Both the position numbers and the translations under genes were made by a program. From Catenulispora acidiphila DSM 44928 (lineage in GTDB: Bacteria; Actinomycetota; Actinomycetes; Streptomycetales; Catenulisporaceae): 64,000 bases of DNA. Positions 1 to 64,000 of this stretch are shown in pieces. The stretch covers positions 2,108,001 to 2,172,000 of the forward strand of contig NC_013131.1 in NCBI RefSeq assembly GCF_000024025.1. Reading direction: 5' to 3'. How positions within the stretch are numbered: the first letter of the stretch is position 1; the number at the start of each line of letters is the position of its first letter. The notes beneath the pieces were generated by a model. That model worked only from the letters and a program-made list of their open reading frames with translations, made no database searches and had not been told where the DNA came from.

Positions 1-621
1 GGCCTGGTCGACACCGAGGCGCCCAACGCCTTCGCCGCCGGCCGCAGCCAGAAGAACACCGTGATCTGCGCGACCACCGGGCTGATGCGCAAGCTCCCGG
101 ACGACCGCCAGCTGGAGGCGGTGCTCGCCCACGAGCTCTCGCACGTGGCGCACAAGGACGTCGTGGTGATGACCATCGCCTCGTTCCTGGGCATCCTGTC
201 CGGTCTGATCACCCGCATCACCTTCGAGATGGGGCTGTGGGGCGGCTTCTCCGACCGCGGCCGCGACGACGATGAGAGCCCGGCCGCCGTGCTGTTCTTC
301 GTGATGATCGTCTCCGGCCTGACCTACCTGCTGTCCTTCCTGCTGATCCGTGGCCTGTCCCGGTATCGCGAGCTGGCCGCGGACCGGTCCGGCGCGCTGC
401 TGACCGGCAACCCCTCGGCGATGATCGCCGCGCTGACCGAGATCACCGGCGACCTGGGCCGGATCCCGACCCAGGACCTGCGCAAGCAGCAGGCGTTCAA
501 CGCGTTCTTCTTCGCCCCGGCGATCAAGGGCGCGTCCGTGTCGAACCTGTTCGCCACGCACCCGACGCTGCAGGTCCGCCAGGAGAAGCTGGCTCAGCTG
601 GCCGTCGAGATCGGCCGCTGA
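1..621 (+). CDS. htpX: M48 family metalloprotease, HtpX-like (5' end missing)
   Basis: Membrane-bound zinc protease of the HtpX/M48 type, expected to degrade damaged membrane proteins. The reading frame is open from base 1, so the N-terminal membrane segments lie outside the window. The visible part starts with the family motif PNAFAAGRS, then the zinc motif HELSH (about bases 130-144), two hydrophobic segments, and RYRELAADRSGA, which carries the third zinc ligand (Glu). It ends at TGA 619-621. The next gene is pspAB, a known actinobacterial neighbour of htpX, which supports the assignment. The total length cannot be judged. Confidence 0.9.
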   Translation, partial: GLVDTEAPNAFAAGRSQKNTVICATTGLMRKLPDDRQLEAVLAHELSHVAHKDVVVMTIASFLGILSGLITRITFEMGLWGGFSDRGRDDDESPAAVLFFVMIVSGLTYLLSFLLIRGLSRYRELAADRSGALLTGNPSAMIAALTEITGDLGRIPTQDLRKQQAFNAFFFAPAIKGASVSNLFATHPTLQVRQEKLAQLAVEIGR

Positions 622-709
622 GCGAGCGGTCTGACTCCCCGCGGGTGTCAGGGGCGTCAGTGTTCTTCCTCGCCGTCCGCCCTCCCCGGAACCGTTGCTC
701 GAACCGGCG

Positions 710-764
710 CGCCTGTCGGACCGGCGAACCATCCACGATGCGAGCCGTATGCGTCCGACAGGCG
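710..764. repeat. 12-bp perfect inverted repeat between htpX and pspAB
   Basis: CGCCTGTCGGAC at 710-721 is mirrored exactly by GTCCGACAGGCG at 753-764, with a 31-base spacer. It lies in the 268-base gap after the htpX stop. No T-run follows, so it could be an operator pair for the downstream gene or a weak structured terminator. Confidence 0.5.
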
Positions 765-889
765 TCGCGTACGGCCGCGCCGGGAAGGATCCCGGTTAGT
801 CACGGGGATCTGCACAAGACGATCACGATAAGCGAACGGACCGTGGGACCTCCCGCGGCGACCGTCGCGGACAAGGCAAGCTGGTAGCC

Positions 890-1459
890 ATGGGATTCCT
901 GGACACGCTGCTCGGTCGGACCAAGCCGGTCAAGCCGGACCTCGACCAGCTCTTCGGCCTGCCGTCGGCGGCCCTGACCCTGCAGGCGGCGACCCACTTC
1001 CGTCCCACGGGTCTGGGCTCGGTGTGCTTCAAGCGCGCCGAGGGCCGGGCCTTCGACGACGTCGAGTCGGACATCACCACGCTCCTGGCGGCCGGCAACG
1101 GTCCGAAGGTCGAGGCGCGCGACGACTCCTACGGCTACACCTGGCTGGTCTCGCACCACGAGCCGGACGACACCGCCGGGCTGGTGACCGACCTGCACGC
1201 GGTGAACAGCTCGCTGCAGGACACCGGCTTCGGCCCGCAGCTGCTGTGCTCCCTGGTCTCCTTCACCGACGACCGGGACCGCCGCCTGGCGCTGGTGTAC
1301 CTGTACAAGCGCGGCACGTTCTACCCCTTCGCCCCGCAGTCCGGCGAACAGCGCGACGGCGCGTTGGAACTCCAGATCAAGGCCCTGCTGGGGAACGACC
1401 TGCGTCTGGAGCAGGACCTGAGCCGCTGGTTCCCGGTGTGGGGCGCGCCCGGTCTGTGA
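890..1459 (+). CDS. pspAB: PspA-associated protein PspAB
   Basis: Small soluble protein of 189 residues matching the actinobacterial PspAB family. The typical opening MGFLDTLLGR is followed by KPVKPDLDQLFGLPSAA and by LQAATHFRPTG. The family is found beside htpX and is linked to phage-shock/membrane-stress functions; its biochemical role is not established. It has no signal peptide and no membrane segment. The ATG at 890 is the natural start because the conserved N-terminus begins there. It follows htpX by 268 bases, so it may have its own promoter. Confidence 0.88.
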   Translation: MGFLDTLLGRTKPVKPDLDQLFGLPSAALTLQAATHFRPTGLGSVCFKRAEGRAFDDVESDITTLLAAGNGPKVEARDDSYGYTWLVSHHEPDDTAGLVTDLHAVNSSLQDTGFGPQLLCSLVSFTDDRDRRLALVYLYKRGTFYPFAPQSGEQRDGALELQIKALLGNDLRLEQDLSRWFPVWGAPGL

Positions 1460-1621
1460 GATGTGAAAAGGTTGGCTGTCTCAGGAAGTTGTGACACGGT
1501 TGTTGCCCTAGTCGCCAGACCGTGACCGAACGACTCGTTTGTTGGTAGTAACCTGTGCCGGTGCACGCGTCACGGACGCGCGCGAAGGTCGGGTCTGATC
1601 ACGGCGAGCGGACGAGAAGAC

Positions 1622-3340
1622 TTGCGTTTCGATCAACTTCAGGCCGGTTCGGCCGGATCCGGCGTGGGCGCGGACCCGGCGGACGGCGACGGGCCGATGG
1701 GCCAGGGGGCGGCAGCTGTGGGGGCTTCGGAGGACGACGGCGCGGACGCCGCCGCCGACGGCGCTCCGATATCCGGCGAGAGCCCCGCACCCGCCGCGGA
1801 GGCGGGTACCGCATCCGTTCCGCAGAGCACTGGTGCGCAGAACGCTGTGGCGACTGCTCCGGCGAAGACGCCGCCGGTCGCGCCGCCCGCCACCACGCCT
1901 GTACTGGCGATCAGCGACCTTCTCCGTTCGGCTGCCGATCAGGCGTCGGCGACGTGGAAGACCGCGGCGGTGCCCTCGCAGCGGCGGGAGAGTTCTGCGA
2001 CGCCGTTCCGGACGGTCGCGGCTCCGGCTCTACCAGCGCTGCCGCCGGCACCTGTTGAGGATGCTGCGGCTGCTGTACCTGAGGCGCTTGCCGCTCGTGC
2101 CGCTTCTGCTGTGCCTGCCGCACCCGCTGAGCCTCGCGCCGCTTCCGGTGCCATCCCGCTGGTGTCGCCGAGTCCTTCGTCGCTCCCGTTCGACGACGCC
2201 CCGACCGGCTTGAGCCCGATCGTCCCCGCGGTCGAATCGCCGTCCCCTGCGACGCTCGCCGACGCCTCCGATGGCTCTGACGGCTCCGACGCTGCCGCGG
2301 CCCGCCGTGCCCGCGAAGCCGAAGACGCGCACTGGCCCGGCGCCCGCCGCCAGATAGCGTTCCTGACCATCATCGTCAGCCTGCTGGTTCTGGCGGTCCT
2401 GCTCGGTCACCGCTACCTGCCCGACGTCCTGGGCTTCGGCTCCCTGATCGACACCTTCCTGCCCTGGACCGCCGCCCCTCTGCTGCTGGCGCTGCCCGCG
2501 GCCTTGTTCAGCCTCAAGAAGTGGGCCATCGGCATCTCCCTGCTGACCTGCGCGGTCTGGGCCGGGAACTTCGCGCCGACGATGCTGCGCAGCGGCGGCT
2601 CGGGACCGGCCGACATCAGGGTGCTCAGCCAGAACCTCTCCTCCGGCGACGCCGGCGCCCCCGACCTGTCCGGCATCGGCCAACTGGCCGAACAGCGCGG
2701 CGCCGACGTCGTCGTCCTGCAGGGTCTGTCGAAGAACGTCCAGGCAACCGACCAGACGGCTCCCGCTCGCTACCCCTACCACCTGGCCATGTACGAGTTC
2801 GTGGTCTGGTCGCGCTATCCGATCGGCTCCACCCAGCCGGTGGACCTGACCGCGGGCGGCCGCCCGGCGGGCTTCGTACAGTCCGGCGCCGCCGCCGGCG
2901 ACAGTTCCTCCGGAACTTTCGGCGGACTGCTGCGGTTCACCCTGGATCTGGACCAGAGCCGGCAGGTCACCGTCTACGCCGTACACCTGCCGCAGCCCTC
3001 GTTGTCGCACAGCGGCTTCGGCGTGGCGCGCGACGAGGCGCTCGAGCAGCTGGTGAGCGACGTGCAGGCGGAGAAGTCGCCGAACCTGGTCGTGGTCGGC
3101 GACCTGGACGTGGCCCAGACCGACCGCGCCGTGCGTCCGCTGCTGCGCTCCTCGACCGGACTGGTGTCGGCGCAGGCCAAGGCTGGCAGCGGGTTCGGCT
3201 TCACGTGGCCCGCGACGTTCCCGGTGGTGCGGCTGGACGACGTGCTGACGCGCGGCCTCACGCCGGTCGCCAGCGTCGTGCTCCCGGCGGTGGGACCGCA
3301 GCAGGCGCACCGGCCGATCGAGGCGGATCTGAAGTTCTGA
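1622..3340 (+). CDS. Membrane protein with degenerate endonuclease/exonuclease/phosphatase (EEP) domain
   Basis: About 572 residues. Roughly residues 1-235 are Ala/Pro/Ser-rich low complexity, then three hydrophobic segments (about 243-320), then an EEP-fold domain to the C-terminus. EEP signatures are recognisable: DIRVLSQNL, GADVVVLQGL, VYAVHLPQPS, LVVVGDLD and RLDDVLTRGL. Several positions that are catalytic in the family differ: LQE reads LQG, GDFN reads GDLD, the IDH/IDY position reads LDD, and the terminal SDH reads QAH. It may therefore be a binding protein rather than a hydrolase. The start is uncertain: TTG 1622 follows GAGAAGA, and later GTG codons are possible. Confidence 0.75.
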   Translation: MRFDQLQAGSAGSGVGADPADGDGPMGQGAAAVGASEDDGADAAADGAPISGESPAPAAEAGTASVPQSTGAQNAVATAPAKTPPVAPPATTPVLAISDLLRSAADQASATWKTAAVPSQRRESSATPFRTVAAPALPALPPAPVEDAAAAVPEALAARAASAVPAAPAEPRAASGAIPLVSPSPSSLPFDDAPTGLSPIVPAVESPSPATLADASDGSDGSDAAAARRAREAEDAHWPGARRQIAFLTIIVSLLVLAVLLGHRYLPDVLGFGSLIDTFLPWTAAPLLLALPAALFSLKKWAIGISLLTCAVWAGNFAPTMLRSGGSGPADIRVLSQNLSSGDAGAPDLSGIGQLAEQRGADVVVLQGLSKNVQATDQTAPARYPYHLAMYEFVVWSRYPIGSTQPVDLTAGGRPAGFVQSGAAAGDSSSGTFGGLLRFTLDLDQSRQVTVYAVHLPQPSLSHSGFGVARDEALEQLVSDVQAEKSPNLVVVGDLDVAQTDRAVRPLLRSSTGLVSAQAKAGSGFGFTWPATFPVVRLDDVLTRGLTPVASVVLPAVGPQQAHRPIEADLKF

Positions 3341-3724
3341 GGTTCTGAGCAGGCCGCGAGCTAGGGCGCGAGCGCAGTGCGGACGTTAGGGGTTTTCCCT
3401 AAATTCTTGAGCTGCGCTGAGGTTTTCGGCTCGACAGGCCGGTCGTCACCGGTGAGAGCGTCAACGGCCTGAGCGTCGGCGGTCCGCGGGACTCCCGCGA
3501 CCACCCTCACGACCGGGTCCCGGTCCGCGGGGGAAGCTCGCGGGTCGGGTTGGTCCGTCATGCCCTCCACGCCAGCCCAGAAGCGCCGTGGGGCGCCTCA
3601 CAGGACGGCGTGCGGATTGATCCGGGCGGCTCGTCCGGCGCGGCATTGCCAGCCGTCCCGGCGAGGGACGGCCGGCTGCGCCGTGCGGAGATCGCCCGGA
3701 TGCGGGATCCGGCGAGAGGCGGGA
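3341..3724. other. Intergenic region without a convincing gene
   Basis: Convergent gap between the EEP protein and mIHF. Short open frames are present on both strands but none has family features or a good ribosome site. It holds the palindromic box at 3386-3402 and a GC-rich hairpin at 3652-3672 (GCCGTCCC, loop GGCGA, GGGACGGC), which could terminate the leftward mIHF transcript although no T-run follows. Confidence 0.5.
3386..3402. promoter_or_regulatory. Palindromic box TTAGGGGTTTTCCCTAA, candidate regulator site
   Basis: Six-base inverted arms TTAGGG and CCCTAA around GTTTT. The core AGGGGTTTTCCCTA recurs at 48088-48101 upstream of the S53 protease. AT-rich boxes of this kind stand out in high-GC DNA and resemble sites of LuxR-type regulators. 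That assignment is inference. Confidence 0.4.
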
Positions 3725-4039
3725 TCAGGCGGTGGCGGCGAGCAGCGCCTGGCGCTGCCGGTCGCCGAGGCCGCCGATGCGACGGTTCTCGTCGATCTCC
3801 GCGTCCGCCATCAGCTTGGCCGCCTTGGCCGGGCCGTAACCCGGCAGCGCCTTGATGAGGGCGGTCACCTTCGTCTTCTTGACCATCTCCTCGCCCTTGG
3901 CCGCCCGGTCGAGCACCGCCTTCAGGGACAGCTTCCCGGCCTTGACGTCGGCCAGCATCTCTGAACGGGCACGGCGCACCTCCCCAGCCTTGGCCAGAGC
4001 GGCCGCGCGCTGCTCGGGGGTCAGTGTCGGAAGAGCCAT
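3725..4039 (-). CDS. mihF: Integration host factor, actinobacterial type (mIHF)
   Basis: A 104-residue nucleoid protein. The N-terminus MALPTLTPEQRAAALAKA and the helix-two-turns-helix segment KVTALIKALPGYGPAKAAKLM followed by RRIGGLG are diagnostic of mIHF, which binds and bends DNA and is unrelated to the proteobacterial IHF fold. The ATG at 4039 is preceded by GGAGAAG. The canonical actinobacterial mihF sits beside gmk. Here neither neighbour is a nucleotide kinase, so this may be a second copy. The central segment AGKLSLKAVLDRA differs from the usual one, consistent with a paralogue. Confidence 0.88.
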   Translation of the reverse strand: MALPTLTPEQRAAALAKAGEVRRARSEMLADVKAGKLSLKAVLDRAAKGEEMVKKTKVTALIKALPGYGPAKAAKLMADAEIDENRRIGGLGDRQRQALLAATA

Positions 4040-4657
4040 GAAACTTCTCCTTGCCTAGTACGGTCACGGCCCGCGACGGCGCCGGAGCCGTGGCCCATAA
4101 TGGCGGATCCCGGCGACAGATCACAGCTCAGGGGTGGGGGAACCACTCGATGTCGGCCGAGGTGAGGCCGTTCGAGGCCGGGGAAGGGGCCCGCGAATCG
4201 GGCGAAAGCGTCGCATTGGCGACGAACGCGCGGGTGATCCGCGGCACAGCCGGGGTTGACCCGAACGAGGCACGCGCCGCGCCCCCGGCGGGTAGCCGGA
4301 GGCGCGCTGGGGCGTTACCCGCCCGCGCGACACCGGTTTCGAGCCGGGCGCTCGCCAACCTCGCGAAAGCCTCCGAGCCCTGCGAAAGGGGCAGATCAAG
4401 CATTCCGGTCGCGCTCGCGCCCGCGCCGCGCACCCCTTGCGCGGAGGCGCCGGAACCGTCGGCGGCGGGTCGTTGCGCGGCTTCTGAGGCCTCGCTGAGA
4501 GGCCTGAGACGGCGTCCGGGTGTGGGAAGCCGCAGAAGGGGCCAGAAGGGCCTGCGAAGCCGTGCGGGCCGGTGGCGTTCCGGGGGAGGTCGAGTGGCGT
4601 AAATACGACGATTGGCCGCTCTGGTCGCATTCACCCGAACCGGTGACGAACCGCGCC
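4040..4657. other. Long intergenic region, no gene recognised
   Basis: About 620 bases between the divergent mIHF start and the end of the AEC carrier gene. Long open frames occur on both strands, but their translations are Arg/Pro/Ala-rich shadows typical of high-GC DNA. I found no tRNA arms, no clear hairpin with a T-run and no repeat. The mIHF promoter must lie just right of 4039. Confidence 0.45.
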
Positions 4658-5701
4658 TCACTTCAGGAGCGCGACGACCGTCCAGAGCCCCGCCATGGAG
4701 GTGACGGTCGAGAAGATCACGGCATTGCGGGCGAAGACGGTGTCGAGGGCGTATTCGCTCGCGTAGATGAACACGTTCTGGGCGGTGGGGAGGGCGGCGC
4801 AGAGCGTGACGGCGAGGACGTCTCGGCCGGAGAGGTCGAGGGCGTAGCGCGCGAGGAGGTAGGCGAGGACCGGCTGGAGGGCGATCTTGAGGGTCAGGGC
4901 TATCGCGGCTTCGGCGATGCGGGATTTCTCGATGCGTTGCTCGGGGTTGAGGTTTTCGCTGGCTATGGAGCTGTTTTCGGCGCTGGTGTACGCGTCGTTG
5001 CTGGTGTGCCTGCTGGCGTCTCTGCTTCCGTCCTTGGCAGTGCCCTTGCCGCTGCCGCCGTAGAGCGACATGCCGAGCGTGATCAGCGCGACCGGTACCG
5101 CGGCTCCGCCAAGCAGAGTGAGCGCACTGCTCACGTCCGCCGGAACGTGGAAGTGGGTCCCTGACACCAGCGCCCCGAACGCGGACGCGATGATGATCGG
5201 ATTATGGACCGGCAGCAGGGCTATGCCCCGCAGCCGATGCCGTATCCCCGGCGAAGGCCCGTCGCCCAAGCCCATGAGCGTCATCAGGATCGGCGTCACG
5301 AGCACGGTGTTGAACAGGATCACGGTCGACAGGAACGCCGCGTTGCCCAGCACCTGGATCGCCACCGGGATGCCCAGATTCGCGGAGTTGACGTACCCGG
5401 AGGCCATCGCGACCACCGCGCCGTTCGAGACGTCGCGCCCGAACACCCGCGTGCTGATCACCAGCCCGAGCCCGCACGCTGCGAGCGAGCTGACCCCGAA
5501 CGCCACGATCGAGGTGTTCGCCAGCGCGTGCAGATCGGACCGCGCCAGCATGCCGAACAACGACGCCGGCATCGCCACCCGGAACACGAACCGCCCCAGC
5601 ACCGCCTCCACGTCCGCCGACACCGCCCCGACGAGGTTGAAGCGGGCGGCGAGGTAACCGAGGCCGGTGAGGAGCCAGATCGGTATGAAGGCGCTGAGCA
5701 C
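4658..5701 (-). CDS. AEC-family transporter (auxin efflux/malonate carrier family)
   Basis: 347 residues with about ten hydrophobic segments split by a polar, low-complexity loop at about residues 215-265. N-terminal IPIWLLTGLGYLAARF, the central VNSANLGIPVA and the C-terminal LCAALPTAQNVFIYA match the AEC family, which includes malonate carriers of the MdcF type. The gene lies 73 bases after the DUF1116 stop on the same strand, so it may be the third gene of the fdrA-DUF1116 arm. Malonate would be an end product of barbiturate degradation, so a malonate-class carrier here is suggestive, but substrate cannot be read from sequence. Confidence 0.82.
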   Translation of the reverse strand: MLSAFIPIWLLTGLGYLAARFNLVGAVSADVEAVLGRFVFRVAMPASLFGMLARSDLHALANTSIVAFGVSSLAACGLGLVISTRVFGRDVSNGAVVAMASGYVNSANLGIPVAIQVLGNAAFLSTVILFNTVLVTPILMTLMGLGDGPSPGIRHRLRGIALLPVHNPIIIASAFGALVSGTHFHVPADVSSALTLLGGAAVPVALITLGMSLYGGSGKGTAKDGSRDASRHTSNDAYTSAENSSIASENLNPEQRIEKSRIAEAAIALTLKIALQPVLAYLLARYALDLSGRDVLAVTLCAALPTAQNVFIYASEYALDTVFARNAVIFSTVTSMAGLWTVVALLK

Positions 5702-5774
5702 GGCGCCACCGTACCGAGTGCCGGAAGCGGGGGTGCGGGCGGTGCGGTAGGGAGCGCCGAGCGGGTGCGGGGGC

Positions 5775-7298
5775 TTACTGTTCGGGGTTGGTCGGTCGCT
5801 GTGTGGGGTGGTTTTCGGGCGCTAGATCTGCACGCGTCTCATCCGCTCGTGCCAGTTCCGCGAGTGCCGCGAGCGCCTGCGTGAAGCACTCCATCGGCGG
5901 CGTCACCAATCCCGCACCGACCTGCCCGGTCCCCGCCACCCGCCCGGCCATCCCGGTGTTGATCTGCGGCAGCACCCCGGTGCGCACGACCCGCCCGACG
6001 TCGATCCCGGTCGGCGTGCCGCGGAAATCCAGCGCCGGCACCGTGAACGCGGGGTTCTCGGCGAGCGTGATCTCGTACATCAGCCGCGTGGTCGCCACGG
6101 CACTGGCCGCGGTCCCGCCCACGAGCCGGGCGATCGCCGGCGCGGCCGCCATCGCGAACCCGCCGACTCCCGCCGTCTCGGTGATCGCCGAATCGCCGAT
6201 ATCCGGATTGGCGTCCTCCGGCCCGTACCCGGCGAGGAAAAGCCCCTCGGGCGTGTTCGCCGGTCCGGTGAACCACCGATCCCCGGTCCCCGAGGTCTGA
6301 ATCCCGAAATCGGTCCCGTTACGCGCCATCACGGTGACGACCGTGCTCCCCGCGACCCCCGACGCCGCCAACCCCGCGAGCTTGCACGCGGGCATCACCA
6401 GGTTGAGGAAGAAGTGGTCGTTCCCGGAGACGAACCGCACCACGTCGGCCAGCTCCCGGCCGTCCTCCCCGCCCTCGATCAGCGACGGCAGCACCTCGCG
6501 CAGCAGCATGAGCGTCCCGGCCCGATTCCGGTTGTGCCCCTCATCACCCATATGCAGCATCTGCGCGACGATCGCCTTCACATCCACCGCCCCCCGCCGC
6601 CGCACCCCCCGCTGCAGCATCGGTCCGAGCACCCCCGCCATCCACCGCAGCCGCTCGACCACCTCGGGCCCGAACGCGCCGTATCGCAGCACCTTGCCAA
6701 GTCCCTCGTTCAGGCTGCACCACGACGTCCCACCCCCGACCGGATCCCGGACCTCCAGCAACCACATGCTGGGCGACACGACCCCCGCCATCGGTCCGAC
6801 ACCGCCGCGGTGGTGGCAGGGGGCGAGCTCGGGGGCGGTTCTGCTCGTACTACTCGCGCCGCTGCCGCTGCCGCCACTGAACCAGTCCACGGCGTCGTCC
6901 GCCGTCTCCACGAGCCCCTCGAACAGCGCCGCCCCGATCAACGCACCGCGCAACGGCCCTGACGCCCGCTCCCACCCGATCGGCGGCCCGGCATGCAGGA
7001 ACTGCCCCGGCTCCACCCCGAGCACCTCCGACGCCGGCCGCACATCCACCAGCTCGCACCCCGCCGCCAGCATCCGCCGCACCGCCAGCGCGTTCGCCTC
7101 ACCCCGCCGCGCATCGACCGCCACGTCAGCCAGGTCACCCTCGGTCCCAGGCGGCGGCGGACGCCAGTCGACCCTGGTCACCGCCACGCCCTGCTCCACA
7201 AGGTCGTCCGCGAACCCCGCCAAACCAGCCGCGACGACATGCGTGGGCTCAAGCCGCGCCATCGAGACACCAGCCCCGGAACCTTCGAGCAATGACAT
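5775..7298 (-). CDS. DUF1116 protein (YlbE/AllG-like carbamoyltransferase subunit)
   Basis: 507 residues and clearly DUF1116: GGVGPMAGVVSPSMW, SLNEGLGKVLRYGAFG and AQMLHMGDEGHNRN are family hallmarks. In E. coli the homologue YlbE (AllG) works with FdrA (AllF) and YlbF (AllH) as oxamate carbamoyltransferase, which phosphorolyses oxalurate to oxamate and carbamoyl phosphate. It lies 23 bases after the fdrA stop. A polar Ser/Gly-rich insertion (about residues 145-157) is unusual. The start may be ATG 7298, or the second Met at the VSMARLEP segment. No third subunit (DUF2877/AllH) is in the window. Confidence 0.87.
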   Translation of the reverse strand: MSLLEGSGAGVSMARLEPTHVVAAGLAGFADDLVEQGVAVTRVDWRPPPPGTEGDLADVAVDARRGEANALAVRRMLAAGCELVDVRPASEVLGVEPGQFLHAGPPIGWERASGPLRGALIGAALFEGLVETADDAVDWFSGGSGSGASSTSRTAPELAPCHHRGGVGPMAGVVSPSMWLLEVRDPVGGGTSWCSLNEGLGKVLRYGAFGPEVVERLRWMAGVLGPMLQRGVRRRGAVDVKAIVAQMLHMGDEGHNRNRAGTLMLLREVLPSLIEGGEDGRELADVVRFVSGNDHFFLNLVMPACKLAGLAASGVAGSTVVTVMARNGTDFGIQTSGTGDRWFTGPANTPEGLFLAGYGPEDANPDIGDSAITETAGVGGFAMAAAPAIARLVGGTAASAVATTRLMYEITLAENPAFTVPALDFRGTPTGIDVGRVVRTGVLPQINTGMAGRVAGTGQVGAGLVTPPMECFTQALAALAELARADETRADLAPENHPTQRPTNPEQ

Positions 7299-7321
7299 CG
7301 CCGTCCTGACAGTCGTAGTAA

Positions 7322-9211
7322 TCAGCGCACGCCGAACGCGCCGCCACCCACAGCAACCCCACCAAGAGCCAACCGCGCCGCCGCCCCCGCAGCCTCAGCA
7401 TTCGACAAGAAAACCCAAGCCCCCGCCCCAGCCAAAACCCCAGCCTGCCGCCCCAACCCCTGCGGATCCCCAGCCGCACCACACAACGAAACAACCACCG
7501 CCAACCCCGCCCGCACACCCCGCGCAGCACCAATAGCCGCCGCAATCTCCGCCCCCGGATCCGCATGCGCCCCCCGCCCCAGCACCACATCCAGCAGCAC
7601 CACCCCAACCCGCTCATCAGCCGCAGCCTCAGCCACCCCCCGCGACCGCAGCGTGTTGTCGATCATCGGATGCGGCCGCCCCCGCGTGTACGCGTCGTCA
7701 CCGAAGTCGGTGAGATCGAAGGCGAAGGCAGCGGCGGTGGCGGCGGTGGCGTGCGCGTGCGGGGCCGTGCCGAGGCGTTCGTCGGCGGCGTCGGGCGATT
7801 CGGGCGCGCTGAGTTCTGGGTCGTGCAAGTCGGTGTGCGTGGCGGCTGCCGTGGCAGGCGCTTCGTCGGCTGGTCGAGGCGTGTTCTCAGGCGCGTGCAC
7901 GTCGGCGCGCGCGGTCTGGGCAGCGGCGTGCGCGTGCGCGGCCGTGCCGAGGCGTTCGTCGGCGGCGTCGGGCGGTGTTTGCAGTCCTCTGCTTTCCCCC
8001 GCCCCCCGCCCACCCGATCTTTGGTTGTCGATCATCTGTCCGCCCGCGCGCGTCAGCACCACTTCGGCCTCGGCGCGCAGCGTGCCGCCGCTGAACAGCC
8101 CGCGGATCATCGGTGCGCTCGGCGGCATGGGCTCCGTCGTTGCCACCGCTGCCGTCGTCGCGGTGGGCGCCCACTGTGGCCATGGCTGCGGTGCCTGGTG
8201 CCCGAGGGCGGTCAGGATGTGTTCCGCTGACTCGGTCAGGGTGGGGTGGTTCGGGCCTACGAAGGCGAAGTGGACTGGTTTGCCGAGGGTTGCTGCGTGG
8301 GCTTGGATTTTGGCGGCGATGGTGGGGTGGGGTGGTTTGGAGACCACTGTGATGAGTTCTGTTGCGGGGTCGTCGGCCAGTGCTGTCAGGGCGGCGAGGG
8401 TGGAGCGGCCTGCTACCTGCTCGGTCAGGTCGCGGCCGCCTACGCCGAGGCAGTGGTGGATGCCTGTGCCGGCGGCGTCGAGGAGTGCCATCAGTTGCTG
8501 GGCGCCGGTGCCGGAGGCTGCCACGAGGCTGATCGGGCCTGGGCGGACGATGGTGGCGAAGGCCAGGCCGGTTCCGTGGAGGACGACGGTGCCGCAGTCG
8601 GGGCCCATGACCAGGAGGCCGCGTCGTCGTGCCTCTTCTTTGAGGCGTACTTCGTGGTGGATCGGGATGTTATCGCTGAAAATGATCGGTGATGCGCCGT
8701 ATTCCAAGGATTCCATGGCCTCGGCGACGGAGGCAAGGCCGGGGGTGGAAATCAGGGTGATGGGTGCACTCGTTCGGCCTAGTGCGGTGGCCGTGGTGCG
8801 GGGTGCGGGCTGGTCGGGACGGCCCTGGTGCGGATGTCCGGGTGCTGTGATGGAGCCACCGGGCTGGGGGGTGAGGGAGTCGGCCAATGCTGCGAGCGCG
8901 GCGGATTCGGTGGCATCCGCGCTGTCTGAGCCCTCGGCGTCTCCGCCATCGCCCTCGCACGTGAAAGCCACGACCAAGTCGCCCGGCCCGGCATCCGGCA
9001 GCGCCGCGTACCCGAGCTCCGCCAGCAGCGCGACGTTCAGCTCCGTGGCCATCGCCACCAGCACGCGCCCGACGCCCGCGACCCCGGCGACCGCGCGCCC
9101 GGCGAGCATCAGCGTCACGGAGTCGTGGTACTCCCCGCGGCGCACCTCGACGTGCTCGACGTGCTCGACGGCTTCGACCGCTCCGCCTCCCACTGACACC
9201 GACACCGGCAT
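7322..9211 (-). CDS. fdrA: FdrA-like protein (AllF-like carbamoyltransferase subunit)
   Basis: 629 residues, longer than the roughly 555 of E. coli FdrA. The N-terminus has RRGEYHDSVTLM. A succinyl-CoA-synthetase-like part follows (IFSDNIPIHHEV, GLLVMGPDCGT, ASGTGAQQL, CLGVGGRDL). The C-terminal part is RGRPHPMIDNTLR and the segment after it. Between the domains (about residues 400-500) is an Ala/His/Pro-rich linker containing a near-perfect internal duplication. ATG 9211 is preceded by AAAGGA. It heads the leftward arm, divergent from pucR. Its inferred role, with DUF1116, is carbamoyl transfer between an N-carbamoyl amide and phosphate, feeding carbamate kinase. Confidence 0.87.
   Translation of the reverse strand: MPVSVSVGGGAVEAVEHVEHVEVRRGEYHDSVTLMLAGRAVAGVAGVGRVLVAMATELNVALLAELGYAALPDAGPGDLVVAFTCEGDGGDAEGSDSADATESAALAALADSLTPQPGGSITAPGHPHQGRPDQPAPRTTATALGRTSAPITLISTPGLASVAEAMESLEYGASPIIFSDNIPIHHEVRLKEEARRRGLLVMGPDCGTVVLHGTGLAFATIVRPGPISLVAASGTGAQQLMALLDAAGTGIHHCLGVGGRDLTEQVAGRSTLAALTALADDPATELITVVSKPPHPTIAAKIQAHAATLGKPVHFAFVGPNHPTLTESAEHILTALGHQAPQPWPQWAPTATTAAVATTEPMPPSAPMIRGLFSGGTLRAEAEVVLTRAGGQMIDNQRSGGRGAGESRGLQTPPDAADERLGTAAHAHAAAQTARADVHAPENTPRPADEAPATAAATHTDLHDPELSAPESPDAADERLGTAPHAHATAATAAAFAFDLTDFGDDAYTRGRPHPMIDNTLRSRGVAEAAADERVGVVLLDVVLGRGAHADPGAEIAAAIGAARGVRAGLAVVVSLCGAAGDPQGLGRQAGVLAGAGAWVFLSNAEAAGAAARLALGGVAVGGGAFGVR
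7748..7974. repeat. 50-bp direct repeat within fdrA
   Basis: Bases 7748-7797 and 7925-7974 are identical but for one position and are 177 bases apart, so they are in frame. Each encodes a PDAADERLGTA-HAHA segment of the FdrA interdomain linker. This is an in-frame duplication inside low-complexity sequence. Confidence 0.85.
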
Positions 9212-9474
9212 CGATCCTTTCCGCGAGGGCCTGTCGCGACGCTAGACCTCGGGGCTACTGTCCGGGCATGGGCAATCCTGACAAGGACGGCGCCAGAGCT
9301 TCGCAGATATCCACATCGCCAAGCGAGGCGACCGAGGCGAACGGGGGACGGCGGATGGCCGAGCCGACAACGGAGTCGAGCGCGGAGTCGAGCCTGGAGT
9401 CGAGGGCGGAGCCGAGAGCCGAATCGAGGGCGGAGACGATGGCAGCCAAGCACGGAAGCACCGGAGAAACGACG
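9212..9474. promoter_or_regulatory. Divergent promoter region between fdrA and pucR
   Basis: The only stretch between the two arms of the catabolic island, so promoters for both must lie here or just inside the pucR leader. Bases 9355-9450 consist of GAGTCGAG-like repeats that would encode an acidic Glu/Ser-rich extension of PucR if ATG 9268 or 9355 were used. No known operator was recognised. Confidence 0.45.
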
Positions 9475-11268
9475 ATGACCGCCACCCCCATCGGCCTCAC
9501 CGTCACCCAGACCCTGGCCCTCCCCGCCCTGGCCGGCGCGCGCATCGTCGCCGGGCACGCCGGGCACGACCGCGTCGTGGAGCGCGTCAACGTGATGGAG
9601 GTCCCGGACATCCTCCCGTGGGTCAAGCCCAAGGAGCTCCTGCTCACCACCGGCTACCCGCTGCGCCACTCGCCCTCGCCGCTCACCGACCTGATCGGCG
9701 ACCTGGACCGCGCCGGGCTGTCCGCCATCGCCATCAAGCCGCACCGCTACCTCGGCGACCTGCCGCCCGAGCTCCTCGCCGCCGCCGACGCGCTGGGCTT
9801 CCCGGTGATCGAGCTGCCCGAGGGTGTGGCCTTCGACGACATCCTCACCGACGTCCTGTCCGACATCCTCGACCGCCAGTCCGCGGTCCTGGCGCGCGTT
9901 GACCACGTCCACCGCTCGCTGGCGCAGATCGCGCTGGAGGGCGGCGGCCTGGCCGAGCTCACCGCCGAGCTGGCGCACATCCTCGGCGGCCCGGTGCTGG
10001 TCACGACGCCGGATGGCCGCGTCCTGGCCGAGTGCGGCGCCGAGACCGTCTGCCACCTGCCCTGTTTCGACGCCGCCCCCGAAGACGCCGACCACCGCCT
10101 GCGCACCGAGGCCGAGCAGCCCGGCCTGACCACCCACCACGGCGCGCAGCACGCGCTGGTCCCGATCGTCGCCGGCCGCGTCGACCACGGCCGCCTGGTC
10201 GCCTTCGCCGGCCGCCGCGCCTTCGACGCCGCCGACGTCGCCGCCCTCGAACGCGCCGCCACGGTCGCCGCCCTCGCGGTGCTCAAGCAGCTCGCGGTCG
10301 CCGCGGTCGAGGACAAGTACCGCGCCGACTTCCTCAGGGACCTGCTGACCGGTCGCCTGGACGACCCGCAGTCAGCCGCCGCCCACGCCGCCACCCTCGG
10401 CTGGGACATCGGACCGGGACACGCCCCAGGACACAGCAACGGCGGAATCACGAGAACCGCTATAGGCGCGGGCAACGGTTCGCCCACCGGCGCCAACACC
10501 CGCGCCGACGCGACCGTCACCGCCACGTCCGCCGCCACCCGCCCCACCCCCAAACCCCCCACCCCCGACTCCCGCCACCTCGTGGTCCTCGTCGCCGAAC
10601 TCGACCCCGGCCAGTCCGTCCTCCCCGCCTCCCAGCACGCCCTGCGCCCCGCCCGCGAACGCTTCGCCGCCGCCTGGCAGACCGTCGTCGCCGCCCGCGA
10701 CCGCACCAACCCCGTGGCGGGCTTCAACCAGGAAGTCGTCGTCGTCCTCAAGACCGGCGACGACCCCGACCCCCAGGTCAGAAGCCTGATCGCGGAAGTC
10801 TCCGGCACCGGTGGAGGCGGACGCCGCACCTTCTCCACGGGCGTCTCCCGCCGCGTCGCCACCGTCGCCGACCTCCCCGCCGCCTACGAGGAGGCCCGCC
10901 GCGCGGTCCGCATGGGACGCCGCCTGAACGGTCCCGGCTCCGTCGCCCACTTCGACGCCCTCGGCGTCTACCGCCTGCTCTCCCTGGTCCCCGACCCCGA
11001 CGAGCTGCGCGACTTCGCCCGCCAGACGCTCAAGGGCCTCGCCGCCGACGGCGATCCCGACGCCGAGGACCTGCGCATGACCCTGGAAGTCCTGCTCGAC
11101 ACCAACCTGAACGTCGCCGAAGCCGCCCGCCGCCTGCATTTCCACTACAACACCCTGCGATACCGCATAGGCAAGATCGAACGCCTCGTCGGCCCGTTCA
11201 TGGAGCGTCCGGACCTCCGGCTGGACCTCTCGGTAGCTCTCCGTATCTTGCACATGAGGGGACTGTGA
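9475..11268 (+). CDS. pucR: PucR-family transcriptional regulator
   Basis: About 597 residues from ATG 9475. The N-terminal PucR domain begins at once (LTVTQTLALPALAGARIVAG, then VMEVPDILPWVKPKELLLTTGYPLR). A middle region with the CdaR/GGDEF-like part is interrupted by a Thr/Ala/Pro-rich linker (about 320-365). The C-terminal helix-turn-helix contains LNVAEAARRLHFHYNTLRYR. PucR proteins control purine catabolism in Bacillus, and relatives control other nitrogen-compound pathways. I prefer 9475 because GGAG lies 8 bases upstream and the domain starts there; ATG 9268, 9355 or 9439 would add an acidic repetitive leader. It is the likely regulator of both arms. Confidence 0.88.
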   Translation: MTATPIGLTVTQTLALPALAGARIVAGHAGHDRVVERVNVMEVPDILPWVKPKELLLTTGYPLRHSPSPLTDLIGDLDRAGLSAIAIKPHRYLGDLPPELLAAADALGFPVIELPEGVAFDDILTDVLSDILDRQSAVLARVDHVHRSLAQIALEGGGLAELTAELAHILGGPVLVTTPDGRVLAECGAETVCHLPCFDAAPEDADHRLRTEAEQPGLTTHHGAQHALVPIVAGRVDHGRLVAFAGRRAFDAADVAALERAATVAALAVLKQLAVAAVEDKYRADFLRDLLTGRLDDPQSAAAHAATLGWDIGPGHAPGHSNGGITRTAIGAGNGSPTGANTRADATVTATSAATRPTPKPPTPDSRHLVVLVAELDPGQSVLPASQHALRPARERFAAAWQTVVAARDRTNPVAGFNQEVVVVLKTGDDPDPQVRSLIAEVSGTGGGGRRTFSTGVSRRVATVADLPAAYEEARRAVRMGRRLNGPGSVAHFDALGVYRLLSLVPDPDELRDFARQTLKGLAADGDPDAEDLRMTLEVLLDTNLNVAEAARRLHFHYNTLRYRIGKIERLVGPFMERPDLRLDLSVALRILHMRGL

Positions 11269-11348
11269 CGCGGCAACCTCGCCACCTGCGAAATCAGTAA
11301 CCCTCCAGTACTTGTGACGCCCGTCACACCGTCACTACAGTCCGCTCC

Positions 11349-12812
11349 ATGACATTCGGCTGGCGGGTCGCATACGAAGGCAAGACTCCACCACCGGGCT
11401 CGGTCGTCCGTCCCGACGAGCGGCTGTCCTGGCCGCGCACCGTCGGGCTGGGCGCGCAGCACGTCGTCGCGATGTTCGGCGCGACGTTCGTCTTCCCCCT
11501 GGTCATGGGCCTGAACCCGCAGCTGGCGATCATGATGAGCGGGGTCGCCACGCTCTGCTTCCTGCTGATCGTCAAGAACAAGGTCCCCAGCTACCTGGGC
11601 ACCTCGGCGAGCTTCGTCAGCGGGGTGGCGGCGATCCGCGCGCAGGGCGGCGACAACCAGGACGTCACCGGCGCGATCCTGATCGCCGGCGGTGTCCTGC
11701 TGGTGGTCGGGGTCCTGGTCCACCTCCTGGGCGCGCAGGTGATCCACGCGGTCCTGCCCCCGGTCGTGACCGGCGCCGTGGTGTTGCTGATCGGCTTCAA
11801 CCTCGCGCCGGTCGTGGCGGACACCTACTGGCCGCAGGATCAGTGGATCGCGCTGATCACCATGCTGGCGGCGATCGGGATCATGGTCGGGGTCCGCGGG
11901 TTCATCGGCCGGATAGCGATCTTCGTCGCCCTGGTGTTCGGCTACGTGCTGTCCTGGATCGCCGATCAGATCTTCGGCAGGATCACCTCCTACGATCCCG
12001 GCGCCGGGCACGACACCACGCACTGGCGCGTCAACTTCGACCAGCTCAAGGCCGCCAAGTGGGTCGGCTTCCCGAACAAGACCACCGGCAGCGGCGCGCA
12101 CCAGGTCGCCGGCTGGCACTTCCCGGAGTTCAAGTGGGCCTTCATCCTGCTGGTGCTCCCGGCGGTGATCGCGCTGGTCGCCGAGAACACCGGGCACGTC
12201 AAGGCGGTCGCCGAGATGACCGGCGACGACCTGGACCCGTACATGGGCCGCGCCATCGCCGCCGACGGCTTCGGCACGGTCGTGGCCAGCACCTTCGGCG
12301 GCTCCCCGACCACCACCTACGCCGAGAACATCGGCGTCATGGCCGCCACCCGCGTCTACTCCACGGCGGCCTACTACGTCGCGGCGCTCGTGGCGATCCT
12401 GTTCGGCCTCTCACCCAAGTTCGGCGCCCTGGTCGCGGCCACCCCCGGCGGCGTCCTCGGCGGCATCACCGTGGTGCTCTACGGCATGATCGGCCTGCTC
12501 GGCGTGAAGATCTGGACCGAGAACCGGGTGGACTTCGGCAACCCGCTGAACCTGGTCCCGATCGCCGCCGGCGTCATCATCGGCATCGGCAACACCAGCC
12601 TGAAGTTCACCGACAACTTCTCGCTGTCCGGGATCGCGCTCGGCACGATCGTGACCATCGTGTGCTACCACGGCGCCCGGCTCATCGCCCCGGCGTACCT
12701 GAAGACCGCAGGCTTCGGCACGGGCTCCGGTACTGCCGCCGGCCCAGCCGCCGACGCGGACGGCCCACCGGAAGCATCGGGACCCCCGGGCGGGGTACAA
12801 GGCCAGGAGTAG
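11349..12812 (+). CDS. NCS2-family nucleobase permease, uracil (UraA/RutG) type
   Basis: 487 residues with the 14-segment NCS2 pattern. SWPRTVGLGAQHVVAMFGATF near the N-terminus and VPSYLGTSASFV are typical of UraA/RutG permeases. The two Glu-containing substrate motifs are VAENTGHVKAVAEM and TTYAENIGVMAATRVYS. Glu in YAENIG is the uracil-permease form; xanthine/urate NCS2 carriers usually have Gln-Asn there. That points to a pyrimidine substrate for the island. The C-terminus is a Gly/Ala/Pro-rich tail. It follows pucR by 80 bases and precedes the hydroxylase genes by 134 bases. Confidence 0.88.
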   Translation: MTFGWRVAYEGKTPPPGSVVRPDERLSWPRTVGLGAQHVVAMFGATFVFPLVMGLNPQLAIMMSGVATLCFLLIVKNKVPSYLGTSASFVSGVAAIRAQGGDNQDVTGAILIAGGVLLVVGVLVHLLGAQVIHAVLPPVVTGAVVLLIGFNLAPVVADTYWPQDQWIALITMLAAIGIMVGVRGFIGRIAIFVALVFGYVLSWIADQIFGRITSYDPGAGHDTTHWRVNFDQLKAAKWVGFPNKTTGSGAHQVAGWHFPEFKWAFILLVLPAVIALVAENTGHVKAVAEMTGDDLDPYMGRAIAADGFGTVVASTFGGSPTTTYAENIGVMAATRVYSTAAYYVAALVAILFGLSPKFGALVAATPGGVLGGITVVLYGMIGLLGVKIWTENRVDFGNPLNLVPIAAGVIIGIGNTSLKFTDNFSLSGIALGTIVTIVCYHGARLIAPAYLKTAGFGTGSGTAAGPAADADGPPEASGPPGGVQGQE

Positions 12813-12946
12813 CGACGACAGGCAGGCAGGACGCCGGCGACGTGCCCCACGCTCCGCTCCCTTGGGCAAGTTCAGCCAGCGATCGCGGCGGCGTTCGGCA
12901 CAAGTCGACGTCGCCGCGACCCTTTCGGCGAGAAGAGGATGCCTCC

Positions 12947-13795
12947 ATGAAGCCCCCGCCGGTGGTGTATCACGGCCCGGACACGGTCGACGAGGCCGTG
13001 CGCCTGCTGGCCGAGCACGGCGCCCACGCCAAGGTCCTGGCCGGCGGCCAGAGCCTGGTGCCGATGCTGAACATGCGGCTGACGGCGCCGTCCCGGCTGA
13101 TCGACGTGAACCGCCTGGACGAGTTGGCCTACGTCCGCACCGACCTGGAAGGCGTCCGGGTCGGCGCGCTGGCCCGGCACGCCGACGTCGAGCGGGCCAC
13201 GCACGCCTTCGAAGCCGTCCCCCTGTTACGCCAGGCCGTGCGAACGGTCGCGCATCCCACGATCCGCAACCGCGGAACCACCGTCGGCAGCCTCGTGCAC
13301 GCCGATCCCTGCGCCGAGATGCCCGCCGTCCTGGCGCTCCTCGACGGCGAGCTGTTGCTGCGCTCCGAACGCGGCGGCGAACGGGTCGTGAAGGCGGCCG
13401 ACTTCTTCGTCGGGCCCATGGAGTCGGCCTGCCAGGAGGACGAATTGGCCGTCGAGGCCTACTTCCCGAAACCGAAGGGCCGGACGGGCACCGACTGGCG
13501 CGAGATGTCCCGCCGCAACGGCGACTACGCGCTGTGCGGCGTCGGCACCTCGGTCCGCGTCACCGAGGCGGGCGAGGTGACCTCGGCGAAGGCGGTGTTC
13601 ATCGCCATGGGTCCGATGCCGCGGGTCGTGGACGTGACCGCGGCCGGCGCCGACTGGGACGCAGCCGCCGAAATCGCCGTCGAACAGCTGGAACCCGAGG
13701 ACGACATCCACGCGAGCGCCGAATACCGCAAGCATCTGGCGCGCATCCTCACAGCGCGGTCGCTGAGGGCCTCCTACGAGGCGGTGGCGCCGTGA
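12947..13795 (+). CDS. Molybdenum hydroxylase FAD subunit (CoxM/XdhB type)
   Basis: 282-residue FAD-binding medium subunit of a xanthine-dehydrogenase-family enzyme. FAD motifs are AGGQSLVPMLNMRL (about 34-47) and the TVGSLVHADPCAEMPA loop (about 110-125), and the C-terminal CO-dehydrogenase flavoprotein domain ends the protein. ATG 12947 is preceded by AGAAGAGGA and begins the conserved KPPPVVYHGP stretch. The TGA overlaps the GTG start of the 2Fe-2S subunit by 4 bases, so the subunits are probably coupled in translation. It would pass electrons from the iron-sulfur clusters to the final acceptor. Confidence 0.92.
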   Translation: MKPPPVVYHGPDTVDEAVRLLAEHGAHAKVLAGGQSLVPMLNMRLTAPSRLIDVNRLDELAYVRTDLEGVRVGALARHADVERATHAFEAVPLLRQAVRTVAHPTIRNRGTTVGSLVHADPCAEMPAVLALLDGELLLRSERGGERVVKAADFFVGPMESACQEDELAVEAYFPKPKGRTGTDWREMSRRNGDYALCGVGTSVRVTEAGEVTSAKAVFIAMGPMPRVVDVTAAGADWDAAAEIAVEQLEPEDDIHASAEYRKHLARILTARSLRASYEAVAP

Positions 13796-14310
13796 GCGAG
13801 CAGCTGCATCAGGTCACTGTCACAGTCAACGGCGTCACCCGCCGCGGACAGACCCCGGCACGGCGCCTGCTGGCCGACTTCCTGCGCATGGACCTCGGGC
13901 TCACCGGCACGCACCTCGGCTGCGAACACGGCGTCTGCGGCGCGTGCACCGTGCTGCTCGACGGCGCCCCGGTCCGCTCCTGCCTCATCTTCGCGGTCTC
14001 CACCGACGGCCACTCGGTGACGACCGTCGAAGGATGCTGCGACCCCGACGGCGAACTGGGACCGGTCCAGCAAGCCTTCCAGGAGTGCCACGGGCTGCAA
14101 TGCGGCTTCTGCACCCCCGGGTTCATCACGACGATCGCCGCCTACCTGGAGGAGAACCCCAAGCCCACCGAGGAGGAGGCGCGCGAGGCGATCGGCGGCA
14201 ACCTGTGCCGCTGCACCGGCTACCAGAACATCGTCGCCGCAGTACTCCGCGCTGCGGAGATTTTGAATGAAACACAGCTCGAGCGGGAGCGGGAGGCGCC
14301 GCATGAGTGA
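13792..14310 (+). CDS. Molybdenum hydroxylase 2Fe-2S subunit (CoxS/XdhC-small type)
   Basis: 172 residues. The N-terminal plant-type ferredoxin fold has CEHGVCGACTVLLDG and a later Cys (RSC). The C-terminal helical domain binds the second [2Fe-2S] cluster with CGFCTPGF and NLCRCTGYQNIV. All eight cluster cysteines appear to be present. It starts at GTG 13792 inside the GTGA overlap with the FAD subunit and ends 8 bases inside the large-subunit gene. It carries electrons from the molybdenum centre to FAD. Confidence 0.93.
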   Translation: MSEQLHQVTVTVNGVTRRGQTPARRLLADFLRMDLGLTGTHLGCEHGVCGACTVLLDGAPVRSCLIFAVSTDGHSVTTVEGCCDPDGELGPVQQAFQECHGLQCGFCTPGFITTIAAYLEENPKPTEEEAREAIGGNLCRCTGYQNIVAAVLRAAEILNETQLEREREAPHE

Positions 14311-16717
14311 CAAGCTCGTCGGCCAACCGCTGGTCCGCAAAGAGGATCCCCGGCTTCTGCGAGGCGACGGCCGCTACCTCGACGACCTCGGGCGCGGCGC
14401 CCTCGCGGCGGCGTTCGTCCGCAGCCCGGTCGCGCACGCGCGTATCGCAGACATCGATGTCGAGGACGCGCTCGACGTCGAAGGACTCGTCGCCGTCTAC
14501 ACCTACGAGGACCTGCCCGGCCGCATCGCCGAGCCGCTCCCGCTGCTGATCCCGCATCCCGATCTGACGCACCCCCGCACGCCGCACTGCCTGGCCAACG
14601 GCGAGGTGAACCACGTCGGCGAAGCCGTGGTGATGGTGGTCGCGACCGACCGCTACGTCGCCGAGGACGCCGCCGAGCGGATCCGGGTCGCCTACGAGGA
14701 CCTGCCGCCGGTCGTGGGCATCGACCAGGCGCGCGCCGGGGAGCGGCTGGTACACGTCGACGTGCCCGACAACATCGCGGCGCGCAGCGTGCAGACCAAC
14801 GGCAAGGGCGACGCCCAGGAGGCCATCGCCGCCGCCCCGCACCGCCTCGCCCTGGACCTGCACATCGAGCGCAGCGCCTCGATGCCGATGGAGGGCAAAG
14901 GCGTTCTGGCGCATTGGGATCCCGATGACAGAACCCTGCGAGTGCACTCCTCGACGCAGACCTCGACGAGCGTCCGCCTCGCTGTCGCCGCGAAGCTGGA
15001 ACTCCCGCCGGACCGGGTCGAGGTGATCACCCCCGACGTCGGCGGCGGGTTCGGCGTGAAGATCGTGCATCCCTGGCCCGAGGAGATCCTGGTCCCGTGG
15101 GCGGCGATGACGCTCGGCCGGGACGTGAAGTGGGTCGAGGACCGGCGCGAGCACTTCATCTCCAGCGCCCACGAGCGCGCTCAGGAGCAGCACGTCGAGG
15201 TCGGCTTCGACGACGCCGGGCGGCTGCGCGGGCTCAGCGTCGAGATCTGGCACGACAACGGCGCGTATGTGCCCTACGGGATCATCGTGCCGATCGTGAC
15301 GTCCACGCAGCTGCTGGGCCCGTACAAGGTCGGCGCCTACCGGGTGGAGTTCACATCGCTGTATACGAACACTGTTATCGTCACGCCCTACCGAGGCGCG
15401 GGACGGCCGCAGGGCGTGTTCGCGATGGAGCGGACGATGGACGCGATCGCCGAGTACCTGGGCATGGACCGGCTGGCGGTTCGTGAAGCGAACCTGATCC
15501 AGCCCGAGGAGATGCCCTACGACCAAGGCCTGGTCTTCCAGGACGGCCGTCCGCTGATCTACGACTCGGGCGACTACCCGACGATGCTGCGGATGATCCG
15601 CGAGCTGGTCGGCTGGGACGGCTTCGAAGCCGAGCGCGCCGCGGCCGCCGCCGAGGGGCGCCGGATCGGGATCGGGGTCGCGGCGTACGTCGAGGGCACC
15701 GGCATGGGCCCGTACGAAGGCGCGCACGTGAAGGTGGAGACAACCGGAGAAATCGTTGTCTCCACAGGGCTGACCACCCAAGGGCAGGGCCACTACACCT
15801 CGCTCGCGCAGATCGCCGCCGACGTGCTGGGTGTCGGAGTCGGCGACGTCACCGTCATCACCGGCGACACCCGGCGGTTCAAGTACGCGGTCGGGACCTT
15901 CGCCTCGCGCGCCATCGTGACCAGCGGCAACGCCGTCGCGATCGCCGCGGGCAAGGTCGCCGAGAAGGCGAAGCGGATCGCGGCGGCGGCGCTCGGCGGC
16001 GGGATCGACGCCGACGACCTGGAACTGGTCGACGGGAAGGTCCGACGGCGCGAGGACCACACCGCCTCGATCGATCTGCGCACCGTCGCGGTGCTGTCGA
16101 ATCCGCTCCGGTACGCCTTCGACGAGGCGGCGAAGGCGGCCACGCAGTTCGCGGCGGCCCTCGGGACCGGCGACGAACCGGGACTGGAGGCGACCGGCTA
16201 CTACATGCCGGACCGCTCGACGTTCGCCGCCGGGGCACACGGCGTCGTGGTCGAGACCGACCCCGAGACCGCTGATATCCGCATCCTGCGGTACTGCGTC
16301 GTGCACGACTGCGGCGTGGTGGTGAACCCGCGCATCGTCGAGGGACAGGTGCACGGCGGCGTCGCGCAGGGCGTCGGGGGAGCGCTGTACGAGCGGATCG
16401 TCTACGACGAGGCGGGGCAGCTGGTGAACGCCTCCTACATGGACTTCCTGATCCCGTTCGCCACCGAGGTGCCGCACATCGAAACGGCGCACATGGTCAC
16501 GCCGTCAGGGGTGAACCCCTTGGGCTTGAAGGGCGCGGGCGAAGCCGGGGTCATCCCGACCTCCGCCGCGGTCGCCTCGGCGATCCAGGACGCCGAAGGG
16601 CTGACAGTCCGGCGGATGCCGATCTCGCCGAGCGAGCTGTACGAGTTGCGCAAGACGCAGGTGTCGCAGATGACGCAGACGACGCGGGAGTCGCGGAAGG
16701 AACAGGTGAGCGCGTGA
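14303..16717 (+). CDS. Molybdenum hydroxylase large subunit (uracil/xanthine dehydrogenase family)
   Basis: 804 residues from ATG 14303 (MSDKLVGQPLVRKEDPRLL, the usual CoxL/XDH opening). Molybdopterin motifs include VGGGFGVKIVHPWPEE and PYRGAGRPQGVFAMER. The catalytic Glu is expected in GLKGAGEAGVIPT near the C-terminus. The active-site loop reads YRGAGR, not the CYS-containing loop (AYRCSFR) of true CO dehydrogenase, so this is a hydroxylase of an organic ring. Given barbiturase and a UraA-type permease in the same cluster, uracil/thymine to barbiturate is the best guess. Xanthine or another heterocycle remains possible. Confidence 0.92.
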   Translation: MSDKLVGQPLVRKEDPRLLRGDGRYLDDLGRGALAAAFVRSPVAHARIADIDVEDALDVEGLVAVYTYEDLPGRIAEPLPLLIPHPDLTHPRTPHCLANGEVNHVGEAVVMVVATDRYVAEDAAERIRVAYEDLPPVVGIDQARAGERLVHVDVPDNIAARSVQTNGKGDAQEAIAAAPHRLALDLHIERSASMPMEGKGVLAHWDPDDRTLRVHSSTQTSTSVRLAVAAKLELPPDRVEVITPDVGGGFGVKIVHPWPEEILVPWAAMTLGRDVKWVEDRREHFISSAHERAQEQHVEVGFDDAGRLRGLSVEIWHDNGAYVPYGIIVPIVTSTQLLGPYKVGAYRVEFTSLYTNTVIVTPYRGAGRPQGVFAMERTMDAIAEYLGMDRLAVREANLIQPEEMPYDQGLVFQDGRPLIYDSGDYPTMLRMIRELVGWDGFEAERAAAAAEGRRIGIGVAAYVEGTGMGPYEGAHVKVETTGEIVVSTGLTTQGQGHYTSLAQIAADVLGVGVGDVTVITGDTRRFKYAVGTFASRAIVTSGNAVAIAAGKVAEKAKRIAAAALGGGIDADDLELVDGKVRRREDHTASIDLRTVAVLSNPLRYAFDEAAKAATQFAAALGTGDEPGLEATGYYMPDRSTFAAGAHGVVVETDPETADIRILRYCVVHDCGVVVNPRIVEGQVHGGVAQGVGGALYERIVYDEAGQLVNASYMDFLIPFATEVPHIETAHMVTPSGVNPLGLKGAGEAGVIPTSAAVASAIQDAEGLTVRRMPISPSELYELRKTQVSQMTQTTRESRKEQVSA

Positions 16718-17385
16718 AGGTCTCCGGGAGCGCGGTTCTCAACGCCGACGTGGGGCGGGTTTACGAAGCGCTGACGGATCCACGAACACTGGCGGCGGCG
16801 ATCCCCGGCTGCGAACGCCTGGAGATGGTCGCCCCCGACATCTACGACATGGTGGTCACGGTCGGCGTCGGCTCGATCAAGGGCACATACAAGGGACGCG
16901 TGGAACTCGCCGACCAGTCGGCGCCCCGCTCCTTCACCCTGCGCGCCTCCGGCGCCGGCGCCCCGGGCACCGTCTCGGCGGAGTGCCGGATGCTGCTGGT
17001 CGACGAAGCCGCCGCCCGCACCCGCGTGGAATACGACGCCGACGCGGTGATCGGCGGCGTGGTCGGCGGAGTCGGCCAGCGCATGCTCGGCGGCGTGGCG
17101 CGCAAGCTCGCGGGCCAGTTCTTCACCGGCATGAACGGTGTGCTGACGCGCGACGGCGTCCCCGCGCCGGCCCAGGACCAGGCGGAACTGGTCCCGGCGA
17201 CCGTGCTGCACCCCGCGACCGGACCGGTCGCCGCCTTCCCGATCGCCGCGCCGTCCGGGCAGCCGGGCACATCCCCGGCGGTGGTGGCGCTGGCGGCAGG
17301 ACTCGCCGGTGCGGCGGCGGCGCTGAGCGGTGTGGTGCTCGGCTACGTGATGGGCCGCCTGAGCGGTCGGCGGGGGTCGCGGTGA
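16714..17385 (+). CDS. CoxG-like SRPBCC protein, membrane-anchored
   Basis: 223 residues. The SRPBCC fold (about 1-145) opens with KVSGSAVLNADVGRVYEALTD and has PRTLAAAIPGCERLE, typical of CoxG proteins that accompany molybdenum hydroxylases. After a Pro/Ala linker the C-terminus has one membrane helix (about 190-215) and a short basic tail. CoxG in Oligotropha tethers CO dehydrogenase to the membrane, so a similar recruiting role is likely. GTG 16714 overlaps the large-subunit stop by 4 bases (GTGA). A 211-base gap follows before the next gene. Confidence 0.87.
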   Translation: MKVSGSAVLNADVGRVYEALTDPRTLAAAIPGCERLEMVAPDIYDMVVTVGVGSIKGTYKGRVELADQSAPRSFTLRASGAGAPGTVSAECRMLLVDEAAARTRVEYDADAVIGGVVGGVGQRMLGGVARKLAGQFFTGMNGVLTRDGVPAPAQDQAELVPATVLHPATGPVAAFPIAAPSGQPGTSPAVVALAAGLAGAAAALSGVVLGYVMGRLSGRRGSR

Positions 17386-17596
17386 CGGGAAACGACACGG
17401 ACTCGGGGATGGGGCGCCACAAGGCTGGAGCGCTTCACGAAAATCGTGTGCGGCACAGCATTTCGCCGAACAAGTGCCCTGATATGGCCGGCCATAGTGC
17501 GCGTATCTCTGCCGATCGAGCCGCACCTCCCGCTGAAGCGCTTCGCACAAAGCCATTCCTCGCACCACAGCGCGACCTGACATCCCGAGGTTCCAC

Positions 17597-18493
17597 ATGC
17601 GCCCCTTGACCGCAGCCGCCCTCCAACTCGCCCCTCACCCCGGCCCGCTCACCGCCAACAGCGTCGGGGAGAACCTCAACCGCGCCGTCGAGCTGATCGA
17701 GCGCTGCGTCGGGGAGACCGGCGCCGACCTGCTCGTGCTGCCCGAAGCCGTCACCACCGGCTTCACGCCCGGCATCCCCGTGGAGGAACTCTGGGACCTG
17801 ATGAGCCCGGTCCCCGGCCCGACCACCGAGCCGGTGCAGCAAGCGGCGCAGCGCCTCGGCGTCCATGTCGTGCACTGCACCTACGAGCGCGGCGAGGAGC
17901 GCGGCGTGGTCTACAACTCCGCGATGCTCATCGGACCGACCGGCGAGGTGCTCGGGGTCTACCGCAAGACGCACCTGTTCCCCGGCGAGACGCAGTGGGT
18001 CACGCCCGGCGATTCGGTCAGCGTCGTCGACACCGAACTCGGGCGCATCGGGCTCACCGTCTGCTTCGACGGCGACTTCCCCGAACTGTTCCGCATCCAG
18101 GCGGTGCGCGGCGCGGAGATCATCTGCCGGCCCTCGGCGCTGTTGCGGTCCGCCGACATCTGGGAGCTGACCACGCGGGCCCGCGCCTACGACAACCACG
18201 TCTACGTCATCGGCGCCAACGCCACCGGCACCGATCCGGCCGGCGTGCACTACTTCGGCAACTCGCTGATCGTCACGCCGATCGCCGAGGTGGTGGCGCG
18301 CGCCGCCTCGCACGAGGGCTGGGCCGCCGCACGGTTGGACCCGGCCGACGCCATGCGGACCCTGACTCCCGGCTCGGACCGCGCGCAGACCTTCGACCAC
18401 CTCGCCGAGCGCAATCTGGGTCTGCTCGACACCTACCAGAAGGACCTGATCGGCCCGGCGCAGACCCCGTTCCGGCTCGGGGGTGGTGCATGA
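17597..18493 (+). CDS. Carbon-nitrogen hydrolase (nitrilase superfamily amidase)
   Basis: 298 residues with the complete Glu-Lys-Cys triad: LPEAVTTGF (Glu50), VYRKTHLF (Lys124) and LTVCFDGDFPE (Cys156). The superfamily hydrolyses amides, N-carbamoyl groups or nitriles in the cytoplasm. In this cluster the most useful reaction would be removal of the last amide (malonamate to malonate and ammonia) or hydrolysis of an N-carbamoyl intermediate; this is inference. ATG 17597 is the first in-frame Met. The stop overlaps hyuA by 4 bases (ATGA), so it is co-translated with the hydantoinase pair. Confidence 0.9.
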   Translation: MRPLTAAALQLAPHPGPLTANSVGENLNRAVELIERCVGETGADLLVLPEAVTTGFTPGIPVEELWDLMSPVPGPTTEPVQQAAQRLGVHVVHCTYERGEERGVVYNSAMLIGPTGEVLGVYRKTHLFPGETQWVTPGDSVSVVDTELGRIGLTVCFDGDFPELFRIQAVRGAEIICRPSALLRSADIWELTTRARAYDNHVYVIGANATGTDPAGVHYFGNSLIVTPIAEVVARAASHEGWAAARLDPADAMRTLTPGSDRAQTFDHLAERNLGLLDTYQKDLIGPAQTPFRLGGGA

Positions 18494-20562
18494 TCCGGAT
18501 CGGCATCGACACCGGCGGGACGTTCACCGACGTCGTGGCGATCGACGAGGACAACGGCCGCGCGGTCGCCGGCAAGGTGCCCTCGACGCCCGCCGATCCC
18601 TCGCGGGGGTTCCTCGCCGCCGTCCGCAGGGCCCTGACTCTCCTGGACGCCGTCCCGCACGACATCGCCGTCGTCAGCCACGGCACCACCGTCGCCACCA
18701 ACCAGCTCCTGCAGGGCAAGGTCGAAAGCCTCGGCTTCATCACCACGGCAGGGTTCGAACACCTGCTGGAGATCGCCCGCCAGTCCGTCCCCGACGGCTA
18801 CGGCAACAGCTACTTCTGGGTCAAGCCGCCGCGCATCGTCCCAGCCGACCTGGTCCGCGGTGTCGGCGGGCGGCTGGACGCCGACGGCGAGGAGGTCCGC
18901 GCCTTCAACACCGCCGATGCCAAGGAGGCGGCACGCTTTCTGAAGGCGGCGGGAGTCCGCTCGATAGGCGTCTCCTTCCTGCACTCCTACGCCAACGCAG
19001 AACACGAACAAGCGATGCGCGACATTCTCGAGGCGGAGTTCCCCGAGGCCGCCGTGTCGATCTCCTCTGACGTCCTGCCCGAGTACCGCGAGTACGAGCG
19101 GTCGATGACCACGCTCGTCGACGCCGCTGTGAAACCGACCGTCGCCGGCTACGTCGGCCGCATCCGGGAACGCCTGGATGCCTTGACCGGCAACGCTCGC
19201 AGCGTGCCTTTCTACGTCATGAAGTCCAACGGCGGCGTGCTGTCGGCGGAGGAAGTCGTCCGCCAACCGGTCACCACCGTCCTGTCCGGTCCGGCCGCCG
19301 GAGCCCTCGGCGCCGCGCTCATCTCCGCGCACGCCGGCTTCGACCGCATCCTGACCCTCGACGGCGGCGGCACCTCGACCGACGTCGCGGTCGTCCTGCA
19401 CGGCGAACCGGCCGTCACCACCGAGGGCGGCGTCGGCGGCTATCCCTCGAAGATCCCGATGATCGACGTCGTGACCGTCGGCGCCGGCGGCGGCTCGGTC
19501 GCCTGGCTGGCGCCGGAGGGCACGCTCAAAGTCGGACCGCGCTCCGCCGGCGCCGACCCCGGCCCGGTCTGCTACGGACGCGGCGGCACCGAGGTCACCG
19601 TCACCGACGCGCACCTGGTTCTGGGACGCATCCCCGACGGCCTGCTCGGCGGCGAGGTGCCGCTGGACCGGGACGCCGCGCGCGCCGGGCTCGCCGTACT
19701 CGGCGGCAAGCTCGGTCTGAGCCAGGAGGCGGTCGCCGCCGGAATCCTGGAGATCTCGGCGTGGAACCAAGCCAATGCCCTGCGACAGGTGACGATCAAG
19801 CGCGGGCTGGACGTGCGCGACTTCCAACTGACCGCGTTCGGCGGCTCCGGCGCGTTGTTGGCTTGTCGTCTTGTCGACATCCTCGGCGTGCGCGGGGTGC
19901 TGGTCCCGCCCGATCCCGGCAACGTCTCGGCGTTCGGCCTGCTCACCGTGGACGTGCGCAACGACTACGTCCAGACCTACGTCCGCCGCCACGACCGCGT
20001 CGACGTCGGGCGAGTCAGGGCCCTGTTCGCCGAGCTGCAAGCCTCCGCGGCGAAAGCCCTGCACGCCGAAGGGTTCGCCGAGCCGGAGCAAGTCTTCAAG
20101 CGCAGCGCCGACCTCCGCTACTTCGGGCAGGCCTACGAGGTGCGCGTCCCCGTGCCCGAGGAAGACTTCGGTCCGCAAGCCGCCGAAGCCGTCGTCGAAG
20201 CCTTCCACGCGGCTCACGAGGGCATGTATGGGTACTCATTCCGCGGCGACGAGCGCCAGTCCGCGGAATGGGTCAACCTGCGCGTCACCGGCATCGGCCC
20301 GATCCGCCGCCCGGAGATCGCCGAAGTCGCCGTGCGAAGCGGCGGGGAACCCGAACCGTCTGGCGTCCGCCCGGTCTGGTTCGACGAGACCCCCGTCGAA
20401 GCCGCGATCCATCATCGCAGAGCCCTCATGCACGGCGACCGCGTCCGCGGCCCGGCGATCATCGAGGAATATGGCTCGACCGTCCCGGTGCACCCCGGCT
20501 TCGTCTGCGCCGTGGACCGCTGGGGGAATCTGCTGCTGACGCAGGAGGAACGCCCGTGCTGA
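18490..20562 (+). CDS. hyuA: Hydantoinase/oxoprolinase family protein, subunit A
   Basis: 690 residues of the HyuA family (N-methylhydantoinase, acetone carboxylase and 5-oxoprolinase relatives), which use ATP to activate a cyclic amide or similar carbonyl. Nucleotide-binding motifs of the actin-like fold are visible: RIGIDTGGTFTDVV at the start, VSHGTTVATNQLL, LDGGGTSTDVAVV and VGAGGGSVAWL. It begins at ATG 18490 overlapping the amidase stop and ends overlapping the hyuB start by 7 bases. Its partner is the next gene. The exact substrate is unknown; a ring-opening or amide-cleaving step in N-heterocycle breakdown fits the location. Confidence 0.9.
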   Translation: MIRIGIDTGGTFTDVVAIDEDNGRAVAGKVPSTPADPSRGFLAAVRRALTLLDAVPHDIAVVSHGTTVATNQLLQGKVESLGFITTAGFEHLLEIARQSVPDGYGNSYFWVKPPRIVPADLVRGVGGRLDADGEEVRAFNTADAKEAARFLKAAGVRSIGVSFLHSYANAEHEQAMRDILEAEFPEAAVSISSDVLPEYREYERSMTTLVDAAVKPTVAGYVGRIRERLDALTGNARSVPFYVMKSNGGVLSAEEVVRQPVTTVLSGPAAGALGAALISAHAGFDRILTLDGGGTSTDVAVVLHGEPAVTTEGGVGGYPSKIPMIDVVTVGAGGGSVAWLAPEGTLKVGPRSAGADPGPVCYGRGGTEVTVTDAHLVLGRIPDGLLGGEVPLDRDAARAGLAVLGGKLGLSQEAVAAGILEISAWNQANALRQVTIKRGLDVRDFQLTAFGGSGALLACRLVDILGVRGVLVPPDPGNVSAFGLLTVDVRNDYVQTYVRRHDRVDVGRVRALFAELQASAAKALHAEGFAEPEQVFKRSADLRYFGQAYEVRVPVPEEDFGPQAAEAVVEAFHAAHEGMYGYSFRGDERQSAEWVNLRVTGIGPIRRPEIAEVAVRSGGEPEPSGVRPVWFDETPVEAAIHHRRALMHGDRVRGPAIIEEYGSTVPVHPGFVCAVDRWGNLLLTQEERPC

Positions 20563-22397
20563 ACCCGGTGCTGCTGGAGATCGTCGAGGGCACGTTGGCC
20601 TCCGTCGAACGCGAGGTCGAGACCGCGATCGCCCGGACCTCGCGCTCCCCGATGATCCGCGACGCCCACGACTTCCGCGTCGGCATCCACGACGCCCGGC
20701 TGCGCAAGCTCACCGGCCGGTCGTACTCCGCGCTGGTGCATCCGGTGGTCCGCGACTACCCGGTGGACCAGATGCGGCCCGGCGACGTCTTCTTCCACAA
20801 CGACGTCTACCTCTCCGAAGGCGGCATCGGACACCTTCCCGACCTGTGCGTCACCGTGCCGGTCTTCCACGACGGCGCGGTGGCCGCCTTCGTCCAGGCC
20901 TTCGGACACCACGACGACATCGGCGGCGCGTGCCCCGGATCGATGCCCTCCGGCGCGCGCAGCGTCTTCGAAGAAGGCTTGATGGTCCCGCCGATCCGGC
21001 TGTGGGACGCCGGCGTGCCGAACGAGGCGGCGCTGAAGATCATGACGCGCAACTCCCGGATGCCGGACTCGCTGGCCGCAGACCTGGACGCGGAGTGCTC
21101 GGCGTGCCTGATGGGAGCGCGGCGCCTCGGGGAGGTCTTCGCGCGCTACGGCCGCGAGGCCGTTGAGGAGTGCTTCGACGCCATCATCGACCTGACCACC
21201 GAGACCTTCCGCCGCGAGATCCTGGCGAAGATCCCCGAGGGCTCCTACACCTGGGAGGACTACGCCGAGCACGACGGCGTCGACCCGCCGAAGCTGCACC
21301 GCCAGCGCATCACGCTGACCAAGCTCGCCGAGGACGGCGGCCGGCTGATCATCGACTTCGACGGCACCGGACCGCAGGCGAAGGGACCGATCAACCACTG
21401 CGGCGACTACGCGGACGGCAACTTCCTGAAGAAGTGGCTCGCCCCGGTGCTGCGCAACCTCGCCGACAGCCCGGAGCGGATGGCCGAGCTCGACGTGAAC
21501 GAGGGCGTCGTCCCGCTGATCGAGATGCGCTTCCCGCCGCCTGGAACGCTGCTCACACCGGTGTTCCCGGCGCCGACGAACGCCCGCACCTTCGTGATCC
21601 TGCGGCTGCTCGGCGTGCTGTCCGGGGCGCTGGCCAAAGCCGTGGACGGCCGCATGCCCGCCGACCAGGAGACCATCCGCTACACCGGCGTCTACGGCAC
21701 CGACGCCGACGGGCTGCCGTACCTGATGCGCGAAGTCCTCGGCGGCGGCTCCGGCGGGCGCTATTACGCCGACGGCGAGGACACGATCCACGTCGTGCCG
21801 GACTCGCGGAACATCCCCGTGGAGTTCGCCGAGGCGCGCTGGCCGTTCCGCGTGGAGAAACTGGGATTGGCGGTGGACTCCGGCGGAGCGGGGCGCTTCC
21901 GCGGCGGACTCGGCTATGAGAAGCAGATCAGGATGCTGCGAGACGCCGATTTCATGAGCATCGCCGACCGCTCGATCCTGGGCTGCTGGGGCGTGAAGGG
22001 CGGCCGGGCGGGCCGGCCGTTCGAGGTGGTGATCGATCCGGGCGGTCCCGCGGAGCGGAAGGTCGACGCGCTGGCGGACGCCGAACCGGTGTACGCCGGG
22101 GAGATCATCCGGATCCGGACGACCGGCGGCGGCGGGTGGGGCGACCCGTTCGAGCGGCCGATGGCGGACATCATCACTGATGTGCGGTGGGGCAAGGTCT
22201 CGATCGAGGGCGCGCGGCGGGACTACGGCGTGGTGCTGACGCCGGTCGGTACCGGCTATGAGGTCGATGCCGCGGCGACCGGGACACTGCGCGAGGAGAT
22301 GTGGATGTTCCGTGGCCACGAGGCGTTCTTCGACCGGGGTCCGGGCTTCGCGGCGATGGCGCACGGAGCGACATCAGCCTATTGCGATTGGCAGTGA
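20556..22397 (+). CDS. hyuB: Hydantoinase B/oxoprolinase family protein
   Basis: 613 residues from GTG 20556, where the family's opening NPVLLEIVEGTLASVERE begins. Conserved segments include FFHNDVYLSEGGIGHLPD, HHDDIGGACPGSMP, DFDGTGPQAKGPINHC and the late GRRGG-like Gly-rich region SGGAGRFRGGLGYEKQI. It pairs with HyuA as the second subunit of an ATP-dependent amide-cleaving enzyme. GTG is favoured because GGAGGAA lies just upstream and the start sits inside the hyuA stop overlap. Carbamate kinase begins one base after its stop. Confidence 0.9.
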   Translation: MLNPVLLEIVEGTLASVEREVETAIARTSRSPMIRDAHDFRVGIHDARLRKLTGRSYSALVHPVVRDYPVDQMRPGDVFFHNDVYLSEGGIGHLPDLCVTVPVFHDGAVAAFVQAFGHHDDIGGACPGSMPSGARSVFEEGLMVPPIRLWDAGVPNEAALKIMTRNSRMPDSLAADLDAECSACLMGARRLGEVFARYGREAVEECFDAIIDLTTETFRREILAKIPEGSYTWEDYAEHDGVDPPKLHRQRITLTKLAEDGGRLIIDFDGTGPQAKGPINHCGDYADGNFLKKWLAPVLRNLADSPERMAELDVNEGVVPLIEMRFPPPGTLLTPVFPAPTNARTFVILRLLGVLSGALAKAVDGRMPADQETIRYTGVYGTDADGLPYLMREVLGGGSGGRYYADGEDTIHVVPDSRNIPVEFAEARWPFRVEKLGLAVDSGGAGRFRGGLGYEKQIRMLRDADFMSIADRSILGCWGVKGGRAGRPFEVVIDPGGPAERKVDALADAEPVYAGEIIRIRTTGGGGWGDPFERPMADIITDVRWGKVSIEGARRDYGVVLTPVGTGYEVDAAATGTLREEMWMFRGHEAFFDRGPGFAAMAHGATSAYCDWQ

Positions 22398-22398
22398 C

Positions 22399-23349
22399 AT
22401 GCGGACCCTGATCGCGTTGGGCGGCAACGCCATGACCGCCTCGGACGGCCGCGCACGCCCCGAGGACCAGATCGCGGCGGTCGGCGTGGCGATGGAGGCG
22501 GTCGCCGATCTGGTGGCGGCCGGCGTCGAGGTGGTGCTGACCCACGGCAACGGACCGCAGGTCGGCAACCTCCTGGTGAAGAACGAGCTCGCCGCGCACG
22601 TCGTGCCGCCAGTCCCGCTGGACTGGTGCGGCGCGCAGACCCAGGGGACGCTCGGCTTCGTCATTGTCAGCGCGCTGGAGCGGGCTCTGGCGGCGCGCGG
22701 CGTCGCCAAGCCGGTCGCCGCCGTCGTGACCCGCACGCTGGTCGACGCGAACGACCGCGGTTTCACCCACCCGACCAAGCCGATCGGCCGGTACCTGCCG
22801 AAGGAGCAGGCGGTCGCGATGATCGCGCACGGGCAGACCTGGGAGGACCGCGGCGAGCGCGGCTGGCGCCGGGTCGTCGCCTCGCCGGAACCGCTCGAAG
22901 TGCTCGACGCCGCAGCGGCGAAGACGCTTGTCGAAGCCGGGTACGTCGTCGTCGCCTGCGGTGGCGGCGGGATCCCGATGGTGCACGATCTGGGGTCGGC
23001 GAAGGCTCTTCGCGGCGTCGAAGCCGTCATCGACAAGGACCTCTCAGCGGTCCTGCTGGCCCGGGCCGTCGGCGCGGACCACCTCGTCATCGCCACCGAC
23101 GTGGACCACATGTTCGTCCACTTCGGTACTCCGGACGTCAGGGCCCTGGATCGCATCGACGTCGCCGACCTGCGCGCGCATCTGGCAGCAGGGGAGTTCG
23201 GCGGCGGGAGCATGGCGCCGAAGGCGGAGGCGGCGTGCCGGTTCGTGGAGGGCGGAGGGCGGCGCGCCGTCGTCACCGCGCTGGGAAGCATTCGTGAAGC
23301 TGTTCTCGGGGAAGCGGGAACCGTAGTGGAAGGAGCCACAAGTGCCTGA
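22399..23349 (+). CDS. arcC: Carbamate kinase
   Basis: 316 residues, the usual size. Amino-acid-kinase motifs: LIALGGNAM at the N-terminus, [13 protein letters not shown], the CK-specific [28 protein letters not shown] and [11 protein letters not shown]. It converts carbamoyl phosphate and ADP to carbamate and ATP. No arginine deiminase or ornithine carbamoyltransferase gene is nearby, so the carbamoyl phosphate must come from another reaction; the FdrA/DUF1116 pair at the other end of the cluster is the obvious source. ATG 22399 follows the hyuB stop by one base, and its stop overlaps the next gene by 8 bases. Confidence 0.93.
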
Positions 23350-24448
23350 GGCGATCGAGGTCCGGAAGGTGCCGCTGCGACACGTCAGCGACGCGTCGGG
23401 GTTGGCCGAGCTGATCACCGCCGGGGTGGTGGAGGCCGACCGGGTGGTGGCGGTCGTCGGCAAGACCGAGGGCAACGGCGGCGTCAACGACTACACGCGC
23501 ATCATCGCCGACCGCGCGTTCCGCGAGACGCTGATGCGGCTCGGGACGCGCAGCGAGGCGGAGGTCGCCGAGGTGCCGATCGTGTGGTCCGGCGGGACCG
23601 ACGGGGTGCTCTCGCCGCACGCGACCATCTTCGCCACCACCGACGCAGAGCCTTGCGACGAGCCGCGGCTGACCGTCGGCTTCGCGATGAGCGAGCCGCT
23701 GCTGCCCGAGGAGATCGGCCGCTCGGCGATGATCACGAAGGTCGCCGACGCGGTCCACGAGGCGATGAAGCGCGCCGGCATCGACGACCCGGCGGACGTG
23801 CACTACGTGCAGACCAAGACCCCGCTGCTGACCATCCAGACCATCCGCGAGGCCAAGGCGCGCGGCGAGACGGTCTGGACCGAGCACACCCACGAGTCGA
23901 TGGACCTGTCCAACGGCTGCACCGCCCTCGGGATCGCGGTGGCGCTCGGCGAGGTCGAGATGCCCTCCGACGAAGCTGTGCTGCATGACAGGGCCCTGTA
24001 TTCCTCGGTGGCGTCCTGCTCCTCGGGTGTGGAGCTGGACCGTGCGCAGGTCGTCGTGGTCGGCAACGCCTCCGGCGTCGGCGGCCGGTACCGCATCGGC
24101 CACGCGGTGATGCGGGACGCCCTGGACGCCGAGGGCATCTGGGACGCGATCCGCGCGGCCGGGCTGGAGCTGCCGGAGCGGCCGCGGTCCTCGGACCTGG
24201 ACGGTCGGCTGGTGAACGTGTTCCTCAAGTGCGAGGCCAGCACCGACGGCATGGTCCGCGGCCGGCGCAACGCCATGCTGGACGACTCCGACGTGCACTG
24301 GCACCGGCAGATCAAGGCCTGCGTCGGCGGCGTCGCGGCGTCGGTGACCGGCGACCCGGCGGTCTTCGTCTCGGTCTCGGCCGCGCATCAGGGCCCTGAC
24401 GGCGGCGGCCCGGTGGCGGCGATCGTGGAGGTGGGCCCTGGTGCGTGA
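23342..24448 (+). CDS. Ring-opening amidohydrolase, barbiturase/cyanuric acid hydrolase family
   Basis: 368 residues, almost the length of Rhodococcus barbiturase. The family has three similar repeats, each supplying a Ser-Lys pair. Candidates are [11 protein letters not shown] (Lys41) and [12 protein letters not shown] (Ser83); VQTKTPLL and [21 protein letters not shown] and [13 protein letters not shown]. The enzyme would hydrolyse barbiturate to ureidomalonate (or cyanurate to carboxybiuret). The pyrimidine-type permease and hydroxylase favour barbiturate, and no biuret or allophanate hydrolase gene is present. GTG 23342 overlaps arcC by 8 bases and the stop overlaps xdhC by 8 bases. Confidence 0.9.
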
Positions 24449-25553
24449 CCTGCTGCCGACCCTGCTCGCCTGGCGTGCCGCCGGCGAGCCGTTCGTCCTG
24501 GCCACGGTCGTCGCCGCGGACGGCGGCGGGCCGCGCGAACCCGGCGCGGCGATGGCGGTTCGGATGGCCGGCGGCGTGCCGGGCGACGTGGTCGGCAGCG
24601 TGTCAGGAGGCTGCGTCGAGGCCTCGGTGATCGAGGCGGCGGCCGACGTCGTCGCCGCCGGCCGCCCCCGGCTGGAGACGTACGGCTTGGAGGACTCCGA
24701 GGCGGTCGGTCTGACCTGCGGCGGCACCCTGTCGGTGTTCATCGAGCCCGGCGCCGCCGCGTCCGCACACCTGGACCGGGTCCAGGAGGCGGTGGCGCGC
24801 GGCTCCGGTGCGGCGATGGTGACGGTGGTCGACGGCCCGCCGGAGCTGATCGGACTGCACCGCGGCGACCTGCTGCGCGCCAACGGCTACGCGGCCCTGG
24901 CCGACGCGGTCGCCCGGGACGCAGACGCGCTGGTCGACCTGGGAGAACCGGCACGGCGCCGGTACCGGCTGGACGGCTGCCCCGAACCGGCGGACGGACC
25001 GTGGGGCGCACCCGACACCGTGACAGTGTTCTTCAACGTCATCGGCGCCCCGCCCCGGCTGATCGTCCTCGGCGCGCTGGACTACGCGGCGTCGCTGGCG
25101 AGCATCGGCCGCTTCCTGGGCTACTGGGTGACGGTCTGCGACGCGCGGCCGGTGTTCGCCACAGCCGAGCGCTTCCCCGACGCGCACGACGTGGTCGTCG
25201 CCTGGCCGCATCAGTACCTGGCCGCGACCTCGATCGACGAGCGGACCGCGATCTGCGTGCTGACCCACGACCCGAAGTTCGACGTGCCCGCGCTGGAGAT
25301 CGCGCTGCGCTCGCCGGCGCTGTACGTCGGAGCGATGGGGTCGCGGCGGACGTGCGAGGACCGCGAGCGGAGGCTGCGCGAGGCGGGTGTCACAGAGGAC
25401 GAACTCGCCCGGCTCGCCGCGCCGATCGGACTGGACCTCGGTGCCTCGACACCTGCCGAGACCGCGGTGTCGATCGCCGCGGAGCTGGTCGCCTTGCGGC
25501 GGCAGGGGAGTGGCGAGCCGTTGCGACGGACCAGAGGGAAGATTCATCGATGA
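24441..25553 (+). CDS. xdhC: XdhC/CoxI-family maturation protein
   Basis: 370 residues. N-terminal XdhC motif [20 protein letters not shown] and [16 protein letters not shown], then a Rossmann-like C-terminal domain with [16 protein letters not shown] and [16 protein letters not shown]. XdhC proteins insert the sulfurated molybdenum cofactor into xanthine-dehydrogenase-family enzymes. It starts at GTG 24441 inside the barbiturase gene, so enzyme and maturation factor are made together. This supports the hydroxylase being part of the same pathway as the barbiturase. Confidence 0.9.
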
Positions 25554-25671
25554 GCAGTGGGTCTGATGATCGCAAAGGGCTGAGTCAGCTGACTGGGCCG
25601 CATCGCGGACCGAGGTCGGACGAGATGCGGACCAGCGCCATGCGATCGCAGAGATCTGAGATCATCGTCCG

Positions 25672-26274
25672 ATGAGTGCTGCCTCCCGCAGACGCCCATC
25701 CGGCGCGGCCCAGCCCCCGGTCGTCGGCGTCGTCCTCGCCGCCGGCGCCGCCACCCGCTTCGGCGGTGGCAAAGCCGTCGCGCGCTTCCAGGGCGAACGG
25801 CTCGTGGACCGCGCCGTCGCGACGCTGACCGCCGGCGGCTGCGATCGCGTGCTGGTCGTCGTCGGCGCGCTGGACGTCGGCGCCGTGCACCACGCGATCC
25901 TCGTCCTGAACCCGGACTGGACCACCGGCATGGGCAGCTCGCTGCACGCCGGGCTGTTCGCGGCGCGCGACGCCGCAGCGGTCGTGGTGACCCTCGTCGA
26001 CCAGCCGCTCATCGGCGCCGCGGCGGTGAAGCGGCTCATCGCGGCTTGGCGCGACGGCGCTCCGATCGCCGTCGCGACGTATGACGGACGCCGCGCGCAT
26101 CCGGTCCTGTTCGGGCGCGAAGCCGTCGCCGACGTGCTGCCCACGCTCACCGGCGACGCCGGAGCCCGCGCGTTCCTCGCCGAGCGCACGGACGTCGTCG
26201 CCGTGGACTGCACCGACACCGGCCGTCCCGACGACGTCGACACCGTCGAAGCGCTGCGCCGCCTCAGCCCGTAG
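25672..26274 (+). CDS. mocA: MocA-like molybdenum cofactor cytidylyltransferase
   Basis: 200 residues of the MobA-like NTP transferase fold: VVLAAGAATRFGGGKAVARF at the N-terminus, NPDWTTGMGSSLHAGL, LVDQPLIGA and RRAHPVLFGREAV. MocA attaches CMP to molybdopterin, the form used by many bacterial xanthine-dehydrogenase-family enzymes of the CoxL class. Its position 118 bases after xdhC makes it the probable last gene of the island. It ends convergently with the DUF1707 gene, the two overlapping by 11 bases. A role in unrelated NTP transfer is less likely in this context. Confidence 0.87.
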   Translation: MSAASRRRPSGAAQPPVVGVVLAAGAATRFGGGKAVARFQGERLVDRAVATLTAGGCDRVLVVVGALDVGAVHHAILVLNPDWTTGMGSSLHAGLFAARDAAAVVVTLVDQPLIGAAAVKRLIAAWRDGAPIAVATYDGRRAHPVLFGREAVADVLPTLTGDAGARAFLAERTDVVAVDCTDTGRPDDVDTVEALRRLSP

Positions 26275-26875
26275 GCGGAAGCTGGCGCCGCTGCTTCTCC
26301 CAGCGCGCCCGCCGCGCCTGCACGACCGGCGCCGAGATGCCGAACAGCGCGGCGCCGGCCGGTCCGGCCACCCACAGCGGCCACGGGTACGGGAACGACG
26401 CGGTGGTCAGGCCGAGGAGCACCCAGACCACGACGTTGATCGCGACCGCCGCGGACAGGATCGTCCACAACACCTTCAGCCCGCCCGGCAGGTCGACGTA
26501 GGCGCCGCTGATGCCCGGGTGCGGGGTCGGCGGCGGGGCGGGCGGCGGCGTGGGGACGAGGTACACCGGGTGCGGCTGCGGAGCCGGAGCCGGAGCGGGG
26601 GGCGTGGGGATCGGCGCTGGCGCGTAGTACGGAGCCGCGGGTGCGGGCGGTGTGTGCGCGCCGCCTCGCGGGAGGTCGTCGTGCAGCAGCTCGAGATCCC
26701 CGATGGTGACGGCTTCGTACGCCTTCTCCATTCGTTCGACGTACTCGTCCATCTTCAGCCGGCCGTCGTCGAGGGCCTGCTTGAGCACCTCGACCACTTC
26801 CTGCCGCTCGGAATCCGAGACGCGCATGCGGTGCCTCCGGTCCCCGTCCGCGTGGCTTTCGCGATTGTCCACCAT
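26264..26875 (-). CDS. DUF1707 domain membrane protein
   Basis: 203 residues from ATG 26875 (MVDNRES); a second ATG at MRVSDSERQ is also possible. The DUF1707/SHOCT-like segment RVSDSERQEVVEVLKQALDD, DEYVERMEKAYEAVT and GDLELLHDDL fills about residues 17-70. A Pro/Ala-rich linker (about 75-125) and two hydrophobic helices (about 137-160 and 165-185) follow, ending in a basic tail. The domain is common in Actinobacteria and of unknown function, probably a membrane-associated interaction module. It overlaps mocA convergently, so the two genes share their ends. Confidence 0.85.
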   Translation of the reverse strand: MVDNRESHADGDRRHRMRVSDSERQEVVEVLKQALDDGRLKMDEYVERMEKAYEAVTIGDLELLHDDLPRGGAHTPPAPAAPYYAPAPIPTPPAPAPAPQPHPVYLVPTPPPAPPPTPHPGISGAYVDLPGGLKVLWTILSAAVAINVVVWVLLGLTTASFPYPWPLWVAGPAGAALFGISAPVVQARRARWEKQRRQLPPTG

Positions 26876-26934
26876 GCAAATCCCCCAACCGGTCCGGCCC
26901 CGATGAGGCCCCGCAACCCCTGTTGCAGGAAAGC

Positions 26935-28116
26935 CTAGTACTGGAAGAGCACGTCCGGGTTGGCCGGCGTCGGGCCGTCCAGCAGCGGCTGGTGGATTCC
27001 CTTCAGGCTCTGGTCGAGGAACGCGGTCACGTACTCCCGGGTGATCACGGTGCCGCGCAGCGGGTCGATGCCGGGCGGCTCGGGGATGTTGGCTTCCTGC
27101 GCGAGCAGCGGGATGTCGGTGAAAGTGGCGTGGTTGCTGTCGGCAACGTCCAGCCAGCGCTTGTAGCCGCCGAGGTTCGCATAGGTCTGAGTCCACGTCG
27201 GGTCCCCGACCGAGTGGCTCATCATGAGGTAGGGACGGGTGATCTGACCGGCGGCCGGGACCGGGAAGAACGTGCCGTCCAGGTTCACCCCGGCGCGCAC
27301 CCGCGGATCGGCGATCATCGTGTCGACCGTCGCCGCCCCGCCGAGCGAGTGCCCCGCCATGGCGATGCTGTGCTTGTCGATCAGATCGCTCAGCCGCCAC
27401 GCGCAATCACCGCGCGTCAGCTGGTCGATGACGAAGGACACGTCCTTGGCGCGGCTGGCCGCGATGGCGTCCGGCACCGGCGCCGTCGGACTGCTGCCGT
27501 CGCAGATCGCGCACGGCGGCGTCTGCCCGTCCGCCAGCGTCTCGCCGCTGTCCTCGTAGGTGTGGCCCACGAGCGCCACGACATATCCATGGCTCGCCAA
27601 CTCGGTCGCCAGCGACGTGAGCGTCATCCGCGGATTCTCGAACCCGGGCGAGAGCACGACGAGCGGATACTTCCCACGCACCGCGCGAGCGTTGTCATAG
27701 GCATGCGTGGTGACCGCGGACAACTCCTGCGTCGTGATACCCGAATTCGGCGGCACCCGGTACTGAATGAACCCAGCCGCCTCAGCGAGCGTCATATAAG
27801 GAGCCTGAGTCCCGGACCCGGCAACCGCCGGATAGAACATGGACACCGCGAGCTGCCGCGCCCCAGCCGAGGGCACCCACGGATCCGGACGACTCCAGTC
27901 GGTGAGATGGATGACCTCCTCCCCGGCAGCGAAGCGCCCGGTCGGCGCGGGGAGCGACCCTTGGAAGACGGGAGCGGCGGCGGTGGTGGTCGAGGTGGTC
28001 GAGGTGGTCGAAGTGGTCGAAGTGGTCGAAGTGGTCGCCATCGCGGCGCCAGTCGTGGCGACGGACGCGGCGAGAGCCAGGACAGCGATGACGCTGATAC
28101 GACGATGAAGTGCCAT
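26935..28116 (-). CDS. Secreted alpha/beta hydrolase, PAF-acetylhydrolase-like
   Basis: 393 residues. A signal peptide (MALHRRISVIAVLALAASVA) is followed by a Thr/Ser repeat (TTS units, about 28-45). The hydrolase fold shows YPLVVLSPGFENPR, the nucleophile elbow MAGHSLGGAAT and the DGTFFPV segment, resembling platelet-activating-factor acetylhydrolase/chlorophyllase-type lipases. A Cys-rich insertion (PPCAICDGSS) is present. Likely an extracellular esterase acting on short acyl esters; the substrate is unknown. It is not obviously in an operon. Confidence 0.85.
   Translation of the reverse strand: MALHRRISVIAVLALAASVATTGAAMATTSTTSTTSTTSTTSTTTAAAPVFQGSLPAPTGRFAAGEEVIHLTDWSRPDPWVPSAGARQLAVSMFYPAVAGSGTQAPYMTLAEAAGFIQYRVPPNSGITTQELSAVTTHAYDNARAVRGKYPLVVLSPGFENPRMTLTSLATELASHGYVVALVGHTYEDSGETLADGQTPPCAICDGSSPTAPVPDAIAASRAKDVSFVIDQLTRGDCAWRLSDLIDKHSIAMAGHSLGGAATVDTMIADPRVRAGVNLDGTFFPVPAAGQITRPYLMMSHSVGDPTWTQTYANLGGYKRWLDVADSNHATFTDIPLLAQEANIPEPPGIDPLRGTVITREYVTAFLDQSLKGIHQPLLDGPTPANPDVLFQY
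27986..28039. repeat. 9-bp tandem repeat (six units)
   Basis: Units of GTGGTCGAG or GTGGTCGAA, the last one diverging, lie inside the preceding hydrolase gene just after the signal-peptide region. On the coding strand they encode repeated Thr-Thr-Ser. Being a multiple of three, copy number can change without frameshift. Confidence 0.85.
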
Positions 28117-28652
28117 GCCCCCGACGCTATGACGAGCACACCGACCGCCGAATCAACCCACGGACGGGCATCCTCGAACCCTGTCATCCGACAGACGGAC
28201 GCCCCTCATCCGACGGAACGACACCCTGCGGCGCGCCCTCCCCGGCGAGCCCACGATCCTGTCGTTTCTGCTCAGCATCGGAGGCGGAAGCGCCACCCTG
28301 GTCGGCGCCATGGTCATCATCCTCGGCTGAGCCGCGCTAGCCGGCACACTCTGGCAGCGCCTGCGCCAACTCCAGCCAGCTCCGAGATGCCGAAGCGCGT
28401 CACCCTCGGCATGCCCCACCGCTGAGCCGCGCTATCCGACCCACTCCGGCAGCGCCTCCGCCGCCTCCAGCCATCGCGCCGATCCCGGAGTGCGCCGCCT
28501 CGGCGATCGGAGCTGTTCTCGCACTACCCGACCCACTCCGGCGGCGCCTCCGCCAACTCCAGCCATCGCGCGACCCCGGAGCGCGCCGCCTCGGCGGTCG
28601 GTGGGCCGTTCGGGTCGGCGCCGTCGCCATCCTTTCCGGAGCTGTTCTCGCC
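28117..28652. repeat. Gene-free stretch with repeated copies of a gene 3' end
   Basis: No complete gene. Three degenerate copies of the ADP-ribosylglycohydrolase 3' end lie downstream of the real one. On the minus strand they read WLELAQALPECAG-stop (stop 28337-28339), RWLEAAEALPEWVG-stop (28432-28434) and RWLELAEAPPEWVG-stop (28524-28526); the true gene ends RWLELAEALPEWVG-stop (28653-28655). The flanking GAGCTGTTCTCG motif also recurs (28510 and 28639 areas). On the plus strand, 28181-28330 is an open frame encoding a hydrophobic peptide (FLLSIGGGSATLVGAMVIIL) with no good start codon. Confidence 0.75.
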
Positions 28653-29588
28653 TTACCCGACCCACTCCGGCAGCGCCTCCGCCAACTCCAGCCAGCGCGC
28701 CGGGACGCCGCGCAGTCCGGTCCGCGCTGCGACGATCCCGCCGGTGATGGCGCAGGTGGTGTCCACGTCGCCGAGGCCTTCGGCGGTGGTCCACAGGGCG
28801 TCGGTCAGGTTGTCGAGGTGGTGGGCCGCGCTCCAGATGGCGAATGGGGCGGTGTCGCTCGCGCGGATGCGTTGGCCGCTGCCGAGGATGTCCGAGGCCT
28901 GCCACGCTGGGGTATCCGGGGGGAGGTCGGCGGCGCGGAGTAGTCCGTCGTGGATGATGCCGGCCGGGGTCAGCTCCGCGGTCGCCGTCAGGAAGGCGTG
29001 CGGGTCAAGTGCCGGGCTGTCACCCGCCGCATCCGAACTCCCTGCTGCCAAAGCCGCCGCTGCCGCGACCGCCACGCCGCCCGCGATGCCCTCCGGATGC
29101 GCGTGCGTGACCTCCGCCGCCAGCGCCGCCTGGGCCGCGGCCGCCTCCGGATCCCGCCGGAACCACGCGCCGAGCGGCGCAGCGCGCATCGCCGCGCCGT
29201 TGCCCAGGCTGCCCTCGCCGTCGAACAGGGTTCGTGCATACGTCGCCCAGTTTCCCGGGTCCTCGCCGAGCTTCGGCAGTAGCTGGTGCATCCCGTGCCC
29301 GAAGCCCCGGTAGGGATCGGAGGTGTACATCGCGGCGAACGAGATCGCCAGCTCCTGCTGCTCCACCGCGCCGTGCTCCGTCAGCACGCGCAGCAGTGCC
29401 AGCGCCATGGCCGTGTCATCGGTCCAGTGCCACGGCTCGTCCCCGGGCGTCGTCCGATGGCGGATCATGTCGATCGCCTCGCGCTTCTTGCGGAAGAACC
29501 AGCGCTCCCCGAAGCCGTCGCCGAGTGCGAGTCCCCGCAGGCTGGCGAAGGCGGCCGTGGCGTCTGGTGTTTCAGCAGCGTCGGACAT
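28653..29588 (-). CDS. ADP-ribosylglycohydrolase family protein
   Basis: 311 residues with the DraG/ARH metal-site motifs: WHWTDDTAMALALL near residue 53, GSLGNGAAMRAAPLG in the middle, HPEGIAGGVAVA, and the C-terminal GDVDTTCAITGGIVAAR. These enzymes use two Mg ions to remove ADP-ribose from proteins or small molecules in the cytoplasm. The gene is divergent from the M48 protease with a 35-base gap. Its last 15 codons are echoed three times downstream, which suggests past duplication or recombination at the 3' end. Confidence 0.88.
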   Translation of the reverse strand: MSDAAETPDATAAFASLRGLALGDGFGERWFFRKKREAIDMIRHRTTPGDEPWHWTDDTAMALALLRVLTEHGAVEQQELAISFAAMYTSDPYRGFGHGMHQLLPKLGEDPGNWATYARTLFDGEGSLGNGAAMRAAPLGAWFRRDPEAAAAQAALAAEVTHAHPEGIAGGVAVAAAAALAAGSSDAAGDSPALDPHAFLTATAELTPAGIIHDGLLRAADLPPDTPAWQASDILGSGQRIRASDTAPFAIWSAAHHLDNLTDALWTTAEGLGDVDTTCAITGGIVAARTGLRGVPARWLELAEALPEWVG

Positions 29589-29623
29589 GCGCTCAAGGTA
29601 CTTGGGCGGAGCACACTGGACAC

Positions 29624-30820
29624 GTGGATTACGCCGCCCAGGACTTCACCCCCGAGCAGATCGAGCGTGCGCGCGCCTATAAGCGCAGCGTCCGGCCTCT
29701 GCGCATCATCTCGACCATTCTCGGTCTGGCCGTCCCCCTGGTCCTCGGCCTCACTCCGGCCGGCGCGGGGCTGGTCAGAGTGGCCGGTGACGTCGCCGGC
29801 GGCGGTTGGGTCGCCCGCGCGCTGCTCGGCAGCGTCGCGCTGTCGCTGCTCGGGCTGGTGCTCCGCCTGCCGCTGAGCATGTGGAGCGAGACCGTCAGCC
29901 GTCGCTGGGGTCTGTCGAAGCGCGGTTGGGGACTGTTCGCTGCCGACACCGCCAAGGGATTCCTCATCGGCGTCGTGCTCACCGCGGCGGCGATCGGTGC
30001 TCTCTATGCGCTCATGCGCCACGCCGGAGACGCGTGGTGGGTGTGGGCCGCGCTGGCCGCCGCGCTGCTGGCGCTGCTGGGCTCGTTCATCATGCCGGTG
30101 CTGATCGAGCCGCTGTTCAACAAGTTCAAGCCGCTGCCCGACGGTCCGCTGCGCGAGCGGCTGATGGCGCTGGTCGAGCAGTCCGGCGTGCCGGTCAAGG
30201 ACATCCTCGTCAGCGACAGCTCCCGGCGCACCACCGCCGCCAACGCCTACGTCTCCGGCCTCGGCAAGACCCGCCGCCTGGTCGTGTGGGACACCACCAC
30301 CGACAGCCTGGACACCGGCGAGGTCGCCGCGATCGCCGCCCACGAACTCGGCCACGCCGCCCGGCGCGACGTGCTGACCGGCACCGTCTTCGGCGCGGTC
30401 GGCGCGGCGCTGGGCGTCGCGGTCCTGGCGGCGGCGCTGCACTGGTCGCCGCTGCTCGACGCCGCCGGGGTGGACCACGCCGAGGACCCGCGCTCGCAAG
30501 CACTGGTCCGCGCCGTACTGGTGCTGATCGGCCTGATCGGCGAGCCCTGGGGACTGGCATACAGCCGCTATATCGAAGGACGCGCAGACGGGTACGCCCT
30601 CGACCTGTTCCGCGACCCCGACACCATCGTGCGCATGGAACGCGCGCTCGCCGTCCAGAACATCGCAGACCTGGAACCTCGCCGCTGGGAAGTCCTGCTG
30701 CGCTACACCCACCCGCCGATCCCGGCACGCATCGCGCACGCGCGCGGCTGGGCGGCGCAAACAGGGGTCGCAATTCCTAAGCCGCTTTCAGCGCCGTCTA
30801 AGGATCCGGGCGCACCTTAG
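29624..30820 (+). CDS. M48 family metalloprotease, Ste24/CAAX protease-like
   Basis: 398 residues from GTG 29624; GGCGGAG lies upstream and the start is 35 bases from the divergent gene. The N-terminal half has four to five membrane helices. SFIMPVLIEPLFNKFKPLPDG is the Ste24 signature, AHELGHAARRD the zinc motif, and YIEGRADGYALDLF supplies the third ligand. A C-terminal THPPIPARI completes the family pattern. It would cleave membrane-associated or prenyl-like substrates. It is distinct from the HtpX-type protease at base 1, which has a different size and motifs. Confidence 0.87.
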   Translation: MDYAAQDFTPEQIERARAYKRSVRPLRIISTILGLAVPLVLGLTPAGAGLVRVAGDVAGGGWVARALLGSVALSLLGLVLRLPLSMWSETVSRRWGLSKRGWGLFAADTAKGFLIGVVLTAAAIGALYALMRHAGDAWWVWAALAAALLALLGSFIMPVLIEPLFNKFKPLPDGPLRERLMALVEQSGVPVKDILVSDSSRRTTAANAYVSGLGKTRRLVVWDTTTDSLDTGEVAAIAAHELGHAARRDVLTGTVFGAVGAALGVAVLAAALHWSPLLDAAGVDHAEDPRSQALVRAVLVLIGLIGEPWGLAYSRYIEGRADGYALDLFRDPDTIVRMERALAVQNIADLEPRRWEVLLRYTHPPIPARIAHARGWAAQTGVAIPKPLSAPSKDPGAP

Positions 30821-30869
30821 GACTGGGACACAGAGTGAGCAGTGCGAGAACCATAAGGAGGTGGAACCC

Positions 30870-31271
30870 ATGTATCCCCGACCTTTCTACGGTCCCGGAC
30901 GCCATGTTCACGAGGGCCTCGGTTGGGGTGGCTGGGTGCTGTGGGTGTTGTTCATGGTCGCGCTGTGGGCGTTGGTCATCATGGCGGTCGTGTGGTTGGT
31001 GCGCAGCTTCACGCATCGCGGACCGGTGACGGCCCAGCGCGGTATGAGACTCCCCGGCGGCCCGCCGGCGTGGAGCTCGGGCGGGACGGGGACGGTCCCG
31101 GCCGAGCAGATCCTGGCAGAGCGGTTCGCCCACGGGCAGATCGACGAGAACGAGTACCGATCCCGGCTCGACGTGTTGCGCGGGAACCGTCCGGCGGCGC
31201 AGACCGCACCGCCGGCGCCGCCCCAGCCGTCGCAGCCGCCCGAGCCGCCCGAACCACCGGGTGAGGGCTAG
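30870..31271 (+). CDS. Small SHOCT-domain membrane protein
   Basis: 133 residues from ATG 30870, which follows a near-perfect ribosome site (AAGGAGGTG). One membrane helix (about residues 20-45) is followed by a basic stretch and a SHOCT motif at about 77-100 (AEQILAERFAHGQIDENEYR), then a Pro-rich tail. SHOCT is a short C-terminal oligomerisation or targeting module; no enzymatic role is expected. The stop codon overlaps the convergent kinase-like gene by three bases. Confidence 0.85.
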   Translation: MYPRPFYGPGRHVHEGLGWGGWVLWVLFMVALWALVIMAVVWLVRSFTHRGPVTAQRGMRLPGGPPAWSSGGTGTVPAEQILAERFAHGQIDENEYRSRLDVLRGNRPAAQTAPPAPPQPSQPPEPPEPPGEG

Positions 31272-31894
31272 AAGAACAGCAAAGCCGGATGCCGTGGGTC
31301 GTCCATCCGTGCCGTCAGGGACGCGGCACGCGATGGATCGGCCTCGGCGTCATACCGCGCATACGCGGGCAGCGTCCACGCCATCTCCTCCGGCGTGCGG
31401 CGCTTCAGTGCGCCGGCGGACAGCCACAGATGCACCTCGACGTCGAACGGCAGCCCGATCCCCATTAGGAACGTGCCCTCGACGATCAGCACCCCGCCCG
31501 GCGGCAGCTCGACATACAGCGCGCGGCTGGCGCGATCACGCGCGGCGTCCCACAGCGTGGGGAGCACGCGCCCCGAACCGCCCGGTCCCAGCGGATCGAA
31601 CACCTCGCGTCGCATCCCCTTGAGATCCAGCCACTCGGCGTAGAAGACATCCGGATCCTCGCGACCGTGCTCCAACCGCAGCGATCGCGGACGCAGGAAG
31701 TCGCCCGCCGAGATCCGCAGCGTCGGACGCCCCGCATCGGCCAGGACCGCCTCGACCGCCGCCGCCACCTCGGACGTCCCGGCGCCCGGCGCGCCGTCGA
31801 TCGCCAACCGTGTCCACGGATTCGGCTCGTGCGCGCTCACCAGACCCGCGATCCGTTCAGCCAGCCGCTCCGGCGAAATGGGCTCGGCGCGCAT
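31268..31894 (-). CDS. Uridine kinase-like P-loop protein lacking the Walker A lysine
   Basis: 208 residues. The fold resembles uridine/nucleoside kinases: RLAIDGAPGAGTSEVA at the P-loop, a DFLRPRSLRLEHG substrate segment, and GGVLIVEGTFLMG. The Walker A motif reads GAPGAGTS (residues 34-41), with Thr where Lys is required. From memory, related actinobacterial proteins show the same kind of loss, so this may be a family-wide non-canonical or inactive kinase. Its ATG shares one base with the stop of the upstream permease gene (TGATG), so it is translationally coupled to the exporter. Confidence 0.7.
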   Translation of the reverse strand: MRAEPISPERLAERIAGLVSAHEPNPWTRLAIDGAPGAGTSEVAAAVEAVLADAGRPTLRISAGDFLRPRSLRLEHGREDPDVFYAEWLDLKGMRREVFDPLGPGGSGRVLPTLWDAARDRASRALYVELPPGGVLIVEGTFLMGIGLPFDVEVHLWLSAGALKRRTPEEMAWTLPAYARYDAEADPSRAASLTARMDDPRHPALLFF

Positions 31895-34479
31895 CAGGAA
31901 TCCGCGATCGCCGCGACGATCGACACCGAAGCCGCGCGCCGCCCCGGCAGCACCGAGGCCGCAAGCCCGGCCACCGCAGCCAGCAGCACGTACCCGACCA
32001 GCGTGAACACCGGCACCGACAACACCGCGCCGCCCTCGACCCGCCCGATCAACGACTCCAGCGCCGCGGCGATCCCGACCCCCAGCGCCACCCCCATCAG
32101 CGCGCCGACCGCCGACATCAGCACCGCCTCCACCGACAACATCCGCCGCATCTGCCCGCGCGAGAGTCCCAGGGCGCGCAACAGCGCCGACTCCCGCGTG
32201 CGCTCCACGACCGACAGCGACAGCGTGTTGGCGATGCCCAGCACCGCGATCACCACCGCGAGCCCCAGCATCGCGGTGAACAGCTGCAGCGTCGCGTCCG
32301 CGCTGCCGGTCAGCGAGTTCTTCTTCTCCGCCAGGCTCCCGGTGTGCAGGAACGGGTACTGCGACACCACCGAGTCGACCGCCCTGCGGGAGGTGGGTGT
32401 CGGGACGCCCGGCGCGGCCAGGATGCGGACCTGGGTGTCGCCGAGCGGCTTGAACGTCGCCAGGAACTGCGCGCGCGGCAGCAGCACGTCGTACCAGTCG
32501 ATGCCGTAGCCGGTGAAGACCTGGTAGATCACCGCGACCTTGCCGGTCAGCGGACCGGACTGCGGCGTCTGCACCGTGATGGTGTCGCCGACCTTCACGT
32601 GCTGGGCGTCGGCCGTCTCGTTCGACAGCGCGACCGTGCCGGGCCCGAAGTCCGCCAGCGAGCCGGACTTCACCACCGGCTTGAACAGCGTGCCGTACGC
32701 CGAGGACTCGACCGCGCCGACGTCGACCGAGGTCCCGTTCAGCGCCGCCTTGGTCCCGTCCACCGCCGCCACCTGCGCCAGCTGTGGCTTGGCGCGCAGT
32801 TGGCCGGTGACCTGGAACGGCACCATCTGCCCGGAGCCCGGCGGGTCCACGGAGTAGTCATAGGGGTTGTGCGAGTCGATCCACTGCGCCTGGGTCACCG
32901 TCACCGAGTCCTGCGTCACCGTGAACAGCGACATCAGCGTCACGCCGATGGTCAGCGCGGCGGTGGTCGCCGCGACCCGGCCGGGATTGCGGCGCGCGTT
33001 GGAGCCGGCGAGCTTGGTCGGCGTGCCGAAGAACCGGCCCGGCAGCCAGCCCAGGGCCCAGATCATCGGCCCGACGATCAGCGGTCCGGCGACGATCAGC
33101 GCCGCGAAGACCAACCCGCCGCCGCCCCCGATCAGCTGCACGCCGCCGAGCAGATCGTGCTGCCCGGTGCCCAGCGCCGCCACCGCGATCCCGGCGATCC
33201 CGAGCGCGACGGCGACCAGCAGGCGGGTCCGGCCGATCCGCCCCGAGGCGGTCTTCACCTCCTGCTGTGTGCGCAGCGCCTCGATCGGCGGCACGTTCGT
33301 CGCGGCGCGCGCCGGCAGCACCGCCGAGACGATGGTGACCACGAACCCGACCGCCATGCCCAGCGCGATCACCCCGCCGGACACCACGATCCCGCCGGGC
33401 GGCAGCTTGGTCGAGGTCGTCGCCGCGACCACCGCGTGCAGCCCTTGCGCCACGCCGATCCCGGCCAGCACGCCCAAGGCCGAACCGACCAGCCCGACCA
33501 GCGCCGCCTCGGCGACCGTCGCGCCGAACACCTGCCCCTTGCCGGCGCCGATGCAGCGCAACAGCGCGACCTGCCGGATCCGCTGGGCCACCAGGATCGT
33601 GAACGTGTTGTAGATGACGAACGCCGCGACCAGCAGCGCGACGCCCCCGAAGACCTCCAGGATCTGCGGGACGTTCCCGGCGATCGAGGCGCGGTGCTCC
33701 AGCACGGCCTTGGTGTACTGCGCTCCGGTCAGGACGGTGAACTGCGGATCGCTGCCCAGCGCGGCAGCGGCCTCGGAGGCCAAATGCTGCTGCGAGGCGC
33801 CGGCCTTGGCGCGCAGGTCGATCTCGTCGTAGCTGACCTTGCCGGTGACCTGCAACACGACCTGCGGCAGCATCCCGACCAGAGTCCAGCCGTTGGCGCG
33901 GTTGTCGACGCCGTACTCGGCGATGCCGGCCAGCCGGAAGCTGCGGACCGTCGAGTCGTGGCCGACGACCCGGATCGTCTCCCCGACGTGCAGCTTGTGC
34001 TCGTCGGCGGTGTCCTTGTCGACGACCGCGTCGTCGGGCCCGGTCGGTCCCGTGCCGGCGACGACGGTCCCGGGGAACAGCGCCGGGTCGGCGGGGAAGG
34101 CGACGGCGTAGCCCGTGAGCCCGTCGGTGCGCATCGCCTGGCCATTCGCGTCCAGCAGCGGCGCCGGTCCCTTGACCTGGCCACTGACCACGGCGTCGGC
34201 GCCGACGCGGGCCTGGATCTTCGCCGCGACCGACGGGGTGAGCCGGTACGGCAGCGTCGCCGGCGGGGTGGTGTTGGGGTAGACGGCCGAACCGGTCTGC
34301 TGGACCGCGGCGTCGATGTTCTGCGCGGCGCGCGCGTATCCGTAGTCGAACGCCTTGTTGATCGACCCCGACAGCAGGAACGTCCCGGTCACGAAAGCGA
34401 TGCCCAGCACGATCGACAGGCAGGTCAGGGCCAGCCGCACCGCGTCGGCGCGCAGCCCGGCCAGCACTACCTTCGGCAT
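31894..34479 (-). CDS. ABC transporter permease, FtsX/MacB type
   Basis: 861 residues from ATG 34479 (MPKVVLAGLRADAVRLALTC), preceded by GGAGGA. An N-terminal membrane helix and a large extracellular domain are followed by an FtsX block of three helices (about 255-400), a second helix and extracellular domain, and a C-terminal FtsX block. Typical segments are RIRQVALLRCIGAGKGQVFG and RTRESALLRALGLSRGQMRR. This duplicated arrangement is common for actinobacterial lipoprotein or peptide exporters. No ATPase gene adjoins it, so it must use one encoded elsewhere. Confidence 0.9.
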   Translation of the reverse strand: MPKVVLAGLRADAVRLALTCLSIVLGIAFVTGTFLLSGSINKAFDYGYARAAQNIDAAVQQTGSAVYPNTTPPATLPYRLTPSVAAKIQARVGADAVVSGQVKGPAPLLDANGQAMRTDGLTGYAVAFPADPALFPGTVVAGTGPTGPDDAVVDKDTADEHKLHVGETIRVVGHDSTVRSFRLAGIAEYGVDNRANGWTLVGMLPQVVLQVTGKVSYDEIDLRAKAGASQQHLASEAAAALGSDPQFTVLTGAQYTKAVLEHRASIAGNVPQILEVFGGVALLVAAFVIYNTFTILVAQRIRQVALLRCIGAGKGQVFGATVAEAALVGLVGSALGVLAGIGVAQGLHAVVAATTSTKLPPGGIVVSGGVIALGMAVGFVVTIVSAVLPARAATNVPPIEALRTQQEVKTASGRIGRTRLLVAVALGIAGIAVAALGTGQHDLLGGVQLIGGGGGLVFAALIVAGPLIVGPMIWALGWLPGRFFGTPTKLAGSNARRNPGRVAATTAALTIGVTLMSLFTVTQDSVTVTQAQWIDSHNPYDYSVDPPGSGQMVPFQVTGQLRAKPQLAQVAAVDGTKAALNGTSVDVGAVESSAYGTLFKPVVKSGSLADFGPGTVALSNETADAQHVKVGDTITVQTPQSGPLTGKVAVIYQVFTGYGIDWYDVLLPRAQFLATFKPLGDTQVRILAAPGVPTPTSRRAVDSVVSQYPFLHTGSLAEKKNSLTGSADATLQLFTAMLGLAVVIAVLGIANTLSLSVVERTRESALLRALGLSRGQMRRMLSVEAVLMSAVGALMGVALGVGIAAALESLIGRVEGGAVLSVPVFTLVGYVLLAAVAGLAASVLPGRRAASVSIVAAIADS

Positions 34480-34615
34480 GCGCACATCCTCCGTGGTCCT
34501 CCGGTGCGTCGGATCATCGTAACTATCCTCGTCGTTCCAGGGCGGGCCGCACATCGTCCGGTCGGAGGGGGCACATCCGGCCGGCGTCCGTCCACAGATG
34601 TACGCGCCGCGGTCC

Positions 34616-35824
34616 TCACCAGCTCTCGGCGGCTTCGCGCGGACCTTGCGGGGTCCGCCTGTCTCCGCTCACCTTCAGCGCCAGGAACGGATAGAGCAGC
34701 ACCGACAGCATCCCGGCGCCGACCATCGCCGCGGCGCTGGAGGACTTCAGCGTGCCGCGCTCCACGCCGATCGCGGTGATGGCGACGATCAGCGGCAGAC
34801 CGGTCGCCGCGTAGAGCGCGATCGCACGCCGGGCGCGGGTGCTCGTGCCCTCCGGCGCGGTCAGGAAGCTGGGCAGTCCGCGGGTGAGCAGGAACAGCGC
34901 CAGGAACAGCGGCACCAGGCCGAGCGTGGCCCAGTTCGAGGTCAGGGCCTTGAGATCGTAGCCGATCCCGGTGTCGATGAAGAACACCGGGATCAGGAAG
35001 CCGAACCCGATCGCCTCCAGCTTCGCGGTGACCCGCTCGGCGCGTTCCGGGTCGCCGCTGTGGAACAGGATCCGCATGATCACCCCGGCGGCGAACGCGC
35101 CGAGCAGCATGTCCACGCCGAGGGCGACGGTCGCCCCGATCATCGCGATCAACAGCGCGATGACCAGCCGGACGGCGAACTGCCCGGAGGTCTCCATGGT
35201 GACGTCGGCCAGCCGGTTCACCGCCGTGTGCTCGCCGCGCACCGCCACGACGATCCCGACGCCGGCGATCAGCGCGAACGCCGTCAGGTAGACTATCGCC
35301 TGGCCGGGCCTGCGGCCGTCCAGGAACAGCGTCATGGCGATGATCGGCGCGAACTCCCCGACCGCGCCGACCGCCGTCACCACGGTCCCCAGCGGCGTGC
35401 CGATCTCGCCGGCGTCGCGCAGCACCGGCAGGATCGTGCCGAGCGCGGTGGTGCTCAACGCGATGCCGACGATGACGCCGCTCTTGGCCGAGGGCGCCAG
35501 GACCAGCCCGATCCCGACGCCGATCACCACCGACATCACCCAGCCCAGCAGCGCGCGGGACAGCGGGCCGCCGCGCAGCCGGGCGAAGTCGATCTCGTAG
35601 CCGGCCATGAAGAACAGCATCGCCAGACCGAACTGGGACAGCGCGTGCACGTAGTCGTCGTCGTGGGCCCAGCCGAGTACGTCCGGGCCGACCAGGATGC
35701 CGAGCACGATCTCGAACACGACCAGCGGCACCGGCGCCTTGCGGCCCGCCAGATCGGCCAGCGGCGGCGCCAGCACGGCGATCACGGCCACCAGCAGCAG
35801 CGTCGACAGGGAGTGCGTGCTCAC
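34616..35824 (-). CDS. Cation:proton antiporter, CPA2 (Kef/NapA) family
   Basis: 402 residues from GTG 35824 (VSTHSLSTLLLV); an upstream ATG at 35890 would add an Arg-rich, unlikely leader. Ten to twelve hydrophobic segments, with LVVFEIVLGILVGPDVLGWA, LGLAMLFFMAGYEIDF-like and FFIDTGIGYDL, match the Na+/H+ exchanger fold. No RCK/TrkA nucleotide-binding domain is fused at the C-terminus. Likely exchanges Na+ or K+ for protons at the plasma membrane. A 136-base gap separates it from the exporter gene to the left. Confidence 0.88.
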   Translation of the reverse strand: MSTHSLSTLLLVAVIAVLAPPLADLAGRKAPVPLVVFEIVLGILVGPDVLGWAHDDDYVHALSQFGLAMLFFMAGYEIDFARLRGGPLSRALLGWVMSVVIGVGIGLVLAPSAKSGVIVGIALSTTALGTILPVLRDAGEIGTPLGTVVTAVGAVGEFAPIIAMTLFLDGRRPGQAIVYLTAFALIAGVGIVVAVRGEHTAVNRLADVTMETSGQFAVRLVIALLIAMIGATVALGVDMLLGAFAAGVIMRILFHSGDPERAERVTAKLEAIGFGFLIPVFFIDTGIGYDLKALTSNWATLGLVPLFLALFLLTRGLPSFLTAPEGTSTRARRAIALYAATGLPLIVAITAIGVERGTLKSSSAAAMVGAGMLSVLLYPFLALKVSGDRRTPQGPREAAESW

Positions 35825-35960
35825 ACAGGGGATTGTCCGGGCGGGCGCGGCGCCGGACCGGGAGCGTGGACGGCGCCGCGCGGCGTTCACTCGGAAGGCT
35901 CAGCGCGAACCACGACGCCGGTTGGCGAGGCCGTTCCTTCCTTTGGCATAGTTCGGCGCC

Positions 35961-36437
35961 ATGGCAGAGCATGAGTACGAGAACGACCAGTGGGGGAACT
36001 CGCCCGGCCGGTTCCCGCCCTTCGATACCGTCGAGATCGACCCGCACAAGATCGGCGCGGTGCACACCGAGTGGGCGCCCGAGGAGGACCACCTGCCGGA
36101 TCCCGGCGAGATCGTCTGGACCTGGGTCCCCTACGAGGAGCACGACGGCCGCGGCAAGGACCGCCCGGTGCTGCTGGTGGCGCGCGGCAAGGCGACCGGC
36201 AACTTCCTGGCGGTCAAGCTGACCAGCAAGCGGCACGGAGACGCCGAGAACTGGGTCAGCATCGGCACCGGCGGCTGGGACCGCGACGCGCGCGAGTCCT
36301 GGGCCGTGATCGACCGCGTGGTGCGGGTGCACCCCGAGGGCATCCGGCGCGAGGGCCACGCGCTGGACCGCGACGACTTCGACAACGTCATCGGCCACCT
36401 GCACAAGCGCTTCGGCTGGACCGGCGAGGGTTACTGA
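35961..36437 (+). CDS. PemK/MazF-like toxin-family protein, solitary
   Basis: 158 residues. The C-terminal two thirds hold the PemK/MazF-like core: PGEIVWTWVPYEEHDGRGKDR, PVLLVARG, VKLTSKRH and SWAVIDRVVRV. MazF proteins are sequence-specific RNA endonucleases. No antitoxin gene adjoins it on either side, and this actinobacterial subfamily has an N-terminal extension of about 45 residues, so it may be a conserved housekeeping relative rather than a toxin. A strong terminator follows directly. Confidence 0.8.
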   Translation: MAEHEYENDQWGNSPGRFPPFDTVEIDPHKIGAVHTEWAPEEDHLPDPGEIVWTWVPYEEHDGRGKDRPVLLVARGKATGNFLAVKLTSKRHGDAENWVSIGTGGWDRDARESWAVIDRVVRVHPEGIRREGHALDRDDFDNVIGHLHKRFGWTGEGY

Positions 36438-36461
36438 GCCGCGCCGGTGGCTCTATGGCCG

Positions 36462-36497
36462 AAGCCCCCGAGCGGGTCTCCGCTCGGGGGCTTTCGG
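36462..36497 (+). terminator. Rho-independent terminator after the PemK-like gene
   Basis: AAGCCCCCGAGCG (36462-36474) pairs perfectly over 13 bases with CGCTCGGGGGCTT (36481-36493) around loop GGTCTC, followed by a short T-run. It could also serve the convergent LysM gene from the other side. Confidence 0.85.
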
Positions 36498-36545
36498 TTG
36501 CCATGCAGTGGTCACGCAGATCTCACGCGGGGAACGCGGTACGGA

Positions 36546-37460
36546 TCAGTACCCGTACCAGCAGGAACCGCCGCAGCGCGCCGCGACGACGGAGTCCAGC
36601 GAGCCGTAGACGGCCGCCGCGTAGCGGACGCCGGCGATGATGTTGTCCACCGGGTTGTAGATGTTGCCGTGGCCCGCCAGCGCGTAGGCGTTGAACGTCG
36701 GGGCGATGGTCTGCATCAGGCCGATCGAGGGGTGGCCGGCGGCGGCGTTGGAGTCCCAGCCGTTGGTGGCGCTCGGGTTGCCCGCCGACTCGTGCATCAC
36801 GGTCTGGTAGATCGCGTTGTAGGAGACGTAGTACCCGTGGGAGTTCAGGATCGAGATGGCCTGCTTGATCCAGCCGTCCAGGTTGTTCGCGTAGGAGCTG
36901 GCCGAGGCCGAGGTGGTCGAGTAGCTCTGCGTCTGGGTGGTGGTCTTCTGCGTCGGCTGGGCCGGCTTCGCCGGGGCGGACTGCACGGCCGGCTTGGCCG
37001 CGGCCGGGGTCGCGGAGCCGTTGGGCAGGTTCAGGACCCAGCCGATCAGGATCAGGTTCGGGTCCTGCAGCTTGTGGCCGTCGGCCTGCGCCTTGCCGGT
37101 GTTGAGCTTGAAGATCTCCGGGTACTTGCTGCCGTCGCCGAGCTTGCTCTGGGCTATGCCGGACAGAGTGTCGCCGGGGCGGACGGTGTAGGTCGCGGCC
37201 TTGGGGGCGGCGGCGGCCTTCGGCGCGACGGCGGCGACGGGAGCGGCCTGCGCCGGAGCGGGAGCCGAGGCGGCGACCGCGGCGGCCACGGCCGAGGCCG
37301 GAGCCGGCGCCAGGGCCGGGGCGGCGGCGGGACGCGCGTGGGGGGTGGCGGCCAGGGCCGGAGCCGCCGAGGCGATGGAGGGGACGGCGACCGCGCCGAG
37401 AGCGGCGGCGGTCAGGGTCAGGCCGCGGGAACGGCGGCCGAGCACCAGGGGAGTGCGCAT
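36546..37460 (-). CDS. Secreted LysM/transglycosylase cell-wall hydrolase
   Basis: 304 residues. Signal peptide (about 1-38), an Ala/Pro-rich linker, a LysM domain (TYTVRPGDTLSGIAQSKLG, about 90-140), a Thr/Ser-rich linker, and a C-terminal lytic transglycosylase-like domain with the catalytic Glu in YQTVMHESAGNP and GLMQTIAPTF. It would bind and cleave peptidoglycan, as resuscitation-type muralytic enzymes do. The leader contains a c-di-AMP riboswitch, which is typical of actinobacterial cell-wall hydrolase genes, so expression should fall when c-di-AMP is high. Confidence 0.9.
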   Translation of the reverse strand: MRTPLVLGRRSRGLTLTAAALGAVAVPSIASAAPALAATPHARPAAAPALAPAPASAVAAAVAASAPAPAQAAPVAAVAPKAAAAPKAATYTVRPGDTLSGIAQSKLGDGSKYPEIFKLNTGKAQADGHKLQDPNLILIGWVLNLPNGSATPAAAKPAVQSAPAKPAQPTQKTTTQTQSYSTTSASASSYANNLDGWIKQAISILNSHGYYVSYNAIYQTVMHESAGNPSATNGWDSNAAAGHPSIGLMQTIAPTFNAYALAGHGNIYNPVDNIIAGVRYAAAVYGSLDSVVAARCGGSCWYGY

Positions 37461-37482
37461 GTACGTGTTTTTTCTTCCTCTT

Positions 37483-37600
37483 TGACCGCCTACCGGGTTA
37501 GCTGACGGGTTCGGGCGAAAGAGGCTGCCCTACCACTTCTGGAAGCGGATTCACCCCATTGGGACGTGGGTCCCCGGTTCCCGTCCGGCGTTTTGCGCGC
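37483..37600 (-). promoter_or_regulatory. c-di-AMP (ydaO-yuaA) riboswitch
   Basis: On the minus strand the leader of the LysM gene reads GGGGTGAATCCGC, then GGTAGGGCAGCC, CGCCCGAACCCGTCAGCTAA and CCGGTAGGCGG. These are the conserved blocks of the ydaO class, in the right order and just ahead of the start codon. The 5' boundary is approximate. It is expected to bind c-di-AMP and reduce expression of the hydrolase. Confidence 0.85.
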
Positions 37601-37887
37601 TTTTGGGATTCGGCGTAGGCGCCGGTGTCCCGATTTACGGGTCTAGGACCGGCGTACCTGGTGTGCGACCGTAGCGGGCGAACCTGGGGAAATGCACGCT
37701 GAGATGGTCACGAAAAGATAACAACGCGCTAGGTAGCTGCGCGTTCTATATCCAGTAATTGATTTAGACGGCGAGCGGAGGGGAGGAATCGGACATAAGG
37801 TATTTCGCCGTACGTCAGAGACGCTCCGTGCACGCGCCGGTACTTCGGACTCGCCAATACACCGCAGACGGGAGGACACTTCCTTGC

Positions 37888-40800
37888 GTGAAGGACGCAC
37901 CAGCGATACTCGGCCGGCAGCAGACGCTCGAGAAATGCATGGCGGCGTTGGCCGCCGGCGGCGGGGTCCTGGTGAGCGGCCCGGCCGGAATCGGCAAATC
38001 GGCGTTGCTGGACGCGATCGGCTCGGCGTGCGCGGCCGCCGGGCAGCTGGTGCTGCGCAGCGCGTCGGCGGCGGCCGAGTCCTGGCTGCCCTATCTGGGC
38101 TTGTACGACCTGTTCTCCGACGCCGTCGCCTCCCGGCCCGAAGTCGTGCCCTACCACCTGCGCCCCGCCTTCGACGGCGTGCTGATGCGCACCGTCCCCG
38201 ACGGCGCGGCCACCGACCAGCTGGCGATCCGCGTGGCGGTGGTCGAGGCGCTGCGCGCGCTGTCCGCCGAACGTCCGGTGCTGCTGATCCTGGACGACGT
38301 CAACTGCCTGGACTCGGCCACCGCCGAGGTCCTGGCCTTCGCCGTGCGCCGCCGCCAGGGCAGCCGCGTCCGGGTCCTGGCCGCCGAGCGGCTGTCGGAG
38401 GGACAGGAACCGACCTGGTGGGGGCTGCTGCCGGAGGACGCCGTCGAGATCGCCCTGGGCAACCTGCCCGGCCCGGTGGTCTCCGAACTGCTGCGGACCC
38501 GCCTCGGCCTGCGTCCCACGGACAAGCTGTCGCAACGGATCCGCGACGCCAGCGACGGAAACCCCTTCTACGCCTTGGAATTGGGACGCGCCGCCCTGCG
38601 TTCGGGAACGGTCGTCCAGCCCGGCGACCCGCTGCAGGTCCCCGAGCGCCTGCGCGGTCTGCTCGCCGACCGCCTGCACGCCCTGCCGCAGGCCGCCCGC
38701 GACGCGCTGCTGCTCATCTCGACGGCCGCGCGCCCGCCGCGCGAACTGCTCGCCGGCCACGAATGGGGACTGTCGCAGGCGCTGGCCTCCGGCATCATCG
38801 TCTCCGGCCGCGACCTGGAACCGCGCTTCGCACACCCGCTGCTGCGCGAGATCGTGTATGCGGACGCTGATTTAGAAGCCCGCCAGGAATGCCACGCCAA
38901 ACTCGCCCACGCGCACGACGATCCGCTGGAGCGTGCGCGCCATCACGCTTTGGCGACATCGGAGGCCACCGAGGAGTTGGCCGCGGAGTTGGAGGAAGCG
39001 GCGCGGATCGCGGTGCACCGCGGGGCGCCGGGGACGGCCGCGGAGCTGTATCGGATGGCTGCGGAACGGACGCCGACGGCCGGCGGCGGCCGCGAAACCT
39101 CAACGCATGCCGACCCTGGCGCGCCAGTGGCGACCGAGACCGACACGGTGTCGGTTACTTCGACGGCGAACGGGTCGTCGGGGGTATCAGGAGTGTCGGG
39201 GGCGGCGGGGATATCGAGGGCGTCGGCGGGCTCGTCGGCGCATCCTTCCGGCTCCGGTGCGGCGAGCGATTCCGACGACCAGCCAGGAGATGCCGGCGAT
39301 GCCGGCGGCACCGGCAGCGCTGACAGCCGCGATCTCGATGGCTCCTCTGCCGATCTCGGCGACTCTGCCTCCCAGCCCGGCGCCTCTGCTCCTCGCCTCG
39401 GCGACTCCGGCGCGCACCGCCTGCTCGAAGCCGCCCGCGCCGCCTTCGACGCCGGGCTGCCGCGCCAGGCGCGCGAGGCCGCCGAAGCGGTCGTGGCGGG
39501 TCCGGACCCGGCGTGCCGCGTCGGCGCGCGCCTGCTCCTGGTCGAGCTCGACGACGACATATCGGTGCAGGCCGCCCTGCTCGAAGCCGCGGAAGCCGAC
39601 GCCGCCGGACGCCCGGACCTGCAGGCGCGCGTCAGCCTCCAGCGCGCCGACCACGCCTTCCGCTCCGGCTCCGTCGAGGCGGCGCTCGCCGCCCTGGCCC
39701 GCGCCGAGGAGTACGCCCTCACCACCGGCGACCGCAATCTGCGTGCCGAGTCCATAGCGATGCGCGTGCCGACCGAGATCCAGACCGACCCCGAGCGCGC
39801 CATCGAGTCGCTGGAGGAGGCCGAGGCCCTCGGCCTGGGCGGGGACCTGACCCTGCCGTCGATCGCGGTTCGCAAATCCCTGATCATCTGGTTCCTGCGT
39901 CGCGGCGACGTCGCCGACGCACTGGCCACCGCCGCCCGGCTGCGGGCCGACGTCGAGCGCGCCGGCCGGCTGCGCGACCTCGGCGACGTGCTGCACTTGG
40001 TGGCCTCGGTCAACGAACGCGCGGGCCTGTGCCGCCAGGCGCATGAAGCCGCGCTGCTGGGCAGCCGGCTGCGCGCCGAGACCGGTTCCTCCAGCGTGCA
40101 GGCGCTGATTCTCTCCGCCGCGGCGGAGCTGTCCAACGGCAGTGCGGAGGCTGCCGTGGACGTCGCTCAGCGCGCCATCGAGGCCGGCACCGCCTCCGGC
40201 GACTCGGAGTTCACCGGCTACGCGCACGCCTTCCTGGGCCGCGCCGAACTGCTTCTGGACCGCTCCTCGCAGGCCGCGCACCACCTGGCGCGCGGCAGGA
40301 CCCTGATGCGCAACGTCGGCATGGTCGACCCCGCGACGTTCCTGGTCGACGCCGACCTCGCCGAGACCCTGGCCCGCTGCGGCTCCTTCGCCGCTGCCGA
40401 CCGCATCCTCGACGAGGCGCAGGAAGCCGCGCGGCGTCTGGAACGCGACGTGGTGAAGCTCGGCCTGACCCGGGCCCGCCTCCTGCGCCACGGCCTGGCC
40501 GCCGACGCCCGCGAGGCGGCCGACCGCCTCCGCGCCGCCATCCCCACCGAACACCCCTATCCGCTGGAGATAGCCCGCGCCGAGGTCACCCTCGGCGAGC
40601 TGGAACGCCGTGCCCGACGCCGCGCTGCAGCCCGCACCGCGTGGGAATCGGCGGCGACCTCCTACGCGGCAGCCGGCTGCGGACCCTGGCTGCGCTTCGT
40701 CCAAGGCCGCCTGGCCCGCCTGGACACCCCGGCCGAACCTCTCAGCGCGACCGAACGCCAGATCGTGGAACTGGTCCGCTCCGGCGCCACGAACCGCCAG

Positions 40801-40932
40801 ATAGCAGCCGCCCTCCAGGTCTCGGTGAAGGCGGTCGAAGGCAACCTGACCCGCCTGTTCCGCCGCTTCGGCGTCAGCAGCCGCGCCGAACTCGCCGGCG
40901 CCGAACCGGTGGCGCGCGTAGAGCACGTCTGA
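37888..40932 (+). CDS. Large LuxR-family ATPase regulator (LAL/MalT-like)
   Basis: 1014 residues from GTG 37888, which follows GGGAGGACA; an upstream GTG at 37828 is possible. The N-terminal ATPase has Walker A GPAGIGKS (31-38) and Walker B LLILDDV. A Ser/Ala/Asp/Gly-rich spacer (about 415-510) separates it from helical repeats, and the C-terminus is a LuxR helix-turn-helix (LSATERQIVELV, ATNRQIAAALQVSVKAVEGN). LAL proteins are ATP-dependent activators of catabolic or secondary-metabolite genes. It is divergent from the LysM gene and not part of a biosynthetic cluster here. The signal it senses is unknown. Confidence 0.9.
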   Translation: MKDAPAILGRQQTLEKCMAALAAGGGVLVSGPAGIGKSALLDAIGSACAAAGQLVLRSASAAAESWLPYLGLYDLFSDAVASRPEVVPYHLRPAFDGVLMRTVPDGAATDQLAIRVAVVEALRALSAERPVLLILDDVNCLDSATAEVLAFAVRRRQGSRVRVLAAERLSEGQEPTWWGLLPEDAVEIALGNLPGPVVSELLRTRLGLRPTDKLSQRIRDASDGNPFYALELGRAALRSGTVVQPGDPLQVPERLRGLLADRLHALPQAARDALLLISTAARPPRELLAGHEWGLSQALASGIIVSGRDLEPRFAHPLLREIVYADADLEARQECHAKLAHAHDDPLERARHHALATSEATEELAAELEEAARIAVHRGAPGTAAELYRMAAERTPTAGGGRETSTHADPGAPVATETDTVSVTSTANGSSGVSGVSGAAGISRASAGSSAHPSGSGAASDSDDQPGDAGDAGGTGSADSRDLDGSSADLGDSASQPGASAPRLGDSGAHRLLEAARAAFDAGLPRQAREAAEAVVAGPDPACRVGARLLLVELDDDISVQAALLEAAEADAAGRPDLQARVSLQRADHAFRSGSVEAALAALARAEEYALTTGDRNLRAESIAMRVPTEIQTDPERAIESLEEAEALGLGGDLTLPSIAVRKSLIIWFLRRGDVADALATAARLRADVERAGRLRDLGDVLHLVASVNERAGLCRQAHEAALLGSRLRAETGSSSVQALILSAAAELSNGSAEAAVDVAQRAIEAGTASGDSEFTGYAHAFLGRAELLLDRSSQAAHHLARGRTLMRNVGMVDPATFLVDADLAETLARCGSFAAADRILDEAQEAARRLERDVVKLGLTRARLLRHGLAADAREAADRLRAAIPTEHPYPLEIARAEVTLGELERRARRRAAARTAWESAATSYAAAGCGPWLRFVQGRLARLDTPAEPLSATERQIVELVRSGATNRQIAAALQVSVKAVEGNLTRLFRRFGVSSRAELAGAEPVARVEHV

Positions 40933-40995
40933 GGCGGAGACCGGCGTCACGTCGACCCCCGGAATTCTGCGAGGTAGTTCACCGTTAAACCAGTA

Positions 40996-41025
40996 GTGCG
41001 GGCCCAACCCCCTCCGGGCCCGCAC
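40996..41025 (+). terminator. Hairpin terminator candidate after the LuxR gene
   Basis: GTGCGGGCCC (40996-41005) pairs perfectly with GGGCCCGCAC (41016-41025) across a 10-base C-rich loop. It is followed by GTTGACTTT, a poor T-run. Confidence 0.5.
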
Positions 41026-41081
41026 GTTGACTTTGTCCAGGCTCGGGCCCCGCGAGCCGCCGAGTAATAGGAGAGACCGCC

Positions 41082-41798
41082 GTGCGCGTCGAGATCTGGA
41101 GTGACGTCGCCTGCCCCTGGTGCTACATCGGCAAGGCACGCTTCGAGCAGGGCCTGCAGGCCTTCGACCACAAGGACGACGTCGAAGTGGTCTTCCGCTC
41201 CTTCGAGCTGGACCCGCAGCGCGCCAAGGGCGACACCGTCCAGGTCCTGCCGATGCTGGCGGGCAAGTACGGCATGAGCATCGAGCAGGCCAAGCAGGCC
41301 GAGGCCCGCGTCGCCGCCAACGCCGCCGACGCCGGCCTGGGCTACCTGGCCGAGGGCCGCGACCACGGCAACACCTTCGACATCCACCGCGTCCTGCACT
41401 TCGCCAAGACCCGCGGCAAGCAGAACGAACTCCTGGACCTGGCCTACGAAGCGAACTTCGCCGACGAGCGCTCCATCTTCGACGACGACCGCCTCATCGA
41501 ACTCGCCGTCAAAGCCGGCCTCGACGAAACCGAGGTCCGCACCGTCCTCGCCGACGCAACAGCCTTCGCCGCCGACGTCCGCGCCGACGAACAAGAAGCC
41601 CAAGCACTCGGCGCCAACGGCGTCCCCTTCTTCGTCCTCGACCGCAAGTTCGGCGTCTCCGGCGGCCAACCCGCCGAAGTCTTCACCCAAGCCCTCCAAG
41701 AGGCATGGGCAGCACACACCCCGGCACTGAAGCTCGTCGGCGAGGCGGCGTCTCCGGACGGCGCTGTGTGTGGACCGGACGGCTGCGAGATTCCGTAG
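41082..41798 (+). CDS. DsbA-family oxidoreductase, FrnE-like
   Basis: 238 residues from GTG 41082, preceded by GGAGAGA. Thioredoxin-fold motif SDVACPWCYIGK with CPWC at residues 11-14, a helical insertion, and the cis-Pro loop NGVPFFVLDRKFGVSGGQP. FrnE-type proteins are cytoplasmic dithiol-disulfide isomerases, first named from a polyketide pathway and also linked to oxidative stress. No signal peptide is present. It stands alone between two terminator hairpins. Confidence 0.92.
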   Translation: MRVEIWSDVACPWCYIGKARFEQGLQAFDHKDDVEVVFRSFELDPQRAKGDTVQVLPMLAGKYGMSIEQAKQAEARVAANAADAGLGYLAEGRDHGNTFDIHRVLHFAKTRGKQNELLDLAYEANFADERSIFDDDRLIELAVKAGLDETEVRTVLADATAFAADVRADEQEAQALGANGVPFFVLDRKFGVSGGQPAEVFTQALQEAWAAHTPALKLVGEAASPDGAVCGPDGCEIP

Positions 41799-41810
41799 AG
41801 GCAGAAGTTG

Positions 41811-41840
41811 CAGGGCGTCGCTGAATGCGGCGCCCTGTTT
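41811..41840 (+). terminator. Terminator between the FrnE-like and ABC-2 permease genes
   Basis: CAGGGCG (41811-41817) pairs with CGCCCTG (41831-41837) and is followed by TTT. It lies exactly between convergent genes and may work in both directions. Confidence 0.55.
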
Positions 41841-42545
41841 CTAGTTACGCGGCTCCCACCGGAAGCAAGCGCGCGCGGCCCACGCCCCGGCGATCGCCCA
41901 CGCCAGACATGCCGCGAGCAGGATGGGGACTGACGACAGGCTTCCGCCGTTCCAGGCTATGGAGATCAGCTCCGCGATCGCGCCGCCGGGCAGGGCTCGC
42001 TTGACGGCGATCGGTCCGCCGAGGGTGGGTGCCTGGAACCATACTGCGGCGGCGGTGGCCACGAGGAAGATCGGCGCCGTCATGTATTGGGCGTGTTCGG
42101 GGGAGTTCGAGAAGCCGGCGGTGGCCAGGGCCAGTCCGGTGAACATGGTCTCGGCGAGGAGTACGGCCGCGATCAGGAGGAGGGGGTTGGCGGGGGCGTT
42201 TTTGGACGCCAGGATGCCGTAGACCACTGCGACCTGGACGATGTTCACCGTGACGACGGGAAGCAAGAGTCCTGTGATGATGCTTCGGTCGGAGATCGCC
42301 GCGCCGCGCATCCGCTTCAGGTAGAGGGTCTGGCGGCGGGCGGCGAGGGTCGTCGTGGCGGTCACGTAGGTGCCCATCGCGGCCATCATCACGCATTGCA
42401 CGCCGGCGAGGGCGCCTCCGGCCTTTTCTGTGTCCCTGCCCACGAAGAGGAACAGTCCGAAGGCGAGGGGGAGCAGGAGGGCGCAGCCGGCGACGAGCCG
42501 GTTGCGCAGGAGCATCTTCGTCTCGGCGATGGCTATGGCGTTCAC
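41841..42545 (-). CDS. ABC-2 type transporter permease
   Basis: 234 residues with six hydrophobic segments of the ABC-2 exporter type. The opening MNAIAIAETKMLLRNRLVAG and the segment QTLYLKRMRGAAISDR, typical of the cytoplasmic loop before the third helix, are recognisable. Together with the ATPase whose stop overlaps its start by 4 bases it forms a small two-gene exporter. The adjacent divergent sensor kinase and response regulator probably control it, an arrangement like the DesK/DesR or antibiotic-resistance ABC-2 modules of Gram-positive bacteria. Confidence 0.88.
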   Translation of the reverse strand: MNAIAIAETKMLLRNRLVAGCALLLPLAFGLFLFVGRDTEKAGGALAGVQCVMMAAMGTYVTATTTLAARRQTLYLKRMRGAAISDRSIITGLLLPVVTVNIVQVAVVYGILASKNAPANPLLLIAAVLLAETMFTGLALATAGFSNSPEHAQYMTAPIFLVATAAAVWFQAPTLGGPIAVKRALPGGAIAELISIAWNGGSLSSVPILLAACLAWAIAGAWAARACFRWEPRN

Positions 42546-43507
42546 GCGTTCGTCCTCTCGTAGCTTGATGACGGGTCTGCCGCTTCCGGTGCCTCGTGCC
42601 GTAGCGAGCGGAAGATGTCGTCGAGTCCTGATTCGCGGACGGTGAATCGCGCCAGCCGGTGATCGTGCTCGGCTGCCCAGGTCATCAGTGCGGTCACGTC
42701 TTGCTGCACTTGCCGGGTCTCGATCACCGCCAAGCCGTTCTCCGTCCTCGCCAACGGGATCGGGATGTCGCTGACGGCGCCGGGCGGCACGAAACGGATC
42801 GTGCTGACGCCGCCCTCGGTCAGCTCCGCGACCGTGCCCTCGCGCCGGATCGAGCCGGCGTGCATCAGCCCCACGCGATCGGCGTGCTTCTCAGCCTCCT
42901 CCAGGTAGTGGGTCGTCAGGACGAAGGTGGCGCCGTCGGCCTTCAGGTCTTCGACGACCGACCACAGCGCCTCGCGCGACGCGGGGTCCAGACCGGTCGT
43001 CGGCTCGTCGAGGAAGACCAGTTCCGGACCGCCCCAGATCGCCATCGCGAAGTCGACGCGCCGCTTCTCCCCGCCGGAGAGCTGCGCGACGCGCGTGCCG
43101 CCGCGATGGCTGATGCCCACGCGTTCCAGCACCTTCCCGACGTCGTCACGGCGTCCCGAGATCGCTCCGGCCAGCGCCACGCTCTCGCGCACGCTGAGCT
43201 CGGCGGCGAGTCCGGAGTCCTGGAGCATGATGCCCATGCGCGGCCGGATGTGCCGCCGGTCGGACGGAGCGCCTCCCAGGACTGTGACCTGGCCGGACGT
43301 CGCCGCGCGGTGGCCTTCGAGCACTTCGAGCGTCGTGGTCTTGCCCGCGCCGTTCGTACCCAGCAGCGCATAGAGTTCGCCGCGCCGGATGCGCAGATCG
43401 ACGTCCCGGACGGCGACGTGAGGCTTCTTCGCCGGTCCGGACTTCGCCCGATAGGCGAAGCTCACCGCCCGTGCCTCGATGATGGTTTCCCGTGTGGATG
43501 GCTCCAT
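42542..43507 (-). CDS. ABC transporter ATP-binding protein (ABC-2 partner)
   Basis: 321 residues from ATG 43507 (MEPSTRETI); an upstream ATG at 43573 would add 22 residues. Walker A LLGTNGAGKTTTLEVL, signature VAQLSGGEKRRVDFAMAIW, Walker B LVFLDEPTTGLD and the switch His in LTTHYLEEAE are all intact, so it should hydrolyse ATP. A C-terminal extension of about 80 residues after the core is typical of drug or lipid exporters (DrrA-like). The stop overlaps the permease start by 4 bases (ATGA). Confidence 0.92.
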   Translation of the reverse strand: MEPSTRETIIEARAVSFAYRAKSGPAKKPHVAVRDVDLRIRRGELYALLGTNGAGKTTTLEVLEGHRAATSGQVTVLGGAPSDRRHIRPRMGIMLQDSGLAAELSVRESVALAGAISGRRDDVGKVLERVGISHRGGTRVAQLSGGEKRRVDFAMAIWGGPELVFLDEPTTGLDPASREALWSVVEDLKADGATFVLTTHYLEEAEKHADRVGLMHAGSIRREGTVAELTEGGVSTIRFVPPGAVSDIPIPLARTENGLAVIETRQVQQDVTALMTWAAEHDHRLARFTVRESGLDDIFRSLRHEAPEAADPSSSYERTNA

Positions 43508-43638
43508 GTCCTCAACGATCTCCGTCGGCGGCGGCGCCGCGTAGTGCCGTGTTCTCACCGCCTCGCATGACATGTGTCAGGTTGGATCATGACCTTCTTG
43601 GCATTTCGCGGCTGCTCCGCGGGCCATATGGTGACCAG

Positions 43639-44814
43639 ATGACACCGGTGATCCACGGCGACTGGTCGGACAGCGACGCCGACATCCCCGCCCTGGCCCG
43701 GATGCGGCGGTACACGACGGGGACCGTGGTCGTTCTCGTTGCGGGGTACGTGCTCCTGGTCGCCGGGGGGAGCCGCTCGCTGTGGAGTCTGGTCGCCACG
43801 CTCGGCATCGGGGCGCTGGTCTGCTGGCAGTGCTTGTACTGGGAGCGAGGGGCGCCGAAAGCCCTCGCCGCGGTGACCGTCAGCGCTTCCTACGTCCTGC
43901 TGTGGCTCATCCTCGGGACCCACGGCAGCCCGATCGGCGGCGTCGGCTTCGCCCTGTCGGCCGGACTCGTGGTGACCACGCCGCCGTTCACGAAGTGGCC
44001 GTGGACCGCCCTGGCCATCGGCCTCGGGGTATTGCCCGCGCTGGTCTTCGGGGCGGAACGCGGCAATGTCATCGGCGCGGGCGTCATGATGGCGAGCTCC
44101 GTGGCGCTGTTCCGCGTCAACCGCTTCGGGTTCGGGCTCTTCCTGGACGTCGACCAAGCGCGGCGCGCGACGGCCGAACTCGCCGTCATGCGCGAGCGTT
44201 ACCGCTTCGCCGCCGATCTGCACGACATCCAGGGGCAGGCGCTGCATGTCAGCCGTCTGAAGCTCCGGCTGGCGGACAAGCTGCTCGCCGAGGACCCGGC
44301 CGTCGCCAGAACGCATCTGCGCGAAGCCGAGCAGCTCATCGCGGACGCGATCGCCGAGACCCGGCGGCTGGCCTACGGGCAGCGGACGCTGACGTTCGCC
44401 GGGGAGTTGGCCAACTCCGAGTCGCTCATCCGGGCGGCCGGGATCTCGTTCGAGGTCGCCGGCGCGGCGCCGGTCGGCCACCGGCTGGATGAGCTGTTCG
44501 GCCTCGTGGTGCGTGAGGCGACCACCAACCTGCTGCGCCACGCTCAAGCCGAGCACGTCGCCATCACACTGCGGCCGGACTCGGTGCGCATCGTCAACGA
44601 CGGCGCGGAGGAGGCGACACGCACGCTGAGCGGTCTGGCGCGCCTGGGGGAGCGGTTCGCCGCAGCCGGCGGCGTGCTGGTGACGTCGCAGGAGGGGCGG
44701 ACGTTCACGACGTGGGCGCGGGATGCGGCGAGTGATGCGGCGCCTGACGCGTCTGCCGCGCCTAATGCATCTGAAGCGCCGAAGGTGTCCAACCCACGAG
44801 GCCCACGCGCATGA
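43639..44814 (+). CDS. Sensor histidine kinase, HisKA_3 (DesK/NarX-like)
   Basis: 391 residues from ATG 43639. Four to five membrane segments (about 28-160), then the dimerisation and phosphoacceptor domain with RFAADLHDIQGQALHVSRLK (His195), then a shortened HATPase with REATTNLLRHAQAEHV as N-box. The G-box region is weak, but this is usual in the subgroup. It is divergent from the ABC-2 exporter with a 131-base gap and overlaps its response regulator by 4 bases. It may sense membrane stress or a compound exported by the transporter. Confidence 0.9.
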   Translation: MTPVIHGDWSDSDADIPALARMRRYTTGTVVVLVAGYVLLVAGGSRSLWSLVATLGIGALVCWQCLYWERGAPKALAAVTVSASYVLLWLILGTHGSPIGGVGFALSAGLVVTTPPFTKWPWTALAIGLGVLPALVFGAERGNVIGAGVMMASSVALFRVNRFGFGLFLDVDQARRATAELAVMRERYRFAADLHDIQGQALHVSRLKLRLADKLLAEDPAVARTHLREAEQLIADAIAETRRLAYGQRTLTFAGELANSESLIRAAGISFEVAGAAPVGHRLDELFGLVVREATTNLLRHAQAEHVAITLRPDSVRIVNDGAEEATRTLSGLARLGERFAAAGGVLVTSQEGRTFTTWARDAASDAAPDASAAPNASEAPKVSNPRGPRA

Positions 44815-45413
44815 TCCGCGTCCTGCTCGTCGACGACGAGACCCTCCTGCGCACCGCCCTGGCCAGCCTCCTCAGCCTGTCCGGCGAGATCGAGATCGTC
44901 GCCCAGGCCGCCGACGGCCTCACCGCCGTCGCCCTCGCCGAGACCTGCGACCCCGACGTCATCGTCCTCGACCTCGAGATGCCCGGCATCGACGGCATCG
45001 AGACCGTCCGCCGCATCATCGCCGCCCGCCCCGCCCAAGCCGTCGTCATGCTCACCCGCCACGGCCGAGCCGGCGTCCTGCGCATGGCCCTCGCCGCCGG
45101 CGTCCGCGGATTCCTCCTGAAATCCGTGGACCCCACCGAACTCGAACGCGTCATCATCCACGTCCACAGCGGCAAACGCTGGATCGACGCCGAAGTGTCC
45201 GCCGCCGCCATGACCGACGACTGCCCCCTCACCGACCGCGAACTCGACACCCTCCGCCTCACCACAGAAGGCCTCTCCGTCCGCGAAATCAGCACCCGCC
45301 TCCACCTCGCGTCCGGCACAATCCGCAACTACCTGTCCTCAGCAATGCAAAAAACCGGCGGTTCCTCCCGCCACGCCGCCGCCCGAGTGGCGCGGGAGCG
45401 CGGGTGGCTTTGA
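44811..45413 (+). CDS. Response regulator, NarL/LuxR family
   Basis: 200 residues. The receiver domain has the acidic pocket VDDE and phosphoacceptor Asp54 in VIVLDLEMPGIDG, with Lys in LKSVDP. The LuxR helix-turn-helix is LTDRELDTLRLTTEGLSVRE followed by ISTRLHLASGTIRNYLSSAM. It is co-translated with the kinase (ATGA overlap). Its expected targets are the divergent exporter promoter at 43508-43638 and itself. The IS element lies 110 bases downstream and does not disrupt it. Confidence 0.92.
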   Translation: MIRVLLVDDETLLRTALASLLSLSGEIEIVAQAADGLTAVALAETCDPDVIVLDLEMPGIDGIETVRRIIAARPAQAVVMLTRHGRAGVLRMALAAGVRGFLLKSVDPTELERVIIHVHSGKRWIDAEVSAAAMTDDCPLTDRELDTLRLTTEGLSVREISTRLHLASGTIRNYLSSAMQKTGGSSRHAAARVARERGWL

Positions 45414-45463
45414 CCGGATTGTGACGTGCGAAACGCAAAAGCGATTTCCACCGTCGTCAAAGC

Positions 45464-45497
45464 CTCGCCGACCGCACCCGAAGGTCCGGTCGGCGAG
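45464..45497 (+). terminator. Hairpin terminator after the response regulator
   Basis: CTCGCCGACCG (45464-45474) pairs perfectly over 11 bases with CGGTCGGCGAG (45487-45497), loop 12. No T-run follows at once, only CTGCTTCTG before an A-run, so strength is uncertain. Confidence 0.55.
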
Positions 45498-45522
45498 CTG
45501 CTTCTGAAAAAAACCCGACTAA

Positions 45523-46518
45523 GAGCGACCGCCACTTGATGGTTTAGGGGAGTCGGCGGCTGGTCGGTCGGGTGTCCCAGCGGTAGCGCTTGCGGGCTCG
45601 GCGGATGAGTGCACGGACGGTGACGAACGCGGCGGCGAGGTAGAGGTAGAAGTCGACGATCTCGCCGTCGCGTTCGAAACAGCGGCGGATCTTGCCGTAG
45701 CCGTTCATCCAGCTCTGGCTGCGTTCCACGACCCATCGCTTGCCGACCTGGATCGGAGCCGGCACCCCCTTGGCGGCTATCTCGCCGATCAGGTGGTGGT
45801 CGTCGAGGACCTTGCGGCACGGTTTGCCGTTGTAGGCGGAGTCCAGGTGGATCGTGGCTCTGTCCGGTAGGTGTCCGACCTGCTGTTTCGCTGCCTCGAT
45901 GGTGGGTTCCAGCAGCTTTGAGTCGTGTCGGTTGGCGCCGGCCGAGGCCAGGCCGAGCGGAACGCCGTCGCCGTCGACCAAGGTGGAGCGTTTCAAGCCC
46001 TGCTTGGCGCGGTCGACCGGTGAGGGTCCGGCCTTGTCGCCTTTGCATGGGGCTTTGGTGTGGCAGCCGTCGGCGGACAGGTCGTGGAGGTCCAGGCCGA
46101 TCATCGTGTCGTAGGCGGCCAGCACAATCCGGTGGAGTTCCTGTGCCAGGCCTATGTGGGCCCATTGCTTGACGCGGCGGCGGATGGTGGTCGCGGAGCA
46201 CCCTTGCGAGGCGATCCGCTCGTACCCCGAACCGTGGACCAGGGCGTCCACGACGTGCCGGAACACGACCAGGTCCGGTATCCGGCGGCGGTGGCATCCC
46301 CACGGATGGGCCGGGTCGAACTCGGGCCGTTCGGGCAGCAGAGCTGCGAACTGGTCCCACAACACATCGAACAGAGATGATGGGACTGCAGGCACGGATC
46401 CTCCGGCGGTTACGAAGCGTAGAGAACTCCGAGATCACCGGGATCCGTGCCTGTCTGTCAATCCCCTCAATCACTTGCCGTCCACAGCCAGCTGCACCCC
46501 ATCAAGTGGCGGTCGCTC
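45523..46518. mobile_element. IS5-family insertion sequence, complete
   Basis: 996 bases bounded by perfect inverted repeats GAGCGACCGCCACTTGATGG (45523-45542 and, inverted, 46499-46518). Both ends are flanked by TAA (45520-45522 and 46519-46521), a 3-base target duplication of the TNA type used by several IS5 subgroups. It contains one intact transposase gene on the minus strand. The insertion lies 10 bases after the stop of the S53 protease gene, so it interrupts no gene. Confidence 0.92.
45544..46395 (-). CDS. IS5-family transposase
   Basis: 283 residues and uninterrupted. An N-terminal DUF4096-like part (LFDVLWDQFAALLPERP and GCHRRRIPDLVVFRHV) precedes the DDE domain. Catalytic residues are expected at Asp in HDLSADGCHTKA, Asp in IHLDSAYNGKPC and Glu in VVERSQSWMNGYGKIRR, all present. 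A second long frame overlaps it but is not needed, so no frameshifting is implied. The element could still be active. Confidence 0.93.
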   Translation of the reverse strand: MPAVPSSLFDVLWDQFAALLPERPEFDPAHPWGCHRRRIPDLVVFRHVVDALVHGSGYERIASQGCSATTIRRRVKQWAHIGLAQELHRIVLAAYDTMIGLDLHDLSADGCHTKAPCKGDKAGPSPVDRAKQGLKRSTLVDGDGVPLGLASAGANRHDSKLLEPTIEAAKQQVGHLPDRATIHLDSAYNGKPCRKVLDDHHLIGEIAAKGVPAPIQVGKRWVVERSQSWMNGYGKIRRCFERDGEIVDFYLYLAAAFVTVRALIRRARKRYRWDTRPTSRRLP

Positions 46519-46530
46519 TAAGACCAGGTG

Positions 46531-47970
46531 TCAGTGCCCCTGATCCTCCCGGTTGCCCTGATTGCTCGGGGCGGAGGCGGCGATCGCCAGGGCCGGGACG
46601 AAGCGGGCTCCGTCGATGGTGCCCCAGCCGGTGGCCATGTCGTAGCCGGGTCCGGCGTTCGGGCCGGTGACGCCGTTGTCGCTGATGTTGCCGACGGTCA
46701 CGTCCTGGATGCCGGTGTACTTGCCGAAGGCCGGGTTCTTCGACACCTGGCCCAGTTCGTACAGGGCCGGGTTGATGTTGCCGAGGCGGTGGCCGGCGGC
46801 CTGGGCGGCGAGGGCGACGACGCCGGACATGATCGGGCAGGACTCGCTGGTGCCGGCGATCAGGTGCCAGCCCGGGTTGGTGAAGCTGTAGTACACCCAT
46901 GCCGCGCCGGACAGGGTGGCGCTGAAGGAGACGTCGGGGGTGCCGCGCTGGGCGCCGACGACGCTCTTGACGCTGTTCTGGTAGTCCGGGCGCTTGAAGA
47001 CGTGGGACTGGCCGCCGCCGCCGACGACGCCGCCCGGGTAGAGCAGGTCGTTGTCGTTGCCGGTGACGTCGGGCGCCAGGCGCTTGCCGGTGTCGTCGAT
47101 CGCCGGGTACGTGCCGCCGATCGAGGTGACCAGCGGGTCGGAGGAGGGCCAGGAGTTCGCCGCGTACGGGAAGAAGCCGTTGCCGTCGAGGGTCTGGCTG
47201 GTCACGCCGTTGTCGCCGGAGGAGCCCAGCACGGTCACGTGGTGCGCCGCGGCGTCCTTGAACGCGTAGCGCAGGTTCGTCAGCGAGGAGTAGTCGTGCT
47301 GGTCGAACCCGGGGAACGTGTCCTCGGTCGCGCCGAAGCTCTGCGAGATCACGTCCGGGACCCCGGCGTCGATGAGCGACTTCTCAGCGTTCATCATCTC
47401 CGGCAGGCCCGTGACGCCCTCGGTCTCGGCGACCGCGGTCTCGGCCAGCACGATCTTCGCGCCGGGGGCGATCGCGTGCGCGTACTCGACGTCCAGCGTC
47501 GTCTCGTCGGCCCACCCGACCATGGTGGAGTCGGTCGGGTCGAACGCCGGGATGGTCCCGAACTGCCGCACGTCCACCTTGGTGTCCGGCAGACCCCACT
47601 GCTTGTCGAAGACGTCCAAGTCGGCCTGGATGGTCGGCGATCCGTAGGAGTCGACGATCACGATCGTCTTCCCCCGACCGGTGATCCCCGCCTGGTACAG
47701 GGGGTTCAGGTCATAGGCACTGCGGTACTGCAGAGGGCTGTAGCAGTTGATACCGAGCTGAGCCTTGCATTGCGAGGTCGGCAACGGCGTCGGCAGATCA
47801 GCCACCTCCCGGCTCCCCCAGGTCATGGGGTGCGCCTGGACGCTCTTGCCGGACCCCTGGATCCCCGCCGACGTCACAGTGGACGCAGCAGAGGAAGCAG
47901 CCAGGGCGAACGCGCTCGCGATCGCGAGGGACAGCGCGCCGGCACGGGTGGCACGTTTGCGGGTGCTCAT
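46531..47970 (-). CDS. Secreted sedolisin-type serine-carboxyl peptidase (S53)
   Basis: 479 residues from ATG 47970, preceded by AGGAG. A signal peptide is followed by only about 35 residues before the catalytic domain begins at QCKAQLGINCYSPLQYRSAY, so the usual large pro-domain of sedolisins is absent. Catalytic residues: Glu and Asp in DETTLDVEYAHAIAPGAKI, the oxyanion Asp in SSGDNG, and Ser in GTSESCPIM. The C-terminal GYDMATGWGTIDG forms the calcium site. It should degrade extracellular protein at acidic pH. A palindromic box lies about 120 bases upstream. Confidence 0.92.
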   Translation of the reverse strand: MSTRKRATRAGALSLAIASAFALAASSAASTVTSAGIQGSGKSVQAHPMTWGSREVADLPTPLPTSQCKAQLGINCYSPLQYRSAYDLNPLYQAGITGRGKTIVIVDSYGSPTIQADLDVFDKQWGLPDTKVDVRQFGTIPAFDPTDSTMVGWADETTLDVEYAHAIAPGAKIVLAETAVAETEGVTGLPEMMNAEKSLIDAGVPDVISQSFGATEDTFPGFDQHDYSSLTNLRYAFKDAAAHHVTVLGSSGDNGVTSQTLDGNGFFPYAANSWPSSDPLVTSIGGTYPAIDDTGKRLAPDVTGNDNDLLYPGGVVGGGGQSHVFKRPDYQNSVKSVVGAQRGTPDVSFSATLSGAAWVYYSFTNPGWHLIAGTSESCPIMSGVVALAAQAAGHRLGNINPALYELGQVSKNPAFGKYTGIQDVTVGNISDNGVTGPNAGPGYDMATGWGTIDGARFVPALAIAASAPSNQGNREDQGH

Positions 47971-48633
47971 TTGACTCCTAGTCTTTGGAAAACACCCCAA
48001 TGGGACAGTGCACTGTGCACATCAGCGAAAAGGCGCACCGAGCGCAATGGCACAAGCCCGCGCTTGATGGAATCGTTATCAGGCGCGAGGGGTTTTCCCT
48101 AGGCGCCACGGCGCTGGTTTAGGCGACATGCCGAAGCGTTATTCCGCCGACGTAGATGCAGGCGCCTATGCCCGGAGGGCGGCGGCGTGTGCGCTGGGGA
48201 GGGCGGCTTGAGCGTCTCCCCCCCAGGGCTTCCGCATGGGCCGTCAGGCGCGGTCGGCGGGGTTCGTGGGCCCAGCGGGTCCTTCTTCAGGGTGTGCGAA
48301 GCTGTCAAAAAGCCTCGAAAACCACCAACCGATCGCACCCGCACATAAGTCCGAAGCACCTATTAAATGGTGAACCCTGGTCCACTCGGCGGGAAGTACG
48401 TTCGAGCAGCTCTGGGAGCCTTCCGGCCGGTCTCCATACCGGCCGGAACCTGGGCTGTTGCGCTGCTCCGGCGGGATCGATCAAGGGCTGTCCGGCCGCA
48501 TGTAAGACCCGCTTCGGGCTTGAAGGCTGCGACCTGGACGATTAGTTGTAGGCCGGACGCCGTAGGTCGTGCGATAGTTGGCTAGCGCACGCGTCCCCAC
48601 AAGGTGGGTGTGGCCGCAGTATCGAGGAGATTC
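47971..48633. other. Intergenic region between the S53 protease and csp
   Basis: About 660 bases between divergent genes. It contains the palindromic box at 48088-48101 on the protease side and the long untranslated leader of the cold-shock gene on the other. Short open frames here lack ribosome sites or family features. I see no RNA gene. Confidence 0.5.
48085..48105. promoter_or_regulatory. Second copy of the AGGGGTTTTCCCTA box
   Basis: Shares 14 identical bases with the box at 3386-3402. It sits about 120 bases upstream of the S53 protease start, a plausible activator position for a LuxR-type regulator. Function is inferred. Confidence 0.4.
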
Positions 48634-48837
48634 ATGGCAACCGGCAAAGTCAAGTGGTTCAACGGCGAAAAGGGCTTCGGCTTCATCGAGCAGGACGGTG
48701 GGGGCCCGGACGTCTTCGTCCACTTCTCCGCGATCAGCGGCAGCGGCTACCGCAACCTGGAAGAGAACCAGGCGGTGGAGTTCAACGTGACCCAGGGCCC
48801 CAAGGGCCCGCAGGCTGAGGACGTCCGCGGCCTGTAA
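48634..48837 (+). CDS. cspA: Cold-shock family protein
   Basis: 67 residues from ATG 48634, preceded by GAGGAG. It is one OB-fold with both RNA-binding motifs intact: KGFGFIEQD (RNP1) and VFVHFSAI (RNP2). The opening [12 protein letters not shown] is typical of the family. Such proteins bind single-stranded RNA and DNA and melt RNA structure. The long leader upstream suggests control at the RNA level, as in other csp genes. Confidence 0.95.
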
Positions 48838-48980
48838 GGCGCCGACGCGCCAGCTCGGACACCGCCCTGTCCCTGATGTACGGGGGCAGGGCCCGGTGTT
48901 CTCGTGGTGTGATGGTCAGGCGCACTCGGCAGTCCGTTCGAGGTGACCGCCGGGACGCTTCGAGTCCGGGGAGGCTGGCT

Positions 48981-49316
48981 ATGTCACGCAGCAGTGGAAT
49001 CCGTGGAAGCAGGATCGGCGCCGGCCCGATGGGCGAGTCCGATCGTGGCAATTCTGTCGAGCGCGTCGTGGTGACCTTTTGGTGCGCCGACGGCCACTCG
49101 ACCCCGGCAGTGTTCGCCGCCGAGGCGGTCGTGCCGGAGACCTGGGAGTGTCAGACGTGCGGTCAGCCCGCTGGGCTCGACCGGGACAATCCGCCGCCGG
49201 CAGCGCTGGCGGCACCGTTCAAGACCCATCTGGCCTATGTCCGCGAGCGGCGCAGCGACGCCGACGGCGAGAAGCTGCTCGCCGAGGCGCTGGCCAAGCT
49301 CCGGCAGGGCCGCTGA
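48981..49316 (+). CDS. rbpA: RNA polymerase-binding protein RbpA
   Basis: 111 residues from ATG 48981, which is preceded by GGGGAGG. The unstructured N-terminal tail MSRSSGIRGSRIGAGPMGES, the core with CADGH...CQTCG zinc-type cysteines, and the C-terminal sigma-binding helix (EKLLAEALAKLRQGR) are all present. RbpA is an essential or important actinobacterial factor that stabilises RNA polymerase with the housekeeping sigma factor and helps open promoters. Two Cys-based ligands are seen (CADGH, CQTC). It is followed by a strong terminator. Confidence 0.93.
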   Translation: MSRSSGIRGSRIGAGPMGESDRGNSVERVVVTFWCADGHSTPAVFAAEAVVPETWECQTCGQPAGLDRDNPPPAALAAPFKTHLAYVRERRSDADGEKLLAEALAKLRQGR

Positions 49317-49369
49317 CGGTCTGGACGGTGTAAACGGTCTGGACGGCCTGAACGGTCTGGACGGTCGAT
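49316..49369. repeat. 18-bp tandem repeat after rbpA (three units)
   Basis: Units start ACGGTCTGGACGG and differ in the last five bases (49316-49333, 49334-49351, 49352-49369). They begin at the rbpA stop codon and lie ahead of the terminator. Confidence 0.85.
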
Positions 49370-49387
49370 CCTGACGAACGTGTTCTC

Positions 49388-49442
49388 AAGGTCGGGTCCC
49401 GCCTCCGCGATGGAAATCGCGGAGGCGGGACCCGACCTTTTG
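49388..49442. terminator. Very strong terminator, 24-bp perfect stem
   Basis: Bases 49388-49411 pair without mismatch with 49416-49439 around a GGAA tetraloop, followed by TTT. The stem begins AAGGTCGGGTCCC and is symmetric enough to stop transcription from both rbpA and the convergent protease gene. Confidence 0.9.
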
Positions 49443-49472
49443 CCAGCTGTTCTCGGTCAGGTCCCGCAGCGC

Positions 49473-49506
49473 GCGGCTACGGCTACGGCTACGGCTACGG
49501 CTACGG
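49473..49506. repeat. Hexanucleotide tandem repeat (GGCTAC)n
   Basis: Five near-perfect GGCTAC units just downstream of the S1 protease stop. On the minus strand they would encode Val-Ala repeats in another frame. This is an unstable-type simple repeat in the 3' untranslated region. Confidence 0.8.
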
Positions 49507-49512
49507 CCACGC

Positions 49513-50376
49513 CTACGGCTTCGGCAGCAGGCAGCCGGGGGTCGACAGGTTGATCGCGTTCGACGCGGTCAGGCACGTTGTGAGCCAGTACGTCTCCTGC
49601 CCGTACCCCTGCCCCTTGTGCTCGGTCGTGGTGCCGTCGGAGCCGACCTCGCACGGGTTGTCCAGCGTGCACATCTGGCCGTCCTCGTTGATCGTGTTGT
49701 TCACGCCGACGACCTGGCCGGTGGCGGTATCCACGTCAGGCGAGCCGGAGCTGCCGCCGATGACGGCGCACCCGGTCGCGCCGTAGCGCAGCGAGTCGTG
49801 CCAGGTCCACTGGTCCTCCTCCACCGTGCCGGCGAAGCCGTTCAGGGTGCAGCGCCAGGTCCGGTCCCAGTAGGCCGACGGGATGGCGATGGAGGTGTTG
49901 GCCGCCGGGTGGCTCGCCGATATGGTCAGCGGCGTCGCGCCGTACTGGCTGCTCAGCGCGGCGAACGTGGTGGTGAGTTCGTACACTGAGATGTCCGTGT
50001 CGGTCATCGTCGCGTACAGCAGCTTGTCCGCGCGCACGGTGGCCAGGCGCCGGCCGGAGGAGTTCAGCAGCGTGCCGGAGCGGCTGCTGGCCACGTTCTG
50101 CAGGACCTCCCCGGCCGAGGGCATCCCGCCCTCGAAGCAGTGCCCGGCGGTGAGCATCAGGGCGCGGTCGCTGCTGAGCGAGGTGGGGTAGCGCACGAGC
50201 GAGGCCGAGCAGTCGTTCAGGGCGATGGTGCTCGCCAGGGTGACGCTGACGTTCGGACGGGCCGCGGTGTCCGCGGCCGGCGCGGGGTGCGCGCTCGCGG
50301 ATCCGGCGGTCAGGGTGAGAGCGGCCGCGAGGGTCACGGCCGCGGCGGCGAACATCGCCGCGGTTCGCTTGAGCAT
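49513..50376 (-). CDS. Secreted trypsin-like serine protease (S1 family)
   Basis: 287 residues. Signal peptide MLKRTAAMFAAAAVTLAAAL with an Ala-X-Ala site near residue 29, then a chymotrypsin-like domain with His in LTAGHCFEGG, Asp in MTDTDISVYEL and Ser in GGSSGSPDVDTATG. The catalytic loop GSSGSP departs from the usual GDSGGP but keeps the nucleophile. Six cysteines could form disulfides outside the cell. The gene lies between its own divergent upstream region and the shared terminator. Confidence 0.88.
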   Translation of the reverse strand: MLKRTAAMFAAAAVTLAAALTLTAGSASAHPAPAADTAARPNVSVTLASTIALNDCSASLVRYPTSLSSDRALMLTAGHCFEGGMPSAGEVLQNVASSRSGTLLNSSGRRLATVRADKLLYATMTDTDISVYELTTTFAALSSQYGATPLTISASHPAANTSIAIPSAYWDRTWRCTLNGFAGTVEEDQWTWHDSLRYGATGCAVIGGSSGSPDVDTATGQVVGVNNTINEDGQMCTLDNPCEVGSDGTTTEHKGQGYGQETYWLTTCLTASNAINLSTPGCLLPKP

Positions 50377-50567
50377 GGGATCTCCATGGGGCGAGGGGGT
50401 GGTGGCATCTGCCTGTCGGCACGCGGAGCGTAGGAACGAATCCGGCAGGTGTCAACGGATCCTGATATAAACGGCGCAATGAGAACGCCGTCGCGGGCAC
50501 GCTGCCCCCGATTCCGGGGACGCGCCCACGACGGCGCCGGCGCAGCCATCAGGCCTCGCCAGAGAAA

Positions 50568-50774
50568 TCAGCCGGCGTCCTCCTCGATGAGCGTGATCGC
50601 CGAAGCCGGGCACAGATTCGCCGCGTCCCGTACCGCGAACCGGTGCCCGGCCGCCGGCTCGGACTCGAGCACCACGACCAGACCCTCGTCCTCGTCCTGG
50701 TCGAAGACCTCCGGCGCGTTCAGAGCACACATCCCGGCGCCCATGCACTTGCCCCGGTCGGCCTCGACCCGCAT
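50568..50774 (-). CDS. P450-associated ferredoxin, 3Fe-4S type
   Basis: 68 residues from ATG 50774; GTG 50780 would add two residues. GKCMGAGMCALNAPEVF and LCPASAI supply three cluster cysteines in the pattern C-x5-C ... C, with the position of the fourth occupied by Ala, as in actinobacterial 3Fe-4S ferredoxins of the SoyB type. It would pass electrons to the P450 encoded 20 bases upstream on the same strand. No reductase gene is nearby. Confidence 0.9.
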   Translation of the reverse strand: MRVEADRGKCMGAGMCALNAPEVFDQDEDEGLVVVLESEPAAGHRFAVRDAANLCPASAITLIEEDAG

Positions 50775-50794
50775 CGTCACGCCCCCGTCCGGGC

Positions 50795-51997
50795 TCACCA
50801 TGCGATCGGCAGGCGGTGCACGCCGTAGATGAGCATGTCGTGGCGGAACGGGATCTGCTCGAAGGGGACCGCCAAGCGCAGGTTCGGCAGCCCGGTGAGC
50901 AGCACGTCCAGCGCGATCTGCAGCTCGGCGCGGGCCAGCGGCTGACCCAGGCACTGGTGCACGCCGAAGCCGAAGGCGAGATGGCGCCGGGCGTCGCGGC
51001 CGACGTCCAGGCTGTCGGCGTCGGGGAACGCCTCGGAGTCGCGGTTGGCCGTGTTGATCATCAGCAGCACGCCGTCCCCGGCGCGGATCGTGCGGCCGTT
51101 CAGCTCGACGTCCTCGGTCGCGACCCGGGGCAGCCCGGTGTGCACGATCGACAGGTAGCGCAGCAGCTCCTCCACGGCGCCGCGGATCAGACCGGGATCG
51201 CTGCGCAGCCGCGCCATCTGCTCCGGATCGCGCAGCAGCGTGAGGATCGACAGCGAGGTCATGTTCGCGGTCGTCTCGTGCCCGGCGACGAGCAGCAGCG
51301 TGCCCATCGTGGCGACCTCGTCGGGGGAGAGGTCCTCGCGGCGCATCAGGCGGCTGATGATGTCCTCGTCGTCGCTGTCCCGCTTGGATTCGGCGAGCTG
51401 CTTGATGTACGTGTTCAGGTCGTCGCGGGCTTGGTGGACCTGCTCGGCCGTGGAGTTGGCGTTCAGCAGGGTGCTGCTGCACTTCTGGAAGTACGCGTGG
51501 TCCTGGTACGGCACGCCGAGCAGCAGGCAGATCACCAGCGAGGGCAACGGGAGCGCGAACTCGGCGACCAGGTCGGCGTGGTCGCGGTCGCGGGTCATCG
51601 CGTCCAGCAGCTCCACGGCGATCGCCCGGACCTGCGGCCGCATCTCCTCGACCCGCTTGATGATGAAGTCCGAGGTGAGCATGCGGCGCAGCCGGGCGTG
51701 TTCGGGATCGTCCATCCGGATGAAGGTGGGGTTCCCCGTGGCCAGTTCCCTGCGTCCCGGACTGAGGAACGGGAACCCGTCCTTGGTGCCGTCGGCACTG
51801 AACCGGCGGTCCTGCAACACCGCTCGGACGTCCTGATGCCGGGTGAGCATCCACGCCGTCGAGCCGTCGAACAGTCTCACCGGGGCGACAGGGTCCTGCT
51901 CGCGCGCCAGATCGTAGGCGGGCGGCGGGTCGAACGGACAGGTTCCGCGTTCGGCGGGGACGGCGAGGACTTCGGTCGAGGTGTCCGCGAGAGTCAT
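50795..51997 (-). CDS. Cytochrome P450
   Basis: 400 residues from ATG 51997 (MTLADTSTEV). All P450 landmarks are present: I-helix AGHETTAN, K-helix EELLR, and the haem loop FGFGVHQCLGQPLAR with the thiolate Cys. The N-terminal GTCPFDPPPAYDLAREQDPV resembles the CYP105/CYP107 groups, which hydroxylate or oxidise natural products and xenobiotics. The substrate is unknown. The ferredoxin follows directly. An inverted repeat just upstream suggests repressor control. Confidence 0.93.
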   Translation of the reverse strand: MTLADTSTEVLAVPAERGTCPFDPPPAYDLAREQDPVAPVRLFDGSTAWMLTRHQDVRAVLQDRRFSADGTKDGFPFLSPGRRELATGNPTFIRMDDPEHARLRRMLTSDFIIKRVEEMRPQVRAIAVELLDAMTRDRDHADLVAEFALPLPSLVICLLLGVPYQDHAYFQKCSSTLLNANSTAEQVHQARDDLNTYIKQLAESKRDSDDEDIISRLMRREDLSPDEVATMGTLLLVAGHETTANMTSLSILTLLRDPEQMARLRSDPGLIRGAVEELLRYLSIVHTGLPRVATEDVELNGRTIRAGDGVLLMINTANRDSEAFPDADSLDVGRDARRHLAFGFGVHQCLGQPLARAELQIALDVLLTGLPNLRLAVPFEQIPFRHDMLIYGVHRLPIAW

Positions 51998-52024
51998 ACG
52001 CCTGATCCTTTCCAGGTGGCACAA

Positions 52025-52044
52025 GTTAGCTTTGGTACGCTAAC
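52025..52044. promoter_or_regulatory. Inverted repeat upstream of the P450, candidate operator
   Basis: GTTAGC (52025-52030) and GCTAAC (52039-52044) flank TTTGGTAC, with a further TAAC next to it. It lies about 30 bases before the P450 start, a usual position for TetR/MarR-type operators. No TetR gene adjoins it. Confidence 0.5.
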
Positions 52045-52168
52045 TAACTGACCGTCAGCCTAGCTCACGCATGGTGATGAATAAAGGGGAGGATCGAGGA
52101 TTGAAACGGTACGAATCGGGGGAGCGTGCCGTCTCAGGGCTTTGACGAGGCCGAACGATCGACGCGTA

Positions 52169-52699
52169 TCAGGACTGTTCGATAGGGAAGAGGATCGGGC
52201 TCACCAGATATTGAGCCCGGCCCTCCTGCGCCTCGTTCCCCAGCGCCGGCAGGATCGCCACGCGCAGCGCCCCTATCAGCGCCTCGAGCTCCCGCGGGCT
52301 GAGCCAGACCGCGTGCTGCCGGTAGCCGACCTGGTCGGCGACCGGATCAGAGTCCTGACGTTCCAGGTACGCCGCGAACTCGGCCTGCAGCGCGGCGGTC
52401 GCGGCGGCGAAGCCCACCCGGTGGTCGTCCTTGGTCAGCGCGGCGATCTGCGCGGCGTCGATGCCGGCCCGCTCCCCGCGCAGCCGGTAGTGCCGCTCGA
52501 CGGCGCCGCGCACCCGCCGCTCCTCGGCGACCTGGAGGACCCCGGCCTCGGTCAGCAGCTCCAGGTGGCGGTAGACGGTGGCCCGGGAGACGTCGCCGAG
52601 GCGGTCGCCGAGCCCGCCGGCGGTCAGGACGCGGCCGCCGCGCAGCGCGTGGATGATGCGCAGCCGGACCGGGTGCGCCAGCAGCTTCAGCGGGTCCAT
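52169..52699 (-). CDS. Winged helix-turn-helix regulator (ArsR-like)
   Basis: 176 residues. The winged-helix part is N-terminal: MDPLKLLAHPVRLRIIHALR, GDVSRATVYRHLELLTEAGV and LQVAEERRVRG. The C-terminal half is helical, with FAAYLERQDSD, and may bind a ligand or partner. It is divergent from the hydrolase gene with 47 bases between starts, and a symmetric site covers that gap, so it probably controls both itself and the hydrolase. Its effector is unknown. Confidence 0.87.
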   Translation of the reverse strand: MDPLKLLAHPVRLRIIHALRGGRVLTAGGLGDRLGDVSRATVYRHLELLTEAGVLQVAEERRVRGAVERHYRLRGERAGIDAAQIAALTKDDHRVGFAAATAALQAEFAAYLERQDSDPVADQVGYRQHAVWLSPRELEALIGALRVAILPALGNEAQEGRAQYLVSPILFPIEQS

Positions 52700-52721
52700 G
52701 GACCAACGATCTCATAGATGC

Positions 52722-52747
52722 TACCTTTCTCAAAGATGCGAAAGGTA
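52722..52747. promoter_or_regulatory. Divergent operator, 8-bp inverted repeat
   Basis: TACCTTTC (52722-52729) and GAAAGGTA (52740-52747) are exact inverse copies around TCAAAGATGC, and AGATGC occurs twice here. The site fills the gap between the HTH regulator and the hydrolase. Confidence 0.65.
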
Positions 52748-54078
52748 TGAACTCGCACAACCCCAGGGGAGTCATGGAAGCGATCACTGACCCGGCCGCA
52801 CTGGCGGCGCGCTTCGTCGAACTGGCCGACCGGGGAGAGTGGCAGGACATCGAAGCGCTCTTCGCCCCGAGGCTGCGCGCCGTGGTGTCCGCCGAGGCGG
52901 TCCAGGCCGGCTGGACCACCGAGGCCGCGCCGCTCGGCGACCTCGCCGGGCTCGGCGCCCCGCAGATCGAGGCGGCCGGCGAGGGTCTGACGCGCGTGAG
53001 CGTCCCGGTCAGCTTCGCCAAGGGCGACCTCACGGTCGTCATCGCCACCGCCGACGACGGACTCCTGCACGGCTTGCGCCTGGCGGCGGCGTCCGGCGAG
53101 TGGCCCGTGCCGTCCTACGCCGCCCCGAAGCGTTTCGCAGAACACGAAGCCGTCGTCGGCGAGGGCCCGCTCGCCGTCCCCGGCACGCTGACCGTGCCCC
53201 GCGGCACCGGTCCCTTCCCGGCCGCGATCCTGCTCTCCGGCGGAGGTCCCTTCGACCGCGACGGTACCGCCGGTCCGCTCAAGCCGCTCAAGGACCTCGC
53301 CTGGGGTCTGGCGAGCAACGGCGTGGCGAGCCTGCGCTTCGACAAGGTGGGCGCGGTGCACGCCGAGGTCCTCGCCGAGATGCCCGAGTTCACGGCTGCC
53401 GACGAGTACCTGCCCTACGCCCGCGACGCCTTCCGGCAGCTCCGGCAGAACCCTGAGATCGATCCCGACCGCATCCACATCGTCGGCCACAGCATGGGCG
53501 CCAAGATGGCGCCGCGAATGGCTGAGGCGGAACCGGGTATTGCGGGGCTCGTGCTCATGGCGGCGGACTCCGTGCCGATGCAGCGCTCCGTGGTGCGCAC
53601 GGTGCGCTACCTCGTCACGCTCGGCCTGGTTCCGGCCGAGACGGTGACCGCGATCGAGCAGCAGGCCGCCGTCGTGGAGAGCGCCGATCTGTCGTCCTCG
53701 ACGCCGACCGACGACCTCCCGCTCGGCTACTCCGGCGCCTACTGGCTCGATCTGCGGGCCTACGATCCTGTGGCCACCGCGGCCAAACTGCCGCAGCCGA
53801 TGCTGATTCTGCAGGGCGGCCGCGACTACCAGGTCACCGAAGCCGACGATCTCGCGCTGTGGCGCGCCGGTCTCAGCGATCGCGAGGACGTGGAGATCCG
53901 CGTCCACGCCGCCGACAACCACATGTTCGTCCCCGGCGCCGGACCCTCGACGCCGGTGGAGTACTCGGTCCCGGGGAACATCGACCCGGCGGTGATCGAG
54001 GACATCGTGCGATGGCTTGATCCCCAGACACCGCGCGGTAAGCGGCTGTTCTCCGGAATGCGAGGGCGGAGAAGCTGA
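52747..54078 (+). CDS. Alpha/beta hydrolase with DUF3887-like N-terminal domain
   Basis: 443 residues. An N-terminal domain (about 12-115, FVELADRGEWQDIEALFAP) resembles DUF3887, then a hydrolase domain with LLSGGGPFDRDG, LRFDKVGAVH, the nucleophile elbow IVGHSMGAKMAPRM, an Asp in LILQGGRDYQV and a His in VHAADNHMF. This is the layout of intracellular esterases/peptidase-like hydrolases. No signal peptide is visible. ATG 52747 overlaps the operator; ATG 52774 with GGGGA upstream is an alternative start. Confidence 0.85.
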   Translation: MNSHNPRGVMEAITDPAALAARFVELADRGEWQDIEALFAPRLRAVVSAEAVQAGWTTEAAPLGDLAGLGAPQIEAAGEGLTRVSVPVSFAKGDLTVVIATADDGLLHGLRLAAASGEWPVPSYAAPKRFAEHEAVVGEGPLAVPGTLTVPRGTGPFPAAILLSGGGPFDRDGTAGPLKPLKDLAWGLASNGVASLRFDKVGAVHAEVLAEMPEFTAADEYLPYARDAFRQLRQNPEIDPDRIHIVGHSMGAKMAPRMAEAEPGIAGLVLMAADSVPMQRSVVRTVRYLVTLGLVPAETVTAIEQQAAVVESADLSSSTPTDDLPLGYSGAYWLDLRAYDPVATAAKLPQPMLILQGGRDYQVTEADDLALWRAGLSDREDVEIRVHAADNHMFVPGAGPSTPVEYSVPGNIDPAVIEDIVRWLDPQTPRGKRLFSGMRGRRS

Positions 54079-54376
54079 ACTTTCCACGCCTTCATGATTT
54101 CTTAAGAATTCCGCCGCTGGTCAAAAACGCACCCGGGAGAAGTTGCATACGAGTTACTCACGCGGGTGTAAAGTCCTCGGCGAGATAGGGTGTTCCTATT
54201 GGGAATTCGTTCGAGAGCCCCGATGCCGGGACTCCAGGCTGGTGTGCACGTGGGAGCGCGTGTGGTCTCACGCGTCGTGACCGACAGAGTCCGGATCGTT
54301 CCCGTTAACAAGCTGTGACCTGGGTTTCCGTCGGTCCGCTCTCCCGATCTCCTATCGCGCGTAGTAGATTCCCTGT

Positions 54377-55744
54377 GTGGTTGACATGCGAGAGCCGCTC
54401 TTCGCGGCGGGTATCTACTGCTGCGTACCGCACATCGACGACGACGATCAGAGCACTGTCGACGTCCGGGAGCTCAAGTGCCGCGAGTACGCGCGGTCCC
54501 GCCGGCTCCACGTCACGGCTGCGGCGGTGCAGGCCGACGCGGTTCGCACGGTGTGGAAGACCAAGGGCGTCAAGCCGGGCTGGGCGGCGACGCTCGCGGC
54601 CGTGGAGCGCAAGAAGATCAATGACCTGATTCTCTACGCGCCCGGCTCCCTCCTGCGCCACCGCGCGAACGACCTGGTCCGCCTGCTGAACGCCAGCGAG
54701 CGCAACGGGATCGTGCTGCACAGCGTCGGCGACGAATGGGACCTGGCCGACCCGGCGCAGCGCCGCACCCTGACCGACCGCGCGTCGGTCGCGTGCCGCG
54801 CCGCGCAAGCGGTCTCCCGTGCTTCTCGCGCCGCCCACCGAGGCGCCGCCCTCGCCGGCCGCCCGCACGGCGGGGGACGCCGTGCGTTCGGCTACGAATC
54901 CGGCATGGGAGAGGTGATCCCGGCCGAGTCCAAGGTGGTCCGCGAGGTGTTCGCCCGCTTCCTCGACGGGGAGACGCTGCGCGCGATCGCGTTCGACTTG
55001 AACGATCGCAACGTGCCGACGGCGCTGGGTTCGGCGTGGACGGTCGGCGGCGTCGGCCGCATACTCGACGCCCCGCGCTACGCCGGGATCCGCGTCTTCC
55101 GCGGCCAGGTGCGCGCCGACAACGGCGGCTACCTGCGCGGCGCCTGGGAACCCTGCGTCAGCATCGAGGATTGGGAACGCGTGCGCACGCTCCGTGCCGA
55201 GCACGCGCCCCGCCCCAGCCCGACCAGCAACGGCGGCGGCCGCTCGGGCTACCTGCTCACCGGGCTGGTCGAGTGCATGGCGTGCGGACACAGCATGGTC
55301 GGCTCGGTCGTCGGCGGCTACCGCATGTACGCCTGCGCCTCGACGCGCAACCAGCCGCCGGAGGAATGCGCGCGCTCGATCGGCGCCACCTCCTTCGAAC
55401 TCCACGTCCAGCAGGACGCGATCCGCATCCTGCAGGAGTGGGACGCCGCTCGCATAGCCTCGCTGCCGATGGTCGGCAACCGCCGCCCCGACCTGCGCGC
55501 TCATGAGGACGGCGAGCACGCGGCGTTCGGCGATATCCACGGCGGCGTGGTGGTGCGCTCGGCCTCGGCGATCGAGGGCATCACCATCGGTCCGGACGCC
55601 GGCCAGGACTGGCCGCGCGTGCCGATGCGGCGGCGGGCGGAGGTGCTGCGGTTCCTGTACACGGTGATCCGGGTCGGGCCGAAGACCACGAGCCGCGGGG
55701 TGTTCGATCCGGGTCGGATCGCTTTGGTGCCGCATCCGCTGTAG
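54377..55744 (+). CDS. Large serine recombinase-like protein lacking catalytic residues
   Basis: 455 residues. The order of domains is that of a large serine recombinase: resolvase-like N-terminus (about 10-150), recombinase domain (about 170-270, FGYESGMGEVIPAESKVVRE and APRYAGIRVFRG) and a zinc ribbon (VECMACGHSMVG ... YACAS). The catalytic motif, normally YARVS, reads YCCVP: Arg becomes Cys16 and Ser becomes Pro18. The later DR-x-x-R element is also lost (APGSLLRHR). It should bind DNA but cannot make the serine-DNA link. No integrated phage genes or attachment sites were found. The start is GTG 54377. Confidence 0.85.
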   Translation: MVDMREPLFAAGIYCCVPHIDDDDQSTVDVRELKCREYARSRRLHVTAAAVQADAVRTVWKTKGVKPGWAATLAAVERKKINDLILYAPGSLLRHRANDLVRLLNASERNGIVLHSVGDEWDLADPAQRRTLTDRASVACRAAQAVSRASRAAHRGAALAGRPHGGGRRAFGYESGMGEVIPAESKVVREVFARFLDGETLRAIAFDLNDRNVPTALGSAWTVGGVGRILDAPRYAGIRVFRGQVRADNGGYLRGAWEPCVSIEDWERVRTLRAEHAPRPSPTSNGGGRSGYLLTGLVECMACGHSMVGSVVGGYRMYACASTRNQPPEECARSIGATSFELHVQQDAIRILQEWDAARIASLPMVGNRRPDLRAHEDGEHAAFGDIHGGVVVRSASAIEGITIGPDAGQDWPRVPMRRRAEVLRFLYTVIRVGPKTTSRGVFDPGRIALVPHPL

Positions 55745-55761
55745 GGGTTGGTTTTGTCGCA

Positions 55762-55794
55762 GTTGTAGCGGAACCAGTTAGTTGTAGCGGAACC
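55762..55794. repeat. Direct repeat GTTGTAGCGGAACC (two copies, 19-base period)
   Basis: Copies at 55762-55775 and 55781-55794 lie between the recombinase-like gene and the convergent CGNR gene. The GGAACC part also occurs in the CGNR/MFS promoter region. Confidence 0.8.
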
Positions 55795-55801
55795 GCCGGA
55801 G

Positions 55802-56428
55802 TCACCCGGCGTTCGGATGGCGACTGCGCCAGGTGCTCTTCTTGGCCTGGTTGCCGCAGCGATCCATCGAGCACCACCGACGCGTCCCGGGTCGCGACGT
55901 GTCCAGGAACCAGGCGCCGCAGTTCGGTCCCGCGCAGTCGCGGACGCGCGCCAGGAGCGGGGACGTCGCCAGGTCGAGGGCGTCGCGCGCGATGGCGGCG
56001 AGGGTCGCGGCGATCGGGTCGGCGGCGGTGTGGGTCAGCGTGCCGTGCGCGTCGAGCACGGGGTGCGGTGTCGGCGCGGACGCCATCTTGTTGAGCAGCT
56101 TGCGCGCGTCTTGGGGGCAGTCCGCGACGGTTGTCGTGCGTGCAGCTTGCAACAGCGCGTGAACTGTTTCGCGGGTCTCGTGGGCCGCGCGGAGGGTGCG
56201 GGATGTCGGCGCGGGGATCGCGGCGTCCGGGGCGTACGGACCGAGGAGTCGTACCCACGCGATCAGCGCTTCCGGTGTGGCGAGTTCTTCGTCCGCGTCC
56301 TCCGATCCGCGCCATCTCAGGGTGCGGATGAAGTCCAGGCTCAGGCGGCCGGAACCCGCGCGGAACTCGGGGATCTCGACGGCTCCGCCGGTTTCGGCGG
56401 CCTCGGCACCCTCGGCGATCTTGGACAT
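55802..56428 (-). CDS. CGNR zinc-finger regulator
   Basis: 208 residues from ATG 56428 (MSKIAEGAE). The N-terminal ABATE-like domain (LSLDFIRTLRWRG, ATPEALIAWVRLLG) may bind a small ligand. The C-terminal zinc finger has CAGPNCGAWFLDTSRPGTRR and WCSMDRCGNQAKKSTWRSR. The motif reads CGNQ instead of CGNR/K. These proteins are DNA-binding regulators that usually control an adjacent transporter; here the MFS gene is divergent with 82 bases between starts and a paired operator in the gap. Confidence 0.9.
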   Translation of the reverse strand: MSKIAEGAEAAETGGAVEIPEFRAGSGRLSLDFIRTLRWRGSEDADEELATPEALIAWVRLLGPYAPDAAIPAPTSRTLRAAHETRETVHALLQAARTTTVADCPQDARKLLNKMASAPTPHPVLDAHGTLTHTAADPIAATLAAIARDALDLATSPLLARVRDCAGPNCGAWFLDTSRPGTRRWCSMDRCGNQAKKSTWRSRHPNAG

Positions 56429-56448
56429 GCCTCCACTGTACTCCGCCC

Positions 56449-56497
56449 GGAACCGGTTTGACTGGTGTACATTGACGGAACCATTTAAACCGGTTCC
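56449..56497. promoter_or_regulatory. Paired operator and promoter between CGNR and MFS genes
   Basis: GGAACCGGTTT (56449-56459) and AAACCGGTTCC (56487-56497) are exact inverse copies, and each contains the palindrome AACCGGTT. Between them are TTGACT (56458-56463) and CATTTA (56482-56487), spaced 18 bases, a plausible housekeeping promoter for the MFS gene. A dimer pair on these sites would block it. Confidence 0.65.
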
Positions 56498-56510
56498 AGC
56501 GAGGTGACCC

Positions 56511-57737
56511 TTGTCCACGCTCGTCGTTCCCGCGCCCTCCCTCAAGCCGGTTCTGAACCGGCCGCTCATCCTGGTGCTGTCGCTCGCGTGCGGCGTGGCC
56601 GTCGCGAACATCTACTTCCCGCAGGCGATCAGCCCACTGATAGCCAGCGGACTGAAGACGAGTAAGAGCTCTGCTGCACTGGTCACGACGTGTGCTCAGT
56701 TCGGGTATGCGGCTGGGATCTTTCTCCTGGTTCCGCTCGGCGATCGCCTTCGGCACCGTCGTCTGGTCACGACGTTGCTGGTGCTCACCACGGTCGGTCT
56801 GGTCCTCGCGGGTACGGCGACCACGCTCCCGACGCTCGCCGTTGCCAGCACCCTGATTGGCGTGACCACGGTCGTCCCGCAGATCCTTATTCCCATGGCG
56901 GCCGGGCTCGCCGATCCTGAGCGGCGCGGCGAAGTGACCGGGACTCTGCTGTCCGGGCTGATCGGCGGAATCCTTTTGGCCCGCACGTTTTCCGGGACGC
57001 TCGGTCAGTGGCTGGGCTGGCGCGCGCCGTACTTGGTCGCGGCTGTCGCGGTGCTGGTTCTGTCGGTGGCGATGGCGGCGTACCTGCCCGCGACGACTCC
57101 GAGCACGACCGAGCGGTATCCGTCGTTGGTGGCGGCTTCGGTGCGGTTGCTGCGCAGCGAACCGCTGCTGCGGCGCTCGTGTCAGTACCAGGTCTTGGTG
57201 TTCGCGGCGTTCAGTGCTGCCTGGACCGCGCTGGCTTTGCACGTTACCGGCCCGAAGTATCACCTCGGCACGCCGGCGGTCGGGGTGTTGGCGTTGGTCG
57301 GTGCCGGAAGCATGCTGGCGACGCCGCGTGCCGGGCGTGCGACCGATCGGCTGGGACCGGACGCCGTGAATCTTCGTTGCCTGATCGGCGTGCTGGTCGC
57401 TGCGGCTGTGCTGCTGCTCGGCGGGGTCGGGGGAGTGCTCGGTCTCGTCGGTCTGGCCGTCGGGATGCTCGGGCTGGACGTCGCGATGCAGTCCGGGCAG
57501 GTTGCGAATCAGGCGCGGATCTTCGCGCTGCGGCCGCAGGAGCGGGCTCGGCTGAACACGGCGTATATGACGTGCGCGTTCCTTGGCGGGAGCGCGGGGT
57601 CGTGGCTGGGCGTGCGCGCGTATTCGGCTTTCGGGTGGAACGGTGTGTGCGGTGCTGTCGCGGTCTTGGGGGCGATCGCGCTGGTGCTTTGTCTTGCTCG
57701 TGCGCGGCGGCCTCAACAGGCCCGGCAGGCCCGGTAG
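56511..57737 (+). CDS. MFS transporter, drug-efflux type
   Basis: 408 residues with twelve hydrophobic segments. LILVLSLACGVAVANIYFPQ and the loop LGDRLRHRRLVT (variant of the MFS A-motif) and LLSGLIGGILLARTFSG (efflux C-motif) place it with multidrug/proton antiporters such as YfcJ/AraJ relatives. It starts at TTG 56511, with GAGGTGA just upstream. The divergent CGNR regulator and symmetric operator imply repression relieved by a substrate. It probably exports a small toxic compound. Confidence 0.88.
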   Translation: MSTLVVPAPSLKPVLNRPLILVLSLACGVAVANIYFPQAISPLIASGLKTSKSSAALVTTCAQFGYAAGIFLLVPLGDRLRHRRLVTTLLVLTTVGLVLAGTATTLPTLAVASTLIGVTTVVPQILIPMAAGLADPERRGEVTGTLLSGLIGGILLARTFSGTLGQWLGWRAPYLVAAVAVLVLSVAMAAYLPATTPSTTERYPSLVAASVRLLRSEPLLRRSCQYQVLVFAAFSAAWTALALHVTGPKYHLGTPAVGVLALVGAGSMLATPRAGRATDRLGPDAVNLRCLIGVLVAAAVLLLGGVGGVLGLVGLAVGMLGLDVAMQSGQVANQARIFALRPQERARLNTAYMTCAFLGGSAGSWLGVRAYSAFGWNGVCGAVAVLGAIALVLCLARARRPQQARQAR

Positions 57738-57762
57738 ATCCGAGCCCGCCGGCCGTCGTCGC

Positions 57763-58848
57763 CTAGCGCGGGATGTTGTACGTGATGGTCACGCGTCCGT
57801 TGCCGTCGTCTGTTGCGACGCCGCTGGTGATGGTCGAGCCGTTGGGGTTGTCGATGAAGCTGGAACCGCCGCCGCCACCGCCCCCGCCGGCCTGCTTGAA
57901 GATGGTGCCGCCGTTGGGCTTGTCGCCCCAGCCGCCTCCGCCGCCGCCGTAGACGCCGCCACCGCCACCGCCGCCGGTACCTCCGCCACCGGTTCCGAGG
58001 CCGCCGGGGGCGGGACCGCGGCCGCCGCAACCTGATTCGGTGAAGACGACTCTGCCGTCGGAGGGATAGACCACGCCCGCACCGGCGCCGCCGTGCCCCA
58101 GGATCCCGGGGAAGCCCGGCTGGCCCGCACATTGTCCGCTGCTGATACCGCCGGCGCCCGGGGCGGCCGGGGTCGCGCCCTGCCCGCCGTGGCCGCCGGG
58201 GAAGCCGCCTTCGCTGCTGGCCTGTCCGGTCGAACCGGGGTGCCCGGAGGCTCCGCCGTTCCCGCCCTCGCCGCCATAGACCTGGAAGCCGCCTCCGGCG
58301 CCGCCGCCCCCACCGGCGGCGACCGCGACCCGGTCGGCCAGGGCGCGGCCGGTCCGGATGTCGGACGCGCCGCCGCCCGCCCCGCCGGCGTTGCCGCCGA
58401 ACGCGGTGAACCCGCCCCCGCCGCCGCCGTTGTAACCGCCGTTCAGGACGGGGTTGCAGCTGCGGCCGTTGATCGAGGTCTCCGCCGCCCCGCCCTTCCC
58501 GCCCACGTAGACGTCGACGACGCGCCCCGTCGGGTTCGGGGGAAGGATGACGTAGCCCTTGAGCTGGGCTCCCTTGCCGCCGTCGCCGCCGATGCCGATG
58601 CTGTCGCGACAGCCGTGACCGCCGGCGGCACCGATGAGATCAACGATCAGGAAGGTCACCTTCGGCGGGACCATGAACTGCTGCGCGGAGCCGGTGAACG
58701 CGTACCGGCAGGTGACGCGGGCACCGGTCTCGACGCACCCGGCGGGCAGCGTCTGAGCCCGGGCGGCGGGAACCGAGACGTACAACGAACCGGTCGCCGC
58801 CACCGCGGCACCCCCGGCGATCAGGGCTTTGCGCCACCTCAGTACCAC
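57763..58848 (-). CDS. Secreted glycine-rich protein
   Basis: 361 residues from GTG 58848, with AGGAGG 9 bases upstream. A signal peptide (VVLRWRKALIAGGAAVAATG) is followed by a short domain containing three cysteines (GCVETGARVTCRYAFTG) and then a long Gly-rich region (about 85-340) with GGGASDIRTGRALADRVAVA, typical of the PF12810-type Gly-rich secreted proteins of Actinobacteria. No enzyme motif. Probably a surface or envelope protein. Codon composition is strongly Gly/Ala, so the alignments need care. Confidence 0.82.
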   Translation of the reverse strand: MVLRWRKALIAGGAAVAATGSLYVSVPAARAQTLPAGCVETGARVTCRYAFTGSAQQFMVPPKVTFLIVDLIGAAGGHGCRDSIGIGGDGGKGAQLKGYVILPPNPTGRVVDVYVGGKGGAAETSINGRSCNPVLNGGYNGGGGGGFTAFGGNAGGAGGGASDIRTGRALADRVAVAAGGGGGAGGGFQVYGGEGGNGGASGHPGSTGQASSEGGFPGGHGGQGATPAAPGAGGISSGQCAGQPGFPGILGHGGAGAGVVYPSDGRVVFTESGCGGRGPAPGGLGTGGGGTGGGGGGGVYGGGGGGWGDKPNGGTIFKQAGGGGGGGGSSFIDNPNGSTITSGVATDDGNGRVTITYNIPR

Positions 58849-59012
58849 GATGCACAACCTCCTGGAGAATCCGCGGCCCGATGGAAGGCCTCGGCACCAC
58901 GAGAGCACTCCCGCCCCGTCGGCCGCCGGAGCCGATCGTGTCGCGGCGGAAAACGTACCTTTTCGGACTCATTGGCCAGATGATCAGCCTGCTGACACTG
59001 GAGGCTTGATAC

Positions 59013-59639
59013 CTAGTCGGCGGCACTCGTGAGGTGCGTACCGCAGCCCTCGCCGGCACCCGCCCCCGAACCGCCGCCCGCACCCGAACCCTCGCCCTCC
59101 ACATCAGCGACCTCCCCGACCACCACCGCCCTCGCCTCCATCCCCGCGATGTCGATCACCGGCACCGGGTTCAACCCGAGATGCGCCGCTATCCGCGTCA
59201 GCAGTGCGTCCTGTGCCGCCAAGTGCTCTTGGAGCTGCGCTGTCTCGTGCAGGGTGGCGCTCGCGTCGTGGTACGTCGCCTCGCTGCGGGCGTCGGCGGC
59301 GTCGGCCTGGACGTTCTGTCCGACCATGATCACCGATAGGAGGACCAGCTGGAGGAAGGTCTGGGCCACCCAGGCCACGATGGTCGACGCGCCGCCGCGG
59401 ATCGCTGCGGGGAGGCTGATCAGGTCGAAGGCGGCGAACAGGTAGGCACACCACATCGAGCCGACGGCCTTGGTGATCAGCAGGGCGGCCTGGGTGTTGA
59501 AGCGGGTGACGGCGTTGTCGGTGCGGTGCTGGTCGGCGACCTTCACCGGGCCCTCGGCGTGCCGGGCGGCGACGTGCGGGTGCGGGATGTGCTCGTAGTG
59601 CAGGTGCCTGGCCAGGTCCAGCGGGTTCGTCGCAGTCAT
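59013..59639 (-). CDS. Membrane protein (DUF1003-like)
   Basis: 208 residues from ATG 59639, which follows AGGAGAG. Two membrane helices (about 65-85 and 95-118) with SMWCAYLFAAFDLISLPAAI and ASTIVAWVAQTFLQLVLL, then a helical cytoplasmic part with ATLHETAQLQEHLAAQDALL, and a Gly-rich tail. The pattern resembles DUF1003 membrane proteins, but the family match is not certain. Function is unknown. It lies 38 bases from the LCP gene on the same strand, upstream in the map. Confidence 0.7.
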   Translation of the reverse strand: MTATNPLDLARHLHYEHIPHPHVAARHAEGPVKVADQHRTDNAVTRFNTQAALLITKAVGSMWCAYLFAAFDLISLPAAIRGGASTIVAWVAQTFLQLVLLSVIMVGQNVQADAADARSEATYHDASATLHETAQLQEHLAAQDALLTRIAAHLGLNPVPVIDIAGMEARAVVVGEVADVEGEGSGAGGGSGAGAGEGCGTHLTSAAD

Positions 59640-59677
59640 CGGGCTCTCCTGTACGGTGCCGCGCACCGGGGGCGGGG

Positions 59678-61672
59678 TCAGTTCACGCAGGTGATCCCGC
59701 TGTCCATGGCGATGCCGGGGGAGTCCGCCGGGTCCGGGCTGCCGGACGGATCCGCGGTCGCGGGGTTCGCGGGGTTCGCAGGGTTCGCGGGATCCGCGGG
59801 ATCCGCCGGGCCCGGGCCGGTCGCGTCGGTCGGCGCCAGAGGCTGGGGTCCACCGGGCGGAGTGTAGTCGGCACCGAGTCTGATCAGCACGTGTCCGGCC
59901 GCGGTACGCGCCGACGGCGCCGGCAGCGCCTGCACGCCGAGCGCCGCCGCGAGCTGCCCGGCCGCCTTCGCCGCGCCCTTGCCGTACAGGATCGTGGTCC
60001 GGCTCTGCGCCGCCGCCCCGGCGGTCTTGTCCACCGGCCAGCCGGACGCCGCCAGCCAGTCCCCGACCGTCGTGGCCAGGCCGTTCCTGGCGGTGGCGTT
60101 GTAAAGGTCGACGACGGTGTGCGTGTCCGACGGCGCGATCGCCGCCGGGCGCATGCCCAGGCCCGCGCCGCTTTCCCCGCCGCGCGCAGCCGGCAGCGGC
60201 GGCAACGCGCCGGGCGCGCCGTCGCCCTGCGCCGCACCGGCCTGCACCGAGGCATTCTGCCCCGGCAGTACCGAACCGCCCTGCGCCAGTCCCGCACCCG
60301 GATCGGTCAGCGACCGCGGTCCCAGCGACGACGCCGGATCCCCGCCGTTCTCAGTGGCCTGAGCCATCTCGGTCGCGAACTCCTTGGCGTCCCCGAACCC
60401 GGTCATCACGATCTGCCGGATCTGCAACGGATTCACCGTGTTCACCGAACCGTCCGCCGGCAGCACCGGCTGCCCGGTGATCGGCAGTTCCCGGAAGTCC
60501 GCGTTCCCGCCGGTCAGGTTCTGCGCGCGGTCGGCGAAGTCCAGGACGTCCCAGGAATCGTCGATGACCACGTCCTTCTTCACCACGTCGAACAGCGCCT
60601 GCATCTTGCCCAGGTCGCCGATCACGCCCTCGCTCTTGAGCTTGTGCATCACCGCCGCCAGGAACGCCTGCTGCCGCCGGTTCCGGTCGAAGTCCCCGCG
60701 CAGCAGATGGAAACGCTGACGCACGAACTGCAACGCGGTCGCGGCGTCCAGCATCGAGTGCCCGGCCGGCAGCTTCAGCCCGGTGCCCGCGCCGTCCTCG
60801 ATCGGGTCGTTCACCGGATGGTTCAGGCAGACCTCGATCGGACCGACCGCCTGGGCGACGTCGTAGAAACCCAGCAGGTTGATCTCTGCCAGGTGGTCCA
60901 CGTGCTCGCCGGTGAGCAGCTGCACGGCCCGGATCGTGGACTCCCGCCCGACCTCGCGGCTGACCTTCTCGATCTGCGCCTGGTCGGTCATGCCGGAGGC
61001 CTTCAGCCGGTCCACCGCGATCGCCTTGGCCCGGCCGTACGCCTCCTTGATCTTGTGCATCCCCAGGTCCGGGATGTCACCGACGGCCGAAGACCCGCCG
61101 GGCTCCTCGACGTAGTCGTCGCGGGCGATGGAGAACGCGGTCACGCGCCCGCCGTCGGCCGGGATGTGCAGGAAGATCAGGACATTGGCGTTGTAGCCGC
61201 CGATCTCCGAGGAACCGGCGTGCAGCTCCTGCTCCACGAAGTCGGTCGGCAGATCGTTGCCGTTCATGTCCTTGCGCGAGTCCAGCCCGATCAGCAGCAG
61301 GTTGACTGAGCCGTCCAGGTGCGGGGCGACGTAGCCCTTTTCGCCCGAGCGGATCTCGTTGATCGCGTTGGAGGTGAGCAGACCCGAGGTCAGGTTGTGA
61401 TACTCGGCCCAGATCGCGGCGCTGGCCAGGACGATCGCCGCCGACGTCGTGCAGGCCAGGGCGCGGGCGACGATCGTCGCGCGGCGCCGACGCCGCCGGG
61501 GCGGCTCGGGAGCGGGACGCCGAGGCGGAGCAGGACGCTCCGGCTGCTGCGGACGCGGCGTCCAGTAGTGCAGATCGTCCTGGTGACGAGGACCCTGACC
61601 GCGCGGCGACAGGTCGTACGGAGGCTGCGGCCGAGGACGGCGCGGCGGGGGAGGAGGAGTGGAGTCAGGCAC
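59678..61672 (-). CDS. LytR-CpsA-Psr (LCP) family cell-wall ligase
   Basis: 664 residues. A Pro/Arg-rich cytoplasmic tail (about 1-65), one membrane helix (about 67-90), and the LCP domain with NLLLIGLDSRKDMNGNDLP, VTAFSIARDDYV and QFVRQRFHLLRGDFDRNRRQ, where Arg and Asp bind the polyprenyl pyrophosphate. The C-terminal LytR_C domain (DLYNATARNGLATTVGDWLA) and a Pro/Asp/Ala repeat tail follow. LCP enzymes join glycopolymers to peptidoglycan outside the cell. It overlaps the small membrane protein gene upstream by 8 bases. Confidence 0.92.
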   Translation of the reverse strand: MPDSTPPPPPRRPRPQPPYDLSPRGQGPRHQDDLHYWTPRPQQPERPAPPRRPAPEPPRRRRRRATIVARALACTTSAAIVLASAAIWAEYHNLTSGLLTSNAINEIRSGEKGYVAPHLDGSVNLLLIGLDSRKDMNGNDLPTDFVEQELHAGSSEIGGYNANVLIFLHIPADGGRVTAFSIARDDYVEEPGGSSAVGDIPDLGMHKIKEAYGRAKAIAVDRLKASGMTDQAQIEKVSREVGRESTIRAVQLLTGEHVDHLAEINLLGFYDVAQAVGPIEVCLNHPVNDPIEDGAGTGLKLPAGHSMLDAATALQFVRQRFHLLRGDFDRNRRQQAFLAAVMHKLKSEGVIGDLGKMQALFDVVKKDVVIDDSWDVLDFADRAQNLTGGNADFRELPITGQPVLPADGSVNTVNPLQIRQIVMTGFGDAKEFATEMAQATENGGDPASSLGPRSLTDPGAGLAQGGSVLPGQNASVQAGAAQGDGAPGALPPLPAARGGESGAGLGMRPAAIAPSDTHTVVDLYNATARNGLATTVGDWLAASGWPVDKTAGAAAQSRTTILYGKGAAKAAGQLAAALGVQALPAPSARTAAGHVLIRLGADYTPPGGPQPLAPTDATGPGPADPADPANPANPANPATADPSGSPDPADSPGIAMDSGITCVN

Positions 61673-62069
61673 CGACCGACCTCCGGCGGGCGGCCCGGCG
61701 TAAGAACGCGACGGCAGCCGTGGCCAGCAACGTCACCGTCATGGCCGGGAAGGCGTCGATCGCGCCGTGCGCGACAGCGATGGCCTGCTTGCCGCCGCCC
61801 CCGGCCGCGTCGAACATCGCGCGGCTCACGCACACCGCCCAGACGGCCACCGGCGCCATCGGCAGCACCCACCACAACCCCTCCGGCCGCACGCGCAGCG
61901 CCGCCAGCGTCGCGGCACCGGCGCTGAGCACCGCGAACACCGCGCCGCCGAAGAACATCCCGATCGCCGGGGCGCCCACGAGCAAGGCCGTGACCCGCCC
62001 CCCGGTGATGCTTCCGCGCCGCGTGGGTGCTCGGTGACCGCTGCCGTGAGTGCCGGGGGTTTGTGGCAT
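61665..62069 (-). CDS. Small membrane protein (DUF6542-like, tentative)
   Basis: 134 residues from ATG 62069; a Met three codons upstream (62078) is an alternative. Two to three hydrophobic segments (VTALLVGAPAIGMFFGGAVF, VWAVCVSRAMF and the AMTVTLLATAAVAFL region) and a basic C-terminus. Its gene overlaps the LCP gene by 8 bases, a pairing seen in Actinobacteria. I could not assign a precise family with confidence, and no enzymatic motif is present. Confidence 0.65.
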   Translation of the reverse strand: MPQTPGTHGSGHRAPTRRGSITGGRVTALLVGAPAIGMFFGGAVFAVLSAGAATLAALRVRPEGLWWVLPMAPVAVWAVCVSRAMFDAAGGGGKQAIAVAHGAIDAFPAMTVTLLATAAVAFLRRAARRRSVGA

Positions 62070-62243
62070 GTGGCACATCTTCACATCTTGGGTGGCGGTG
62101 GCGGGATAAGAGCGAGAAGTGTCTGATGCCAGACTCATCAGCTCATGTGACGATCGAGCGTGTGCCAGGGTTCGAGCCCTCGCGCAGCGAAGACAGGTGT
62201 TAGCACCCCTGATTCCGAAGGCGCATCCGGCGAATCTGGATCC

Positions 62244-63071
62244 ATGACAGCCATGGAAGACGCGCTGCGTCTGGAATCGGTGAGCAAGACGTTCGGCGAC
62301 CAGGTGAAGGTCGCCGCCCTGGACCAGGTCAGCCTCGGTCTGCCCTACGGCACCTTCACCGCCGTGATGGGACCCTCCGGCTCGGGCAAGAGCACCCTGC
62401 TGAACTGCGCCTCCGGCTTGGAGCGCCCGGACTTCGGCCGCGTCCTGATCGGCGGCCAGGAACTGGACACCTCCGACGAGACCGCCGCCACGCGCTTCCG
62501 GCGCGGCCGCATCGGCTTCGTGTTCCAGGCCTTCAACCTGCTGCCGACGCTGACGGTCTGGCAGAACGTGCTGCTGCCGGCGCGGATCGCCGGGACGTCG
62601 TTGAGCAGAGAGGACAAGAACCGAGCCCGCCTCCTGCTGGACCGCGTCGGCCTCGGCGACCGGCTGAACCACCGCCCGGCCGAGCTGTCCGGCGGTCAGC
62701 AGCAGCGGGTCGCGATCGCCCGGGCCATCGTGAACCGGCCCGCGCTGCTGTTCGCCGACGAGCCGACCGGCGCGCTGGACTCGGTGCGCGCCGCCGAGGT
62801 GCTGATGCTGATCGGCGAGTCGGTGCGGGAGTTCGGGCAGACCGTGGTGATGGTGACGCACGACCCGGTGGCCGCCGCCTACGCCGACCGCGTGCTGTTC
62901 CTGGCCGACGGCCGGATCGTGGACGAGATGCGGGCGCCGCAGGCCGCGGGAGTCGCTGCGCGGATGGCCGCGTTCCGCCCAACGGAAGCCGCCGCTCACG
63001 TCGCCGACGCCGCTCACGCCACGCACGGAACCAGCACCGCGACCTCCCGTTTCTCCGGAAAGGCGGCGTGA
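62244..63071 (+). CDS. ABC transporter ATP-binding protein (LolD/MacB type)
   Basis: 275 residues from ATG 62244; ATG 62253 is an alternative. Walker A MGPSGSGKSTLLNCASG, Q-loop GFVFQAFNLLP, signature ELSGGQQQRVAIARAI, Walker B LLFADEPTGALD and the switch His in MVTHDPV are intact. This subfamily works with FtsX-type permeases. The following gene is such a permease, starting one base after the stop, so the pair forms one export unit. The C-terminal 40 residues are low-complexity. The same kind of ATPase could also serve the orphan permease at 31894-34479. Confidence 0.92.
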   Translation: MTAMEDALRLESVSKTFGDQVKVAALDQVSLGLPYGTFTAVMGPSGSGKSTLLNCASGLERPDFGRVLIGGQELDTSDETAATRFRRGRIGFVFQAFNLLPTLTVWQNVLLPARIAGTSLSREDKNRARLLLDRVGLGDRLNHRPAELSGGQQQRVAIARAIVNRPALLFADEPTGALDSVRAAEVLMLIGESVREFGQTVVMVTHDPVAAAYADRVLFLADGRIVDEMRAPQAAGVAARMAAFRPTEAAAHVADAAHATHGTSTATSRFSGKAA

Positions 63072-63072
63072 C

Positions 63073-64000
63073 ATGATCTCGACGAGCTTCAGCAACCTGC
63101 GTCACCGCCGCGCGGCCTACCTCGCCTCGTTCCTGAACCTGTTCCTGGGCGGCGCGATCCTCACCGGCTTCGCCTCCCTCTACGAGACCGGCAGCGCGCC
63201 GGGCTTGTCCAAGGACGACCGCTCGGCGCTGCAAACCATGGCCCTGGTCATCGGCGGCTGGGGCGCCCTGATCATCGCTTTCGGCACGGCGGCCACGCTG
63301 AGCCTGGCGGTCCAGCAGCGCGAGAAGGAGATCGCGCTGCTGAAGGCGGCCGGCGCGCTACCCGCGCAGATCCGCCGCATGATCATGATCGAGACCGCGG
63401 TCCTGCTGGCCGCCGCGGCGATCCCGGCGACGCCGACCGGCATGGCCGTGGGCCGCGCGGTGCTCGCCACGCTGAAGTCCACGCATCAGGTCTCGAACGG
63501 CGTCGGCTTCCGGTTCGGCGCCACGACCCTCGCGATCGGGCTCGGCGACGTCGCCGTGGCCGCCCTGGTCGCCGCGATCGTCGCCGGACGCCGCGCGGCG
63601 AATCAGAGCACGGCGGCCGCGCTGGTCTCGGCCTCCGTCGACAATCCGGGCATGTCGCGCAAGCGCAAGATCGCAGCGGCCGTGTTCATCCTGCTCGGGC
63701 TGGACGCCGGGGTGATGACCGCGACCTTGATGAAGAACGAGGGCTACGCCACCATGTCCACCGCCGGCCAGGCCTGCATCCTCACCGGCATCGGGCTGGC
63801 GCTGCTGGCTCCGGCGCTGATCCGGGCCACCGGCGCGGTGCTCGGCCCGCTGATGCGGCGCAGCGGCGGCTACCTGGCCGAGGCCGAACTGCGGCGCCAC
63901 TCCCGGCCGGCGGCCGGCGTGCTGATGCCGGTGATCCTGTTCGTGGCGCTCGCCAACGGCGCGCTCTACCAGCAGTTCATCCAGGACGACGCCAACCGCG
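63073..64000 (+). CDS. FtsX-type ABC transporter permease (3' end beyond the window)
   Basis: At least 309 residues, cut by the window end. The N-terminal helix (RAAYLASFLNLFLGGAILTG) is followed directly by a three-helix FtsX block with VQQREKEIALLKAAGALPAQ, and not by a large extracellular domain, so it is built differently from the long permease at 31894-34479. A further hydrophobic block begins near residue 195. It is coupled to the ATPase before it. Likely role: export or membrane extraction of a lipid, peptide or lipoprotein. Confidence 0.88.
   Translation, partial: MISTSFSNLRHRRAAYLASFLNLFLGGAILTGFASLYETGSAPGLSKDDRSALQTMALVIGGWGALIIAFGTAATLSLAVQQREKEIALLKAAGALPAQIRRMIMIETAVLLAAAAIPATPTGMAVGRAVLATLKSTHQVSNGVGFRFGATTLAIGLGDVAVAALVAAIVAGRRAANQSTAAALVSASVDNPGMSRKRKIAAAVFILLGLDAGVMTATLMKNEGYATMSTAGQACILTGIGLALLAPALIRATGAVLGPLMRRSGGYLAEAELRRHSRPAAGVLMPVILFVALANGALYQQFIQDDANR

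Follow-up and report, generated by a model that had tools for sequence, protein, structure and literature searches.

A predicted carbamoyl phosphate-forming end of oxidative uracil breakdown encoded in a barbiturase gene cluster of Catenulispora acidiphila

The oxidative pyrimidine pathway of Rhodococcus erythropolis, in the outline in which it is cited in PMC3758960 and PMC4051656, comprises uracil/thymine dehydrogenase, barbiturase and ureidomalonase. Its frequency has been quoted as 3% of genomes (PMC3758960). A second system with a related chemistry is AllFGH of Escherichia coli, the oxamate carbamoyltransferase of the allantoin pathway, which is accompanied by the carbamate kinase AllK (PMC11326118, PMC9843812). 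Its substrate oxalurate is one methylene shorter than ureidomalonate, and E. coli allFG without allH restore only ~7% of oxamate formation (PMC11326118). Rubrobacter xylanophilus has a ureidoglycine carbamoyltransferase with a carbamate kinase (PMC4016543). In comammox and archaeal nitrifiers, allFGHK operons are located beside biuret/triuret genes (PMC12625717). A literature search found no paper that names both FdrA and barbiturase.

Here, a cluster at positions 4658-26274 of a 64,000-nucleotide stretch of the C. acidiphila DSM 44928 chromosome (the window) was analysed. Judged from its genes, it seems to encode a so far undescribed final part of the route from uracil via barbiturate, in which splitting of the opened ring with phosphate would yield carbamoyl phosphate and ATP, not urea. 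All genes named in the original prediction were found intact, and domain or PDB matches confirmed each of them: a barbiturase-family ring opener, a molybdenum hydroxylase, XdhC, a MocA-like protein, carbamate kinase and the FdrA/DUF1116 pair. Its list omitted an AEC-family carrier as well as HyuA and HyuB.

Three genes are on the minus strand. The first encodes an AEC-family (auxin efflux carrier-like) transporter (4658..5701; PF03547, 81 bits), a candidate organic-acid carrier that adjoins allG in other Catenulispora, too (76-77%), and was not seen there in other genera. The two others encode the subunits of the proposed ureidomalonate carbamoyltransferase, AllG (DUF1116; 5775..7298; PF06545, 313 bits; PDB 3clq, 347 bits; dN/dS 0.12-0.18) and AllF (FdrA; 7322..9211; PF00549; dN/dS 0.25-0.39), which contains low-complexity inserts and has its best PDB match in E. 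coli FdrA (3dmy, 212 bits). allG and allF diverge from the remaining genes, all on the plus strand, and start 57 bp from the gene for a PucR-type transcriptional regulator (9268..11268; PF07905, 121 bits; PF13556, 68 bits). The position of pucR between allH/allF and the permease gene is kept in many genera.

Uracil, perhaps also thymine, would be imported by an NCS2 permease of the uracil type (11349..12812; PF00860). It matches the uracil permease UraA in the PDB with 188 bits versus 54 for the uric acid-xanthine permease, and RutG with 343 bits versus 161 for a xanthine permease. The subsequent hydroxylation of uracil to barbiturate is attributed to a molybdenum enzyme composed of an FAD subunit (12947..13795; PF00941, 147 bits; PF03450), a [2Fe-2S] subunit (13792..14310; PF01799, PF00111; probable GTG start) and a large subunit (14303..16717; PF02738, PF20256). 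The nearest solved relative of the large subunit is quinoline 2-oxidoreductase (435 bits, versus ~156 for xanthine dehydrogenase). The enzyme is of the N-heterocycle type and a candidate uracil (thymine) dehydrogenase. It is followed by a CoxG-like protein (16714..17385; PF06240). At the other end of the cluster, an XdhC-type maturation factor (24441..25553; PF13478, PF02625) and a MocA-like nucleotidyltransferase (25672..26274; PF12804, 132 bits), probably for molybdopterin cytosine dinucleotide, are encoded.

Barbiturase (23342..24448) would open barbiturate to ureidomalonate (N-carbamoylmalonamate), which AllF/AllG, in other genera together with AllH, would split with phosphate into malonamate and carbamoyl phosphate. 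From the latter, carbamate kinase (22399..23349) would form ATP, CO2 and NH3. A nitrilase-superfamily amidase (17597..18493; PF00795, 171 bits), the candidate malonamate amidase, would release NH3 from malonamate to yield malonate. In other genera, the slot between coxG and hyuA contains an amidase-signature enzyme instead, which might perform the same step. Malonate would be channelled into central metabolism by a CoA-transferase and a carboxyltransferase-like protein, both of which many genera encode. All reactions after barbiturase and the gain of ATP are predicted ones. Between the amidase and carbamate kinase genes, the coupled operon contains hyuA, encoding a protein of the ATP-dependent hydantoinase/oxoprolinase type (18490..20562; PF01968, 295 bits; PDB N-methylhydantoinase, 455 bits), and hyuB (20556..22397; PF02538, 459 bits). 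Overlapping or abutting junctions connect the genes for the FAD, FeS and Mo subunits and CoxG, nitrilase and HyuA, HyuA and HyuB, HyuB and carbamate kinase, carbamate kinase and barbiturase, and barbiturase and XdhC. The mostly overlapping arrangement that had been proposed is real at these junctions.

Co-occurrence was investigated in 297 members of the class, 68 of which contain PF09663. This number, compared with the quoted 3%, suggests that the oxidative pyrimidine route is not rare. AllG and the barbiturase family were found together in 62 genomes (odds ratio 205): AllG is present in 62/68 genomes with PF09663 versus 11/229 without it (p=4e-45) or, counted by genus, in 30/36 versus 8/79. 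Among named barbiturase genomes, 44/50 encode AllG. The association holds even where the genes are unlinked, and the same gene set occurs in about one fifth of the actinomycete species sampled. The gene order allH-allF-allG / pucR-permease-Mo genes-coxG-amidase-hyuAB-(CoA transferase)-carbamate kinase-barbiturase recurs in several families. Carbamate kinase immediately precedes or abuts barbiturase in 67 of 80 loci, and it associates with the barbiturase-type AllG (41/43 versus 0/7, p=3.6e-7); in the AllG-bearing Phytoactinopolyspora halotolerans, no recognisable carbamate kinase was found. The genome search for barbiturase, FdrA/AllG and carbamate kinase suggested in the original prediction has returned a positive answer.

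Rhodococcus presents a different picture. It has neither AllG nor carbamate kinase, and in the seven Rhodococcus loci, and only in these, an amidase-signature gene of this type (77-100% identical to that of R. erythropolis) directly follows barbiturase. This amidase is presumably ureidomalonase. An amidase directly after barbiturase, as in the classical pathway, is not found at the Catenulispora locus, where xdhC occupies this place, and an amidase of the Rhodococcus type is found beside carbamate kinase in 0/67 cases. Urease, present in Rhodococcus, is encoded in 6/34 AllG-bearing versus 5/7 AllG-lacking genomes; the Catenulispora host has it as well. Since the Rhodococcus lineage is one clade, the exclusion and the urease contrast represent mainly one evolutionary event plus Haloechinothrix.

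Together, co-occurrence, gene order, the AllG clade (see below), the exclusion with the Rhodococcus amidase and the urease pattern provide strong comparative support for the proposal, originally made from the sequence alone, that AllF/AllG and carbamate kinase replace ureidomalonase at the ureidomalonate step. We consider it likely that the cluster serves the oxidative breakdown of pyrimidines and that this route ends phosphorolytically, with AllF/G(/H) acting as a ureidomalonate carbamoyltransferase that feeds carbamate kinase. Somewhat less firmly, we propose that such an AllFGH-family enzyme plus carbamate kinase is probably the ATP-conserving standard ending in most actinomycetes with barbiturase, that ureidomalonase is mainly confined to Rhodococcus, and that Catenulispora uses a two-subunit AllF/AllG variant.

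That variant departs from the E. coli oxamate carbamoyltransferase by the absence of the third subunit, AllH (PF11392), on which the original prediction does not comment. Neither the window nor the rest of the genome encodes AllH, and eight further Catenulispora genomes lack it as well (9/9); of 41 barbiturase genomes examined, 34 have it. A hidden AllH in the window, either divergent or fused to AllF, AllG or PucR, was rejected, as an actinomycete-AllH profile yielded nothing significant. The same profile had no match in the whole genome, in a search that, unlike the one with PF11392, lacked a positive control of its own. The Catenulispora enzyme would have to work without a subunit needed in E. 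coli for near-full activity. An AlphaFold model of AllG built from 11 rows had a mean pLDDT of 54.9 and was set aside.

How much energy the route might conserve depends on carbamate kinase and HyuAB. Carbamate kinase belongs to the ArcC/AllK family and not to other amino acid kinases: it matches PDB 1e19 with 245 bits versus ~30 bits for acetylglutamate kinases, exceeds the cut-off of NF009007 (315 bits) and lies slightly below that of TIGR00746 (330 bits, cut-off 358). The net gain is uncertain, because relatives of the initially overlooked HyuAB are ATP-dependent, and HyuAB, if it acts on the same route, may spend the ATP gained. Alternatively, carbamoyl phosphate might be used mainly as a source of nitrogen or for the biosynthesis of arginine and pyrimidines; carbamate kinase would then be a vent and the net ATP yield nil, particularly if HyuAB consumes one ATP per ring. 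In this way, ring nitrogen could be recovered even though most of these genomes have no urease. However, the carbamate kinases of the allFGHK and arginine deiminase routes work in catabolism, and gene order ties the enzyme to barbiturase here, so that this alternative appears rather unlikely, although it survives best.

Less probable by far is that AllF/AllG are the ordinary oxalurate (oxamate) carbamoyltransferase of purine breakdown and merely share regulator and neighbourhood with pyrimidine genes. The sole characterised members, E. coli AllFGH, use oxalurate (PMC11326118), PucR regulators are named after purine catabolism, and the residues common to E. coli-type and barbiturase-type proteins are all retained (70/70 in AllG, 61/61 in AllF). 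Yet the conserved cluster lacks allantoinase, allantoate and ureidoglycolate enzymes, its permease and molybdenum hydroxylase are not of the xanthine type, and the association of AllG with barbiturase is far above background. Moreover, barbiturase genomes have AllGs of a single clade (100/100) apart from the E. coli-type allFGHK, several columns differ consistently between the clades (trimmed-protein positions 50, 67, 272, 293 and 390), and three genomes (G305, G308, G338) carry a separate E. coli-type allFGHK operon besides the barbiturase-linked AllG. A FastTree tree placed the Pseudonocardiaceae-type AllGs outside the barbiturase clade with weak support (47); in a more careful tree, they group with this clade at 100/100, and their loci contain the same cluster.

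Equally improbable, AllFG and carbamate kinase might process another ureido acid delivered by HyuAB (for instance ring-opened 5-methylbarbiturate derived from thymine, or a hydantoin), while the amidase converts ureidomalonate to urea. HyuAB is indeed encoded inside the operon and closely resembles N-methylhydantoinase, and an amidase gene is usually nearby. On the other hand, carbamate kinase most consistently touches barbiturase, not HyuAB, and urease to use the urea is missing from most AllG-bearing genomes. In addition, HyuAB is no predictor of AllFG, because in R. erythropolis HyuA likewise comes after the hydroxylase genes, and neither AllG nor carbamate kinase is present.

By its sequence, the ring-opening enzyme is a genuine barbiturase. 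It shares 82% identity with R. erythropolis barbiturase (PDB 5hwe), which it matches with 645 bits versus at most 331 for solved cyanuric acid hydrolases. The Group VI (barbiturase) signature requires Asn/His/Lys/Val/Ser-or-Ala at AtzD positions 195, 321, 325, 345 and 346 (PMC3758960). With N191, H321, K325, V345 and S346, all five specificity positions are of the barbiturase type; a Streptomyces-type homologue (L013) has RTRGG there. That the enzyme is instead a cyanuric acid hydrolase in triazine breakdown, as the name of NCBIfam NF052395 would imply (488 bits, cut-off 360), is contradicted by signature residues and scores and, in a cluster without biuret or allophanate hydrolase, scarcely credible. 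Barbiturate is probably the ring that is opened, as originally assumed, and a database name would be corrected.

If AllF/AllG indeed act on ureidomalonate, the AllFGH carbamoyltransferase family, only recently assigned to genes, would gain a new substrate. The textbook ending of oxidative pyrimidine breakdown would become carbamoyl phosphate and ATP instead of urea in most actinomycetes that have the route. Furthermore, candidate genes would become available for two enzymes, the molybdenum-dependent uracil dehydrogenase and the ureidomalonase of Rhodococcus.

Compared with known systems, the proposed enzyme shares with E. coli AllFGH/AllK the subunit families, an N-acylurea as type of substrate and the carbamate kinase partner. 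Unlike there, it is linked to barbiturase and uracil-type transport and hydroxylation, its AllG belongs to a separate clade, AllH is missing in Catenulispora, and the predicted substrate is one methylene longer. With R. erythropolis, the locus has in common an orthologous barbiturase and related genes for permease, molybdenum hydroxylase, CoxG and HyuA, whereas AllFG and carbamate kinase would replace the step of the amidase beside barbiturase. As in R. xylanophilus, a ureido compound from nucleobase breakdown would be phosphorolysed and the product passed to carbamate kinase; the R. xylanophilus enzyme, however, is of the ATCase-like family and has allantoate as substrate. The operons of comammox and archaeal nitrifiers likewise place AllFGH and carbamate kinase in further N-acylurea contexts, but no barbiturase/AtzD was found in them, and the authors assign oxalurate as the substrate.

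At 4658-26274, within a complete genome of 10.47 Mb, the cluster falls into two divergent parts. The left part, on the minus strand, comprises genes for an AEC-family carrier (4658-5701), AllG (the DUF1116 protein) and AllF (FdrA). Beyond a gap of 57 bp between allF and pucR (9211-9268), the plus strand carries pucR, the genes for an NCS2 permease and an FAD/FeS/Mo hydroxylase, coxG, a nitrilase-type amidase gene, hyuA, hyuB, the genes for carbamate kinase and barbiturase, xdhC and a mocA-like gene, in this order. From the hydroxylase to xdhC, genes overlap by 4-8 bases or abut at most junctions. The original prediction had named its genes correctly, but left out hyuA and hyuB. The AEC carrier, possibly a transporter of malonate or a related acid, adjoins allG in the Catenulispora loci covering that side and was not seen there in other genera. 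An ADP-ribosylglycohydrolase family protein without relation to the pathway is encoded 3' of the cluster (28653-29588).

The ring opener (23342-24448) is, as originally predicted, of the barbiturase family: It shares 82% identity (645 bits) with the solved R. erythropolis barbiturase and scores at most 331 bits against cyanuric acid hydrolases. Moreover, at each of the five positions by which Peat and colleagues (PMC3758960) distinguish the two activities, it is in the barbiturase state. The same holds for 110 of 111 other extracted relatives, a tally that is partly biased, as the peptide used for the named scan contains two of the five positions; 29 relatives from the class-sample profile search are free of this bias, but are the best-scoring members of that search. 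The one deviating relative is a Streptomyces-type homologue, whose residues are in the state of cyanuric acid hydrolases. NCBIfam's model for cyanuric acid amidohydrolase, the equivalog NF052395, hits the window's barbiturase far over its cut-off, and public annotation therefore probably gives barbiturases the wrong name. The NCS2 permease is nearer to uracil than to xanthine permease, and the closest solved relative of the Mo subunit is quinoline 2-oxidoreductase, not xanthine dehydrogenase. On this evidence, pyrimidine breakdown via barbiturate is a well-supported prediction, with the hydroxylase as putative uracil dehydrogenase.

Both oxalurate and the barbiturase product, ureidomalonate, are N-acylureas of the form H2N-CO-NH-CO-R, in which R is COOH and CH2COOH, respectively. 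AllFG(H) would convert ureidomalonate and phosphate into malonamate and carbamoyl phosphate, the same reaction as on oxalurate, and carbamate kinase would use carbamoyl phosphate to form ATP. Judged from sequence, this carbamoyltransferase step is the best available explanation and quite probable; the ATP gain is less certain. HyuA and HyuB (18490-22397; N-methylhydantoinase/oxoprolinase type) are encoded within the coupled operon and in most barbiturase clusters. Their relatives hydrolyse ATP, so the gain would be cancelled if HyuAB acted on the same molecule. At a guess, HyuAB might instead open thymine-derived 5-methylbarbiturate and could then leave the main route unaffected. In E. coli, AllFGH reversibly converts oxalurate and phosphate into oxamate and carbamoyl phosphate; during growth, the cells made 17.7 mM oxamate from 19.5 mM allantoin (PMC11326118). 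This means that the phosphorolytic direction works in the E. coli cell.

Co-occurrence, proposed as a check in the original prediction, was found in an evenly drawn sample of 297 genomes from the class: 68 encode a member of the AtzD/barbiturase family, 73 encode AllG and 62 both (odds ratio 205, p=4e-45; 30/36 vs 8/79 at genus level, p=1e-14). Six genomes have the barbiturase family but no AllG: In four of them, the score falls within the range of the cyanuric-acid-hydrolase-like protein, another genome is 72% complete, and G535 is a true exception. Whole-genome searches detected AllG in 44 of 50 named barbiturase genomes, and carbamate kinase is encoded directly upstream of barbiturase in 67 of 80 named loci. 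AllG and barbiturase are at most 50 kb apart in 29 of 36 same-contig cases. In the others, 90-130 kb or 1.7 Mb separates them, so that spread as a single travelling block would not explain why they are found together.

Nocardioides, Aeromicrobium, Mumia, Janibacter, Phytoactinopolyspora and Pseudonocardiaceae-type genomes share the order allG-allF-allH divergent from pucR-permease-FAD-FeS-Mo-coxG-amidase-hyuA-hyuB-(class III CoA-transferase, carboxyltransferase-like protein)-carbamate kinase-barbiturase. The amidase slot is occupied by a nitrilase-type or an amidase-signature enzyme. Such unrelated folds are expected if both perform one simple amide hydrolysis, as they may do on malonamate to yield malonate. 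The CoA-transferase resembles dicarboxylate CoA-transferases, while the carboxyltransferase-like protein shows a resemblance to acetyl-CoA carboxylase and a weak one to subunits of malonate decarboxylase; both likenesses would fit malonate as product. Genes of these two types (L014:13813-14982 and L093:18084-19520 in other genomes) recur in both kinds of barbiturase cluster, Rhodococcus included, and are candidates for malonate CoA-transferase and malonyl-CoA decarboxylase. In the window's genome, the best CoA-transferase homologues (43-44% identity) are encoded far from the cluster.

The AllGs encoded in barbiturase genomes group together in one clade (100/100), and those of E. coli-type allFGHK operons fall outside it; Pseudonocardia acaciae, Nocardioides soli and Humibacillus each possess one AllG of each kind. 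The window's proteins keep all columns invariant across both clades, 70 in AllG and 61 in AllF. Consistent AllG differences from E. coli to barbiturase type (Met to Ala, Trp to Leu, Phe to Leu, His to Gly, Arg to Gln) mostly replace larger by smaller residues, which would suit a site remodelled for a longer acceptor. AllH (PF11392), the third subunit in E. coli, is present in most other barbiturase genomes and was not found in the window's genome or eight other Catenulispora genomes. Since other genera hold allH between allF and pucR, where Catenulispora has the 57 bp gap, it was probably lost. In E. coli, allFG without allH restored about 7% of oxamate formation (PMC11326118). Hence, in Catenulispora the carbamoyltransferase step is either carried out by AllFG as a two-subunit enzyme or inefficient; both proteins are under purifying selection in this genus (dN/dS 0.12-0.18 for AllG, 0.25-0.39 for AllF), which counts against decay. 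Further AllG lineages (L253, L254, L244, L245, L255) occur in different gene neighbourhoods, L254 next to another set of FAD/FeS/Mo hydroxylase genes, which suggests more substrates than oxalurate for the AllFGH family.

The urea-forming route was described in Rhodococcus, where whole-genome searches revealed neither an AllG of the barbiturase-linked kind nor a true carbamate kinase. An amidase-signature gene, the candidate ureidomalonase gene, is located 0.1-0.3 kb past barbiturase in seven of seven loci (L068:11233-12726 in R. erythropolis, directly 3' of barbiturase, and likewise six others); this amidase type was found beside carbamate kinase in 0 of 67 loci. Haloechinothrix halophila is also without AllG and carbamate kinase, and an amidase follows its barbiturase. 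Urease is encoded in 5/5 Rhodococcus genomes and in only 6 of 34 genomes with barbiturase-linked AllG, the window's among them, with few independent lineages underlying all these contrasts. Phytoactinopolyspora halotolerans has AllG, AllH and barbiturase, and no recognisable carbamate kinase was found; other genes take its place upstream of barbiturase (L036:6900-10000). Our literature search found no paper connecting FdrA/AllFGH with barbiturase. Known enzyme families appear to be combined in a new pathway: Whereas E. coli AllFGH acts on oxalurate (R = COOH), the predicted substrate here is ureidomalonate (R = CH2COOH).

Follow-up and report, generated by a model that had tools for sequence, protein, structure and literature searches.

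Gene A and Its Domain Architecture

The window, the whole 64,000-nucleotide stretch of DNA analysed here, belongs to a Catenulispora genome assembled as a single contig of 10,467,782 bp. On its forward strand (54377..55744) lies gene A, an unbroken reading frame that starts with GTG and that ORF reading, Pfam, and alignment identify as encoding a 455-aa homologue of the large serine recombinases with a dead active site. Three Pfam domains follow one another in the usual order, all above the Pfam cut-offs: Resolvase (26.7 bits, cut-off 23.3), Recombinase (64.8 bits), and Zn_ribbon_recom (26.2 bits, cut-off 25.3). The former catalytic/dimerisation domain, delimited by Pfam and used for the dN comparison below, covers residues 10–150 (54404..54826, + strand), the Recombinase DNA-binding domain (PF07508) residues 182–275 (54920..55201, +), and the zinc ribbon (PF13408), placed by Pfam and alignment, residues 293–333 (55253..55375, +). 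The ribbon's zinc-coordinating cysteines (Cys300, 303, 320, and 331) are conserved in A and its paralogs B and C. Around residues 366–385 (55472..55531, +), the alignment reveals a short variable linker at the site where active relatives carry a coiled-coil insertion.

Protein A is a large serine recombinase by descent. A Foldseek search with its AlphaFold model, which is of moderate confidence (pLDDT 71, pTM 0.39), ranks complexes of the Bxb1, SPbeta, and phiC31 integrases at the top. The initial annotation had described an unbroken gene with a replaced catalytic site but an intact recombinase domain and zinc ribbon, and both Pfam and the alignment bear this out.

Loss of the Active Site and the Synapsis Module

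Aligned with its closest active relatives, protein A departs from them in two active-site motifs. The first, at residues 14–18 (54416..54430, +), reads YCCVP where active relatives read YCRIS, with Arg8 changed to Cys and Ser10 to Pro; the replacement had been noted before, but the reference motif then given, YARVS, is not that of the closest active relatives. The second, at residues 90–94 (54644..54658, +), reads GSLLR in place of DRLMR (DRLxR). The later Arg/Asp element, earlier considered lost, has indeed been deprived of its Asp and first Arg, but the last Arg is retained. With residue equivalences that we take from the alignment and the active site of gamma-delta resolvase, R8, S10, D67, and R68 are all replaced, R71 is retained, and the counterpart of R45 is Lys. 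The combination of a catalytic Ser with an Arg two residues earlier is absent, with Pro18 and Cys16 in these positions in protein A and the same residues in B and C. The alignment also shows that A has no counterpart of the coiled coil, which in active relatives is inserted in the C-terminal zinc domain and spans about 30 residues. Judged by sequence, protein A lacks three attributes of an active enzyme, namely the catalytic Ser/Arg, the Asp-Arg-x-x-Arg motif, and the coiled coil.

The Cys/Pro substitutions recur in the orthologs of the six other isolates, in the two MAG orthologs that cover the stretch (L043 and L062), that is, in all A orthologs with a readable N-terminus, and in every copy of B and C. 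Because orthologs and paralogs bear the identical substitutions, chance and sequencing error are excluded as their source. The search for homologues with these changes, which the initial annotation had advised, thus found them across the genus, and the case that would have pointed to a simple dead gene, relatives with a normal site differing from this copy alone, came out the opposite way.

Conservation of Gene A in Catenulispora

Each of the seven Catenulispora isolates, including the one that the window comes from, has an A ortholog in its genome, at 87–100% identity; those of C. rubra, C. pinisilvae, and C. pinistramenti are 87–88% identical to A. MAG G025 encodes an ortholog at 67%, MAG G027 has a copy divided between two contigs, and in MAG G021 (77% complete) no A ortholog was found. 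The locus is syntenic, with an alpha/beta hydrolase, an ArsR-type HTH protein, a P450, a CGNR protein, an MFS transporter, and an LCP protein encoded in a common order where contigs allow. Gene A is among its better-conserved members (87–92% identity, compared with 72–85% for the hydrolase and 72–80% for the CGNR protein).

Selection on A is purifying, with Nei–Gojobori omega values of 0.09–0.23 over 21 pairs from the seven isolate genomes; window-based values are 0.14–0.18 for A, 0.14–0.47 for the P450, and 0.27–0.49 for the HTH gene. Mean dN amounts to 0.058 in the former catalytic domain, 0.065 in the recombinase domain, 0.037 in the zinc ribbon, and 0.309 in the short linker. The DNA-binding parts are therefore conserved, as had been proposed, but they are not the only ones: the N-terminal domain is still constrained too, since its mean dN is close to that of the recombinase domain. 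The locus does not resemble that of a mobile-element integrase, being fixed and syntenic across isolates with chromosomal neighbours. Searches of phages and plasmids with A returned matches that were all below 60% identity (24.6–32.2% among the best-covering matches listed), so no recent mobile source of A was found.

Dead Paralogs and Family History

Three further dead proteins accompany A. Paralog B is 45–47% identical to A and present in all seven isolates (position 4,685,723 in the window's genome). Paralog C occurs in five of the seven, being absent from G000 and G017. Paralog D, known from two MAGs, reads YCRTP, with the Arg retained and Pro in place of Ser. In the tree, A–D form a single clade (100/100) separate from every active sequence included; D is basal within it (94/93), on a long branch that makes its placement less sure. 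All four are without the coiled coil and share an extra Gly in the motif PHGGGRR. Omega is 0.09–0.21 for B and 0.26–0.34 for C, which is the less constrained.

The simplest history would be loss of the Ser, then of the Arg, then duplication giving A, B, and C, and the dead lineage apparently lost its Ser before its duplications. The dead family is of a single origin, in the Catenulispora lineage. No A–D members were detected outside Catenulispora among 14 family, 395 class, and 397 phylum genomes, at the sensitivity of class and phylum searches in which the best four candidates per genome were scored. Four class matches outside the genus (L096–L099) have the normal YCRIS.

At most loci, C and D lie directly 3′ of an ABC operon for a solute-binding protein, permease, and ATPase, and the start of C overlaps the stop region of the ATPase gene. 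The operon precedes C in G009 (L051). C as a fixed part of this operon was nevertheless rejected, as it is intact in G003 with no adjacent ABC transporter operon (L049), while G000 and G017 have the operon and are missing C. A gene that by eye encodes a secreted sedolisin-like peptidase adjoins the B and C loci (L045:11769-14081, L054:11094-13454, L053:11476-13572, and L163:1679-3775); one of these was scanned with Pfam, which detected nothing beyond a putative Ig domain. The window's genome also contains, at 4,371,988 (L155), a recombinase-domain ORF whose open frame lacks a resolvase catalytic motif and which may be a truncated integrase.

Promoter Palindrome and BlaI-Family Repressors

Upstream alignment and pattern search place a palindrome, ATCTCCTA-N7-TAGTAGAT, at 54347..54369 immediately before gene A. 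It is a putative BlaI-type operator and overlaps a putative −10 element, TAGATT (54365..54370, +), which was read from the sequence 6 nt 5′ of the GTG, so that the A transcript would be leaderless. The palindrome recurs at all A and B promoters read. In the form ATCTnCTA-N7-TAGTAGnT, it has two exact copies in the 10.5-Mb genome, at the A and B promoters only, and a pattern search allowing up to one mismatch adds no other place there. Among 14 family genomes, exact matches are confined to the A and B loci of the nine Catenulispora genomes with the dead family, and one-mismatch matches occur at other places too. The equivalent palindrome of B sits between B and a divergent BlaI-family gene, that of A is retained in MAGs where neither B nor the B-linked BlaI gene was found, and the promoter of C has no ATCTnCTA-type palindrome.

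The core CTA-N7-TAG, as found at 54347-54369 over the A promoter, also lies 5′ of BlaI-family genes of several other types among those compared, with a shuffle chance of about 1–4% each, figures that are descriptive because the motif was chosen after viewing the sequences. It is not upstream of a 78%-identical BlaI gene paired with an M48/M56-like protease gene, nor of the three most distant BlaI genes. The two closest BlaI types have a common recognition helix, AYTTV(L/M)TVM. Given the recurrence of the core and the common helix, the A/B palindrome most likely belongs to BlaI, which would act on A in trans, and A and B are probably under BlaI control. Attachment-like sites near A had been proposed as something to look for; a palindrome does lie in its promoter, but reading it as the operator through which a BlaI-family repressor controls A fits better than reading it as a site to which protein A binds.

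Two BlaI-family repressors of the window's genome deserve mention. One is an orphan divergent from B (L045:9241-9609; 4,685,244-4,685,606), and the other (L116:1504-2909, ~6.50 Mb) is arranged in tandem with an M48/M56-type protease gene, with no operator of its own; their recognition helices are nearly identical. Farther upstream, the intergenic region of A contains a second conserved imperfect palindrome, TTACTCACGCGGGTGTAA (54154..54171, from the upstream alignment). It was rejected as a regulon motif, its one genome copy being equal to the reversed-pattern control. An Rfam scan of the A upstream region detected no RNA family.

Proposed Function and Alternative Explanations

Substitutions shared across the genus, purifying selection, and duplication of the dead lineage uphold the earlier proposal of a dead protein kept for a new job, and A is not a simple dead gene. 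Regulation or locus-specific DNA binding, the job then suggested, is plausible because all DNA-binding modules are retained and the synapsis module is deleted. Experiments on the Listeria integrase indicate what each part contributes: without its coiled coil, the protein binds attP/attB at wild-type affinity and integration is abolished, whereas without the zinc domain binding is impaired (PMC3783163). The coiled coil being dispensable for binding, the parts that A lost are those that a pure DNA binder can spare. Since A retains the parts required for binding but not those required for integration, a dimeric DNA-binding regulator is favoured. We thus consider it reasonably probable that A is an exapted, recombination-incompetent large serine recombinase acting as such a regulator under BlaI control.

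The DNA binding, target sites, signal, effect, and phenotype of A are those that we infer as follows. The N-terminal domain and long helix would still dimerise the protein, and the recombinase and zinc-ribbon domains would bind an att-like site of about 40–50 bp and thereby influence transcription or the local structure of the chromosome. A and B would be kept silent by BlaI-family repressors, either the orphan divergent from B or the repressor next to the M48/M56-type protease gene, or both, until some signal, perhaps envelope stress, lifts the repression. No binding site was identified for protein A itself, and the A/B palindrome resembles another repressor's operator. C is dispensable and less constrained, and the structure model is of moderate confidence, which leaves the dimer and DNA geometry of A conjectural, points that weigh against a regulator. 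A could equally well work through a protein interaction partner or in a nucleoid role.

Self-binding at the ATCTnCTA palindrome was at one time the leading reading and was demoted once its core was seen upstream of BlaI-family genes, some with no dead recombinase nearby. Autoregulation of A and B through ATCTnCTA-N7-TAGTAGnT over their own promoters would suit the confinement of the exact palindrome to these promoters and its persistence at A in MAGs with no detected B or B-linked BlaI, and the half-sites, 4–11 bp off centre, may match roughly the position of a recombinase domain. Yet the B operator is positioned between B and the BlaI gene, C is without such a site, and serine-integrase att sites are centred on a dinucleotide, unlike the odd-length centre here, which together leave autoregulation unlikely. 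Similarly improbable is a role as an anti-integrase that protects the chromosome by blocking attachment sites or by entering mixed dimers with the integrases of incoming elements. Retained DNA-binding domains with lost catalysis are what a dominant-negative integrase would have, and active relatives (L059–L061) do occur in the genus. The closest of these are nevertheless only about 33–34% identical, a search of the window's genome at E 1e-40 found none, and G003, G009, and G023 carry them alongside A, B, and C; long vertical inheritance of a single clade at fixed loci resembles a housekeeping role instead.

The two remaining explanations are far less probable. Several lost active-site residues, together with the disappearance of C from two isolate genomes and its faster evolution, would fit a decaying relic, a functionless pseudogene on its way to loss. 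This reading is strongly disfavoured, and very unlikely in our estimate, by full-length copies free of stops and frameshifts, by the low omega of A in the seven isolate genomes, by conserved synteny and promoter, and by duplications that apparently came after the Ser was lost. Hardly credible is continued catalysis through another nucleophile, such as the new Cys16: a Cys two residues from the old Ser position is conserved in A, B, and C, but the equivalents of Asp67 and Arg68 are also lost, as is the coiled coil on which synapsis depends, and in D the Ser is replaced by Pro with no such Cys nearby.

Relation to Known Systems

Work on large serine recombinases has dealt almost entirely with their role as integrases and their use in genome engineering. 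Searches of open-licence papers turned up no precedent for inactive or exapted members, and one in a subscription journal could be missed. More tentatively than the dimeric regulator itself, we suggest that A–D may represent a genus-specific regulator class derived from a dead large serine recombinase, in which cutting and synapsis were apparently lost before duplication and A and B are the dedicated output of BlaI-family repressors. If so, the DNA-recognition modules of these recombinases can be domesticated as stand-alone binders, A and B would be an unusual target for a BlaI-type repressor, and naturally uncoupled binders would be at hand for learning large serine recombinase target specificity. 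The orphan A/B operator pair defines a putative two-gene regulon that is directly testable.

The nearest active counterparts are actinomycete recombinases of the YCRISHxxDDDQTGVDRQE type (L059-L061 and L063-L068), which share with A the domain order, the recombinase-domain and zinc-ribbon motifs, and 30–35% identity. They keep Arg8, Ser10, DRLMR, and the coiled coil; in A–D, neither Ser10 nor the Asp-Arg pair survives, and there is no coiled coil. Matches in the PDB assign the same fold by sequence profile to A, the Listeria A118/LI integrase (4KIS), and SPbeta YokA, and structure search does so for the Bxb1, phiC31, and SPbeta integrases. LI, Bxb1, and phiC31 are, unlike A, active phage integrases that possess a coiled coil and act on attP/attB partners. 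The resemblance of the engineered delta-CC and S12A integrases to A is limited to the loss, in each, of one of the two functions.

Phage Mu Ner and host SfsB exemplify how a DNA-binding protein of a mobile element can be taken over for regulation by the host, as covered in a review of exapted mobile-element proteins (PMC8987985). A would share this recruitment with SfsB, but SfsB derives from a repressor, and no large serine recombinase with dead catalysis appears in the passages of the review consulted. The A and B promoters resemble BlaI/MecI (penicillinase repressor) regulons in their CTA-N7-TAG palindrome, found 5′ of BlaI-family genes in the family, and differ in that the putative targets are dead recombinases instead of beta-lactamases or M56 peptidases.
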